DNA of 64,000 bases from Antedon bifida (taxonomy: Eukaryota > Echinodermata > Crinoidea > Comatulida > Antedonidae), in the NCBI GenBank assembly GCA_963402885.1, contig OY727103.1, forward strand, positions 18,130,085 to 18,194,084, given 5' to 3'. The translations under genes and the position numbers were made by a program. Below are positions 1 to 64,000 of the stretch, one piece after another (within the stretch, counting starts at the first letter, position 1; each line of letters opens with the position of its first letter). The notes below the pieces were generated by a model, which was not told the DNA's origin, did not search any database, and worked only from the letters and a program-made list of their open reading frames with translations.

Positions 1-1500
1 CCTAAAATGAAATGAATAGCTGAAATGTAATGAATGAAACTATTTAAATAATTGTCACTATGATATGAACAAAACATTGCATCGTTTAATACAGTATAAT
101 TATTCAACAACCTGAAAACATTTTCAGATATAGGCCTACCATGAAAAAGCAGCAAATACAAAATTTCCTTATGTCTGTTTATTGTAATAATTATTAATAT
201 TATAAATAAATTGTACCCCTCAGTTGTCAATAATTTTACTATAAATAAATATTTAACTATATAGAATAGGTAGGCCTATACCTGTATCAGGCTGCGATTT
301 GCTTAATTATCTTTTTAAAACTTCCCAATGCATCTTCAATATAGAGTAGGATTGTAACGATACTTTAATAATACTAAATTGTAACTAAAGTATTTAAATT
401 ATTAACAGAACATGTTACTAGGCCTAGGCCGATATAATACGACAACGATCCACCAGGTCGTGCATATACTCACCTACAACAACCACAATCAACACACCAT
501 GCACCACACACGACGGAACTAGTGCCGCGAGACGTAACAATATATGACATGAGGACCTTTTTTAAAATGTTCGCTATAGGAAGCTTAAATAGGGTTTCAA
601 GCCAATTTTAACGTAAAACAGACTATTGATACTTACTCTATCCATATACGTCGGTTTTTTGGTAATTCACTGTATGGGATGCAAATCCCACTAATGGAAA
701 ATTTGTAAACAAACACCTGTTAGAAAACTTCAGTTTTGACGGACGCACACGAACTTTGGAAAGAAATTGTCGCTGACAACAAATCCAACAAATTATTCAG
801 AAAATTAGGTGACCTGCGACATCTTAAACATATAAGGAACTGATCTTACCATATATGGTTAATTTTTCGCCAACTAATGTTTATTAAACAGCTATTAAAT
901 GACGTATACTTTATGCTAATGTTTTCGCGCGAAACGTTGATGCTTCTGTGCCGAGAGAGGGCTTCTAAAATTTATGACGTCATGCGAAGTCGAAAATTCA
1001 GCGATAACGGTCATATTTCCCAACGCGGCTCTCCGACTGAAATGATTCTAGAGCATGATACGTCATGTTTCTAGCTACTCGTCGGGTCAATAGACAAGTC
1101 CGGCAAATCGCGAAAATTTCTAGTAAACACACTTTGTAATCGTAAAAAATATAAATATTGATTTTTATTTTTGTTTCTTTTGCTTATCTGGATATTGAAG
1201 TGCTTTTTCAACATACCAGACTAAACATTTTGGCAAATGTAAGCCTAATACAGGTAAAATAAGCAACTGAAGTGACGGTACCCATCTCTTCTATGCTAAC
1301 AGTGAAAACTCATTAGGTAAATTTTGCGATGCACCTGTGACGTCACAGCAATTTACTGCGACGGAGCTGTACGGCGAGCGCGTGCGGCGATATCCTTAAT
1401 CTTGCGATGGTTCTGAAATCATATTATGCACATCCCTAATACGTTGTTAAAATATGGTCCTCGGTCAAGTTGTCATTTAAAGTAGAACCTCTATCAATCA
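1..1500. other. gene-free AT-rich stretch
   Basis: I see no supportable gene here. The stretch is AT-rich and scattered with short AGGCCTA-type palindromes that recur throughout the window. A 65-codon open frame at 877-1074 resembles no family I know and has no convincing splice context. I treat it as chance. Confidence 0.5.
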
Positions 1501-1509
1501 TTTGAAATC

Positions 1510-1960
1510 ATCTCTGTTTTCCGTTTACCTTTCTTCAATTCGTCTCACCATCAATACCACACGCGATCTCAAAACTGTCTGTAAAACCATAAAACCAACT
1601 CATTCCAACACAATATAAGATACTCCAAACCTACACTGTGGAATAATCTTCCTTCCATTTTATTTAGACTCCTTTTAGAATGTTTTTTTAAATCAAAAAT
1701 CATATCTTGACCCTACCTTTATTTTATACAGATTATTTATTTATTATTTTATCTTTTCTTCTTTTTTTTAAGGCTCGCCCAACACAAAACTTTGACCTCA
1801 TATCAATTTGTTATTGCCTTGTTCGTTACTATATCTTTTATGTCAGAGTCTGTCTTCTGAATGGGGGTTGACCGTAGTGTAAATATTATTTCCAGTCGTT
1901 CCCTTACGGGTTGAAGGAAGTGTTAATAGGTGTCCACTTAAAGGACCAGGGGTGCCCAAA
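1510..1960 (+). mobile_element. degenerate LINE 3' end (reverse transcriptase C-terminus and tail)
   Basis: A plus-strand conceptual translation around 1515-1700 gives an HHQYHTRS stretch, then a YSKPTLWNNLP stretch, then a phenylalanine-lysine-rich tail, interrupted by stops. The order 'NTRS ... Y.gp.lWN.LP ... Fk..l' is the usual C-terminal signature of CR1/Rex1/L2-like non-LTR retrotransposon ORF2 proteins. A short A/T-rich 3' region with the GGCTCGCCC motif follows. It is a broken fossil, not a functional gene. The assignment rests on motif order only, so the LINE clade is uncertain. Confidence 0.5.
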
Positions 1961-2257
1961 AGAGGGATTCTACAGCATTTTAATGTAAATCATAATGGAA
2001 AAAATAAACATGGCTGCTGAATGGTGACCTTGTAAGAATATCTACATGTTATGACGGGATTTTAATTACTTGGCGCGTAGTTTTTCATGTACCATCATTG
2101 ATGTAAATTACGCGCTTTAGTATTCACAGGAGATAGCGCCAATTAGCTACAGCTGATAGCGCGGCAACCCAAAGCAGACTATAAATTCACAACAATGTAC
2201 GTGTGTTATTAGCTAAAACAATGATATATAAATAGTCTATACTAACAAGACATTAAA

Positions 2258-2340
2258 ATGTTTCCCAATAGAGAAAATTAAATAGATTGTTAGCGAGCGC
2301 AGCTGCCTGCACTTGACTAATTTTCTCTACTGGGAAAATT
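2258..2340. repeat. short inverted repeat
   Basis: Arms of about 20 bases that read TTTCCCAATAGAGAAAATTA on one side and TAATTTTCTCTACTGGGAAA on the other flank a loop of about 35 bases. They are imperfect complements. It looks like a small MITE remnant or hairpin. No function can be assigned. Confidence 0.5.
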
Positions 2341-3367
2341 CCTATTAAAATTTATTTTGATGAAACAAAATACTATTGTAATGTTTTAAAGCAATCATAA
2401 ATCAACTACCAGTATCATGATGTGATGTACATTTTCTAATAAAACGCTGTTCTCGAAGTTCTAAAATTAATTCTAAATGTGCATATTTTCAATGGTCACG
2501 TCATCTTATTTTTTTGTACGCGCGCGTTTTGTTCAAGCAAATAATATAATTACATTTTAAAAACTATTATTGTCAGTTGAATACAGTTGAGAATAACGAC
2601 GGTAAATTCGCATGACGTCATTACCAGAATAATTACATAATAAATTTACTTTTTTGTCTTTTTATGAGTCTAACGCTATTGCTTTTTATTTGGGATTGAA
2701 AAAAAACTAAATAAAATATGTATATGCCTATCATACTGTACATATTGATAGTCTCTTTTATAACACTAATTGATGTTGATTTATGTAACTTAATTATTAT
2801 TTTACCCCTTTTCCGTTACATACCTGTGTCAACTAACAGTAACGATTTTAAAACAAGCTCAGAGGCTTAGTTCAAACCAAATGATTGTTATCGGTCTGCT
2901 ATAGCCTAGCAAAATGTGGATACTTCATAATAAATACTTGTGAATACAACCATTAAGCCTAAGTAAAGCAAACTAATTTTATATTTAAAACACATATCTC
3001 ATACCTGAAGTTGGCCGTTCCAGTGAAACCATTAGCACACGCAATTGTTTCCCATCTGGGAAAACATCTCTTTACTGGCATATTTACAATTCTTACAACG
3101 TAATAGACGCCCCTTAATTTGCATATTCACCTGTACGGCGCTCTAAATCTTCCAGACATGTTGCCTTCAAATGTGCAAACAACAACATTTGTACGCCGTT
3201 AACTGGAAAAACGAATGTGCAAATCATTTTTTCAACCAAAATTGTTTATTAAAAATAATTTAATTCTAAATAGTCACGGGTTTTTCTAACAATGTTTTCA
3301 AGATATAGCAACTTACATATTTAATTAGTACAGGCTGAAAAAACACAATGATGTCCGGCATTATTAT

Positions 3368-3683
3368 TTTTCCTACGAGGTTAAGGCAGAAATCATGAAT
3401 AATTCATTACCTTAATTATTTTCTATTAATATTATATATTAAGATAGCTGATCAACTTCCTAAATATACTAAACCTAACCCTCTAAATAATCTCTCTCAT
3501 CTATTAAAAAACATTTTTTTGATAGGTTAACGCCTTTACCACTAGACTAAACATTTCGGTTGGCAAACGCTGTTTACACAAGTTATTTAATCTCTCTCCA
3601 TCTTATAAAGCGCCCTCTATAATGTCCCATATTACGTCATAATTAAGGTAATGAATTATTCATGATTTCTCCTCATAGGAAAA
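3368..3683. mobile_element. 316-bp inverted-repeat element (MITE-like)
   Basis: A 29-bp arm at 3390-3418 is perfectly complementary to 3640-3668. Outside these, the ends 3368-3380 and 3671-3683 are also complementary except for one base (TTTTCCTACGAGG versus TTTTCCTATGAGG). Nothing inside looks coding. Related half-copies carrying the same TTAAGGCAG end occur at about 32990-33062 and 43980-44050. A target-site duplication is not obvious, so the superfamily is left open. Confidence 0.7.
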
Positions 3684-3882
3684 CAAATCATGCGTCCAGG
3701 TATGCAGGACTGACACGTGGTCGCTGCTTGCTGTAGATGGTAATCCATACCGTTGAAATTAAAGTCCCGTATAGTTGTTCTCTTATTTTAATGGAAATTC
3801 ACAAAACATAAAGAACTGAGTTCATTAGATTTTATATTATTTAAAATGTATTTCTGTTATGCGCGATTTGAACAATTTACAG

Positions 3883-6487
3883 GCCCGTAGTCAGGGGGGG
3901 TTTTTATGGTTCGGGCGAACCCCCCCTTTACAGCGAACCCCCCCTTAACCGACTGCGAACCCCCATCCCCGACATCCCCAATACCTCACCACCCTCATCT
4001 CTGAAAATCCTCCAAATACGTGCCCCACAATACAAAAGGTTATTTGTAAATTGAAAAATTCGTTAACTCGTTCGTGAATAACTCATACCTTATTGTTAAA
4101 CAAATGAATTGGTTGCCGAAAAATAATACGAATTTTTGGTCCCAGGATGTAACATGATATTGACGTGAGCTTGGGCACGAACGAATCGTACAAAGGACAC
4201 CGCTAGACAACCGCGTACCTATTGTTTCGATCACTGGCAGTCAGCATGCATATATAGCCTTCCGACGTACATCAAAAAATGGAACGCTGCGGTTACCTAC
4301 AATATGTATGTGTGGCTATGAAGTATAGTGGATTATAGTGAATTTAATATATTACACTATAATATCTATGGTATCATGTACTGTAGTTTACACCTATAGC
4401 ATTCGATTATTTTTTTCTAGACCACCAGCCGATACGTAGGCCTACTCAACTGTATCAATACCACCTATTTACATTGATATATTTCGTTTCCTCAACAAAT
4501 TGCTGTAAATAAATATAGATAGAGCTATCAGGGGCGGTCGCAGGACTATTTTAAGAGGGTTGCCCAAAGACTCCAGGGCTGTAGACACTGAGTATTTGAG
4601 CAAGAAAATTGTTAAATGACACCCCTAGATGGCCGCAAATGGTACTCTCGCACGTAAAATTCATGATAATTTTTTTTTCGTTCAATGCGAACGTCACGGG
4701 GAGGTCCCCGATGAAGGTACTTTTGGTACGGTAATACATTCTAATAACTGTACTCAATTAATGTAAATTAATTATCAATTAATAATTTTAAAAAGTTATA
4801 CAAAAAATATGAAGCTGTTGCTATAAATATATTGAGCAAAAGGTTAAATTGTATAATTTGGAATTTTAATTCATTTAAAAATGCTAAATAAAGTCAGATG
4901 TTAAAACCACCATTTCCAAACATTCATTTTTATTTATCCACTATAAACTTTACAAAAGTGTTGTTTTAAACCACACTCCAAATAAAACATAGAAAAGAAT
5001 GATAGGACATTTGCAGAAAGAAGCAAACTTTGCTCTGCTACCGGTATAACACGGTTCAAATTTCGGAACGTCTATAAATTACTACGGAAATTCGGCCTAA
5101 TATTTACGAACGTACGGAAATGAAGATAAATAAGGTACTACACGCATCGGAAATACAGAATACGCACAATTATGATTTGGCCTAAAAATTGGCCTTAGAT
5201 TATGGAAAACCCCCGGCAAAACGCAATAATTATGGACAAATCGATTATTAGCCTTGGCAATATGCCTAATATTTAAAAGGAATGAATATAGGCTATATTT
5301 CGTTTGTCGATGAATTTTTGAATTCATGTATGAATGATTGATCTATTAGAGGTAATCTGTGATGGCTCTAGTAACACTGCTATGCGTGGGTAATTTGTGA
5401 ATAACGTAGTATGCTACATACACGAGCCTAGATAGGGAAGATCTGTACTGTCGTTCATTGCGAGAGGAGGGGGAAGTCCGGTAATGAAAAATGTAACAAG
5501 CCAGAGATGAAATAAAATCACTAACATTTAGCTGATTGTCGTTGTTTTAGTCGTCGTCAGAAGTTTATCGACCGACATCTATTTCTCATGTGTTGAGCGT
5601 TTCTTTAATTGAATAATTTTGGATTTTCAGTAAATTACCAAAGGTTTATTCAAAGTCAAACTGTAATTAATCCCTCACTATTCAATCAAAATGTTATTAT
5701 TATACTACTATATTGTTGAAAAATGGATTGCGTGACATGAAAATTGATTGATAGTAAAACGTAACAAAGATACATTCTTGTCTGGTTATTAGGTACCGTA
5801 TTCATGCTCCGATGAAGCAGAGGATTATTTTTGTAGCGTTCCATTTAAAATGAAAAGAAATATTTTGGTTGTGAAGGTCGTTTTAACAATTAGGCTAATA
5901 TCAAAACATTCAACAATAATAAAATGCCCTGCAACTCTGTAACTACTTTATGACTAAGCCTATCAAGTTCCGGGTCCGGATGGATATTGTATACGATGAA
6001 ATGGAACTCAATTTTAATTTAGTGGCAGAAACAACATTTAGTATGAAATTAAGGCTGTTGCCCGGGCCACAAGGGAAACACCCCTGGGTTCGCCCCTGGC
6101 TATAATAAGCATTGAATTTGCCTTCTCACCCAAATTGTGCTTTTTTGGGGGGCTTGTAACTTGAACGCAAAACAAAATACCGAGTGAATGATCAAACAAT
6201 CAGCGGTGGTTCCGCACACAGAGCACGCGCATCTAACATACGGCGGCAACAAATGTTATCGTGAGGAGGAGGAAAAAAGTACGATCGTTTTGTTCAATCG
6301 TAGCATGCTGCATGAGAGTGTTTTTCCGGCCAATTAGAGGTGCCATTTATCATGAATGTTATGTACGAGAGTACCATTTCCGGCCATCAAGGGGTGTCAC
6401 TAAATTCGCCTCAGACCCCACCCGCGGTGCAGTGACCCAAATACTTATTGTCCGAACCCCCCATTGACAGATCCTGGCTACGGCCCT
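3883..6487. mobile_element. probable hAT-like non-autonomous element, about 2.6 kb
   Basis: The left end reads CAGGCCCGTAGTCAGGGGGG and the right end reads TGGCTACGGCCCTG, which is its approximate reverse complement. Both ends run into G/C-tracts containing GTTCG-like motifs. The same end type bounds the element at 13717-15248. The interior has no transposase I recognise. It contains a repeat segment (about 5090-5960) that recurs at about 45240-45870. No clean 8-bp target duplication is visible, so the two ends could belong to two partial copies. Confidence 0.45.
5090..5960. repeat. dispersed repeat shared with 45240-45870
   Basis: Two long stretches are nearly identical to the second copy: about 5095-5300 matches 45240-45420, and about 5620-5840 matches 45490-45745. 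In the second location the repeat abuts a LINE fragment. In this location it lies inside the probable hAT-like element. The minus-strand open frame over 5097-5327 is conserved between copies only because the DNA is. I do not call it a gene. Confidence 0.65.
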
Positions 6488-6489
6488 GA

Positions 6490-7447
6490 TTTAGTCAATT
6501 TGAAATTGTGAGGTCAACCACCCCTATTCAGGAGGAACCTCTCTATTGTATTAAGAAGACACATTTTGGGTCTCTAAGGTGTTCCATTAAAAGGGGTTCT
6601 ATAGTTGTCATGTAAATTGTTGATGTAAATACCAATGTTTCGCGACCACTCTAGGTCTAGGGTACTATAAGGATTCAACTTTCCATTAAAAAATAAAAGG
6701 TTTATATTACCGTAGGCCTAACTGTGCCCTAGGCCTACATTGTGTACCTACGAAATGTATTGTTCTAAGCTCAAACTAGTGTTTATTTCATTTTTTATTC
6801 ATTTTCAGTATTGACTGGGAATTTAAGAATATTGATATACCAAATTTGAATACTACGCCACTTTCGATTTTTGTAAATTTCTACCCGATTCTGTCACAGC
6901 TGTCAGTAGATACAGTCTAACTTACTATTGCAAGTCAGATACGTGTCTGGCTGTAATACATACTTCGAGTAAAGTATTTCATTGACAACGGGTGGATCAC
7001 CCTTCCTAAATTACTTCTTAAAATGTTTTTTTTTATCTTTTGTGGTTAACCACCACCTATATTCATTCAATGTTTCATAAACAACAATTACAGAATCTCT
7101 AAGCATTTTCTACTTTCTTTCGTTATTTTCTTATTTATATCCTCTTTAATATTAATAATAATTTTAATATTTTGCCCTATACGTAGTATCCAATGTTTTC
7201 TTAATGTATATATTTGTTTTGTCTACTAATATATGTTTACATTATTTTCTGCATATTTTTTGTTTTTATCTATTATTTTAAAATTATATTTAAAATGTGC
7301 AATCAAGACATCCGAAAAGAGAAAGTAATGTACAGTTTTTAAATGACTAACAAGGCTATATACATGGCTGCAGTCACATGCTCAATTATTGTTTACCGAC
7401 CAACCGACCGACATAGTGAGCTGTAGAGCTAAAAAGTGCTGGATAAT
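6490..7447. other. intergenic stretch 3' of gene 1
   Basis: No gene is seen. About 6510-6610 carries the 'CCTATTCAGG ... TTAAAAGGGGTTCTA' theme that recurs in this genome. Sequence at 7295-7370 matches the 3' flank of gene 5 (about 34820-34880). The match is interrupted by a short repeat at about 7355-7436. Confidence 0.55.
7355..7436. repeat. short SINE-like repeat (ACCGACCGACATAGTGAGC family)
   Basis: An insert of about 80 bases containing GGCTATATACATGGCTG and CCGACCGACATAGTGAGCTG interrupts a stretch that is continuous next to gene 5 (near 34880). The same core occurs at about 33197-33275, 33545-33600 and 44152-44225. The repeated dispersed core and the empty site at gene 5 support a mobile origin. 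There is no coding potential. Confidence 0.6.
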
Positions 7448-10400
7448 TCAGCTTCGAAGATTGCATTTATTTGTAACCATTCTAAAGTACCCATCTTTAT
7501 TCATCTGTACAAGTTTATTATATTCATCCGGTATATTATGAATTGTTTTAAACCCAAATTTAATTTCCGATGCATAGTGATATGTAAGGTTTCTTCCATC
7601 AGGTGCAGTGCTGAAGGGATAAAATCCATACAGTGATATCATATCGCAATACGGTAAAGCTGCAGTGTACAAAAAAAGTCCAGATGAAGGGCCATTTGTC
7701 AAGTTGAAAAATCTGCAGAAAAATACAATATTACCGTACTTTAAAAATAATGTAGGCCTAAATTTTGAATATTGTAATGAATTACTTATTTGTTACGGGT
7801 GCATCCTGTTTTTAGTAAAATATTTTATTTTTTACTGATTATATTGTTTTCCTTCCTTTCCTCTCTCACTTTTGGAGGCCTTTCTTAAAGTACATTTACT
7901 CCGCATAAAAAGGAAATGCAAACAGAAAAATATCTTACCTTTTTATCGGTTTTGACAGGTATGTGAATGGATAAGCAAGTGATATATTCAGCAAATTGTG
8001 TCTTGCAAAAAAATTTAGCACCTCAAAATGCTCAAAAGGTGTAACGTTACGCACTTTAGAAAACCAAAGTATGACATTTGTTAACTCTTTTAATCTTTGC
8101 AAACCATAAGAAGAATTGCAGACGCCATTATATTTTCTCATGCAGACCCGAAATTGTCTTCTTGCTGCGTTATTTACAGACATTATGTCCGTTTTGTTTC
8201 CAACATCATTTACAAATTCTTTTATAGGAGCCATGTTTGATCTCATCACAAAGTCATGAGCGTCGATTTCAGAGCCACATCCACTGCTTCGAAGAATTCC
8301 GCCACTGCCGACTACTGCGCATGTGCGATGCCGAGAAAGTTTCTCGCCTGCTCTCCTGTCAATATACTTGCCGTAACGTCTAGCCTTTACCATCTGTTTC
8401 AAACTCGTATATTTAACTTGTTGATGAAGAGGTATTAAAATATTTGATGCGAACATGTTTGCTTTGTTCCTATAACAAAAATGATTGAAAAATGATGTTT
8501 GCTATAAACATAAATTATTTATATTCAAATGTTCAAATTGCAATCAATTAATTGTGATTGGACATTACACAATATTTAAAATACAAATGAGTCATTAAAA
8601 AGGTTTAAACAGATAAAAAGTTAAACAAATACAGTTTTTTAAATTAATGTATTGTTGAGTCAATTGGATATAACAATATATAGAATACATCGAAATCAAT
8701 AAAAGGTTGTATATTAGTGTCTACCATTGGTGGAAAACTCCAAGGTTGGTGATGAATTTCCTTGCTTTTTCCGTCTTAAGTCTGGTAAAGCAAAGGCAAT
8801 CATCGTTATCGTCATCATCATCATTGTCGTCATCGTCGTCGTCATTATTATTATTATTATCATTATTATTATGGTCTCTTTTTGCCCTTTTTAGTGACTT
8901 AAATTATTGTTCTTTTATCATTATTTTATTATTGGTCAGAAAATGTGTTCTGTCGTGAAATGTGTTCTTTTTAGAACAAATTGTATAAACATGCATTGTG
9001 CTACATTGTGGTGCAGCCTCATGTTTACAGAATGTAGAATTCTTTTATGAATTTTTAAGAAAATCAATATTATAATGGCCTGATGTGTGTAGACTTAATT
9101 CAAGTGAAAATGTTTTATGCCAACGATTATAGACAACGTCTTATATAAGTCTCCAGGTAAAATGTTATCCTGAGATGAGTAGGCTCGGGCGCCCTAGTAG
9201 TAATTAGTCACTACAGTTTTACATCAATACATCAATCAAATAAGTCAATACATTTATACGTAATTTTACTTTCTGACCAGAGTGATTCCAAAATAAAAGA
9301 TTGAATGAATGAATGACTGAATTATTAATATTACGAAAATAAATGTATCCTTATTGCTTTACTAATTTTAAACTTCTTTATTATTATTGGGTTTTTGTTT
9401 ATTTTCTTGCAATACTTTAGTAACTTTAATAAACAATGTCCTCAGAAAACCTAATATTTGCACACATACACACAAACCCTGTTCACCATGGCTGATATCA
9501 ATCTGTTAAATCCAATTCTCTTTATACTATATAAATTAATTTACAGGATAAGCAATGTGTTTTTAAGTCTATGCATTTTTTCTTTTAATGTACAATGACT
9601 AATGGAGAAGTCTAGAAATAAATGTATGTATTTTGATATATCCAGTATTAAACATAGAAACATTCATTGACTCAAAATTCAAGTTGCGTCATTGAATTCA
9701 AGCAAGGCCTATTTAGATAAACTTACCGTAAGTCGAATACCTTGGCTAAATCAATGGTTTTATTAAATTCAATTTCAAGTAATTCCTTCATGGTTCTCCT
9801 CGGCGGCTCACCAGTTGCAAACGACCTGTGAATAAAATCTTGATAACATAATATTGACTAAAAAAATCTAGTAGGCACGTGTCCAATTAAAGTACAAATG
9901 CATTCGATTATATTATGGTAACTTACTCACTATTAACATTATCTGCACCTGGACCAGTGTAGTAGATATAGGACAATCACTTATAAGGTCCCAACTTAGA
10001 TAAATGAAGTATTGGGAGACTTTATGAAAGCGTGACCAAGCAATGTGTGCGGTATATTTTGGAAAAATTCAATCAAGCATATTATAATTACACAACGATA
10101 CAAACAATGAGTACTGTACATATGCCTCAAGTGTCTCAAGAGTGGAATATGCCTCATTGTGTTGGCGAAGTAGGCGATTATTTTTACCTAATGCAGTGCC
10201 AGGGTTGTATGTCAGTAATAAAGTTTATTTGTATATTATGTGTTCATATATCTAACAGTAGAGCCCACCCACACTCACAGTAATAAAGCTTATTTGTATA
10301 TATTTTTATATTATATATAACAGTACCAACACTCACAGTAAAAAATTTGCGATTCAAATGGCGACCAAAAGTGGTTAATACGTATTTACAGTATTGTCAA

Positions 10401-10852
10401 AGTATTGCAATACTATATCTTAAGGTTTTAAGTTTATTCTCCAAGGGCACATACATTTACCTAATAATTTAGAATGTTACATTCATAGCAAATCAATACA
10501 TTTGTATAAACGTATATTAAATCTATATCAAATTAGTGTTTTTTTTTAAAGAAAATCGACTCTTTCAACTGCATTCCATAAGTTTCAAATGAGACAAGAA
10601 CAATAAAATAAAACAAGTTATCCAGCCATAATCGAGGTAATCGCTGTTGAATGCGTATGAAATAAACAAAATTACAATGAGCTCATAATTAAAAAGATCT
10701 TTATCAATCAGATTTGTTTTTACTAACCTTGAGAAATACGTTCTGTCTATGTATTTACTTTTTTTTGATAAATGTAATAGGGTGATTGTAGTTGCCAATA
10801 TGGAGAAACTTGTTAGAAACGTTAACAAGGTGATCGTCCGTTGTCTAAGCAT
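7448..10852 (-). CDS. gene 1: ST8Sia-like sialyltransferase (GT29), 4 exons, 339 aa
   Basis: Predicted type II Golgi enzyme that would move sialic acid from CMP-sialic acid to a glycan. Exons: 10728-10852, 9727-9825, 7939-8469, 7448-7712; all junctions are GT-AG, phase 2, and join in frame. Exon 1 gives the tail and a membrane anchor (residues about 6-28). Exon 2 gives the stem with an NKT glycosylation site. Exon 3 carries sialylmotif L (about 123-170). Exon 4 carries motif S (about 260-285), motif III (His297) and motif VS (His310, Glu315). Cys125-Cys274 and Cys139-Cys335 match the ST8Sia disulfide pattern. The core usually read as GNGGILLNS is GSGGILRSS here, so the conserved asparagine is serine (residue 130) and activity may be altered or lost. 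The start is the first ATG before the anchor. It is the most diverged of the six copies. ST8Sia-type is firm; acceptor unknown. Confidence 0.85.
8810..8880. repeat. TCA/TCG then TTA microsatellite in gene 1 intron 2
   Basis: Trinucleotide runs (TCA, TCG, then TTA) occupy this stretch. The plus-strand open frame across it is a serine/leucine homopolymer artefact. Confidence 0.8.
9060..9330 (+). mobile_element. possible LINE/SINE 3' end with GAAT-type tail in gene 1 intron 2
   Basis: The segment ends in AAAATAAAAGATTGAATGAATGAATGA, a tetranucleotide tail typical of non-LTR retrotransposon or SINE 3' ends. Nothing upstream is recognisably coding, so this rests on the tail alone. Confidence 0.35.
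10370..10560. repeat. repeat in gene 1 intron 1 shared with 59237-59440
   Basis: This stretch, starting GGTTAATACGTATTTACAGT and ending near AAAGAAAATCG, aligns in the same order with 59237-59440, with small indels. It may be a dispersed repeat or a trace of an older duplication of the locus. No coding exon is preserved next to the second copy. Confidence 0.6.
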
Positions 10853-11404
10853 ATCGAAGGTTATCAGACTTCTATAAAATTAGATAAATAACATTTTCTT
10901 ACCAAAAACAAACAATACTATAATATTTAAAAACCGTAAAAAGGTTAAAAACAGTAAAAACTGTTAAGGTTTTAAAATACAGAACACTATTGTTTAAATT
11001 GCTCATAAATAGTCTAACTGCACATATAGAAAGAATTTGCCATTTTGTACATTCTAGTTTTTTCTCTATAGTCTAGTCTTATTGCAGATCTCTTGAATAG
11101 ACGGAACGTCTGCTACCATCATAGCCATTTTAGTATTCTCTGTAATCTATATATAAATTATGGTTAATTCTGACATAGGCGAGCACAATGCAAAAACTTC
11201 GGTACAAATCTCCGCCTTGGATACCTACCTTATCTATCTCAGATGTACCGCGAAACCTAGATTTGATAACATTAGTGTTCAGTTCGACGCTATTTTTCCA
11301 TATTTCTATCTTAGGAAGATATTATAAAGAGTTTTTTAACAACATTTATGATTTCAACAGTAGATTTTCTACTCAATTTCAATTCTTGGCGGTCAAGTAA
11401 TTTC

Positions 11405-11970
11405 TGCTTCTCATAATCGACTATCTCCCGTCACAACGACCTCTGGTAAGTGACCACCTCTATTGAACGACCACCGTCTCTTTTAAGGGACCATTTATCA
11501 TAATCGACCACCTCACCACGGAAGTGGTCAATGATAAGAAGCGGTCCCTTAACAGATACAGCGGTCGTTCAATAGAGGTGGTCACTTTCGAGAAGTCATT
11601 GTGATGGGAGATGGTCGATTATGAGAAGCAGTCCCTTAATAGAGGTGGTGGTCCTTTAAAAGAGGTGGTCACTTACGAGAGGTGGGGTCGTTAAGAGAGG
11701 TGGTCCTTTAAAAAAGTCGTCTGACGATTATGAGAAGCGGTCCTTTAATAGGGAGAAAGAGATCGTGGTCCCTTAAAAGAGGTGGTCATTTACGAGAGGT
11801 GTGGTCCTTAAGAGAGGTGGTCGATTATGAGAAGAGGTCCCTTATGAGAGGAGGTGATCCCTTACGAGAGGTGGTCGATTATGAGAAGCGGTCCCTTAAC
11901 AGAGATGGTTGCTTGCGATGTGTGGTCGTTTTAGAAAGTTGGTTGCTTACGAGAGGTGGAAAGACTAGAT
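11405..11970. repeat. inverted then tandem minisatellite (about 30-bp GGTGGTCGATTATGAGAAG theme)
   Basis: The left part (about 11405-11520) is the reverse complement of the theme (CATAATCGACTATCTC, GACCACCTC). From 11520 to 11970 the direct theme recurs many times with variation (GAGGTGGTC, GATTATGAGAAG, CGGTCCCTTAA). The array therefore folds back on itself. The plus-strand open frame at 11730-11972 is a translation of the repeat, not a gene. Confidence 0.75.
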
Positions 11971-12029
11971 AGCTAAGTAAAGATCGATGCATTTGCACTT
12001 AAATGAGACATTTTTGTAAAATATATAAC

Positions 12030-12250
12030 ATTTTCTACATTAGCTGGCGATAGTAACTACATAAGCTGGGAGGCAATTTTCGTTACTACATAAGCTGTTG
12101 ACTGTTTCTACATTAGCTGGTGTTGATTTTTATTTACTACATAAGCTGTTGGTGTTTCTAAATAAGCTGGAGGTTTTACTACATAAGCGGTGGGTTGTTC
12201 TACATTAACGGTTGTTTCGACATTAGCTGGCGTTTTCTACATTAACGGTT
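12030..12250. repeat. degenerate tandem TACATAAGCTG / CATTAGCTGG repeat
   Basis: The motifs TACATAAGCTG, TACATTAGCTGG and CATTAACGGTTG recur at irregular spacing of about 20-45 bases, just after the previous minisatellite. No coding signal is present. Confidence 0.6.
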
Positions 12251-12389
12251 GTAACAGTGCTCAATCTTATGTTTAGCAGGAGCGGTGTGCATGAGGTAGA
12301 AACAAGAATATAGTATTGTACTTACCACCCGTTTGAAATTCATGCAGCACTGTTGCTATATTATAACTACTACTATAACATTTTTGTTA

Positions 12390-12680
12390 TCCCTATCATA
12401 AACAAGCCAACGCGTGTAACAGCAAACACAGCTTCAATAATCGACAATATTCTTACGAATTCACAGCAATATCATCAGATAGAATCAGGAATAATTTAGG
12501 CCTACATGGATATTTCAGACCACTGTCCTATCTTTTGCATAAATAAATCGGTTAAAATTCCAACAAAACATGAACACAACAAAGAGTTACCGCGTAGCTA
12601 CTCCCGTCGCAATAAAGAACTATTCAGAACTAAACTAGAAAGGCAAATCTTGGAAAATGTAATAATGTTTACAGAAAAGA
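12390..12680 (+). pseudogene. LINE endonuclease fragment
   Basis: In one plus-strand frame, interrupted by a single TAG near 12498, the translation runs KPTRVTANTASIIDNILTN, then YMDISDHCPIFCI, then a basic stretch with YSRRN. The order 'PTR.t..sasiIDNI.tN ... DISDHcPIf' is the C-terminal part of the apurinic-endonuclease-like domain of non-LTR retrotransposon ORF2; the SDH motif holds the catalytic histidine. The frame stops where a different repeat begins (about 12655). The reverse transcriptase is absent, so this is a truncated fossil. Confidence 0.65.
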
Positions 12681-13240
12681 GAACAACGTAACAACATCCT
12701 AAAGCTGCATTCACACGAGTTCAATCGTGTATATTATTTCGTTTCGTGAAGTGTAACTTGTTTGTTGTTTGATTCAACCTGTTAGTGGCGGTATTATCGC
12801 TGTTGGTTGTGAACTAAATTTTAAAAAAAAACAACAACAACTGTAGCTTTATAAAGAAAAACATTACTTACCAGTGATATTTAAAGATATGTTATTGCGT
12901 TTTACAATACAGTACAACAACTCAAATAAGAAAATCAGTTGAAGCATTTACTAGTCTTGCATGATGCATATACGGTACAGTACACGGAAAAGAGCGTATT
13001 ATTCATCGCAGCATTGTTGGTCCATTGTAATTCTTCAGCCATTAATAACAAAAACTTTTTTACAATAGAAACATTGCTAAGGGCAGTAGATGTAAACAAT
13101 GATTCTGTATAGTAATTTTGTTTTTCATATTGAGTAAGTGTTTATTTAAGTACGCTGTGGTCCTCAAACAAAAAAACCTCGAAGAAACTTACTTACGATC
13201 CACTTGGCTATTCTAAGCTGAGATCGTATTAGAGGTCACC
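12655..13240. repeat. duplicated repeat block shared with 26970-27375, 27505-27800 and 39660-40080
   Basis: The segment beginning AATAATGTTTACAGAAAAG is nearly identical to one upstream of gene 3 (block A) and partly to one upstream of gene 5 (block B). In gene 1 and block A it runs directly into the same first 130 bases of piggyBac remnant. The copies therefore moved as part of a larger locus duplication rather than by independent insertion. Confidence 0.7.
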
Positions 13241-15494
13241 GGGTCAGATGAACTCTTGACAACTCCTGAATTCAGCAAGATTATGTCACGCAATCGTTTC
13301 GAGATGATACTAGCCTACTTGCATTTCAACGACAACGCACAGCGTCCTTTTCAAAGTCAGACCTGTACTTGACCACCTTTTGCCAAAATTCAGAGAGCTG
13401 TACAACACTGGATTTCAAATATCAATTGACGAGGGAATGCTTTCATGGCGTGGGCGACTTGGTTTCAAAGTATACAACCCTCAGAAACCAGTGAAATATG
13501 GGATAAAATCGTACATCCAGACAGATTCTAGTTATTGCTGGTCTTTGAAGACATACTGTGTTGTTGGTGATATAGGTTGGAAGTTACCGTTGAAGGGCTG
13601 TTAGGCAACCTTGCAAATAAGGGCCACAAGTTGTTCATGGACAATGTCTATAATTCTGTAAGACTTATTAAACGTTTACTTGATATAGGTACGCATGTAT
13701 GTGGCACACCACGTAACAATCCCGTAGCCAGGATTTTTACAGGGGGGTTCTTTTTTTCCCAAAAAAGGGCACTTCTCCCCTTTATGGGAATTACCCTCCG
13801 GTGTAACCTTTCCCACCCATTGACTGCCTTTTAAGATTTAATATCAAACGTATATCAAAACACCAATGCTGTTGGTCACCAGCCACAAGAGTACCCCCAT
13901 CCCCTAAGAGATTCCTGGCCCAGGACATTGGCCCCACCATGGTTGGGGCTGAGGTAAGAAAAATTGGAAAAGATAGAGCGCTAGATGCTTGGAAATTAGT
14001 TTTATATTTTGAAAATATCAGGCTATGTTTGGTAGAAAATATGCCTGATACTGTACACCGCACCAAAGCCAACTGTTGCTGTCCGACATCATGACAAGCT
14101 TGCATGTTTCAGTCCTATCACGTAAGGAAAAGGCAGAAGAGCACTAAATTGCTCTCCTTGTGTTTTCGAGGAAATAATGACCCCAATCCAGGATACAGTC
14201 CAACAGTCGTACAAAACGTACTACAGTCGTACAAAACAAGAAATAAGGCCATGGCCTAATAACTTGGCTGGAAGTCATTGGCCAACTAGGTATACTTGAC
14301 CCGGCTGGGCTAGCCTACTATGTTAGGCCTAGGCTTAGCCTAACTAGCTAGAGTAAGTAGGTCCCATGGGCTAGGCTAGGCCTAAAAAATCGGACAGAAA
14401 AAGGTGGAGTTATTTACCTGTATTTCACTAACATAAATCTAACAAGCAATAGTCAACAAAATATTATAATTATATAAATAATTACAATTATAAAAGTTAC
14501 AAAGTATCATTTTAAAGTTAATATTGTGCCTTAAAAAAGTTATTTGATTGTCAATTGGCTGTGTTTACAAAGGGCTGTCACACGCGCGATGCTGGCTATA
14601 CTAGAAAGCTGGAAGGATGACAGCACATGTTTTTCCACTGTATTTTAGTAACCAAAATGGTTGACATTTTTCGGGGAAAATAATCATAAAAGACAAAAGT
14701 GAAGAATCTCTCCCTCCAATTATTACACATTATTTAGGTCTACTATTAAATGATGGTCACAAAGAGGAGACCTGCGCAAGAAGGATCAAGTAATTAAGCA
14801 AGGAGTTGTTAATTAGAACTCCTTATGTAAGCAGGCCTAGAATTAAACCATAACACTCAACACACCACCACACGTGGCGAACGTCCCTACCAAGGCAACA
14901 CATGCGCAGTGTAACTAAAATGAACTAACTTATTCTGCGGGGCATATTATATATAATAGGCCTAGTCAGAGATGGCAAATGATGTAAAATCACGAATTTT
15001 CTTTGTAAAATAAATTTGAAAATTGAAAATACGATGGAAACGGCGGAATTACTAGGGCCTATCTATTTTATGATACGATCTTGCTATATTAGTAATAAAA
15101 GTAAAATTTGCCTGCTGGCTATACTACAGAAAAGGCAAAAAATCATCATATGGGCTAGGCCTATGCATAGGCTAGTCTGGTTTGAAAGGGCACTTCAGGA
15201 AAAGGGGGTTTCGTTCGAACCCTACGAACCCCCCTGGCTACGGGCTTGCGTAATAACAGGGGTGAACCACCTCCTATTCACAATGCTTCGCCTGTCAATT
15301 TGCCTGTTGGTGGCGACATTGCACGCCACAAAGATGATTTTCTTTGCCTAGCATGGCGTGACAAGAGAGTTGTCAAAATGGTTACAACTCTAGGCCAAAA
15401 CACAATGACTGAAGTAACTGTTCGACAACGCGGGGTAGTTGGCCCACAATATTTAACTAAGCTGTACTTCTCTGCTACGGATGAGTTCTGTTGA
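13200..15494 (+). pseudogene. broken piggyBac transposase, split by a hAT-like insertion
   Basis: Three pieces in order match a piggyBac-type DDD transposase. About 13240-13350 gives EFSKIMSRNRFEMILAYLHF. About 13355-13575 gives FQISIDEGMLSWRGRLGF and the KPVKYGIKSY box. About 13577-13719 gives the GHKLFMDNVYNS box. After a 1.5-kb insertion, 15249-15494 resumes with NNRGEPP and the WRDKR box. The three expected catalytic aspartates (DEGM, MDNVY, WRDKR) are still readable. The reading frame changes near 13350 and 13577, a stop occurs at 15494, and the N-terminus is missing, so it is dead. The first 130 bases recur at 27376-27505. Confidence 0.85.
13717..15248. mobile_element. 1.5-kb hAT-like non-autonomous element inside piggyBac pseudogene
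   Basis: The ends are CAATCCCGTAGCCAGG (left) and the complement of CAAGCCCGTAGCCAGG (right), each followed by a G-run and GTTC. It sits exactly between codons of the piggyBac box GTPRNN / NNRGEP. The flanks repeat CGTAA exactly, or eight bases with one mismatch (CGTAACAA, CGTAATAA), consistent with a hAT-type target duplication. No transposase is recognisable inside. The same end type occurs at 3883 and 6487. Confidence 0.75.
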
Positions 15495-15499
15495 GTTTA

Positions 15500-16290
15500 T
15501 TTATTTGTTAATTTGTTGTTATACAACGAATACTATGAAGCCTTTCATATTCAGCAACATATGCATTGGCAGATATTTGTTGACCAGTTTTCAATTTAGA
15601 ACGCCAGAAGGTTCGGTTCGAGGCGAGAGTTTCCCAAGAACCAGTGGGAATTTTAAAAGAAAAAAGATCACGCTTAATAAATAAATAGGAACACCTAAGA
15701 TTGAGCGCAGACAGCGAAAGTGAAAAGAGTTTAATCTTTTCTCCTGATGACAATACGTGGTCCAGGACTCCGAGCAATATAACAGGACACTTAGCACACA
15801 TGCAATGCGTTTTCAACTTGGTGTTAAGGTTATGGTTGTTCCATACACAAGCACAAAGTCTTCCAAAAGTGGTTGCTGCTTTTCCAATTCGTGTATAAAG
15901 CTCAACATCTAGTGAGTTAGTGTCACTTACTGCAGAACCGAGATAGGTGAATTTACAACTTCTAAGGGTTTACCATAAAATAAAAATGTTAGGTGGTTCT
16001 TCATCTGCGCCCTGAGCCAGGATTATTGTTTTGCCGATGTTGATCAACATTCCAAAATCTGAGCAGGCCTTCAGAAAGGTCAGGAACTGCAAGATTCCTG
16101 TAATTCAGACAGGAAGTGGGCAGCAATGCCAGCATCATTCGCATACAGGAGTTCATGCACACAAACTTGCTTGATCTTTGTCTTCGCACGGAGTCTAGAC
16201 AAGTTAAAAAACCACGTGTGGTTTGAGAGTGCATCATAATACAAGAATGTTCTGGAAAAGTATATTTGAGAAGAACGGCCGCCCAAAAAT
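15500..16290 (-). pseudogene. LINE reverse-transcriptase fragment
   Basis: Minus-strand translation, with frame changes, gives in order: NLSRLRAKTKIKQVCVHELL, then YANDAGIAAH (the YADD-type catalytic box with one aspartate replaced), then FGMLINIGKTIIL, then FTYLGSAVSDTNSLDVEL, then LLYCSESWTTYCHQEKRLNS and FHFRCLRSILGV. This is the palm/thumb part of a non-LTR reverse transcriptase. Stops and frameshifts, and the altered catalytic box, show it is dead. It abuts the end of the piggyBac remnant. Confidence 0.8.
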
Positions 16291-17110
16291 GTTTTCTACA
16301 TTCGCCCTTGTTGGCCTATTCCATAATGTTAAGTATGTTTCCAGGACGTTGAGTTACGTCAAAATAAATTACTCAATTACTCATTCGAGCGTGTCCCAGA
16401 ACCGATAGAACCAAGACAAAAATCAAGAACGATCACTAAAAAATGTGTAAAATATTAGCTCAACTTCACATTAACTTATCACGGTGTAGGAGATACCGTG
16501 AAAAATAGGTTTATAGCTAATTTGCATATTTATGCGCATTTGCATTTAAAGGCGGTGGATGAAAGAGAGTTGATTTGTTGTATCTGGTCAGGAAAATATA
16601 TTCATTTAAAACCGGAAAAACTTTGCCTATAATTTTGTTCCGGTTCAACATATTTTTAGCTAGATTCAGTAGCATAGGTCGAATGCAATTTTAATAATAA
16701 AACTGAACAGAGATGGATAGCCGTTCTTGGACAGAGATACTCTCTCTGAATCTTGTATTACCATTTTGTAGTGTCATCTTTAATCAAATCGACCAGATAA
16801 CCGTATTGGTGAGGCGTGATTCGAAAATAATTGAAGAATTCTTGTTTTCCCCTTCTGGCTAAATAAATAAAATTAATGCGGAAAGAATGATATCTTCCTC
16901 ATTATCATCTGATGATGATCAGCCACGGATACCAGTTTAATGAAAATAATGTTTGACACCGTTGTCTTGATGCGAGGTCACGGAAAACGTGACAGAACAG
17001 GTGTGAATGTTTTTCACGGAACGGTAAACGGGCGCGTTACGTTGAAATCAACGGCGCCGTCTTCCGTTCCGCGAAACGGAACAGGTGGGAACGCCCATTA
17101 ACTATGTTGA
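16290..17110. other. gene-free stretch with a palindromic repeat remnant
   Basis: No gene is seen. About 16975-17095 contains the CGTCTTCCGTTCCG motif in inverted arrangement, related to the hairpins in intron 2 of genes 4 and 6 (31218-31277, 42184-42243). Confidence 0.5.
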
Positions 17111-17210
17111 TCTATTTTTCAGTAGGCTAGCTTATTGATACCCTGCTAATGTAGACCTATGCTAATGACGTCATCGTCATCAAAAATGTATATACAGACA
17201 ACGGAACATC

Positions 17211-17410
17211 TTACCTTTGTAGACTATCCGTTAAACGTGTAAACGGATAGTTTTTTTCTGCCAAAATAATAAAGAAGCTCAAAATGGTTAGTAGATTGTG
17301 GTGGTCTAGATTCCTCAGAAAACCACAAAATGACATTTTCAAACTCTCTTTTATCATTCCAAATCAAACCTTGGATCACATAGATTATTCTAATGCATGT
17401 TTGCAGAAAT
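17211..17410 (-). pseudogene. decayed copy of sialyltransferase exon 3 (3' half)
   Basis: On the minus strand this aligns with the last part of gene 2 exon 3 (about 18546-18750): the GATCCAAGGTTTGATTTGG, GAGTTTGAAAATGTCATTTT and GTTTTCTGAGGAATCTAGAC segments, the CCGTTTACACGTTTA segment and the same CTACAAAG/GTAAGA donor are all present. About 25 bases are deleted near the 3' end and there are further small frame-changing indels. Sialylmotif L is missing. Intron-side similarity continues to about 17110. It lies just downstream of gene 2 and is best read as the remnant of a seventh copy or a partial duplication of gene 2. Confidence 0.85.
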
Positions 17411-17793
17411 ATTATTATTATTTATTTGTATTTCCAATTTAGTTAGCCAAAACCCTGTAGAAAAAAAGACATCCTGTTTTATCAATTTTCAATTGATGAA
17501 TATTGAATTCAATAGATAGATTCAAATTGAGACCTAAAAACCTACTTTTTAAAATCTATTTTTGTTATAGTTTTAAATCAAATTCTTAACCGCTAAAACG
17601 TATCTTGGATTTAGATGCTCGTAAACTGATTATTGAAACGACCTAAATTACCCTAGCAAGCTTCGCCACCCTACCCTGAACTCTACTGGAGCCCTCGGCG
17701 GACCGCAACCTTGGTTCTTGCTTCGCTTGCAAGGCCCCTCAAAATCTTTATAGATCCGCCCCTGTAGGCCTATTCAATCTATTCGGTTAGGCG

Positions 17794-20700
17794 TTAAAAT
17801 ATTATGCCATTTTGGTTAAATAATTGTCGTTGAAGGACGCATTTATTCGTAACCATTCTTAAATATTTTCCTTCCTTCATCTCGATAAGTTTCTTATATT
17901 CATTTGGCATTTTATGAGAGTTGTTAAATGAAAATCTGGATTTCCCATCATAGTGAACTTTAATTTTTCTTCCATCAGGTGCAATGCCAAAAGGATAAAA
18001 TCCATACAGTGATATGATATCGCAAAACTGCACGGCTGCAGTGTACAGATACAGGCCGGATGAAATTTTATCTTTCATGTTCCAGAATCTGAAAAAAAAT
18101 TGAGAACTACTGTACTTGATATACTTTTTCATAATTCTCTAGGCCATGTCAATCGCAATTTTGAGTGGCGCAAGTTTTCTTAAGGAGACCGAAGAAAGCC
18201 TTAATTTTTTAAGCATACAGGCAAGCTCTCAAATACTACCAACTTAAGAAGGTCTAGGCCTACTAGACCTTCGCTTAATGAAATAAAACACATGCATTTG
18301 TTTTTCAGCTCAACTTGTCAGTCCTATCCTTTCAAATCACTATAATGCATTGCATTTAGACATAGTTTTCCGCAGTGCGTACAAATGGGCACCCATCCTT
18401 TTAATGTAATCATAAGTAAGAGAAAAAATAGGCCTAACTCTGTCAGTAGGCTAGCCTTATCAGTAAACTACTACCCTGCTAATGTCTGTGCATCATCGTC
18501 AGACATTTACCCACACACCAATATACAGACAACGTAATATCTTACCTTTGTAGATTATCCGCTAAACGTGTAAACGGATAGGCAATTGCAACATTCAAGT
18601 TTGCTGTGTCAAAATAATGAATAAGCTCAAAATGTTTAGTAGTTTGTGGTCTAGATTCCTTAGAAAACCACAAAATAACATTTTCAAACTCTCTTAATCT
18701 TTCCAAATTAAACCTTGGATCACAGATACTATTATTTGTAATGCATCTTTGCAAAAATGCCATTGACTCCTGATTGGCAGACATTATGTTCGTTTTGTTT
18801 CCAACATCATTTACAAATTCTTTTATAGGAGCCATGTTTGATCTCATCACAAAGTCATGAGCGTCGATTTCAGAGCCACATCCACTGTTCAGAAGAATTC
18901 CACCATTGCCGACTACTGCGCATGTGCGATGCCGAGAAATTGTCTTTCCTTTTTTTTGTAGGTATTTATAAAAATGAGTACCCTTTCTGAATTGTTTCAA
19001 ATTCGAATACTTGCCACGTTGAATAAAAGGTATTAACACACTTGAATTGAATTCCTTCGTTTTATGCCTATGAGTAAAATAGAAATATATTATCATCAGT
19101 GCATTTTTGCCATGTTGATGACAATGTTGTAATAATATTTGTCTAGGCCTATTCTTTATATATTTTCATAACGTAAAACAAATTTTTTTTTTACATTTGA
19201 TTTTTTTATTATTTATTCTTTCTTTCAAACAAACAATGCTAAGCGGCAATTGCAGGCTGACTATAAAATTTACAATTAAAATACAATAAAGATAAAATAT
19301 AAATAATGATTACATTCAAAACAATAAATTGAGAATGACTAGTTATCAATATCCAAGGAATTGCTTGATAAAAGACAGAAATTGTAAAACGACGACGAAA
19401 GTAAATAGAAAACAAAGTTTTTTTCAAACCTTAATACGACGACAAAATTATTATTATTATTATTTATTCAGGCAAAAGATACATTTAACAAAATATATTA
19501 CAAATCAACAAAATAAAATTAAACGACGCAAGAAGAAAAAAACAATTTTTAACACGAAAAAGATGTTTAGGCCTACAACCAAGATTATGAAGAGGCAAAT
19601 TAAAGTAAAATTACGAAGAGATCACATTGAAAAACACATTTATAGGACTTCTTCTTGAAATTCGGAGAAATCTACAAGAGCTTCTTAGGGAATAAAGGCT
19701 TATTATTAAAATACTTTGGAAAGAGAGAGAGTGATTTGGCCTATTGTGTAGAAATCAAGGAAAGTTAGATTGGATGAAGTTAGAAGGGCACTGCACGTTT
19801 GGTGTGCGAGGAAAGCTGTTTGCAATCCGTACGCCACAACAAACACAGCATTTAATAGTGTCTTGTATGTAAAACTTGGTTGTCATTCGGACATAACGCA
19901 GGGACGTAGACGCAACGCAAGCGGTAAAGTAGTTCGTGTAATCCATCGCTTTTGATTGATCACTATGTTTGGTTCCCACTAGAAACGCAACACAACGACG
20001 TAACGCAACGTACGGGATTTGACCAATCACAAGCGATGGATTATTCTAACTGCCGCTTGTCATTGGTTAACACGCTTGCGTTGCGTTTACGTCCTTGCGT
20101 TGCGTTCTAGTGAGAACCAAGCTTAAAGACGCAACACAACGACGTAACTCAACGTACGGGATTTGACCAATCACAAGCGATGGATTATTCGAACTGTCGC
20201 TTGTCATTGGTCAACTCGCTTGTGTTGCGTCTACATCCTTACGTTGCGTAGGAAACAAGCTTCACTGGTGTTGCGCTTGCGTCGTTGCGTTGCGTCCTAG
20301 ATGGGAAGCAAGCATCGTGGGTAACATTATTTTCTTTATAAAACTAACAAACAGAACTTTGCATTTCTCAGACATCAGGGACACTTTCAGAGACCCAACC
20401 ATCGAATCAATCCAGATCCTTCCGAAAGGCAATGCAATCCTCGATGGTAATAAGTTAATTTTTATTTTGAACAACAAACAGTATATTATATTGGTATATT
20501 TTGATATATCCGATCCCATATGTAATAATGATAAACAAATGTTGGCAGGACCAACCTGGTAAATCAATATCATTGAAGTCAATTGGTTACAAATGGACAA
20601 ACTTACCTTAAGTTGAATACTTTGGTTAAATCAATGGTTTTACTAAATTCAGTATCAAGTAATTCCTTCAGCGGCTCCTCAACAGTTGAGAACAATCTGT

Positions 20701-20907
20701 GAATCAAAAATACCATTGTATTTCTTAACAAGCAGTATGAAACATATAACTCGGGTACTAAAAATAATATGTTTTTACTAACCTTGGACAATACAGTATG
20801 TTTGTGTCTTTACTGCGTGTTGATAAAGATAGTAGAGAAAATGAAGTAACCAATATAGATAAGGTTGTTATAAACATGAACAAGATAAGCCTTTGACGTC
20901 TATGCAT
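17794..20907 (-). CDS. gene 2: ST8Sia-like sialyltransferase (GT29), 4 exons, 343 aa
   Basis: Predicted Golgi sialyltransferase. Exons: 20783-20907, 20607-20696, 18546-19067, 17794-18088; all junctions are GT-AG, phase 2. Exon 1 starts [12 protein letters not shown], a basic tail followed by a membrane anchor (residues about 6-28). The stem exon is the shortest of the six (29 full codons) and reads FSKTIDL, so the glycosylation site seen in the other copies is lost. Motif L has the regular TCAVVGNGG and SGCGSEID core. Motif S ([20 protein letters not shown]) and the HKMPNE motif VS are intact, as are all four disulfide cysteines. The C-terminus continues about 12 residues beyond NKC...L ([12 protein letters not shown]), unlike the other copies. 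A second glycosylation site (NVS in genes 3-6) is NVA here. Probably active; acceptor unknown. Confidence 0.85.
19865..20310. repeat. cluster of three palindromic GCAACGCAAGGACG repeats
   Basis: Three consecutive related units (about 19865-19965, 19966-20122, 20123-20262) contain CGCAACGCAAGGACGTA-type arms facing inverted arms around a TTGACCAATCACAAGCGAT core, bounded by CTTGGTTC(T/C)CACTAG / CTAGTGAGAACCAAG. This looks like a MITE family. Related copies lie at about 47255-47395 and in intron 3 of genes 3 and 5. The cluster is inside gene 2 intron 2. Open frames here are artefacts. Confidence 0.7.
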
Positions 20908-22358
20908 GGCTTTCTATTGAAATCAGATAATAAACATAATAATACGGTATTTATTATAATAGTACATTATTAATATATATAAACACATCAGGCACAGAAC
21001 ATGAATCCTAAACCGCCCGGTGATATACTGAAATTAGATTAATTAATTTGAAAAGATAAAGATGAGGAAATGTGTGTGAATGAGAAAAAGTCGCCCTTCG
21101 TCGAACCTTCTGCTTGATATGCAGATGTCTTAACCATTAGACCACTGGGGCTGTCATGGTATAGTTCAAAAGTATCATGGAGGGACAGGTTGTAGAAATG
21201 TTCAACATGTGCAATTATTAATAAGTCTGCTGAAAGATATTAAGAGACGACAATTGAAACGACCACGACTATAGGGCCTATTTTGTGTTATAGGCCTACC
21301 TTAGTTCAGTTTGCAGTTTGTGCGCGCATGGTTTGTTTGAGCATGGAGGTACATGTACGTGGAAACAAAAATCAATTGGAAGTTGACCAACCCTCCCATT
21401 CAGGGATGATGAGCTCCGGGATGCCATGAACAAGTAGAGAAGCCCGTCATGGTCCCACCCTGGCTAACGGGAATCTCGATTATCTAATTGTATAATAATA
21501 ATAATTTAAATATTTTAATTAATAACGTAGCTTTTTATTCTCAAATTTATATAAATCAAAAAGTTAAAATTAAAATAAACAGTGCATATCAAGTAGATCA
21601 GCAGTGAAGTCAACTGATACAATGTATTTGTCAATGACGGCCATACAGTATGTGTCTTCAGAAAACAGCTACAAGAACACAACATACACTATGGTGCTGA
21701 CATTGATTGACTTTAAAAAGAATCACAGATACATAGAAATAAATATAAAAACATAACACCAGGCATATCTATAGAATCTAACAAAAAATACCTGTATTTC
21801 ATACCGTGATCAAAGCCTGCGTATAGGCTTAATAATAATTGAAAATATACCCTTAAGTTATATATTAGAAATGTGAATTAACGGGTTTCCTGAGAGCAAA
21901 GAAATTAATAAAAGGCGTAACAAAATAGGCCGATTTTGACAGAGGGTTATAAAAGGCATCAAATAGGCGTACTTACCGTCAATGTTTTGAAGAATAAACT
22001 TATAACTTAAAACAAAATAAATACTCTGACAACGGTACGGTATTAAAATATTGTGGTGTGATGAATCACAAAAATGACCACACGTCACAACAAAATAAAG
22101 ACAAAAGTAAGCCATAGAAGAGTGAAAAGTCATTGGAGCTTACGATCCAGACAATTCTTATCGAACTCTCGTCATGCAAACACACAAAGAGGGATTTAAT
22201 GGTACGTTACGTTTTTTTTGTACTTCATGGTACTTGTGGCCTTAATAAGTTAATGGTCAAATGTCAAATGGCAGAGTTCATGTTAACATTGAACATGATT
22301 GTCTTTAGTTTGTTTGTGTAATTCTCTCTTTGCAAAGAGAAATAGTAGAGACTACCAA
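20908..22358. other. intergenic stretch upstream of gene 2
   Basis: I see no gene. A tRNA-like segment is at 21091-21152 (separate entry), and a repeat with CCCTCCCATTCAGGGATGATG lies near 21390. The short open frames at 21858-22133 and 22133-22321 match nothing I know. Confidence 0.45.
21091..21152 (-). other. tRNA-like pseudogene or SINE head
   Basis: The minus strand reads AGTGGTCTAATGGTTAAGAC (A-box-like, D-arm), then TCTGC-ATATCAA-GCAGA (a five-base-pair stem with seven-base loop, like an anticodon arm), then GGTTCGACG (B-box-like). The acceptor stem does not pair and the T-arm is incomplete, so it is not a working tRNA. It fits a tRNA-derived SINE or tRNA pseudogene. Confidence 0.4.
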
Positions 22359-22686
22359 TTAAAGATGTATTATCCCCCAAAAATATGAAAAATGAAGATT
22401 AATTGAATCAGTCTTTTAATATGTTATTTTGTAGTTTTAATAAAGTTAATCACTTCAGTAGAAAAAAACGAAAACAAATAATGTTTTCACTTATAAAACC
22501 AAAAACCCATTGACTGGCAGCCAATTTGACAATTTTTGGCTATAAATTACAGTTTTTTCAGGTAAATACATTTTTTTATGATCCAATTTTTGGTCAAAGT
22601 GGATAACTATTATGTTACATTAAAATGAAATATTAAAAAAAAATTGTTTTAAGAATTATTTTTTCAGGGGAACAATACATCTTTAA
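22359..22686. mobile_element. TTAA-flanked MITE, copy 1 (piggyBac-type)
   Basis: It begins TTAA-AGATGTATTATCCC and ends GGGGAACAATACATCT-TTAA. TTAA target duplications with matching inverted ends are the mark of piggyBac-type transposition. Two further copies with the same ends and internal sequence are at 50771-51123 and 59887-60440. There is no coding content. Confidence 0.8.
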
Positions 22687-22877
22687 ATAGAACTTTTTAA
22701 ATATTTCAAATTTTTATTTTGTATATAAATGCATTTAATAGTGACAATTCTGAACATTTCAAATTGTGAACACAATTTCAATTAAATTTAGGCATACTAA
22801 ACAATGTTAGCACTCGAATTGCACTCGTGAAATACACGCGCATACGTTACTTTTCGTTTTTGTTAAAAATATTTTCG

Positions 22878-25800
22878 TTAAAGCACGCACTTATTCGTAA
22901 CCATTCTAAAATATCCTTCGTCGTTCATCTTTACAAGTTTCTTATATTCACTCGGCATGTTATGTGAGTTCTTAAACGCATGTTTGGATTTCCCATCATA
23001 GTGAAATGTAATGTTTCTTCCATCAGGTGCAATGCCAAAAGGATAAAATCCATACAGTGATATCATATCACAAAAAGGCACGGCTGCAGTGTACAAATAC
23101 AGGCCGGATGAAATTTTATCTGTCATGTTCCAGAACCTGAAACAAATATAAGAAAGGTTTTTAGTAATTAGGTTTTAGTTTATGGAAGATTAGTTTCCAC
23201 GGGAACCAATGCAAGGGTGACGTGTAAACGCAACTTTTCGACTTAAAATGTCGTAAAATAATAACATTGGATGTCTTAAAACTTGGTTCATACTCTAGGA
23301 CGCATTGCAAGGACGTAAACGCAAGGGTTGGAGAAAAATGTCGTAAGAAAATAATCCTTCGTGTCTTAAAGCTTGGTTCACAAGCAAAATGTCGCTCAGC
23401 TTGTGTGAAGCTTGGTTCGCACGAGGACGCAATAAGGACGTAGAAAACGGGCTTTGCGGCGCCTTCTTTTTTATAGAATTTCTGCAAGTTAAAGAGCGTT
23501 GAATATAAGTTTTAACTTGGCAACGCTACAAGAACAATATTAGGCCTAACTTTATTGATTGCTCACCGGTTTATCAATAATTAAGACTACCCTACTACTG
23601 GTTGATCCTAACACCAATATACTATACAATAATGATAACCATCTTACATCTGTAAATGTTGATAAAACTGCTTATGCGGATAAGCAATTGAAACATTCAA
23701 GTTGTTTCTGCTAAAAAAATGAAGAAACTCAAAGTAGCTTTCAGTTCGTGGAGTATAATCTTTAGAAAACCAAAGAACAGCACCTTTGAACTCTCTTAAT
23801 CTTTCTAAACCAAACTCGTGTTTTTTCCCCTGGATGTACGAATGTAGAAATCTTGTGGATTCAGCATTTACAGACATTATGTTCGTTTTGTTTCCAACAT
23901 CATTTACAAATTCTTTTATAGGAGCCATGTTTGATCTCATCACAAAGTCATGAGCGTCAATTTCAGAGCCACATCCACTGTTCAGAAGAATTCCGCCATT
24001 GCCGACTACTGCGCATGTGCGATGGCGAGTAACAATTTGTTTTGTTTTTCCAACATACATGCCATAATGAGTAACTTTTCTGAATTCTCTCAGATTCTTA
24101 AATTTACCATGTTTATGAAAAGGTGTTAACAAACTTAACTTGAGATTATTCACTTCCGCTCTGTGAATGAAATAAAAATAACACAAATAACACACTTATT
24201 GCATTGGCAAATTGATTGGTTAATTACGTATCACGTGTCATATGACTGCTCTATTTTCAACTCGGCCCTGTCTCGTTAAACACAGAGAAGTCACTTGTTT
24301 TTCAACTCATGAAATATTCTCACCATCCAACTCTTATAAACATTTATAATATTATACTTATGCTTATACACATGCGTAGTGGAAACATGAATACGATTCG
24401 ATCTTTGTCTCTTAAACCGTTGCAAATAAAATAAAAAATGATTTTATTTATTGTATACAATATATCCATATTTGTGTGTTTCGATTATACTAGAAAGGTA
24501 GGCCAATTTAGATATTTTCTTTTATTTTATGTCTTTATTAGGCAATATGTTGCCAAGGATTACCAATACTAGTAAATTAATCACTGTCATATCAGTGTTT
24601 AGGATGTAAATTTTACGGCACTATTGTATACCTATTAGCTATTAGATCGACACTTCAATCATGTGATATTTAACCATTATTCACATGTCTTGGTACGTAC
24701 AGTAGGTTACTAAAAATGACAACCATTGCACTGCGATGATAAATCGAATGACATAATATGATCGAAAATTTCTTTTAAAAAAGTAAATATTTAAAAAAGC
24801 AATGGGGCTCAAACTTACCGTAAGTTGAATATCTTAACTAAATCAATGGTTTTATTAAGTTCATTTTCAACTAATTCCTTCGTGGATCTCCTCGGTGTTT
24901 CAGCAGTTTGCGGAAATCTGTGAATAACATGAATTAGCGGTATTAAATAGAGACAGTCTAATAGGCCACGATGTCCAAAAGCAGTAAAAATTGTCTCTGG
25001 TCAAAAACTAAATAAAAACAGTACGATTAAATATCGACGGCAATTAATCTCGTGTACAATTAACAATAGGGACCATCTCTACTGCAAATAAGTACACAAT
25101 TAACACTAGGGACCATCTCTACCGCAACTATTGTTCATAATTAACAATAGGGTCATCTCTACTGCAACTAAGTTCACAATAATCAACACTAAGGACCATC
25201 TCTACTGCAACTAAGTTCACAATAATCAACACTAAGGACCATCTCTACCGCAACTATTATTCATAATTAACAATAGGGACCATCTCTACCGCAACTATTG
25301 TTCATAATTAACAATAGGGACCATCTCTACCGCAACTATTGTTCATAATTAACAATAGGGACCATCTCTACCGCAACTATTGTTCATAATTAACAATAGG
25401 GACCATCTCTACCGCAACTATTGTTCATAATTAACAATAGGGACCATCTCTACCGCAACTAAGTTCATAATTAACAATAGGGACCATCTCTACTGCAAAT
25501 AAGTTCACAGTTAACACTAGGGGCCATCTCTACTGCAACTAAATACACAATTAACAATAGGGACCATCTCTACAGCAACTACGTGCACGGTTAACATTAG
25601 GAACCATCTCTATTGCAACTAAGTGCAAATTAGCACTAGGGACAATATCTACTGCAAGTTCTATTGTAATTAAGTTGTTCCAAACCAATGGTGCTTCAGG
25701 AAAACCTTTTAAACCCAGATTTAAGGCGTATATTTTCGGAATGAATAAGATAAGAGCACATAATGTATAGCAAAGACCTGTTGGGACATGGAATATGTGA

Positions 25801-26062
25801 TTAAATCATAAAATTAACCATAAAAAATCATATATTTGGAATAATCAGATTGGTAAAGTAGAGTTTATAATATTTAGGTACAGATACGTTGTTCAATTTT
25901 AAGCCAGTGACTAACATATGTTTCTACTAACCTTTGATTATACTGTCTGCTTATGTATATGTTGCCATTGTATTTTGACGACCATAATAGAGCGAATGCA
26001 GTTACCAGTACAGAGAAGCTTATTAGAAACGTAAACAGGGTAATCGTCTTTTGTTTAACCAT
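22878..26062 (-). CDS. gene 3: ST8Sia-like sialyltransferase (GT29), 4 exons, 333 aa
   Basis: Predicted Golgi sialyltransferase, first gene of block A. Exons: 25932-26062, 24819-24917, 23648-24160, 22878-23136; all junctions are GT-AG, phase 2. I start at the ATG of [12 protein letters not shown]; the in-frame TTG two codons upstream is not a likely start. The membrane anchor is about residues 6-27. The stem carries NKT. Motif L has [17 protein letters not shown]. Motif S ([19 protein letters not shown]), the HNMPSE motif VS and all four disulfide cysteines are present. Exon 3 lacks eight residues that gene 5 has after KKHE. Exon 1 differs from gene 5 by one residue (K to T). The last codons and the 3' flank resemble genes 4 and 6, not gene 5. 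Intron 1 carries a 41-bp minisatellite. Confidence 0.87.
23161..23480. repeat. CGTAAACGCAAGG repeat in intron 3 of gene 3
   Basis: Repeated AAGGACGTAAACGCAAG and CTTGGTTC(A/G) motifs are related to the MITE cluster at 19865-20310. The minus-strand open frame of 108 codons across it is conserved in gene 5 intron 3 (35178-35504) only because the block was recently duplicated. It shows no family resemblance, so it is not called as a gene. Confidence 0.6.
25058..25672. repeat. 41-bp minisatellite, about 16 units, gene 3 intron 1
   Basis: The unit core is AACAATAGGGACCATCTCTA followed by CCGCAACTATTGTTCATAATT. About 16 units can be counted; the central ones are almost identical and the outer ones diverged. 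The corresponding array in gene 5 (37115-37605) has about 12, so unit number has changed since the block duplication. Confidence 0.9.
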
Positions 26063-28010
26063 TATCAATGGTTTTCAAATTCCAATACAGGCCTAAATAA
26101 TAAAATCATGAAAGCTTTTATAGAACAATATATTATAGTAAAGTATATAATATAAATATTAAAGTAAATACTGAATAGCTAATAACAGTTTATCAATATA
26201 CAAGACATATTTCTCGACAGCGATTGCCATAGGAGAGAAAGACTATAGGCCTAAGCCTGTATAATTTTAACAATATTAATTTCAATTTGTATCGCCATTT
26301 CACGACACTGTGGATATTTGATCCTTTCAACTACATGCCGTTTCACTAAGGGCCACGTCCTGTACGTGCTGCCAATTCAACAGCGATTATGTGAATTAGT
26401 AGGTCTACACCAGAGTAACCTACTACGCTCGTATCCGGACAACTAGCCCCTGGACAATTACCACCCGGACAAGGTTCATTGAAACTCACACGAGCATCCT
26501 GGACCTTCCAGGTTAATAGTCTTTATCCAAGAAGACTCGTTCGCCAGCCAACCTAAAAAAACATGGAACCTCAAGTTCTCGGCCATTCAAATAGAACAAA
26601 ATTGTCCTTTAGATAGTAAGTATTTTATATTATAACCAATTATTCTTTGAACAACATCATCTATATTTGCCAAAAATGTAACTATATGAATGATTTTTTG
26701 GAGAGCACATTGCAAAGTGATTTTACCTAATACCGGTACCTCTGTTTAAGAAAGCACAGTGTGCAGCCGATACGCTGGCATTACATAGGATAACTTCTAA
26801 CATGACCGTTCATTATTCAACAATTTTGAATAATTCAGCCATGGCGTAGGCCTACCACGATCATCACCAACCAAAATGACACGACTGCCTATTATTACAG
26901 TAATCTGTCTACTACTGCTCACCCCACTCACTATCTAGTTCCGTTAAACTGGATATTTACAGAATAATACAATAATGTTTACAGAAAAGAGAACAACGTA
27001 TCAACATCCTAAAGCTGCATTCACACTAGTCCAATCGTGTATATTATTTCGTTTCGTGAAGTGTAACTTGTTTGTTGTTTGATTCAACCTGTTAGTGGCG
27101 GTATTATCGCTGTTGGTTGTGAACTGAATTTAAAAAAAAAAAAACAAAAACTGTAGCTTTATAAAGAAGAACATTACTTACCAGTGATATTTAAAGATAT
27201 GTTATTGCGTTTCACAATACAGTACAACAACTCAAATAAGAAAATCAGTTGAAGCATTTACTAGTCTTGCATGATGCATATACGGTACAGTACACAGACA
27301 TAAAAAAAGAGCGTATTATTCATCGCAGCATTGTTGGTCCATTGTAATTCTTTTGTTTTCATATTGTTCCTCAAACAAAAAAACCTCGAAGAAACTTACT
27401 TACGATCCACTTGGCTATTCTAAGCTGAGATCGTATTAGAGGTCACCGGGTCAGATGAACTCTTGACAACTCCTGTATTCAGCAAGATTATGTCACGCAA
27501 TCGTAACTGTAGCTTTATAAAGAACGTGACTTACCAGTGGTATGGTAATTATTGCGTTTTACAATACACTACAACAACTCAAATAAGAAAATCAGTTGAA
27601 GCATTTACTAGTCTTGCATGATGCATATACGGTACAGTACACAGACATAAAAAAAGAGCGTATTATTCATCGCAGCATTGTTGGTCTTTGTATTCTTCAG
27701 CCATTAATACAATAGAAAATTGCTAGAGGCAGTAAGTAAACAATGGTTCTGTATAGTAATTGTTTTCATATTGAATGAGTACGTTGTGTTTCTCAAACAA
27801 ATAATAAACGCCACTCGAAGAAACACCTCCCTCGAGTAAAAAGCCCACGAATAAAAACCCTACTGTATAATTAACGCCCAAACGTTTTCAAAGCCTTATT
27901 TTATATTGATTTACTCAGTTTTAAATTAATCATTTAATTAAGTCGGATTACCACCAAAAAACTGTAAACTATTGCGATTATTTTGAAGCATGCTGGTCGC
28001 CGGGTGCGTT

Positions 28011-28046
<36 letters not shown>

Positions 28047-28238
28047 AATCATAATCATCATTATTTATAGTATTTAGTAATTACAACATGTTTGAGTTTC
28101 TTTAGATGTTCGAGGGGAGGGGGGGGGGGGGGGGGAGGGGGGCTGCCTAAATGTAAGTCTACTGGAAAAGCCCATAGGATTACACTCGTGAGATACACGT
28201 GAACATCCTGCTTCTCAATTTTGTTTAAATGATTTACG
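26063..28238. other. intergenic stretch between genes 3 and 4
   Basis: No gene is seen. About 26970-27505 matches 12661-13307, including 130 bases of piggyBac remnant (27376-27505). About 27155-27345 and 27508-27690 are direct repeats of each other. Block B lacks the stretch 27066-27505. An ATC microsatellite (about 28011-28060) and a poly-G run (about 28118-28139) precede the gene 4 3' end. The empty site for the block-B Harbinger-like element is TAA at 26347-26349. Confidence 0.6.
28011..28060. repeat. ATC trinucleotide microsatellite
   Basis: An uninterrupted run of CAT/ATC triplets continues as CATAATCATAATCATC. The block-B counterpart (near 40100) is much shorter. Confidence 0.9.
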
Positions 28239-31200
28239 TTAAAGCACGCACTTATTCGTAACCATTCTAAGGTATCCTTCGTCGTTCATCTTTACAAGTT
28301 TCTTATATTCACTCGGCATATCATGGGAATTGTTAAATTCAGTTTTCGTTATTCCTTCATAGTGATATGTAAGGTTTCTTCCATCAGGTGCAATGCTGAA
28401 AGGATAAAATCCATACAGTGATATCATATCGCAAAACTGCACAGCTGCGGTGTACAAAAACAGGCCGGATGAAGGGCGCTTTTTCATGTTCCAGAATCTG
28501 ATAAAAAGAAAGAAAAAAAGATTTATATCGTACATTAGGTAAGGTTTTCATACCTTGACTAATGCGCATGCGTATTAATTTCCAACTACTATTTGTGACG
28601 CAAGCAATGTGCAAGTAATGAGAACGTATGAATGTTCAATACGCACAACTCCATTTCTGCACGGCGAGCTAAAAACACTTTTCAGTGAAAAAGACGTATT
28701 GTGCAGTTGAAAATAAGGGTTTTTATGAAAATCTACCATGCTAGCAAAATCAATCAAATCAATTTCAAAATTACAATGCAAAAGGTGGGTTATAGGTTCA
28801 GCACTTGTTAACATTTTTAAGTCCTGTCGCCCCACTCCCCCCCTTTTTTTTTCCGAAACGTAGGATCCACCACCGGCCTATATGTTCATGAAATGGAAGT
28901 ATACCTGCATTTGTTTTTAAGCACTTTTGAGTCACATAAACAAGTCAGAAATGGAAAAATTATCTACAGGTAAAAGCATTGCATTTTTTATTCCGTGGTG
29001 GGTCCCTATATGTATATTGATGTCCTATAAAGGCACCACCCTACTGATGGTATGGCACTATGCAAACCCCATCATCAATGTTCTAAAGAAAACAGCACAT
29101 CTTACATTTTTAAAGTGTTCGCCAACTTTGTAAACGGATAAGCGATTGAAACATTCACGTTTTTGCGAAAAAATTGAAGAAGCTTAAAATGTGTATCAGT
29201 CTGTGGGCTATCTCTCTTAGCAAACCAAAGAATAACATTTTTAAAATCTCGTAATCTGTTCAAATGATATTTTGGATAACAGCGATCATCCTCTTTCCTA
29301 ATGCATTGTAGTAAAAGTCCACTGGATTCCATATTCACAGACATTATATTCGTTTTGTTTCCAACATCATTTACAAATTCTTTTATAGGAGCCATGTTTG
29401 ATCTCATCACAAAGTCATGAGCGTCAATTTCAGATCCACATCCACTGTTCAGAAGAATTCCGCCATTACCGACCACTGCGCATGTGCGATGCCGAGAAAT
29501 TTTCCTTCCTGTTCTTCGAACGTACTTGCCAAAATGAGTAGCTTTCCTAAATTGCGCCAGGCTCGTAAAATTGGTGTGCTGATGAAAAGGTATTAACACA
29601 CTCGACTTGAATTCTTTTGCTTTATTCCTGTGAATGAAATGAATAGGATTCAGTGTATGGAACGCCTCCTCTGCCTTCAGTTCACAAAGGTCATGCAGTA
29701 CACACCAATCGTCATGCAGTACACACCAATGGTCATGCAGTACACACCAATGGTGATGCAGTACACACCAATGGTCATGCAGTACACACCAATCGTCGTT
29801 CACATTTATCATGCAGTACACACCAATCGTCATGCAGTACACACCAATGGTCATGCAGTACACACCAATGGTCATGCAGTACACACCAATCGTCATGCAG
29901 TACACACCAATCGTCATGCAGTACACACCAAACATCATGCAGTACACACCAATCGTCATGCAGTACACACCAAACATCATGCAGTACACAGCAATGGTCA
30001 TGCAGTACACACCAATCGTCATGCAGTGAAATATTGCGTAATTTATACCGCCACCTATCGACAAAATCGAATATCACGTGACGTTTATTAGACGGCTGTA
30101 AAACTAGGCCATCGATTTCTTTTGTTTGACATACTGTACTTATTTTAACCGCTACACATCTCTGTGAATGCTCTGTTTTTTTATATATACAATAATTTAT
30201 TATGCGAGACACAGGCGTGGCTAGGAGGCCATTGCAATTATTAAATTCCATAAAAGAAGTTTAAATAGTCTTAGTTTTACAGCCGTCTAATAAACCTCAC
30301 GTGATATTCGATGTTGTCGATAGGTGGCGGTATAAATTACGCAATATTTGACTGCATGACGATTGGTGTGTACTGCATGACAATTGATGTGTACTGCATG
30401 ATGTTTGGTGTGTACTGCATGACGATTGGTGTGTACTGCATGACGATTGGTGTGTACTGCATGATAAATGTGAACGACGATTGGTGTGTACTGCATGACA
30501 ATTGGTGTGTACTGCATGACCATTGGTGTGTACTGCATGACGATTGGTGTGTACTGCATGACGATTGGTGTGTACTGCATGACGATTGGTGTGTACTGCA
30601 TGATGTTTGGTGTGTACTGCATGACGATTGGTGTGTACTGCATGACGATTGGTGTGTACTGCATGACCATTGGTGTGTACTGCATGACGATTGGTGTGTA
30701 CTGCATGATAAATGTGAACTGAAGGCAGAGGAGGCGTTCCATATCAGTGATGTTATTTTGTTATCTAATCGTTACAATTTACTTTCAGCTAAATAAATTA
30801 CATCAACAATTTTATTCTAGTATCACTATTGTATTTACTATCCAGGAATACACAACTAACTCGCATGAAAGAAATTGTTTGGATATACTGTAAACACGTT
30901 TTCATCTGGTTTCGATTTAGTAATTAGTTGGTGCATATTTACGAACCTCTGGTCTTCTAGACTATACATCAAAACCATCCAGTGGCTGGAAAAGAGCTGA
31001 CAAAGTCTAGATGACAGCTTGACGAAACTGTCTTGACACGAAAGTTATTTTACTGGTTTACAATACATGAACTCTATCTCATTGGATATACTTACAACAC
31101 GGCAATTCTGGAGCACCAAACAGTTTAAATTTCAATATTTCAGTATTAATTACAAGATCTGTTGCTCAAATTTCAGCACGCGACTGCAGCCATGTATATG

Positions 31201-32334
31201 GCTTTTTTTTTCGCTTTACGGAACGGAAGACGATACCTTGTCGTTTAATATCAGAACGGCATCGTCTTCCGTTCCGTCAAACGGACCAAGTGTGATGTTA
31301 GCGTTATGGATGCGATACATTAAAAACACTTTGCTACATAATTAATAATTATCAAAAGCAATAACCTGGTTTTTAACACAGTATCAGACCCGCTTTGCTA
31401 AATAGGTCTGGTGGTACTGTACACGGTATGCATAGTAAATACCATCCTAAATGTTATACTTTTGGATGATCAATTTTGCGGCCGACGATGATTCACAATT
31501 AAGACGATGAAAGGCACTTCTAGTATATCCTTTCCTATTAGGAACTATTGGTCAGTTCAGTATTTTATTGGCATTCATTTTAGAAACAGTGGCATAAACC
31601 TTTTGATGAGGCGTCCATAGTTCCGTAGAAGGAAAATTGAAAAATAACTGGTATAGAGAATGTCTTCTACTTTTATGCGCATGCGTATTTCCACATATTT
31701 TCTTGAAGGGCAAATCAATCAGAACTCACCAGCGAATAGAAATTGCTCAGACAAGTGGTAAACGTGGTTGTTCACTCTCTCCAGGTTTGTTTGAATTTAT
31801 CTCTACCTTTCATCTTTACCAATAAATTACAGCTTACCTTAAGTCAAATACCTTGACTAAGTCAATGGTTTTATTAAGTTCAGTTTCAACTAATTCCTTC
31901 ATGGTTTTATGCGGCTCAACGGTTGTAGACAATTGTTGATCCAAATCTTGATTGTATTCCCTATTAATAATCAAAAAGAAAATGTAGTGACGGCGATATA
32001 CAGACCAAAGCAATCTAACAACATGACACTAAGCTTATTCCTATTAAAAGGGGACATCTCTATAATAAAGGGGCTCTCCTCAATATAAGACACTAACCAA
32101 CTCCTATTCAGGAGATACACTTATCGAGGGGACCTTGTTGGATCCGAAGGTGTCCCCTTAATAGGTTCACTGTAGAAAAAGAGAAGAATCTACTAACCTT
32201 GCAACAGCGAACCTTGGGTAATGCTGTTTGCGTAATGTGTCTTTAAAAATGTATTCTGGCGAATACAATAAGGTAATGACTGTTAAAAGTACGAAGAAGA
32301 ATAGAAGAAATCTAACTGCAAGTTGTCTAAACAT
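28239..32334 (-). CDS. gene 4: ST8Sia-like sialyltransferase (GT29), 4 exons, 346 aa
   Basis: Predicted Golgi sialyltransferase, second gene of block A. Exons: 32198-32334, 31838-31960, 29106-29627, 28239-28497; all junctions are GT-AG, phase 2. Exon 1 starts MFRQLAVRFLLFFFVLL, with the anchor at about residues 5-24. The stem exon is longer than in genes 1-3 and 5 (40 full codons) and keeps the NKT site. Motif L has [17 protein letters not shown]. Motif S ([19 protein letters not shown]), motif III (YHYEG), motif VS (HDMPSE) and the terminal NKC are intact, with all four disulfide cysteines. Intron 2 carries a 1,088-bp fold-back element (29656-30743) that begins only 28 bases upstream of exon 3's acceptor. 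An open frame extends exon 3 into that element, but the acceptor CACAG at 29628 marks the true edge, as in the other five genes. Confidence 0.87.
29656..30743. mobile_element. 1,088-bp fold-back element with 21-bp repeat arms
   Basis: It starts TATGGAACGCCTCCTCTGCC and ends with the exact complement. It is flanked by the direct repeat TCAGTG at 29650-29655 and 30744-30749. Block B has the uninterrupted site, one TCAGTG, near 41709-41714. Each arm consists of about 15-16 tandem 21-bp units (core CATGCAGTACACACCAAT), with a TTCACATTTAT interruption. Internal to the units, both arms share further complementary sequence (CCGCCACCTATCGACA, CGGCTGTAAAACTA), leaving a central unique part of about 170 bases. 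No transposase is present. Long open frames of seven-residue repeats on both strands are artefacts of the 21-bp unit. Confidence 0.92.
31218..31277. repeat. hairpin repeat in gene 4 intron 2
   Basis: Seventeen-base arms ACGGAACGGAAGACGAT (31218-31234) and their exact complement (31261-31277) flank a 26-base loop. The same hairpin is at 42184-42243 in gene 6, and a related sequence lies near 17050. It is probably a palindromic MITE remnant. Confidence 0.75.
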
Positions 32335-34891
32335 AATTAATTATTTCAGGAAAACTCATGTAGTTTTAAACAGGCACAGCCTTAACTTAAATCAACCGTT
32401 CTCAAAGTGGTTGAACTTGTTTTTGACAACAATCTTAAGTGATCTAGGTGATTGGCTCATCACAACAATAGATTGGAAAGGCGATGTGAAAGCTATAGGA
32501 AATGTGTTCACAATAATTAGGCAAAGTTTGGACAAACAATGGATTACCATTGTTATATGTCAATGTTGGTGTGGGTAGAGGGGTGTGTGAATTACTAAAC
32601 AAAGGCAGTACAGTATTATATTGATCTTTATTTAGCCAGTCCAAGATCTATACAATTAACCTGAGTGTTTTTTTTATAACGAGGCAAAGAGTAAATTACT
32701 CGGTTATTGCCTCTCTTTTCTTTATTTCTATGTTGAGTCGATCATAATTACGTTCGTAAAAATGTGGTAAAGCAATTGATATGAATATAGAAATATTACT
32801 TTAATTGAAAATATGTCAAATTTACTTTTTTGTGCATTAAAAAAGCAACAATTCATTTTTCATATAATTTTTGTATTTAATATGTACTTCAGGCCGCTTC
32901 TATGTATTACATAACATTGTAAATAAAGGCCCTAGGTATAAAGCGAATCTTCCAGAGTGTGTTTTTACAAGTAAGACGTCATGAGCTCACGCATGCATCA
33001 TGAATATTCATGATATATGCACGCCCTCTATAGTTTCTGCCTTAACCTAATAGGGAAAAAGAATGCTAGCGGGACGATTCAACCAGGAACAACTCGCCCC
33101 ATGGACGACTCCGCTCAGAATATGTCAAACAATTAATCAATACAAAAGGTAGCCAAGATATAGTCGACTTTGCAATTGAAATACATATTATAACAAGGCC
33201 ATATACATGCCTGAAGTCGCATGCTCAAGTTAGTGTTTACCGACCAACCGACCGACATAGTGAGCTGTAGTTGCACGCGACTAAAAATAAATAGGCCTCA
33301 TAAATACTTTGATTTTCTTTCTTTTGCAGAAAAATGAGCAGAATTTTCTCCAACTGGTCTTGGATTCTCCACAAATATGACCTCGTGCCTGACCGGAAGA
33401 ATTTAAACAATTTTTTTAAAAACGATGGATAATCTTTTATGTTAGATCATTTTACCATGGACCTAATTTATAGGTCCACGATTTCACCTCTAGTGCATCT
33501 ATCAAAATACAATGGCTCTTAAAAGCAATTGTTCGAAGAATAAGGCCATACTTATTGAGTTACTGTTTACCAACCGACCGACATAGTGAGCTGTAGAGTT
33601 CCCTTTCCACTAAAATAAAATAAAACAAGAGCGAATAGCTGCGATTTTCATGTTCATCGCGTGTCTGCTGATCTGTTCGATTCGGATGAGTGTTCATGAA
33701 CGCGTCATAGCTCATTTCATGAGCCTTGATTGGTTGTACAAGTTTTTTCTTCGCAAAAAGTAGAAACAATTCGAACTACTAATTTCGCTCAAGCGAAAAC
33801 TCAAGAAACTAGAATTCCTCGCAGAGAGGGACTTAGATGGAAACATTAATACGCATGCGTATAAGCTGACGCTTTTCGTTCGCGCCTACAAATTAGCCTA
33901 GTTTAAAATAGACTGAATGAATGTTAACAGTAAATGGCAACATTGTTATAAATGTAAACGCTTGTCTGTCTTATATCACCCAACTTGTTCCTCAATATGT
34001 TCCATCTCGTCACCTTCGCTTCTTTGACAAAAAATGTTATGTTATAATTTCCGTACTAAGATTACGGTTGACACACGCTTTCCTTGGTTATATAACAAAC
34101 TGACACGCCCGTACAAACATTCACCCAATTGATTCATTTCAAATTAATTAAAAAACTCCTTCATTTAGAAGATTTTAGGATACAATACATCTGATCATTT
34201 TTGGCGCAATATAAGTAAATAAATGTTATATTCGTACAATAAAAACGGTACTTGTTTTATGAACTAACACAGAAGAGCATTATGCAACATTCCGACGACC
34301 ACTTTTTAAAAAGAGGGTTTATTTTACAACCCTCGATATGCTTTACTAGTCCAACAAATATGATTGGTTGTTATCAATGTTGTTGCAAAGGGTTGTATTT
34401 TACAACAGTAGAAACGTAAAGCCCGGAGCAACAATAAAAAAAGTAATAGTAAGTGACAAAAAATAAAAATTTACGACATGATATGTTAAAGACACTTTCC
34501 CTACGGTTTTTTTCCCGATATAATTTAAGGTCACAAAATACTGGGCCTATTGCGATAATATGTTTCGTCTTAAAACGGTTTAAAAACACTGACAAAAAAA
34601 GTCGATTCTAATACTAAGCGGATATTTTCCCCAAAACAAAGAGGAGAGGAAATTAAACAGAGTAACTTAGGACTAGGGTTCTATAGCAACATTAAGTTTG
34701 GAAATGTATGTGAGAAATGTTTAAATAATTTGCATTTAAAATTAAGAACATTAGTTGTTTTAAGTTATGAAAGCATAACATATTAATTGAAAAGGGACGC
34801 CATTTGAAAATTCCAAGAGAACGTGCAATCAAGACAGCCGAAAGGAGAAAAGTAATGTACAGTTTTTTTAAACTAACAAGTGCTGGATAAT
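32335..34891. other. intergenic stretch between genes 4 and 5
   Basis: I see no gene. It contains a half-copy of the inverted-repeat element of 3368-3683 (about 32990-33062) and two copies of the ACCGACCGACATAGTGAGC repeat (about 33197-33275, 33545-33600). It matches block B up to about 33490/44430. Similarity resumes at about 34060/46060 and ends at about 34620/46330. The bases at 34820-34891 match the 3' flank of gene 1. Confidence 0.6.
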
Positions 34892-37800
34892 TCAGCTTCG
34901 AAGATTGCATTTATTTGTAACCATTCTAAAGTACCCATCTTCATTCATCTTTATAAGTTTCTTATATTCATCCGGTATATTATGTGAGTTATTAAACGAA
35001 AATCTGGTATTCCCATCATAGTGAAATGTAATGTTTCTTCCATCAGGTGCAATGCCAAAAGGATAAAATCCATACAGTGATATCATATCACAAAAAGGCA
35101 CGGCTGCAGTGTACAAATACAGGCCGGATGAAGGGACTGTCGTGTTCCAGAATCTGAAACAAATATAAGAAAGATTTTTAGTAATTAGGTTTTAGTTTAT
35201 GGCAGATTAGTTTCCACGGGAACCAATGCAAGGGTGACGTGTAAACGCAACTTTTCGACTTAAAATGTCGTAAAATAATAACATTGGATGTCTTAAAACT
35301 TGGTTCATACTCTAGGACGCATTGCAAGGACGTAAACGCAAGGGTTGGAGAAAAATTTTGTAAGAAAATAATCCTGCGTGTCTTAAAGCTTGGTTCACAA
35401 TCAAAATGTCGCTCAGCTTGTGTGAAGCTTGGTTCGCACGAGGACACAATAAGGACGTAGAAAACGGGCTTTGCGGCGCCTTCTTTTTTATAGAATTTCT
35501 GCAAGTTAAAGAGCGTTGAATATAAGTTTTACCTTGGCAACGCTACAAGAACAATATTAGGCCTAACTTTATTGATTGCTCACCGGTTTATCAATAATTA
35601 AGACTACCCTACTACTGGTTGATCCTAACACCAATATACTATACAATAGTGATAACCATCTTACATCTTTAAATGTTGAAAAAACTGCTTATGCGGATAA
35701 GCAATTGAAACATTCAAGTTGTTTCTGCTAAAAAATTGAAGAAACTCAAAGTAGCTTTCAGTTCGTGGAGTAAAATCTTTAGAAAACCAAAGAACAGCAC
35801 CTTTGAACTCTCTTAATCTTTCTAAACCAAACTTTGACTTCCATAGCTCATAATGTTCGTGTTTTTTCCCCTGGATATACGAATGTAGAAATCTTGTGGA
35901 TTCACCATTTACAGACATTATGTTCGTTTTGTTTCCAACATCATTTACAAATTCTTTTATAGGAGCCATGTTTGATCTCATCACAAAGTCATGAGCGTCA
36001 ATTTCAGAGCCACATCCACTGTTCAGAAGAATTCCACCATTGCCGACTACTGCGCATGTGCGATGGCGAGTAACAATTTGTTTTGTTTTTCCAACATACT
36101 TGCCATAATGAGTAACTTTTCTGAATTCTCTCAGATTCTTAAATTTACCATGTTTATGAAAAGGTGTTAACAAACTTAACTTGAGATTATTCGCTTCCGC
36201 TCTGTGAATGAAATAAAAATAACACAAATAACACACTTATTGCATTGGCAAATTGATTGGTTAATTACGTATCACGTGTCATATGACTGCTCTATTTTCA
36301 ACTCGGCCTTGTCTCGTTAAACACAGAGAAGTCACTTGTTTTTCAACTCATGAAATATTCTCACCATCCAACTCTTATAAACATTTATAATATTATACTA
36401 TCGAAAAGCGACAGCTTATACACATGCGTAGGGAGTGACTTGGAATATGGAAAAATGAATACGATTCGATCTTTGTCTCTTAAACCGTTGCAAATAAAAT
36501 AAAAAATGATTTTATTTATTGTATACAATATATCCATATTTGTGTGTTTCGATTATACTAGAAAGGTAGGCCAATTTAGATATTTTCTTTTATTTTATGT
36601 CTTTATTAGGCAATGTTGCCAAGGATTACCAATACTAGTAAATTAATCACTGTCATATCAGTGTTTAGGATGTAAATTTTACCGCACTATTGTATACCTA
36701 TTAGCTATTAGATCGACACTTCAATCATGTGATATTTAACCATTATTCACATGTCTTGGTACGTACAGTAGGTTACTAAAAATGACAACCATTGCACTGC
36801 GATGATAAATCGAATGACATAATATGATCGAAAATTTCTTTTAAAAAAGTAAATATTTAAAAAAGCAATGGGGCTCAAACTTACCGTAAGTTGAATATCT
36901 TAACTAAATCAATGGTTTTATTAAGTTCATTTTCAACTAATTCCTTCGTGGATCTCCTCGGTGTTTCAGCAGTTTGCGGAAATCTGTGAATAACATGAAT
37001 TAGCGGTATTAAATAGAGACAGTCTAATAGGCCACGATGTCCAAAAGCAGTAAAAATTATCTCTGGTCAAAAACTAAATAAAAACAGTACGATTAAATAT
37101 CGACGGCAATTAATCTTGTGTACAATTAACAATAGGGACCATCTCTACTGCAAATAAGTACACAATTAACACTAGGGACCATCTCTACCGCAACTATTAT
37201 TCATAATTAACAATAGGGACCATCTCTACCGCCACTATTGTTCATAATTAACAATAGGGACCATCTCTACCGCAACTATTGTTCATAATTAACAATAGGG
37301 ACCATCTCTATTGCAACTAAGTTCACAAAAATCAACACTAGGGACCATCTATACCGCAACTATTGTTCATAATTAACAATAGGGACCATCTCTACCGCAA
37401 CTAAGTTCATAATTAACAATAGGGACCATCTCTACTGCAAATAAGTTCACAGTTAACACTAGGGGCCATCTCTACTGCAACTAAATACACAATTAACAAT
37501 AGGGACCATCTCTACAGCAACTACGTGCACGGTTAACATTAGGAACCATCTCTATTGCAACTAAGTGCAAATTAGCACTAGGGACAATATCTACTGCAAG
37601 TTCTATTGTAATTAAGTTGTTCCAAACCAATGGTGCTTCAGGAAATCCTTTTAAACCCAGATTTAAGGCGTATATTTTCGGAATGAATAAGATAAGAGCA
37701 CATAATGTATAGCAAAGACCTGTTGGGACATGGAATATGTGATTAAATCATAAAATTAACCATAAAAAATCATATATTTGGAATAATCAGATTGGTAAAG

Positions 37801-38004
37801 TAGAGTTTATAATATTTAGGTACAGATACGTTGTTCAATTTTAAGCCAGTGACTAACATATGTTTCTACTAACCTTTGATTATACTGTCTGCTTATGTAT
37901 ATGTTGCCATTGTATTTTGACGACCATAATAGAGCGAATGCAGTTACCAGTACAGAGAAGCTTATTAGAAACGTAAACAGGGTAATCGTCTTTTGTGTAA
38001 CCAT
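34892..38004 (-). CDS. gene 5: ST8Sia-like sialyltransferase (GT29), 4 exons, 342 aa, mosaic 3' end
   Basis: Predicted Golgi sialyltransferase, first gene of block B. Exons: 37874-38004, 36885-36983, 35665-36201, 34892-35153; all junctions are GT-AG, phase 2. Exons 1-3 are almost identical to gene 3 (one residue changed in exon 1; eight extra residues, HYELWKSK, in exon 3, an in-frame 24-base difference). All sialylmotifs and the four cysteines are intact. The first two-thirds of exon 4 is gene-3-like, apart from a short difference (TTVP versus MTDKI). From about 35010 downwards it switches: the end reads HNIPDEYKKLIK and NKCNLRS like gene 1 (NKCNLRS), where genes 3, 4 and 6 end NKCVL. The 3' flank is also gene-1-like. 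This indicates recombination or conversion between paralogues. Confidence 0.87.
35178..35504. repeat. CGTAAACGCAAGG repeat in intron 3 of gene 5
   Basis: Block-B counterpart of 23161-23480, with scattered substitutions. Confidence 0.6.
37115..37605. repeat. 41-bp minisatellite, about 12 units, gene 5 intron 1
   Basis: Same unit as the array at 25058-25672 (core AACAATAGGGACCATCTCTA), but with about four fewer units. The first and last units match between the arrays. The gain or loss is in the middle. Confidence 0.9.
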
Positions 38005-40301
38005 TATCAATGGTTTTCAAATTCCAATACAGGCCTAAATAATAAAATCATGAAAGCTTTTATAGAACAATATATTATAGTAAAGTATATAATATAAATA
38101 TTAAAGTAAATACTGAATAGCTAATAACAGTTTATCAATATACAAGACATATTTCTCGACAGCGATTGCCATAGGAGAGAAAGACTATAGGCCTAAGCCT
38201 GTATAATTTTAACAATATTAATTTCAATTTGTATCGCCATTTCACGACACTGTGGATATTTGATCCTTTCAACTACATGCCGTTTCACTAAAGCCCCTTT
38301 CTCACAGATGTGCCTGCAATATACCGGTACAGTGCTGGCGTCGTGCCGGTATCGTTACCGGCATATACCCATTCTCATCGGACTATCGTGCCGGAAATAT
38401 AACCGGTATATAACGTCTTTCTGTGAGAAAGGAGTCGGGCATATACGGCCAATAAAAAGTCTCTGACAAAATAATTATTGAGGGCGTCCTTTATTGTTAT
38501 TATTTTTGTCTAGCGATATATGGCGGCGAATGTTAAGTTACAGATTATTATCTTCCTTTATAGCATATTTATGCAATACATGCTATGTACAGTATATTGT
38601 GCATATATTATACAGGTACAGCAATAAATTAGCCGTCATCGGCAATCTGTAAAACACCTTAGAAGGCTGTACAATTTACAAGGCGACGAAGGGTCAGGCA
38701 CCAACAAAGAGCTATGGCCTATAGATTATGCTACAAATTTCTTCTTGTCCCCTTATTTTAAGCAGCTCTCTTATCTCATTATCCCTCCAGTTCGACATTA
38801 TTATTGTTAATTGAATTGATACACTTGACCGCGCAAGGTGTCAAAGCCTCGACGGGGAACCCCGGAATATAACGGCGTTACGTTCTCACAGAATGCCCGT
38901 CTGGCATTGCGGGGAATATCCCTAGAATACTAGGTCTAAAGCAGGTCATGTCGATGCCGGCATGATGCCAAGACGACCCGTTCTCACAGAAAACCATACC
39001 GGCATGGTAATATTCCCGCAATATTCCTGACACACAGCTCTTTGAGAAAGGGGCTTAAGGGCCACGTCCTGTACGTGCTGCCAATTCTACATTCGACAGA
39101 GATTTAATGTGAATTAGTAGGTCTACACCGGAGTAACCTACTACCCTATCGGTACTCGTCTCGAAAGATAATGTACTAGGTTCATTGAAGTTCACACGAG
39201 CATCCTGGACCTTCCAGGTTAATAGTCTTTATCCAAGAAGACTCGTTCGCCAGCCAACCTAAAAAAACCATGGAAGACCTCAAGTTCTCGGCCATTCAAA
39301 TAGAACAAAAATGTCCTTTAGATAGTAAGTATTTTATATTATAACCAATTATTCTTTGAACAACATCTATATTTGCCAAAAATGTAACTATATGAATGAT
39401 TTTTTGGAGAGCCCATTACAAAGTGATTTTACCTAATACCGGTACCTCTGTTTAAGAAAGCACAGTGTGCAGCCGATATAGGATAACTTCTAACATGACC
39501 GTTCATTATTCAACAATTTTGAATAATTCAGCCATGGCGTAGGCCTACCACGATCATCACCAACCAAAATGACACGACTGCCTATTAATACAGTAATCTG
39601 TCTACTACTGCTCACCCCACTCACTATCTAGTTCCGTTAAACTGGATATTTACAGAATAATAAAATAATGTTTACAGAAAAGAGAACAACGTATCAACAT
39701 CCTAAAGCTGCATTCACACTAGTCCAATCGTGTATATTACTCCGTTTCGTGAAGTGTAACTGTAACTTTATAAAAAACTTGACTTACCGGTGGTATGGTA
39801 ATTATTGCGTTTTACAATACACTACAACAACTCAAATAAGAAAATCAGTTGAAGCATTTACTAGTCTTGCATGATGCATATACGGTACAGTACACAGACA
39901 TAAAAAAAGAGCGTATTATTCATCGCAGCATTGTTGGTCTTTGTATTCTTCAGCCATTAATACAATAGAAAATTGCTAGAGGCAGTAAGTAAACAATGGT
40001 TCTGTATAGTAATTGTTTTCATATTGAATGAGTACGTTGTGTTTCTCAAACAAATAATAAACGCCACTCGAAGAAACACCTCCCTCGAGTAAAAAGCCCA
40101 TCATCTTCATCATAATCATAATCATCATTATTTATAGTATTTAGTAATTACAACATGTTTGAGTTTCTTTAGATGTTCGAGGGGAGGGGGGGGGGGGGAG
40201 GGGGGCTGCCTAAATGTAAGTCTACTGGAAAAGCCCATAGGATTACACTCGTGAGATACACGTGAACATCCTGCTTCTCAATTTTGTTTAAATGATTTAC
40301 G
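38005..40301. other. intergenic stretch between genes 5 and 6
   Basis: No gene is seen. It is the block-B counterpart of 26063-28238. It carries the inserted element at 38292-39055 and lacks the 440 bases corresponding to 27066-27505. It has a shorter ATC run and a poly-G run near 40187-40198. Confidence 0.6.
38292..39055. mobile_element. 764-bp PIF/Harbinger-like MITE with empty site in block A
   Basis: The ends are AGCCCCTTTCTCACAGA and the complement TTTGAGAAAGGGGCT. Both sides are flanked by TAA (38289-38291, 39056-39058). Block A has a single uninterrupted TAA at 26347-26349 (CACTAAGGGCC). A three-base TAA/TTA duplication is characteristic of PIF/Harbinger elements. The interior is rich in ACCGGTA/TGCCGG motifs and holds no transposase. 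An open frame at 38260-38466 straddles the left junction and is not a gene. Confidence 0.85.
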
Positions 40302-43300
40302 TTAAAGCACGCACTTATTCGTAACCATTCTAAGGTATCCTTCGTCGTTCATCTTTACAAGTTTCTTATATTCACTCGGCATATCATGGGAATTCTTAAA
40401 TTCAGTTTTCGTTATTCCTTCATAGTGATATGTAAGGTTTCTTCCATCAGGTGCAATGCTGAAAGGATAAAATCCATACAGTGATATCATATCGCAAAAC
40501 TGCACAGCTGCGGTGTACAAAAACAGGCCGGATGAAGGGCGCTTTTTCATGTTCCAGAATCTGATAAAAAGAAAGAAAAAAAGATTTATATCGTACATTA
40601 GGTAAGGTTTTTATACCTTGACTAATGCGCATGCGTATTAATTTCCAACTACTGTGACGCAAGCAATGTGCAAGTAATGAGAACGTATGAATCTTCAATA
40701 CGCACAACTCCATTTCTGCACGGCGAGCTAAAAACACTTTTCAGTGAAAAAGACGTATTGTGCAGTTGGAAATGAGGGTTTTTATGAAAATCTACCATGC
40801 TAGCAAAATCAATCAAATCAATTTCAAAATTACAATGCAAAAGGTGGGTTATAGGTTCAGCACTTGTTAACATTTTTAAGTCCTGTCGCCCCACTCTCCC
40901 CTCTTTTTTTTCCGAAACGTAGGATCCATCACCGGCCTATATGTTCATGAAATGGAAATATACCTGTATTTGTTTTTAAGCACTTTTGAGTCACATAAAC
41001 AAGTCAGAAATGGAAAAATTATCTACAGGTAAAAGCATTGCATTTTTTATTCCGTGGTGGGTCCCTATATGTATATTGATGTCCTATAAAGGCACCACCC
41101 TACTGATGGTATGGCACTATGCAAACCCCATCATCAATGTTCTAAAGAAAACAGCACATCTTACATTTTTAAAGTGTTCGCCAACTTTGTAAACGGATAA
41201 GCGATTGAAACATTCACGTTTTTGCGAAAAAATTGAAGAAGCTTAAAATGTGTATCAGTCTGTGGGCTATCTCTCTTAGCAAACCAAAGAATAACATTTT
41301 TAAAATCTCGTAATCTGTTCAAATGATATTTTGGATAACAGCGATCATCCTCTTTCCTAATGCATTGTAGTAAAAGTCTACTGGATTCCATATTCACAGA
41401 CATTATATTCGTTTTGTTTCCAACATCATTTACAAATTCTTTTATAGGAGCCATGTTTGATCTCATCACAAAGTCATGAGCGTCAATTTCAGATCCACAT
41501 CCACTGTTCAGAAGAATTCCGCCATTACCGACCACTGCGCATGTGCGATGCCGAGAAATTTTCCTTCCTGTTCTTTGAACGTACTTGCCAAAATGAGTAG
41601 CTTTCCTAAATTGCGCCAGGCTCGTAAAATTGGTGTGCTGATGAAAAGGTATTAACACACTCGACTTGAATTCTTTTGCTTTATTCCTGTGAATGAAATG
41701 AATAGGATTCAGTGATGTTATTTTGTTATCTAATCGTTACAATTTACTTTCAGCTAAATAAATTACATCAACAATTTTATTCTAGTATCACTATTGTATT
41801 TACTATCCAGGAATACACAACTAACTCGCATGAAAGAAATTGTTTGGATATACTGTAAACACGTTTTCATCTGGTTTCGATTTTTTAGTAATTAGTTGGT
41901 GCATATTTACGAACCTCTGATCTTCTAGACTATACATCAAAACCATCCAGTGGCTGGAAAAGAGCTGACAAAGTCTAGATGACAGCTTGACGAAACTGTC
42001 TTGACACGAAAGTTATTTTACTGGTTTACAATACATGAACTCTATCTCATTGGATATACTTACAACACGGCAATTCTGGAGCACCAAACAGTTTAAATTT
42101 CAATATTTCAGTATTAATTACAAGATCTGTTGCTCAAATTTCAGCACGCGACTGCAGCCATGTATATGGCTTTTTTTCGCTTTACGGAACGGAAGACGAT
42201 ACCTTGTCGTTTAATATCAGAACGGCATCGTCTTCCGTTCCGTCAAACGGACCAAGTGTGATGTTAGCGTTATGGATGCGATACATTAAAAACACTTTGC
42301 TACATAATTAATAATTATCAAAAGCAATAACCTGGTGTTTAGGCTAAAAATAGTACCGGACCCGCTTTGCTAAATAGTTTTGATAGTACTGTACACGGTA
42401 TGTATAGTAAATACCATCCTAAATGTTATACTTTTGGATGATCAATTTTGCCGCCGATGATGATTCACAATTAAGACGATGAAAGGCACTTCTAGTATAT
42501 TCTTTCCTATTAGGAACTATTGTTCAGTTCAGTATTTTATTGGCATTCATTTTAGAAACAGTGGCATAAACCTTTTGATGAGGCGTCCATAGTTCCGTAG
42601 AAGGAAAATTGAAAAATAACTGGTATAGAGAATGTCTTCTACTTTTATGCGCATGCGTATTTCCACATACTTTCTTGAAGGGCAAATCAATCAGAACTCA
42701 CCAGCGAATAGAAATTGCTCAGACAAGTGGTCAACATGGTTGTTCACTCTCTCTTTAGGTTTGTTTGAATTTATCTCTACCTTTCATCTTTACCAATAAA
42801 TTACAGCTTACCTTAAGTCAAATACCTTGACTAAGTCAATGGTTTTATTAAGTTCAGTTTCAACTAATTCCTTCATGGTTTTATGCGGCTCAACGGTTGT
42901 AGACAATTGTTGATTCAAATCTTGATTGTATTCCCTATTAATAATCAAAAAGAAAATGTAGTGACGGCGATATACAGACCAAAGCAATCTAACAACATGA
43001 CACTAAACTTATTCCTATTAAAAGGGGACATCTCTATAATAAAGGGGCTCTCCTCAATATAAGACACTGACCAACCCCTATTCAGGAGATACACTTATCG
43101 AGGGGACCTTGTTGGATCCGAAGGTGTCCCCTTAATAGGTTCACTGTAGAAAAAGAGAAGAATCTACTAACCTTGCAACAGCGAACCTTGGGTAATGCTG
43201 TTTGCGTAATGTGTCTTCAAAAATGTATTCTGGCGAATACAATAAGGTAATGACTGTTGAAAGTACGAAGAAGAATAGAAGAAATCTAACTGCAAGTTGT

Positions 43301-43308
43301 CTAAACAT
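40302..43308 (-). CDS. gene 6: ST8Sia-like sialyltransferase (GT29), 4 exons, 346 aa
   Basis: Predicted Golgi sialyltransferase, second gene of block B and near-twin of gene 4. Exons: 43172-43308, 42812-42934, 41165-41686, 40302-40560; all junctions are GT-AG, phase 2, with exon lengths identical to gene 4 (137, 123, 522, 259). Replacements against gene 4 include K to E and L to S in exon 1, D to N in the stem, R to Q and G to R in exon 3, and N to K in exon 4. The last one removes an N-glycosylation site (NNSH to KNSH). All sialylmotifs and the four disulfide cysteines are kept. Intron 2 lacks the fold-back element found in gene 4. It is the most upstream gene of the array in this window. 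Confidence 0.87.
42184..42243. repeat. hairpin repeat in gene 6 intron 2
   Basis: Same 17-base arms as 31218-31277. It is the block-B copy. Confidence 0.75.
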
Positions 43309-43855
43309 AATTAATTATTTCAGGAAAACTCATGTAGTTTTAAACAGGCACAGCCTTAACTTGAATCAACCGTTCTCAAAGTGGTTAAACTTGTTTTTGA
43401 CAACAGTCTTAAGTGATCTAGGTGATTGGCTCATCACAACAATAGATTGGAAAGGCGATGTGAAAGCTATTAGGAAATGTGTTTGGACAAACAATGGATT
43501 ACCATTGTTATGTCAATGTTGGTGTGGGTAGAGGGGTGTGTGAATTACTAAACAAAGGCAGTACAGTATTATATTGATCTTTATTTAGCCAGTCCAAGAT
43601 CTATACAATTAACCTGAGTGTTTTTTTTATAACGAGGCAAAGAGTAAATTACTCGGTTATTGCCTCTCTTTCTTTATTTTTATGTTGAGTCATAATTACG
43701 TTCGTAAAAATATGGTAAAGCAATTGATATGAATATAGAAATATTACTTTAATTGAAAATATGTCAAATTTACTTTCTTGTGCATTAAAAAAGAAACAAT
43801 TCATTTTTCATATAATTTTTGTATTTAATATGTACTTAAGGCCGCTTCTATGTAT

Positions 43856-43893
43856 TACCATGGAGAAATAAGTTAACTTATTTCTCCATGGTA
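43856..43893. mobile_element. 38-bp perfect palindrome, recent insertion
   Basis: The half-arm CCATGGAGAAATAAGTT is followed immediately by its exact complement, with no loop. It is flanked by TATTAC at 43853-43858 and 43892-43897. Block A has a single TATTAC at 32905-32910 and no palindrome. So 33 bases plus a six-base duplication were added in block B, or precisely lost from A. It may be a transposon reduced to its two ends, or an end-joining product. Confidence 0.8.
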
Positions 43894-44429
43894 TTACATA
43901 ACATTGTAAATAAAGGCCCTAGGTATAAACCGAATCTTCTCTCTTCGAGTGTGTTTTGCAAGTAAGACGTCACGAGCTCACGCATGCATCATAAATATTC
44001 ATGATATATGCACGCCCTCTATAGTTTCTGCCTTAACCTAATAGGAAAAAAGAATGCTAGCGGGACGATTCAACCAGGAACAACTCGCCCCAGGGACGAC
44101 TCCGCCCAGAATATGTTGTCGACCTTGCAATTGAAATACATATTATAACAAGGCCATATACATGGCTGAAGTCGCATGCTCAAGTTAGTGTTTACCGACC
44201 AACCGACCGACATAGTGAGCTGTATTGTAAAAATAAATAGGCCTAATAAATACTTTGATTTTCTTTCTTCTGCAGAAAAATGAGCAGAATTTTCTCCAAC
44301 TAGTCTTGGATTCTCCACAAAGATGACCTCGTGCCTGACCGGAAGAATTTAAACAAATGTTTTAAAAACCATGGATAATCTTTTATGTTAGATCATTTTA
44401 CCATTATAGGTCCACGATTTCACCTCTAC

Positions 44430-45235
44430 TTGTTTACTTGTTTCCCGTACACTTTCGTCTACGGGATCAAGGCGAAGCACTCAGTGCTTAAAAGCCCCTC
44501 TTAGCAATAAAATCATATTCTATATAGGGTGAAAACTTCAGCGGGTGGTTGGACCATGCGACGTTAAGTTTTGCTTTTGAACAGGTTCACCGTAGCACAT
44601 GAAACTACATCCGTAGGCAGAGCATTCCATAAGAGAATAACTCTCCTGGAGAACGTGTCCCTCCTAATATTAAGACGAGAGCTTTTAAACTTGAGTTTAT
44701 ATGGGTGTCCACGGGTCCGAGATTCTAGATCAAATTCAAAAAATGTGCTGATCGAAATACGATCGAAACCTTTTACAATCCTAAAAACTTGGATAATATC
44801 CGCTCTCTGCCTTCGATATCTCATGGTAGGAAGACCAAGAATTCTCAAACGTTGCTCATAAGGGATATTACGGTACCTAGGAATCAATCTTGTTGCTCTT
44901 TGCTGGACCTTCTCTATTTCATCCTGATCTCGTTTTCTAATAGGATTATAAACAGTATTACAATATTCAAGCGTTGGCCTGACTTATACAGACTTCAAAA
45001 ATCCATCTTTATTCAAGAATTTAAAAGATCTATAAATCATTCCTAGTTTCTTATTAGCTCTTTTACAAATATCCGCTACATTTATTCCGCAAATTAAAGA
45101 TTAAACTAGGATCAAAGGTAACACCTAGATCTTTCTCCTGCTTTACCTCATGTAGTAAATTACCAGCCATTGAATACAAGAAATAGGGATTATCACGACC
45201 ATAATGAAATACCTTACACTTGTCATTAAATGGCA
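44430..45235 (-). pseudogene. LINE 3' half: reverse-transcriptase C-terminal region
   Basis: Minus-strand translation gives, in order: FNDKCKVFHYG and EKDLGVTFDPSLIFN, then NKKLGMIYRSFKFLNKDGF, a frameshift or stop, then RPTLEYCNTVYNPIRKRDQ, VQQRATRLIPRYRN and YEQRLRILGLPTMRYRRQR, then FSRRVILLWNALPTDVV. This is the CR1/L2-like non-LTR reverse transcriptase C-terminus, followed at about 44440-44563 by its 3' tail. The first half of the element is missing: at about 45235 it abuts the dispersed repeat that continues to 45870. The coding frame has at least one break, so it is not active. It is absent from the corresponding place in block A. Confidence 0.85.
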
Positions 45236-45239
45236 ATTG

Positions 45240-45870
45240 AAGTGAAGATAAATAGGGTACTATACGCATCGGAAATACAACACTATACGCACAATTATGA
45301 TTTGGCCTAAAAATTGGCCTTAGATTATGGAAAACCTCCGGCAAAACGCAATAATTATGGACAAATCGATTATTGGTAATATGCCTAATATTTAAAAGGA
45401 ATGAATATAGGCTATATTTTCGTTTGTTGATGATTTTTTTTACGCAAAGTTCATGTGTGAATGCTTGATCCATTAGAGGTAATCTGTGATGGTTCATTTT
45501 AGATTCAGTAAATTACCAATGGTTTAGTTAAGGTTTAATTTAACACTGTAACAAATCCCTCACTATTCAATCAAAATGTTATTATTATTATTATACTACT
45601 ATATTGTTGAAAAATGGATTGCGTGATATGAATATGGATTGATAGTAAAACGTAACAAAGATACGTTCTTGTCTAGTTATTAGGTATTCATGCAGTGATA
45701 AAGCGGAGAATTATTTTTGTAGCGTTCCATTTCAAATAAATTTAGTTACAGAGAAATATTTTGGTTGTGAAGGTCGCTAAAATCGTTGGCGCCAGCATTA
45801 CTTCTTTTACCAATTTTAACACTTAAGCTAACAACAAAACATTCAACAATGATAAAAAATGCAATAATTG
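45240..45870. repeat. dispersed repeat, second copy of 5090-5960
   Basis: It matches 5095-5300 and 5620-5840 closely, in the same relative order, and abuts the LINE fragment at 45235. Its minus-strand open frame fuses with the LINE frame by chance. Confidence 0.65.
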
Positions 45871-46329
45871 TGAACAAATCGACGACCCATATGACGGGTT
45901 TTTCCAGAACACAGTGTGTGTTGGCCTCCTTTCGTACCTCTCATCAAGAGAGAGATACATCTCCCTGCTCTCATGACGCGCGCACCACAAGCAACTACTG
46001 TAGTCAATCAGAAATTCATTCTGCGTATGCTCAGAAACTTATCTACACTTATCTGTGGACACCCGCTTTCCTTGGTTATATAACAAACTCTTACCCTTTG
46101 TCAAACATTCACCCACTTTTATTTATTACGGTAGAAATGTAAAGCCCGTAGCAAAAAGTAATAGTATCTTATTTAATCAAAAGTGACAACAAATAAAACA
46201 TTTTAACGTTTTTTTCGATCTAATTTGTCACAAACTGCATTTTATGTAAAAACAAATACTGTAAGGGCCTATTGCGATATTTTTTGTCTTGAAAAAAAAG
46301 TAATACTAAGCAGATAGATATCCGTTTTG

Positions 46330-46985
46330 CTTCTGTGATGTAGGCCTACCCATTTTTTAATAGAAGAACCGTGACTTTTCAGCGAAAATACCGGGTTTTC
46401 AACAATTTGTATTAACGGATTCTCCTAGAAAAAGAAAGACAATTAGTCCAGAAACAAGACAACAGCTACAAAGCATGTTCTACGAGAGATCATTAGGTGC
46501 ATTTGCTTTCTCTTTGTATCATAATTAACCATAGAACGTACAGAAATGACCTGGTTTCATGTTTTTAAAGTAACATGCATTATTTTTTTACAAAACTTGA
46601 AACAATTGCAGGGAAAGTGCCTTTAAGTAAATGATAAAGCATATAGTACATACACACTGATGACCGTTGGTTCACCTGCACAAGAATAGGCCTATATACA
46701 GTAGCTAGCAAATTAATTGATTGATTTCCACATTTAGACATCAAAGTAACGCAATAAATAGTCATTCCAAATATAGATTTAATAGGTCATAATAATTTTG
46801 CTTTAAGAGTTTATAGTCCAACAAGATCACGACTAAGATTACTCGAAATTAATGTTGTAGAAGAAAACCGCATACTATGAATAAGCGTCAATAAGTTTGA
46901 CAATTGTACTAATAAGCAGCGGCATTAACTGAACAATACATCATATTGATGGAGGTGGTGTTGAACTTGTTAAAAGAGCTGAACT
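46330..46985. other. gene-free stretch upstream of the array
   Basis: Recognisable similarity to block A ends at about 46320. I see no exon of a further sialyltransferase and no other gene. Confidence 0.5.
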
Positions 46986-46989
46986 TACC

Positions 46990-47260
46990 TTCAATCATCT
47001 ATCGCACGCAATGCACGTTGTCAACATCATCGTTTCAGCTACTGTCAGCCCAGGAATCTCACCAGGGCGAAGGTCTCACCAAGCTGAACCCACTTCCTGT
47101 CCTATGCAGCTATCTCTCAAATGCTGCAGTCTGGTCTTGCTCTGCCTTGTGTGCATGTTCTTGGACGGAGTCCATTTCGTGATAAGTTTTGTCCATCTGC
47201 TTTGTCGAGGTGCCATATCTTCATCCATTTCTTGATTTGTATTTGTTCTGGTTCTTAAAG
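46990..47260 (-). pseudogene. possible LINE C-terminal fragment
   Basis: Minus-strand translation contains RWTKLITKWTPSK, then KTRLQHLRDSCIGQ, then a stop. The spacing 'W..L...W.P.......KTR.....' resembles the C-terminal tail of jockey/RTE-like LINE reverse transcriptases. Only the pattern supports it. Confidence 0.4.
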
Positions 47261-47395
47261 CGTGGTTCCAACGCAAGAAGGACGTAGACGCAACGCAAAC
47301 CAATTGATCAATGACAAGCGACAGTTCGAATAATCCATCACTTGAGATTGGTCAAATCACTTACGTTACGTTTACGTCCTTGCGCTACTTTATAT
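47255..47395. repeat. palindromic GCAACGCAAGGACG-type repeat
   Basis: It reads GCGTGGTTCCAACGCAAGAAGGACGTAGACGCAACGC on one side and ACGTTACGTTTACGTCCTTGCG on the other, around TCAATGACAAGCGACAG. It is a relative of the cluster at 19865-20310. Confidence 0.65.
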
Positions 47396-48019
47396 TTTTT
47401 CAATCCAACTTCTCTATTTTCAACATCGCATCTTTCCATACTACTTTTTTGCGTTTTGTATTTTTGTTTTTTCTTAAATTCTATTTTTAATCCACTGTTA
47501 CTTAAAGAGTATATATAATTCTTATTGCGATAACATTATACATTAAAAGTTTATATTTTACACAATAATTAGGAATTTAGAACGCAAGATTTTATGTTAG
47601 GTAAGTAGTAAGTAGTAGTATTACACAGTAGTATAACATAAGTGTAAAGTACAGTTCCGTCTTGAAGCTATGACCTGTTTAAGAACAGGGCTACATAATT
47701 GAAATAAATTAATAACAAGTATGTCTGACACCAAAGTAGATGCATTATTCTAGAAAAAAATTGTAAATGTTTCCCGGATTAAAAAAAAAACCATCCACGA
47801 ATAATTTAAAGAACAAAGTCACAATTCAGTATTTTCAAACCAAATAATACTGTATTTCTAATTAATAACAAGTTTACATTTCCCATTTCGAGTACGACAC
47901 CTCCTGAATTTGAAATGTAAATCGTGTTGAACGTGCGAAAAGCAAGCGGATTGATGACATTTTTTAGACACAGAGATGCGAATGCCATCTATCCAAGAAC
48001 GAGCGCGAAAACAAAATAT

Positions 48020-49370
48020 GGTAAAATTCATTAAATACTAAACATTACTGTTTTATTAAAATTATTTACATTGTAACTATTGTATTACTAAAAATTCACA
48101 TTAAATAAAATTATTAAATAGCATTAAATGCCGTTTGCTAAAATATATACCTGTATTAATCAAGTACCTATTTAAGGGATTCACCCTTGGAATTACTTTT
48201 ACAGAACAAATTAAATTCGTATCAAACATTTTCAATTAAAGTTGCATAATGTTTTCTTTGGTAAAAACACTTATAAATATATAGTACAAATTGGTCTTTA
48301 CTTGCTGAGTAAAGATTACTTAGCAAAAACATTATAGGCAATTAAAAATGTTAGTTAAATGTGAAATATAGATTAAAATAGAAATATCAATAAAAAATCA
48401 ACACTTTCAATTAATTAATTACATTAATTAATTATGATTGAAATTTCAATTCAAAACCAAAATTTATATTTTATTATGTGCAAAAATAAATTAAATCTTT
48501 AAAAGATAAAAACACTTTCAATCTTAAAACATTCATTATATATTCAATTATGATTGAAATCTCAATAAAACAATGATTAAAGCAACACAAATGCATTAAG
48601 TCAATTAAAATGTGATGAATTCAATCAAAATGTGAGTGAATTAATCAAATGTATGTACAGTATGTCAATTACATTTTATTCAAATTCAATTAAAATAAGA
48701 TAAATCATTCAAATAATGAGAAAATCAATAAAATAATAAAATGTACAGTAATTAAATATTTAAAATGTTACAAATTCAATTAAAATGTGAGTGGATTAAA
48801 TCAAAATGTGAGTAAATTAATCAACATGTAAGCACAGAAAGTCAATCCAAATGTGTAAATCAATAAGTTAGATTAAATAAATTAAATTGCACAAATCAAT
48901 TAAATTGAACAATTAAATTGATAAATCAAATTAATCGATCAAATTTATAAATTCAATCAAATAGATTAAATTAAACCAAACAAATTGAGTAGATCAATTA
49001 AAATAGGTGACTAAGTCACTATTAGTAAATCAATCAAAATGTAATTACATAAAATGTTACAAGTCAATTAAAATGTTATTGGATTAAATAAAAATGTGAG
49101 TGGATTAAATCAAAATGTGAGTGGATTAAATTAAAATGTAAGCACAGAAAGTCAATCCAAATTTGTGTAAATCAATAAGTTAATTAAATAAATTAAATTG
49201 CACAAATCAATCAAATTAATCAATCTAATTGATAAATTCAATCAAATGGATTTGAATCAAACAAATTAAGTAAATCAATCAAATTAAGTAAATCAATCAA
49301 ATTAAGTAAATCAATCAATCAAATTGGGTGACTAAGTTAAATTAAGTTAAATCAATATACTGTACAAAGA
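48020..49370. repeat. degenerate AT-rich tandem repeat (AATCAATTAAAATGTGAGTG theme)
   Basis: Over about 1.3 kb the words ATTAAATCAAAATGTGAGTGG, AAATCAATCAAATTAAGT and CACAGAAAGTCAATCCAAAT recur many times with drift. Two longer segments, each containing CACAGAAAGTCAATCCAAAT and the following bases, repeat about 300 bases apart (48833, 49143). No coding potential. Confidence 0.75.
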
Positions 49371-50259
49371 AAATAATGATTTAAATAAGTGTGCACTGTA
49401 CTATTCTCTACCCATCCCAGGCCAGAAATTATTAAGATTATAACAATAATTTCGAATATCAACAAAGTCAATGGTTATAATTATCATATCATAATTTAAC
49501 AAATTTGAGAAGTGCAATAAATGATAATTCTTAGCAACAGTATGTAATACATACAATTTCACATGCACAACAAAAGTTGTGACAACATTGGTACCAACCC
49601 TATTTACAAATTAACTGTAGTAACGGGCACTACAAGTCTGTGAGAATGTCTATATTACAATCTGTTGCTATTTCAGTGCTGTGAGTAAAACCAATAACAA
49701 TGAATAAAATAAATGTAAACCATTTTCTGCTTGCTTCTACAGGTTCTGGATGCCATTGTATTTCTAGTAGTATCTAATAAAAATAAAAAAACAAAGAAAC
49801 TATGGTTGAATTTCAAAAAAGAGAATGAAACAATGATTGTTTTTTTAATGCATCAAACTATGATTAAATAAAAAAAAATCAACCTGATTGAAATTTAAAA
49901 AAAAGGTGAAAGTATGATTGAATTAAAAAAAAAAGATTGAAACTATCATTGTATTTTCCAAAAAATAATTTCCAAAATAAACTATGAATTTCCAAAGAAA
50001 AAAAAGAATGAAAAACATATAAAACAAATGGAGCTATGATAGAATTTTTTTTAAAAAGAAGAAGAATGAAGCGATGATTGAATTTCCAATGAACAGCAAC
50101 AGAACATTTTCAACAATTAAGGCAGCAAACTTGTAGAAGGAAGACAAGGTAATGAATATAATTTTACGGACTTAAACTAGAATGGCTTAAATGGTAAAAT
50201 GGTTATAATCAGTTTCAAACTTATAAAATAACGGTAGTAGAGTAAAGCTGGTAGGATAT

Positions 50260-50690
50260 ATTACTACAGAAAATTAGTAGTTATAGGAGTAAGCTACTCT
50301 AGAGTAGAGTGTTACCTAGTAGTAAGTTGAATCTAGAGTAGAGTAAACTTTAGGAGTAAGTTTAATCTAGAGTTGAGTAAAATTTAGGAGTAAGTTTAAT
50401 CTAGAGTTGAATAATATTACTACTAGTGTAAACTTCAGTAAACAATTCTGGTAGTAGGGTACTACTGCTACTACAAAAAAAGTAGTAGCTATTAGAGTAA
50501 GTTTAATCTAGAATTGAGTAAAACCTACTACTAATACTAGTGAGTAAGTAGTAACTTACTTTTAAAATGGTCAGTAAGAGTAAACTTAATTCAGATAGTG
50601 AATCTAGTAGAGTGAATTAGTCAAAACAAATTATTGGAGTAAATTTACTCCTGATAAAACTAGAGTAAAGTTACTCCTGATAAAATAGTA
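50260..50690. repeat. degenerate TAGAGT/AGGAGTAAG repeat
   Basis: The words GGAGTAAGTTTAATCTAGAG and TAGAGTAGAGTAAA recur many times. Low-complexity satellite-like DNA with no gene. Confidence 0.6.
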
Positions 50691-50770
50691 GAATGCATTT
50701 GATGTAACTCTTCACAAAGCTGATAAAGTAAACTAGCTTTGTAAACTTACTCAAAAAAGTATATATACTT

Positions 50771-51123
50771 TTAAAGATGTATTGTCCTCCAAAGACATGA
50801 AAAAATAAAGATTAATAAAATCAGATTTTGAATAGGCAATTTCACAGTTTTAATAAAGTTATTCACTTCTGTAGAAAAAAAATCATCAAAAATAATTATT
50901 TCACTTATAAAAAGACAAAAGAAATGGTTAATTTCAACCAAAAACCATTGTCTTCCAGACAATTTAGGTATATTTTGCTTTAAATTACATTTTTTTGGTG
51001 TAAAATGTTTTTTTTTTTGATAAAGTTTTTGGTCAAAGTGAATAACTATTATGTAATATTAAAATAACTTATTTAACAAAAAAAATTTAAAAATTATTTT
51101 TTAGGGGGACAATATATCTTTAA
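50771..51123. mobile_element. TTAA-flanked MITE, copy 2
   Basis: It begins TTAA-AGATGTATTGTCC and ends GGACAATATATCT-TTAA. The interior matches copy 1 (TAATAAAGTTATTCACTTCTG; TGGTCAAAGTGAATAACTAT). Confidence 0.8.
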
Positions 51124-51707
51124 TATTTTGTATACAGTTGGTAAGCTGTCCAACAATATTACAGTAAACTATACTCCGAAAAAATGCTGGTGAGAGTAAA
51201 CTTTCTAAGCAAGATTAGGTTCACTCCAACAAAAAAAGCTATTAGGAGTAAATTTACTCTAAACAATAGAGTTAACAAACTATATAATAGGCAAAAACAA
51301 ATTGAACAAAAAATTTATAAAAAATACATTATGGATTTTCTTATTTTCCCTCAAATTTAAGAAATTAAATAAAAAAATACTAATTTAATCTGATTTTGGA
51401 AGATATTCTGTTTTTGGAAGACATTCTGTCCTGTTTCTCATTTTTAGAACTCGGTCGTTAATTAAAAGTTGTAAATTTACTTTAAGCATGAAATTATGTG
51501 CATGGTGGTATTTCCGACTGCCACAACATGCTTAATACATTTCACTGTTGCGGAAGTTAAACGTGCCAATGATCCATAATATAAATATCTATTTATGAGC
51601 TTTAAATTGATTGTGTATTTATAATACTAGTTTGCTAGTGCGTATCTTTACATTCTCAGGATTAAATTGTCTGTAGTACCTGTAGGGTAAAGTAAACTTA
51701 ATACAAA

Positions 51708-51884
51708 GAGTGTATTTACAGGCACTACCCAGGGCTTACAACAACCAAACTGCTACTTCACAGCTAAGAGTGTATTTACAGGCACTACCCAGGGCTTACA
51801 ACAACCAAACTGCTACTTCACAGCTAAGAGTGTATTTACAGGCACTACCCAGGGCTTACAACAACCAAACTGCTACTTCACAGC
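51708..51884. repeat. 60-bp tandem repeat, three identical units
   Basis: Three units starting GAGTGTATTTACAGGCACTA are identical to one another over their full length; the third ends just before the last few bases. The plus-strand frame stays open because 60 is a multiple of three, giving 20-residue repeats. Perfect DNA identity including third positions, and lack of a start context, argue for a recent tandem duplication rather than a coding repeat. Confidence 0.85.
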
Positions 51885-52857
51885 TTACTTCTGACCCATA
51901 TCAACATCCCTAAAGCAGTAGTACTGTTAAAATATACAGATACTTGACAGATAACTTACAGACAAATTAATACATTGAAAGTTAAGGACTAATTGATGGT
52001 GTGGCATTTGTATTTTTTCCCAAATGATTTGTCTTCATTTTATGGTGTAGGTATTGATATTTCCTCTAGCATAACATATGAACCTGGTTGTACTGTAGTT
52101 AATTATCACACTTTATCTTTACTAAAAATAAAACAAAGATTTTAAAAACAAACAAAATATTCTTGTATTTAAACATAACTCATAAAAAGAATTAGATAGT
52201 AGAAAATGTTATTTTATATAAGGGTTAGGGTTACTGCAGTTCTAAAGTAACTACACTTTTTGCTAGTTTGTTTCAATGTAGAAGTTTATGATTCAGTCAC
52301 CACTGGAATTGTATACCCCTCATAAAACCTTGTTAAATGAACAGTATAAAGAGTTATAATTTAGTTACTGCAGTAACTACTGTAGAATCATGTTGAAATG
52401 GTCCCTAGTATTTCTTATCTATGGCTGGCACTTTTTTTTTACTATTACATATTATTAAAAAAAATTATTTTTAGTATTTTTTTTTTTAATAATAATGTGC
52501 CATTTTACACATTTTTACACAAAATTGGATCGAAAAATAAAATTATTTACTACTAAATGAAATGTGAAAGCTGTCGAAACATTCTCAGATTAATATGGCC
52601 TACTGGAAATAAAAGAACTGATCAGTGTGGTTTTTTATAAAGTATAAAAATTACCAAAGTATGTGTAAACAAAAATTGTAATTATTAGGGGATAACTTAA
52701 CAATTTAATATCATCAAGAAATGGTTTAAAAGGATTTTTAAAAAGATATTAATGGAATATACTAAAAAAAGAGGACATTTTTTAGGTTTTATTTTGTGAG
52801 AAGTTTAAATAATATAGGTTGTTATATTTATCACCAAAAACAGTAAAAAGATTAGTT

Positions 52858-53205
52858 ACACAATTTGGCTAAATTCAATCAAAATTGATCAATACTAAAC
52901 TTCATCTGACTGGGTTCATGTTCTACGGAACATACAATTATTCTCTCTAGTTTATTTTAGATTTTAGCAATAACAACTAAACTTTAAAAATATGATGCTG
53001 TGATTCAGCATAAATAATTGTTAAGTTCAATTAATCTGCCCATCATGCAAAATAAATGCATATAATATATATTAAAGAGTGAATTATTTTATTATTAAAA
53101 GGAATAAAAATAACTAGTTACACAATTTGGCTGATTTCAATCAAATTTGATCAACAATAAAATTCATCTGACTGGGTTTAGGTTCTATGGAACAATAGTT
53201 TCTCT
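52858..53205. repeat. direct repeat pair of about 100 bp
   Basis: ACACAATTTGGCTAAATTCA... (from about 52858) and ACACAATTTGGCTGATTTCA... (from about 53112) share the same sequence through CATCTGACTGGGTT and TTCTCTAG with scattered changes. This is an old local duplication or two copies of one repeat. Confidence 0.65.
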
Positions 53206-53914
53206 AGTTTTATACTGTATAGAGTTCTGTAGTGCGACGTCACAACAATAGATGGTGTTGCATGGTTGCTTGCAAAAACAAAAAATGCGTTCAAAGCTAC
53301 TAATACTATGTTGATAAACTATAATATAGATCTATATTTCTATCAAATTACAGTATGTATCTTATATAGATTATTAAAAACAAATATTTAGTGATCTTTT
53401 GAAATTTTAGTTGAAAATTATTAAGTTTTAAAATGACTACTTCAATAAGCCTATTCCAAACCATTGGTGATCTTGGAGTCATTCAGGCAGGTTGAACGCA
53501 TTTTTTGGTTGGCTAGCCTACCGTCCATGCAGCGCCACCTACCGTCACGACGACAGCACCACAGAACTCTATACTGCATTAGAATAATTTTGACATGATC
53601 CCTTTAACAAGATTAATCAAATGTAATTTCTAGAAGACTCTCATTTTTTTTTTGTATCTCTTGAAAGAAATGTTTCCAAGTAATGCGTCACATCACACTT
53701 CCCCATAGAATATTTTAATTGCTTCTTCTGTTTAATCTAAACTTCATAACATTTTAATGAATTATTCTCCTTTGTTGAGTGAGTCACAATGGACTTTTAG
53801 GAGAAACTTATTTTAATTTTTGTAATAATCAAAAAAAAAGAATAATCAAGTCAACATTGACAAAGAGTTTTGTGAGCTTTTTTTTGTTGTTGTTTAATTT
53901 GATGTGATTAATTC

Positions 53915-54195
53915 TAAAGCTCTGTCTACACTATCAAACATTATGTGACAAAAAAATGGGATGTGCCGATATTTGGGTAAATCATCACTACCATATTTGG
54001 GTTCATCACACTTGTTTTGTCAAACTAGTCTGTTTACACTATCAAACTTTATGTGACATGTGATGTGCCCATATATGGACTTGATGATGTCATATCACTA
54101 CCATTATCTGGACATACTGTATCACTACCATATTTGGGCACATTACACTTTTTTTTGTCAAACTACTGTAGTTTGATAGTGTAGACAAAGTTTTA
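53915..54195. mobile_element. TA-flanked MITE, copy 1 (CTCTGTCTACACTATCAAAC family)
   Basis: The left end TAAAGCTCTGTCTACACTAT pairs with the right end ATAGTGTAGACAAAGTTTTA. TA at each edge suggests Tc1/mariner-type insertion. An internal copy of CTGTTTACACTATCAAAC suggests a nested or tandem pair. A second copy is at 62206-62349. Confidence 0.75.
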
Positions 54196-55039
54196 GAAGA
54201 TATTATGTAATAGGGATCATTTCAAAATTACTCTACTGCAGTTACTACTTCTTTTAAGCTACAATTACATTTAATTATAGTTTGTTTTAATGTAAAAGTA
54301 TTTAAAGCAATCACTGCATTGCACTGATTCAAAAAAAGTTGCTCCAAATAATTGCATAAACATGTTGAGTGTAGTTAATAATACTGCAGTAACTGCAATA
54401 TGATATAAACTTTGATAATTATGATCCAATAAAGCAGTCAGAATTACTTATTTTGATTTATAGTTGATTCCGTGTAATGACATAAATATGATTTCTTGCT
54501 AAAACACTACTGGAAGGCAAAAATAAAAATAGAGGGCGCTATAGAAAATCACTCACAAACACACAATTTCAAAGACATAAGTTCAGCTTTATGGTTTAAG
54601 AGAGTGGCGTCAATTAAGTTCAATAAAAAATGAATAGTAAAATACAAAATGAAAAGGGTTAGACTATTACTCACACTGTACTGCTTTAAAAAAAATTGCT
54701 TTGATATCAATTATAAAAATGAAGAAAAAAATATATTATTTTTTGGTTTTTATGGCATTACTCAATCTAAAATATGAATATTAAAACTTGAATTTTGCAT
54801 TATGATGGCACGTCAATTGCGAAATGCCACAATAATCTGACCTTTGAACTTGTTAAACCACATGACCAATAATGATTAAATGCCAATGATGTGAAAACAA
54901 ATTATCTTAATCCTGTTATTCAAAGTTACATATTATGTGAAATCAAAACATCTAAATCACCTTGACCAGGTCCTTTCAAATTTCATTATACACATATAGT
55001 ATGAAAATGGACAAATTTAAAAACACAGTTACCCTTTCC

Positions 55040-55115
55040 TTGGGAACACACCTATTCAGGGGACATTCATTTTATTCAGGGGACATTCATTTTATTCAGG
55101 GGACACTCTTATTTA
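55040..55115. repeat. 25-bp tandem repeat, about three units
   Basis: ATTCAGGGGACATTCATTTT is repeated head to tail, and the third unit decays to ATTCAGGGGACACTC. It matches the dispersed 'CTATTCAGGGGACA' theme also seen near 6530, 32100 and 56370. Confidence 0.7.
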
Positions 55116-57260
55116 GACACTCTTGATAAATTCTCTCCATTCCACGTATACAAAACATTCATTAATTGTTTTATACACACCAATTTTTATTCAAAATCTA
55201 TTGTAAATCATTGATGAACCTAGCCTTGCCCACTTCAACTTTAGATAAGGAGTATAACAATTATAGACAGCACACACAACAAGGTGATTTATGAACGCGA
55301 AATTCTCAAAATGTTTACAGAAAGCTATACTTGCATTAGAGCGCGTTAATTATCACCATTAGATATCACTTTTCCATTTAGGTAGGGCTAATTCCAAATG
55401 ACATGTGATGCGTAATCAACCAATCAAATTGCAAGAATATAATCAATTGTGTTATAATATTCAAAATCCATTTTATTTGCAGTAAAACTGGAGCCCAATA
55501 AGTCCCAATATTACAATTCATATTTAATGTTCATAAAGTGTAATAATGAATTGACAACAAGCATGTCATGGGACAACCCATTTATAATAAGCATATTTTG
55601 TTTAAGATGTTTTTATATACAATAGACTGTTTATAGGTTGTTTTTAATATTTGTATTAATAATAGTAATATACAGTATTCATTCATCCATCATGTTTTCC
55701 ATCCTCCAACATTAATACCACAGTTTTCATTTTTTGTGTTAAGGGCAGGTTGATTTACTAACTTGCTACAGATAGCAACAGTCAGTAGTAGGCATATAGT
55801 ATTTAAATTATGTATGCAAAATCCCTCATTTGGAACACCTCTATTTAGGGTACTTTAAATAACCCAGGTCATCATTTGAAATGAGTAGGGGTTACTCTGG
55901 TGAACTGGTCCACAAAAGCCAATGTATCAGGGGGTTACCATCTATCTAATAGACAGTGATTAATTTACTATTTGTAATCCTTTAAAAAAATATATATAAA
56001 TATAAGTATATAATGTAATATATACAATACAAAGAAGCGAGAGATAGAGAAAATAAAAACAATCATTCAACAAAAGACAAAAAAAAAACAAACTATGAAT
56101 TATCAGTGCATTAGAATGTTTCAATCTTCTCTGCGTGACATTTCTATAATGTCACAACACACTCACAGATGGATCGGATGTAGGAATCAGATCATTTCAA
56201 AGGGCATTTTTGGTATTCAAATTATTTCAAAGGGAGATTTATGTGTCTATCTATCATACTAATGTAAAGACCACTCATCATTGAGAGAAAAAAAAAAGAC
56301 GATGAAATATGTAAGTTTATACTCTGAAAGTGACAATATTGTTGGGTCCTATCAGCAATAAATACAGTAGAACCTATTCAGACCCAACAAAATGACCCCT
56401 TAAAAGGTCAACTTAATGTGCCCTGAATAAGGATATTTTAAGCCCTGATCACACTAGACTAACAGATTCACTAAACTAAATTCACCAAGAAAAGTCCAAT
56501 CTGAACACTGGCTACAATTCCCTCAGAGTTTAATTTAACCAAGTCTATATAGTTTCTTTTACCAACTGCCTGCCATGATCACGGTAAACCTACACTGGCT
56601 TAAGTCAGTCACAGTTTTTAACATCACGATTACATTTTGGTGAAACCATGGTTATAAATTAACTGCATGAAAATATAAAAGTACAAGAATAATTGTTTTT
56701 CCGATGCTTAAATTCCAGTGTGAATAAGGCCTTAAAGGTCAGAGGGGTTACTGTATGTAGGTTAGATTATGTAACATGTTATTTTGTATTGTATCATTAA
56801 AGGAGCTCAAATAAATAATGGAAAAAGTCATAGTGTAGAAAAATGAATAGGAGGAAGGGAGGAAAAGGGAAAGCTATTGGGGAATTTGTAGAAAGTGTCA
56901 ATGTTTTTGTCAATATGCAGCATGAGTATTAAGGGATTATGCCAAAATTACTGCATGTTATTGCATTAGGCTTGTAATTTAGAAGTTTACGAGGAAGTCA
57001 CTACAATATTACCATTGTATGATGATGATGACCTCTCACCTCACTTACCACCCTCCCCTACCCTCCCTACCCTCCCACTCCCCCAAAACAATTGAACACT
57101 TTAGAGTAATACAATTTATTTTCAATAGTAAGCGCAACATATGACCCTACTTTCTTAGGTTTCTTTAATTTTACACTGTTAAAAATTACTGTACATTTTA
57201 ATAAAGAAAAATAATAATAACGCCAATAGTTATACTGCATTTTGTTTCTAACAATGTGGA

Positions 57261-57368
57261 AATAAATATAAGAGTTGATGGTCCCAATATCCTGTCCATT
57301 CTGAAGCCATATAAAATAAATATAAGAGTTGATGGTCCCAATATCCTGTCCATTCTGAAGCCATATAT
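57261..57368. repeat. 54-bp tandem duplication
   Basis: AATAAATATAAGAGTTGATG through CTGAAGCCATAT occurs twice with a 54-base period. The minus-strand open frame (57067-57393) repeats 18 residues because of it and has no recognisable family. I do not call a gene. Confidence 0.8.
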
Positions 57369-57399
57369 TACTATAGCAATTGGACTTACACATGAATGT

Positions 57400-59236
57400 A
57401 AAGCGCCATAAATTTTACATCGTAAAAAATGTCTACCACCTTTCCTTTGACAACATCATAATTTGTTCATCACTTTAAACTACTCATAAATCGTTCCATT
57501 TATTTTAAATAATTTGTTTATGGTGTTACAAACCAGCATTCTGAAACCTATTTTTGAAAATTCTCACAACCCAAAAATAAACTGGATGTACTGTATATAC
57601 GCAGTTAATCATAATATATAATATTATAATTTAATAATTAATAATAAAAAAATAATAATAAAAACACTCTTTTAATTTTAGCACTCTTTATTTAAATTTT
57701 CACAACAACTATGAGAGATAACGGTATATTTGTCAACAAAAGGACGGACAAACTAACGCTGTTTGTGGCAGATCGAAATAGAGGAACCCTTACTGGAGAG
57801 TCTCTGCGATATATATGTTTAAAAGTGCATATAAATACAAATCTACTAGATTAATAATATTTTAATTGGCAATTATTTTATTTATTTTATCTATAGTAGT
57901 ATAGTAGGTGTTTTCTTTTGAAAAAAAAATGTTGCCAGAGAGGATTTGACCCCTGACCTCTTGTTTGGCAAGCACCATTTACAGCTGAAATGTTCAATTA
58001 GAGAGTTTTTTGGGGTTACAGTAACAACAAGAAAAGACATTTTTTTTCCTGAGTAGTAAATTTTCATTAAATTGTTGACTACAAAAACATGAAAGATGGC
58101 CTTTTAATTTGGTTTTGATATTGTTTCAATTTAAACTAATTATTTTTGACCTCATTCAAGATGCCTTAATCTTTTTATGTCTCATTTATAATCTTTATAT
58201 GTCAATTTAAAAAAAAAAGTTTCTAAAAAAAACATTTGATATGTAACTTAACCTTTAAAGGTAAAATAAATTTGGTCTTCTTAATCAAAATCGAAAGTTA
58301 TAAGGAAATTAGTAGATAGATTTTATACTCAAACCTATTTCTATTAAACCTTCTATTTAATTATTTATCTATAATTTCCCCTTTGTTTAATAATTTTTAG
58401 GATTTTTGTTTACACAATTTTGTTGAAAATAATAAGCACTAGTGGTGGAATAGTTCAAATTATACAGTAAAACCCCTATTTACACAAATGTTGTAAATAG
58501 TGGAGAGGCATTTAAAAACAATTTTAGAAAAAGTAAAATTTACTTTCACTTAATGGTGAGGTAAAAATTATTTTCAGATGACTATAAAATATAGGTATAA
58601 CTTGAATTTTACATTTCTGATTTTTTATTGTAACTTCAGATTCTTATTTTCATGCTTAAGCAAAAATTATCCAGTATCCTACCAACTTTAGCAGAATTTT
58701 AAATTTTTTAATTTAGATGACCATCTACTGTAGGTTGAGCGCGTAATTTCAGCTTAAAAAAACTGGCGATTTAAATGTATGTACCACAGGACTATAATAC
58801 ATTGTTGTATACTGAAAGGAATAAATAGACACGATGATTTATGTAGTCAACTAAAATTAGCACCATGGGAATTAGGCCTACTTCTGAAAGAGAAACTTAT
58901 AAAATGAGTCCACATTTTTGATTTGGACTCATTTAAACAAACCCAATTTGTTTTTGTATAACATTCGGGTTGAGGGATGAGGAAGAGGATGGGTACAAAG
59001 AGAAACACTTTTTAAATATATTCTTTATCCACTCTGTAAGTGTAACGAAATATTTATTTCATGTTTTATAGGCTTACAAATAATATACCACTAAATACAG
59101 TAAAACATTTGCGATTTAATACTTTGTTAAAACTGTCACTGTCATAAAGACACCTTCCCTACAATTTGTGACGTTTTGTGCATTGAGGTGAATATGCCAT
59201 TTGTAAATGTTACGCTTGACGTTGGAGCTGCTATAA
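57400..59236. other. gene-free AT-rich stretch
   Basis: I see no gene. A tRNA-like segment may lie near 57945-58000 on the minus strand (GGTCAGGGGTCAAATCCTC resembles a B-box). It is too poor to annotate. Confidence 0.45.
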
Positions 59237-59440
59237 ATGGTTAATACGTATTTACAGTATTGTACAAGTATTGCAATACTATATCATTTATTCCCCAAAG
59301 GCCCATAAATTTACCTACAGGTACTGTGTGTTAAATAAAATAATTATATTAGAATGTTCCATTCATCACAAATCAATACATTGTATAAACGTATATCAAA
59401 TATATCAAAAAATTATTTTTTTAAAGAAAATCGGCCGGTC
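59237..59440. repeat. repeat shared with gene 1 intron 1 (10370-10560)
   Basis: It aligns in order with the intron segment from GGTTAATACGTATTTACAGT to TTTTTTAAAGAAAATCG. No exon similarity flanks it. Confidence 0.6.
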
Positions 59441-59886
59441 TTCAACATTATGATGCTGTGCTGAGCTGTTCAACCGGTTTTAAGGTATTAAAAACAATTA
59501 TCGTAGAAGGAGGTTGTTAAATGCGAAGCATCCACGTATTATTGTGTGCGGGTATTTTTCAAGATGGACATCCATTAGACAGTGTATACCATGATCGGAA
59601 AACACCCCTATTTGGGGCAAATCGTTGAACCTAAAATTTAATCGTCAATAACTAATTATCTAACTTAACTTAATTAGTTAACAGGGTTATGTTAGTGTTT
59701 AAAATCAGTACCGAAAGTACGGACCAACTTTATACACCATCGAGTAAACATTTCTAGAAGTAACGCGCGATTTACCGAATTTTGCCCTTACGTAAATATA
59801 TATATATAGATTGTGTATTTGGCCATTTTAAGGAAAATTCATGTTTTTTCACCATACCTTTTTTAACACATTGATTTTTATATATG

Positions 59887-60440
59887 TTAAAGATGTATTG
59901 TCCCTTGAAACACAAAAAAATGAAGGTCAAAATATTCTAAATTTAAATTGGCCATATCAAAGTAATATTAAAGTTATTCACTTTAAGTCGAAAATTCGAG
60001 CCAAAAGCAACAAGTTTACGTAATTAACAGGTAAATTAGTTTGATTACATTTCGTCTGGAAAATCGTCGCGAGCGAAAGTAAACAAAGATTTCAAACCAC
60101 GAGTACGCATTATGCATATGCTAATTAGGATTGTTTACAACTCGTCACGATTGAGAAGGTATTTTCACACAGATCGTGAGGAAGTTTTATGATTATGCAT
60201 ACAGAGTAGCCAAACAAGCGCGTTGCATTATGGGGTATGTTTTGATCGAAACCTTTGACTGGAAGTCAGAGTTATTTTTTTAACAAAAAAACGTCTGTAT
60301 TTCAGTTAAATGATTTTTTTTTCGACAAATTTTTGGTGATAGTTAATAACTATTATGATACTTCAAATTGACCCACCTTTTTTCGAAATCTGTTATTTTT
60401 TATTTTTTTGGAATTAGTCAAAGGGACAATACATCTTTAA
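59887..60440. mobile_element. TTAA-flanked MITE, copy 3 (long form)
   Basis: It begins TTAA-AGATGTATTGTCCC and ends GGGACAATACATCT-TTAA. The interior keeps AAGTTATTCACTTTAAG and the TTTTGGTGATAGTTAATAACTATTATG region, but has about 200 extra bases compared with copies 1 and 2. The open frame at 59841-60023 runs through its left end and is not a gene. Confidence 0.8.
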
Positions 60441-62205
60441 CCTATTATATTAATCCAAAGGCAAATTACTGAAAAAATGACAATGCTGTGGGTATCAGTG
60501 GCTGGATTTCAATGAGACAAAAAAAAAAAAGCAAAAGACTAAATCAAAACGATAAAGTAAAACAGCCAGAAAAATTAGCAGAGCTTTTAACCTATTATAT
60601 TAGAAATTCATTTCGTTATAATATTTTGTAATGTACATTATATTATTTAGTATTTCACACCTGATTGTATTCTTTTAAATTGATTGATTGGTTAATTACG
60701 CATAAAAAGAAAAACAATAGAATTAGGCCCGGGTCTTTACATCATATGGGTGATTGATATGTTCATTGCGTTTTTCAAGGGGTTTTCCACAATTAGGTCA
60801 ATTATAATTTTGCGTAGTCTTAATTATAGTTTGTGTATTTCCATATTTAGTATTATTAAGAATCTTCAATTCCATGTACGTAATTTATATGGATATTCGT
60901 AGTAATTGCAGATGTTCCCTAATTCGTGACCTATGCCTACTTCAGAGTGTATCGTATACTGTATATAAGGTAGTTTATCATTATTAGTCAACAATATGTT
61001 GGTAATCATACTACAAAATTACAGTATTTGATGAAATGTCACATGGGAATTCAAAGCTTCATTTATTTTATATCATTCTTTCATTTATCAATAATAACTG
61101 GGCCATATTCAAATTGAAATGAATTTCTAACCTATATAGAGCAGGTCAAAATTGAGTGAGGGCATAGTGCAACTACTGATCGGGGGCGCATTATAGCCTG
61201 ACACTATAAGTATAATTCCTGACTTACATATTTTGTCTAATTCAAAGTATACTGTAGTAAGTGCAATTTTCGTAGACCTATAGCAGGTATTTTTTTTCTT
61301 TATCCCCAACCATGGTGGGGCTAAGGTCCTGTAGATTTTTTGTATTTAGGCAGACAGGGTGTAAGGGTGTATATGGGTTCTTGCACCAGGTAACAGAAAA
61401 TGATTATCTTTGCACCCTCTGACTTAAGGCCTCTGTTATATGACTGGTTCCGCTCCCGAATCCCTTGACGGCACCAGTCAATGGATGCTTTTTCACACCC
61501 ATGTTAAAAAAAAAAGAAGCCGCCTAAACTTTAATTTTCTTTAAGAGTGGGAGTTGTCTTCAAGGGCTTGCTTTGTCTATACGACACATATCTACAATAT
61601 AAATAACTTTATCTTGCAAAGAGAAATCTATTATTTATACTGTAATAATAAGCATAATTGCCTACACTGTTTTCGATGATTAAAGTATACATAATTTATA
61701 CAGATAACAAACTTTGTGTGAAATTTGTAAATTCTCATGGTAGTCTACAAAGGCCTGACACGCCTACATTTCTACAACTTTCTGATTGTGTGACGATGCA
61801 GGGTGAAAGAAAGAATAATGAAATTTTATTTTAAACAATCACCACATGGTACAGTAGATGAAAAAATGGAACAGCAATCTGAAAGCATACAATTTACAGC
61901 AAAAGGTATATGATATGGCAAAAATTTAAATGACAATAGGTGGTCGAGAGATTTAAAAAAAATGTTCATTGGAGTATTAAAACGTCAGGGGAAAAGTCCC
62001 CTGGTTTAGCACTCCCAAGAGGCCATCCAACGCTGGGTAGTTGCAGTAGGGTTGCTCATGCTCTGGGGCCCTGGATTTAGCCAGTGAGTGGTTGTAGCCA
62101 TCAGGCCACTTGTGTTCATGTTTATGGATTACAATCCCTCACGAAACTCATGGTTTTCACCTATTATATTCCAGGTAGACGAAAATATTTAATGCAAATA
62201 TTATC
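60441..62205. other. gene-free stretch with repeat fragments
   Basis: No gene is seen. About 61300-61510 contains CCAACCATGGTGGGGCTAAGG and CACCAGTCAATGG. The first resembles CACCATGGTTGGGGCTGAGG inside the hAT-like element at about 13935. It is probably the remains of a dispersed repeat. Confidence 0.45.
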
Positions 62206-62349
62206 TAAAGCTCTGTCTACACTATCAAACTAGTTTGACAAAAAAAAGTGTGATGTGCCCAAATAATATGGTAGTGACATCATTGTGTCCGTATATGGGC
62301 ACATCACATTTTTTTTGTCACATAAATTTGATAATGTAGACAGCTTTTA
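62206..62349. mobile_element. TA-flanked MITE, copy 2 (CTCTGTCTACACTATCAAAC family)
   Basis: The left end TAAAGCTCTGTCTACACTAT pairs with the right end ATAATGTAGACAGCTTTTA. The internal GTGATGTGCCCA and TGGGCACATCACA are complementary. The whole element is a near-palindrome of 144 bases with TA at both edges. Confidence 0.8.
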
Positions 62350-64000
62350 GTAAACAGTGTGTAAAAATGATTATCTTTATCGATGAATGACGACAATACA
62401 ATATGGTTTTTATCTAATACAGTAGTTCTATTGACAATGTTTTTATGTCTTTTTTTCTGATAGGAAAAATTTATAATTTATTATTATATTATTATTATGT
62501 ATCTTCATCGTTTTCTACCCATTTTATATAAATAGTAAAATGCAAAGGTTTCGAAATTTATGGTAAGACATGGTGTATATAACTATATAATGAATATTTT
62601 TTATTTTGAAATGGACAGTAATAAACTCATCCAAAAATAGGAAGAAATTAGAAAAAGAGTTAAGTTCAAAATGAAAAAATGACCAATGCGGTGGGGAGAT
62701 AATTTTTTATGCTAGAGAGAAATAAATTATCAAAGGATTAGTTTCTTTGTTAAATCTACGGTTCCATCTCATAAAAACACAATCAATCTTTCAAGCTATG
62801 AAATATTTTTACTTATAAACATTCAATATTACACATAATCCTGTGTAGTTTTAAATTACACAGGATAGATTCTATTTGTATGTAAATTCGTCCCGTGATA
62901 TTGTTTTAAAATCAATTTTGCATATATGTACTTATCTGGATTTAATATCTCGGATTGAATGCGAACGTACAGATTGCTTTTATATCGTGTTTGTAATTTA
63001 CAAACTTATGATGGTTTCCTATAGGCAAAAATAAATGGATCAATCATCATTGTTTAATATTTGTTAGTGTACATGGTGGTCTGGTGGTAGAACAAGTTAG
63101 TTCGGATAAGAACTATAAACCATAGATCCAGTATCCACAAAATGCTTGTGTCAATTTAGAATCTGTACATCTTTCGAGATGCATGGGTACTATTTCACAA
63201 ACAGCCACTATCGTGAACAAGAGAGCATCTGAATTGAATGGACAAAGGCATATAAAAACAGCTTAATATTTCTTAATTTACCTCCGCCACGGAGGTATAT
63301 GTAGTCGATCGTGTGTGTTTTTAGATAAATGAAATTCCATGTGAAAATAGAATTTCATATTTCACCGAATGAAATTGCATCACACAAATATAAAAACATT
63401 CATTATTTGTTTTATACTACGTAACATCTAGTAGATTTGTGTAATTGCTATTGTTCTGATCTTGTGTTGTGAAGAGAGATTGCGTCATGCTACTGCTATT
63501 GGATTTCACACAGATTTGTTTTTGTAAGAGATTTTTATTTTGTAGATAAAAATATGAAAAAAAGTACTATCTATATGATTGTTAAATAGTATGCACTATT
63601 GCACATCACGTGACCCACAATTGTCTAATAATAGAACTACAGGAATTTCTTTATGTGTTAATAATATTTATCTAATATGCTAATTACATTGTATTGATAA
63701 ATGTTAACATGCATCTTCTGATGATGTCTTTCTGAAGGTTATAACAAACAGAGTATCAAATTAATATTTTGCTATTTGAAGAGACATTTTTTAATATGTT
63801 TACCTTGTATTGCTATAAATAGCAGAAAAAACATAACATGTATTTGTATTCTGTTTTTAAAGGATCTTAAACTAGAGACATGCAAACAAACAACATGCTG
63901 GATAAACAATGTCAGATCAATTTTTAACAAATTTAGTTCTCATGAAATTAAAAAGAGGATCTTACTGTCAAATTGTGCATAATAAAAACATAGAGGAATA
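62350..64000. other. gene-free stretch to the window end
   Basis: No gene is seen. CCTCCGCCACGGAGGTATAT at about 63281 is a short palindrome of dispersed-repeat style. An open frame at 63776-63982 matches nothing I know. Confidence 0.45.

Follow-up and report, generated by a model that had tools for sequence, protein, structure and literature searches.

A tandem cluster of divergent ST8Sia-like sialyltransferase genes with a near-identical motif L in the crinoid Antedon bifida

On the minus strand of the 64,000-nucleotide stretch of Antedon bifida DNA analysed here (the window), positions 7448-43308 hold a GT29 cluster of six four-exon genes in head-to-tail order. The locus raises two questions: what kind of sialyltransferase do these genes encode, and how do neighbouring copies stay almost identical in motif L, silent sites included, with flanks and introns that have diverged?

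Six predicted genes and their sialylmotifs

The exon chains of the six genes were predicted from the DNA. Gene A (7448-10852; exons 10728-10852, 9727-9825, 7939-8469 and 7448-7712) would encode 339 aa, gene B (17794-20907; exons 20783-20907, 20607-20696, 18546-19067 and 17794-18088) 343 aa, gene C (22878-26062; exons 25932-26062, 24819-24917, 23648-24160 and 22878-23136) 333 aa, gene D (28239-32334; exons 32198-32334, 31838-31960, 29106-29627 and 28239-28497) 346 aa, gene E (34892-38004; exons 37874-38004, 36885-36983, 35665-36201 and 34892-35153) 342 aa and gene F (40302-43308; exons 43172-43308, 42812-42934, 41165-41686 and 40302-40560) 346 aa. All 18 introns are GT-AG and in phase 2, the lengths of exons 2 and 3 are divisible by three in every gene, and the frames, with products of 333-346 aa, contain no internal stops. 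A preliminary description had claimed six complete same-strand genes with GT-AG introns and open frames, and these were rebuilt at exactly the same positions. Each product has an N-terminal hydrophobic stretch, and gene B has lost its stop codon, so that 12 further codons are read. The window has a GC content of 33.7%, and PMC7351957 gives 33.22% for a feather star genome and 33.71% for that of a green sea urchin; no Pfam match above cut-off was found among ten further window ORFs, and no tRNA genes were found in the window.

PF00777 scored above cut-off in eight of the ten ORFs scanned, including the motif-L exon ORFs of all six genes, which bears out the GT29 membership proposed earlier. Spliced F matched human ST8SIA3, its best solved relative, over residues 76-344 (E 1.6e-32), ahead of ST6GALNAC2 (E 1.2e-12), ST3GAL1 and ST6GAL1. 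These E-values, together with one gene structure repeated six times, exclude a chance resemblance. Sialylmotifs L, S and VS (H-x4-E) are present in all six genes, as are two motif-L cysteines spaced 14 apart and a C-terminal cysteine at a distance of 61 past that of motif S (66 in ST8SIA3); for gene D these positions were taken from its gene-model sequence, which equals F there. All six carry the second motif-L cysteine and the C-terminal cysteine that mark ST8Sia enzymes (PMC2564942, PMC12682141).

The preliminary description had also listed motif III. It was right for L, S, VS and the four cysteines, but of motif III only H-Y is kept: the motif reads HYAS, HYDG or HYEG, with A, D or E as third residue, and the aromatic is absent in all six genes. 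None of them matches the consensus (H/y)-Y-(Y/W/F/h)-(D/E/q/g) given in PMC8433944, which describes human enzymes. The change is a deviation within GT29 and does not exclude the genes from the family. It speaks against assuming conventional alpha-2,8 activity of these enzymes. Extra cysteines follow motif L in A, B, D and F and are absent from C and E. Over the 32 residues before motif S, net charge ranges from +1 (B) and +2 (C) up to +7 (F), and pI is 10.4 in A, 8.4 in B, 9.5 in C, 10.3 in E and 11.3 in F, gene D having the same letters as F in this basic stretch. ST8SIA3 gave +7 and a pI of 11.8 in the same test though it is no polysialyltransferase, so this measure does not discriminate.

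Genome-wide repertoire and history of the cluster

The 315.6 Mb genome contains 149 GT29 matches, including 90 motif-L exons. ST8Sia-type exons make up 56 of the 78 motif-L exons read, a lower bound, as the reading covered all but 12 of the 84 motif-L loci beyond the window. Eleven sequences account for 314.7 of the 315.6 Mb assembly, and a COX1 match on contig C27 reads across six TGA, as in many animals. In the trees, the six window genes form a ten-member clade with one copy on contig C8 (98/92) and three genes at 12.57 Mb on contig C16 (94/92). The grouping with ST8SIA3 (100/99) takes in another gene of this genome, L009 at 11.15 Mb on contig C1, but none of the window genes. Their clade is separate from ST8SIA3 in a tree built without published EX sequences, and its placement would fit ST8Sia EX. 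A 16-row group in the trees is provisionally called ST6GalNAc-like after its motif CVIRMN. Motif III reads HY[ADE][SG] in 8/8 readable clade members (the six window genes and two relatives), and the aromatic third residue is present in 27/27 other readable copies of the genome. Duplicate loci L001, L008, L028 and L029 were left out of both the trees and this count, as were 13 rows shorter than 100 aa and a weak second L020 hit from the trees, and hits weaker than 1e-6 and 7 unreadable rows from the count.

Within the window, a recent duplication of one ~12 kb block produced the pairs C/E and D/F; its two copies stand in tandem at 22887-33492 (C and D) and 34907-44428 (E and F) with pieces 91-99% identical, so the six genes amount to four old lineages. 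Between lineages, whole proteins share 54-63% identity (12 of the 13 between-lineage pairs, all but E-F), introns gave no alignment with one another, and whole-gene dN/dS is 0.42-0.68, which indicates constraint on the older copies. Six residues and no silent site separate D from F, and their introns are 97-99% alike. In the youngest pairs 35 of 46 changes are replacements (p 0.58 against neutrality), with no sign of constraint. Exon 4 of gene E is a C/A chimera whose last half is A-like (maximum chi-square p 2e-4), demonstrating that exchange between copies does occur; no similarity was found between the downstream flanks of E and C. A search for a seventh full GT29 gene in the window found only a decayed 3'-half fragment of a B-like exon 3 on the minus strand (17214-17415), where tblastn pieces lie in more than one frame and DNA at 17190-17410 matches 18521-18758.

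The clade, the block duplication and the decayed fragment support the local ST8Sia-like expansion described previously, but that framing was too narrow, as this is one cluster of a genome-wide repertoire and such expansion has been known since 2008. The core that was said to be invariant is so in motif L but not across whole proteins, given their identity between lineages. Stems do vary, as do the C-terminal ends, the latter in part simply through the stop loss in B and the A-like half of exon 4 in E. Parts outside motif L diverge fast in the window genes, and it is plausible from these comparisons that acceptor or chain-length specificity has diversified in the cluster.

Silent sites in motif L

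A 75-nt run of motif L is invariant in all six genes (minus strand; A 8190-8264, B 18791-18865, C 23884-23958, D 29351-29425, E 35925-35999 and F 41410-41484), compared to at most 31 nt in 2000 shuffles. We counted codons of a shared amino acid that differ silently in the motif-L core and in the rest of exon 3; genes E and F were omitted as duplicates of C and D, and L055 for its shortness, along with L005 and L076. The core was lower in six of nine tandem clusters: window genes A-D (core 21/276, rest 99/313), C16 at 12.57 Mb (24/129, 40/105), C10 at 0.39 Mb (6/146, 26/152), C12 at 2.8 Mb (7/263, 45/309), C15 at 12.5 Mb (10/486, 100/576) and C10 at 10.7 Mb (29/468, 120/497). The effect was absent from C9 at 14.8 Mb (110/192, 97/178), C7 at 2.7 Mb (6/150, 7/121) and C10 at 24.6 Mb (4/484, 10/657). 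A per-pair run test fell below 0.01 for 3/6 pairs in the window, 3/10 on C15, 4/10 on C10 at 10.7 Mb, 1/3 on C16 at 12.57 Mb, 1/3 on C10 at 0.39 Mb and 0/6 on C12.

In between-cluster comparisons the contrast disappeared. A set of eight genes, one per cluster, gave 449/842 in the core and 213/394 in the rest (0.53 vs 0.54), and eleven ST6GalNAc-like genes, classed as dispersed with some less than 50 kb from another on C11, gave 1037/1706 and 637/1026 (0.61 vs 0.62). The core was also lower between the window and its nearest kin on C16 at 12.57 Mb (ratio 0.59; 0.72 against L016), and silent divergence is likewise reduced in motif S of exon 4 in the window (pS ~0.15, codon columns 291-320). Among the candidate explanations of the motif-L pattern, gene conversion acting locally on the donor-binding motif fits best.

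Interpretation and comparison with known systems

Collectively, these results make it fairly probable, in our judgement, that the window genes are tandem members of a divergent ST8Sia-like subfamily, with motif L homogenised by conversion and acceptor-side parts diverging. We infer that the products would be type II membrane enzymes (GT29, CAZy), probably of the Golgi, with CMP-sialic acid as the putative donor and, most likely, an already sialylated acceptor for the transferred sialic acid; the VS histidine would be the base of the predicted reaction. The cluster would gain copies via block duplication and unequal exchange and shed them via decay. Purifying selection would hold the donor-binding motif L, and the similarity so preserved would permit conversion among neighbours, leaving motif L near-identical at silent sites. 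The stem, the L-to-S segment and the C-terminal part would diverge, probably altering acceptor preference.

An ordinary old tandem expansion, in which constraint (from splicing signals, codon choice or RNA structure) and not conversion kept the silent sites of motif L alike, would accord with a core that codes a strongly conserved motif within a long exon, and with the similarly low motif S. We consider it distinctly unlikely, since the core is as divergent as the rest between clusters and among ST6GalNAc-like genes, and the chimeric exon 4 of E proves exchange. A false duplication, with two haplotypes joined in tandem by the assembly to give the E-F block, is very improbable: high heterozygosity is common in marine invertebrates, and the silent identity of D and F and their similar introns would suit this, but the exon 4 of E that turns A-like, and downstream flanks of E and C in which no similarity was found, are unexpected for a plain haplotype copy of C. 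Homogenisation could also merely keep alike copies that yield one product, for dosage or redundancy. The closeness of D and F and the many copies of one enzyme type agree with this; the low identity of the four lineages, and their differences in stem, extra cysteines and pre-S charge, leave it doubtful.

Equally doubtful is a subfamily without an alpha-2,8 product, in which the altered motif III leads to another linkage (e.g. alpha-2,9 or alpha-2,11) or another acceptor. The division in motif III between the clade and the rest of the genome points this way, as do reports of echinoderm gangliosides that bear an internal sialic acid and alpha-2,11 linkages (PMC4393008) and the alpha-2,9 linkage suggested for ST8Sia EX (PMC2564942), but H-Y of motif III, the VS histidine and glutamate, and the four cysteines are all retained. 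More speculatively, the clusters might be a diversity generator in which conversion maintains a working donor cassette in all copies, acceptor segments diverge and are reshuffled in frame and altered-motif-III enzymes make alpha-2,11 or alpha-2,9 links. Intron crossovers or neighbour-to-neighbour splicing would keep the frame, because all introns are in phase 2 and exons 2 and 3 are multiples of three; we nevertheless rate this as quite improbable.

With core and rest alike between clusters but the core lowered within six of nine, silent sites also allow a clean test of how conversion can preserve one functional motif as the remainder of a tandem family diverges. We know of no enzyme that has been identified or tested for alpha-2,11 or alpha-2,9 linkages in echinoderms. 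This genome supplies a bounded set of candidates for unusual sialic acid linkages: the ST8Sia-type motif-L exons of its mapped clusters, no fewer than 56, ten of which belong to a single clade with motif III changed wherever readable. Unusual sialic acid chains reported from echinoderms include ones with inositolphosphoceramide cores, an internal sialic acid or alpha-2,11 linkage (PMC4393008) and, in sea urchin, alpha-2,9 and glycolyl-linked chains; ST8Sia EX genes were raised in 2008 as candidates (PMC2564942).

The 2008 study (Harduin-Lepers et al., PMC2564942) described tandemly expanded ST8Sia genes of invertebrate deuterostomes under the name ST8Sia EX, a group of sea urchin and amphioxus that is basal within ST8Sia and for which its authors found no distinguishing motif. 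Like the window genes, ST8Sia EX combines ST8Sia motifs, a C-terminal cysteine and tandem duplicates in invertebrate deuterostomes outside the vertebrate subfamilies. Compared by description, the present genome differs in its motif III change, probable conversion confined to motif L and at least 56 ST8Sia-type exons; scale, motif III and motif-L-limited homogenisation look new relative to the available part of the 2008 account. The ST8Sia II/IV polysialyltransferases share family and disulphide pattern with the window genes, and their PSTD is a polybasic stretch of 32 residues before motif S with a pI of about 12 (PMC12682141). A basic stretch also precedes motif S in F and D and is weak in B and C, though by the measure used here ST8SIA3 has one as basic as that of F. 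Human ST8SIA3 (PDB 5bo6), an oligo-alpha-2,8-sialyltransferase, is the best solved relative over the catalytic domain and has the cysteine pattern and H-x4-E of the window genes, but unlike them carries HYYD in motif III and groups with the Antedon gene L009 instead.

Six ST8Sia-like genes and their relatives

Six four-exon ST8Sia-like sialyltransferase genes had been proposed at 7448-43308 in the preliminary description. We rebuilt the models on the minus strand as A (7448-10852), B (17794-20907), C (22878-26062), D (28239-32334), E (34892-38004) and F (40302-43308), and all six were borne out with no frame broken. Both limits are exact, position 7448 being the stop of A and 43308 the ATG of F. 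The 18 introns all have GT-AG borders and phase 2, and exon 2 and exon 3 are each divisible by three in length in all six genes. Exon 1 encodes a hydrophobic stretch, exon 2 the stem and exon 3 the donor-binding sialylmotif L; motifs S, III and VS lie in exon 4. The GT29 family PF00777 scored above the cut-off in eight of ten window ORFs scanned, and among solved structures spliced F came closest to human ST8SIA3 (E 1.6e-32), followed by ST6GALNAC2 (1.2e-12). Each gene has the motif L cysteine pair spaced 14, as well as a cysteine in motif S and, 61 residues beyond it, the C-terminal one; the places in D were taken from its gene model, where they are identical to those in F. All six products appear to be type II membrane enzymes using CMP-sialic acid.

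Motif III had also been assigned to all six genes. Its H-Y pair is kept, but the aromatic third residue of the human-enzyme consensus, (H/y)-Y-(Y/W/F/h)-(D/E/q/g) (PMC8433944), is missing from all six, which have A, D or E there: HYAS in A, HYDG in B, C and E, and HYEG in D and F. HYDG also occurs in L016, a copy on contig C8, and in L077, the sole gene at C16:12.57 Mb with a readable exon 4, two of that trio being unread. Elsewhere in the fetched set, every row with a legible motif III has Y or F as its third residue (27/27 rows, 26 loci), a count that leaves out seven more rows in which the motif was not readable. Loss of the aromatic residue seems to be a mark of the window clade and may affect linkage, acceptor or activity.

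In a tree of 66 rows and 123 columns, ST8Sia-type and ST6GalNAc-like rows separated at 100/100. The window genes grouped with the C8 copy (98/92) and then with the C16:12.57 Mb trio (94/92). The proposed local expansion is thus supported, as one clade including these relatives, but the cluster is one of many GT29 clusters in the genome. A gene at C1:11.15 Mb grouped with human ST8SIA3 (100/99), showing that the genome has an ST8SIA3-like gene distinct from the window clade. Deeper forks are unsure because the columns are few and several branches are long. L016 (C8:10456612-10456890) is a lone window-subfamily copy on another chromosome, nearest to B (97/95); its exon 4 is open, and a TGA within its family match suggests that it is probably broken.

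Silent differences in motif L

A 75-nt stretch is invariant across A-F, and in 2000 codon-column shuffles the longest invariant run never exceeded 31. Protein constraint was separated from copying by counting silent differences only at codons with the same amino acid in both genes. For window genes A-D this gave 21/276 in the core, the motif L part of exon 3, versus 99/313 in the rest of exon 3. The core was lower in six of nine tandem clusters (the window, C16:12.57, C10:0.39, C12:2.8, C15:12.5 and C10:10.7 Mb) and not or hardly lower in three (core versus rest: C9:14.8 Mb, 110/192 versus 97/178; C7:2.7 Mb, 6/150 versus 7/121; C10:24.6 Mb, 4/484 versus 10/657). The C7:2.7 and C10:24.6 clusters are young, with few changes in any part.

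If silent sites of motif L were constrained in general, and not copied, two control comparisons would be expected to show it as well. The effect was absent from both: core and rest were equal for one gene per cluster from eight ST8Sia-type clusters (449/842 versus 213/394) and for eleven ST6GalNAc-like genes (1037/1706 versus 637/1026). We therefore consider such a constraint unlikely. A per-pair run test, which is weaker than the silent-codon count and whose pairs inside one cluster are not independent, gave p <0.01 in 3/6 window pairs, 3/10 at C15, 4/10 at C10:10.7, 1/3 each at C16:12.57 and C10:0.39, and 0/6 at C12, versus 0/28 and 0/55 in the controls. When all codons were counted, the core/rest silent ratio was 0.24 for window A-D and 0.94-1.08 for the window versus C10:0.39, C12 and C9 genes, in agreement with the same-amino-acid count, though it was 0.59 against the closest kin, at C16:12.57, and 0.72 against L016.

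Copying within clusters is the reading we prefer. Selection on motif L could keep neighbours similar enough for gene conversion, while outside motif L the copies would diverge and different acceptors may arise. Donor binding falls mainly to motif L, and binding of the acceptor, or of both substrates, to S, III and VS; a histidine acts as base (PMC8433944). The net charge ahead of motif S ranges from +1 (B) to +7 (F); ST8SIA3 is likewise at +7, so this charge does not identify a polysialyltransferase.

History of the cluster

The blocks 22887-33492 (C, D) and 34907-44428 (E, F) share pieces 91-99% identical. D and F differ by six replacement and no silent changes, and C and E have a dS of 0.055. 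Introns are alignable within C/E and within D/F (best pieces 95-99%); no match was found in intron alignments across the A, B, C/E and D/F lineages. E is C-like to mid exon 4 and thereafter A-like, including nearly 20 nt past the stop (maximum chi-square p 2e-4, 131 informative sites). B has CAA at the place of the TAA stop of C, D and F, and therefore 12 extra codons. A half exon at 17214-17415 has decayed. As read from these sequences, the history of the cluster is one of birth, exchange and death of copies.

In the C-E and D-F pairs 35 of 46 changes are replacements (p 0.58 versus neutrality). With no measurable constraint on these youngest copies, their open frames argue only weakly for function; in the older lineages, where dN/dS is 0.42-0.68, an open frame is stronger evidence.

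Several repeats accompany the genes. Intron 2 of D carries an insert of ~1.1 kb (29656-30743), ~28 nt ahead of exon 3. It is an inverted repeat, 84% alike, made of 21-nt tandem units with exact inverted ends and flanked by a 6-bp target duplication (TCAGTG); the site is empty in F. The insert resembles a non-autonomous fold-back transposon and might disturb splicing of D. Arrays of ~40-nt units occupy intron 1 of C (25056-25657, 14.8 copies) and E (37122-37599, 11.8 copies). ORFs at 44567-45512 resemble, by eye, the end of a LINE-type element and gave no match in a Pfam search; part of this region recurs at 5117-5880.

The genome-wide repertoire and known systems

The window corresponds to C16:18130085-18194084. 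The 315.6 Mb assembly holds at least 149 PF00777 matches, which by profile position are at least 90 motif-L exons, at least 57 S-part exons and two between. Among the 78 motif-L exons read (72 of 84 outside the window plus the six inside), the second L cysteine of ST8Sia is present in 56 and absent in 22. Exon 4 of F matches 80 genomic places, 79 of them without an internal stop. A second GT29 cluster (C16:18253021-18307485) lies ~59 kb past the window end, with eight alternating S-part and motif-L matches; at least two motif-L matches there end at profile position 84, as if an intron splits motif L. At C16:12567508-12568365, C15:12.48-12.52 Mb, C15:20.23 Mb and C9:30.54 Mb, motif L and the S part lie in apparently one open frame (346-433 aa) with the intron between them absent, and intron loss or retrocopies are possible origins. 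The CMP-sialic acid synthetase family PF02348 has four partial matches at C9:21870839-22612749, a hint that the sugar donor is produced and that the synthetase gene may likewise be multiplied.

Among the best 12 to 20 matches listed per search of an open-licence literature library, no title on sialyltransferase gene conversion, or on an expansion this large, was found. The human ST8SIA count is given as six (PMC6712005), and a 2008 survey reported 27 new ST8Sia sequences for the sea urchin and amphioxus combined (PMC2564942). The same survey described the ST8Sia EX group, for which alpha-2,9 or other unusual links were proposed, and ST8Sia genes duplicated in tandem among invertebrate deuterostomes; that EX genes are missing from vertebrates is restated in a 2023 review (PMC10225777). 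Alpha-2,11 links are reviewed for echinoderm gangliosides (PMC4393008).
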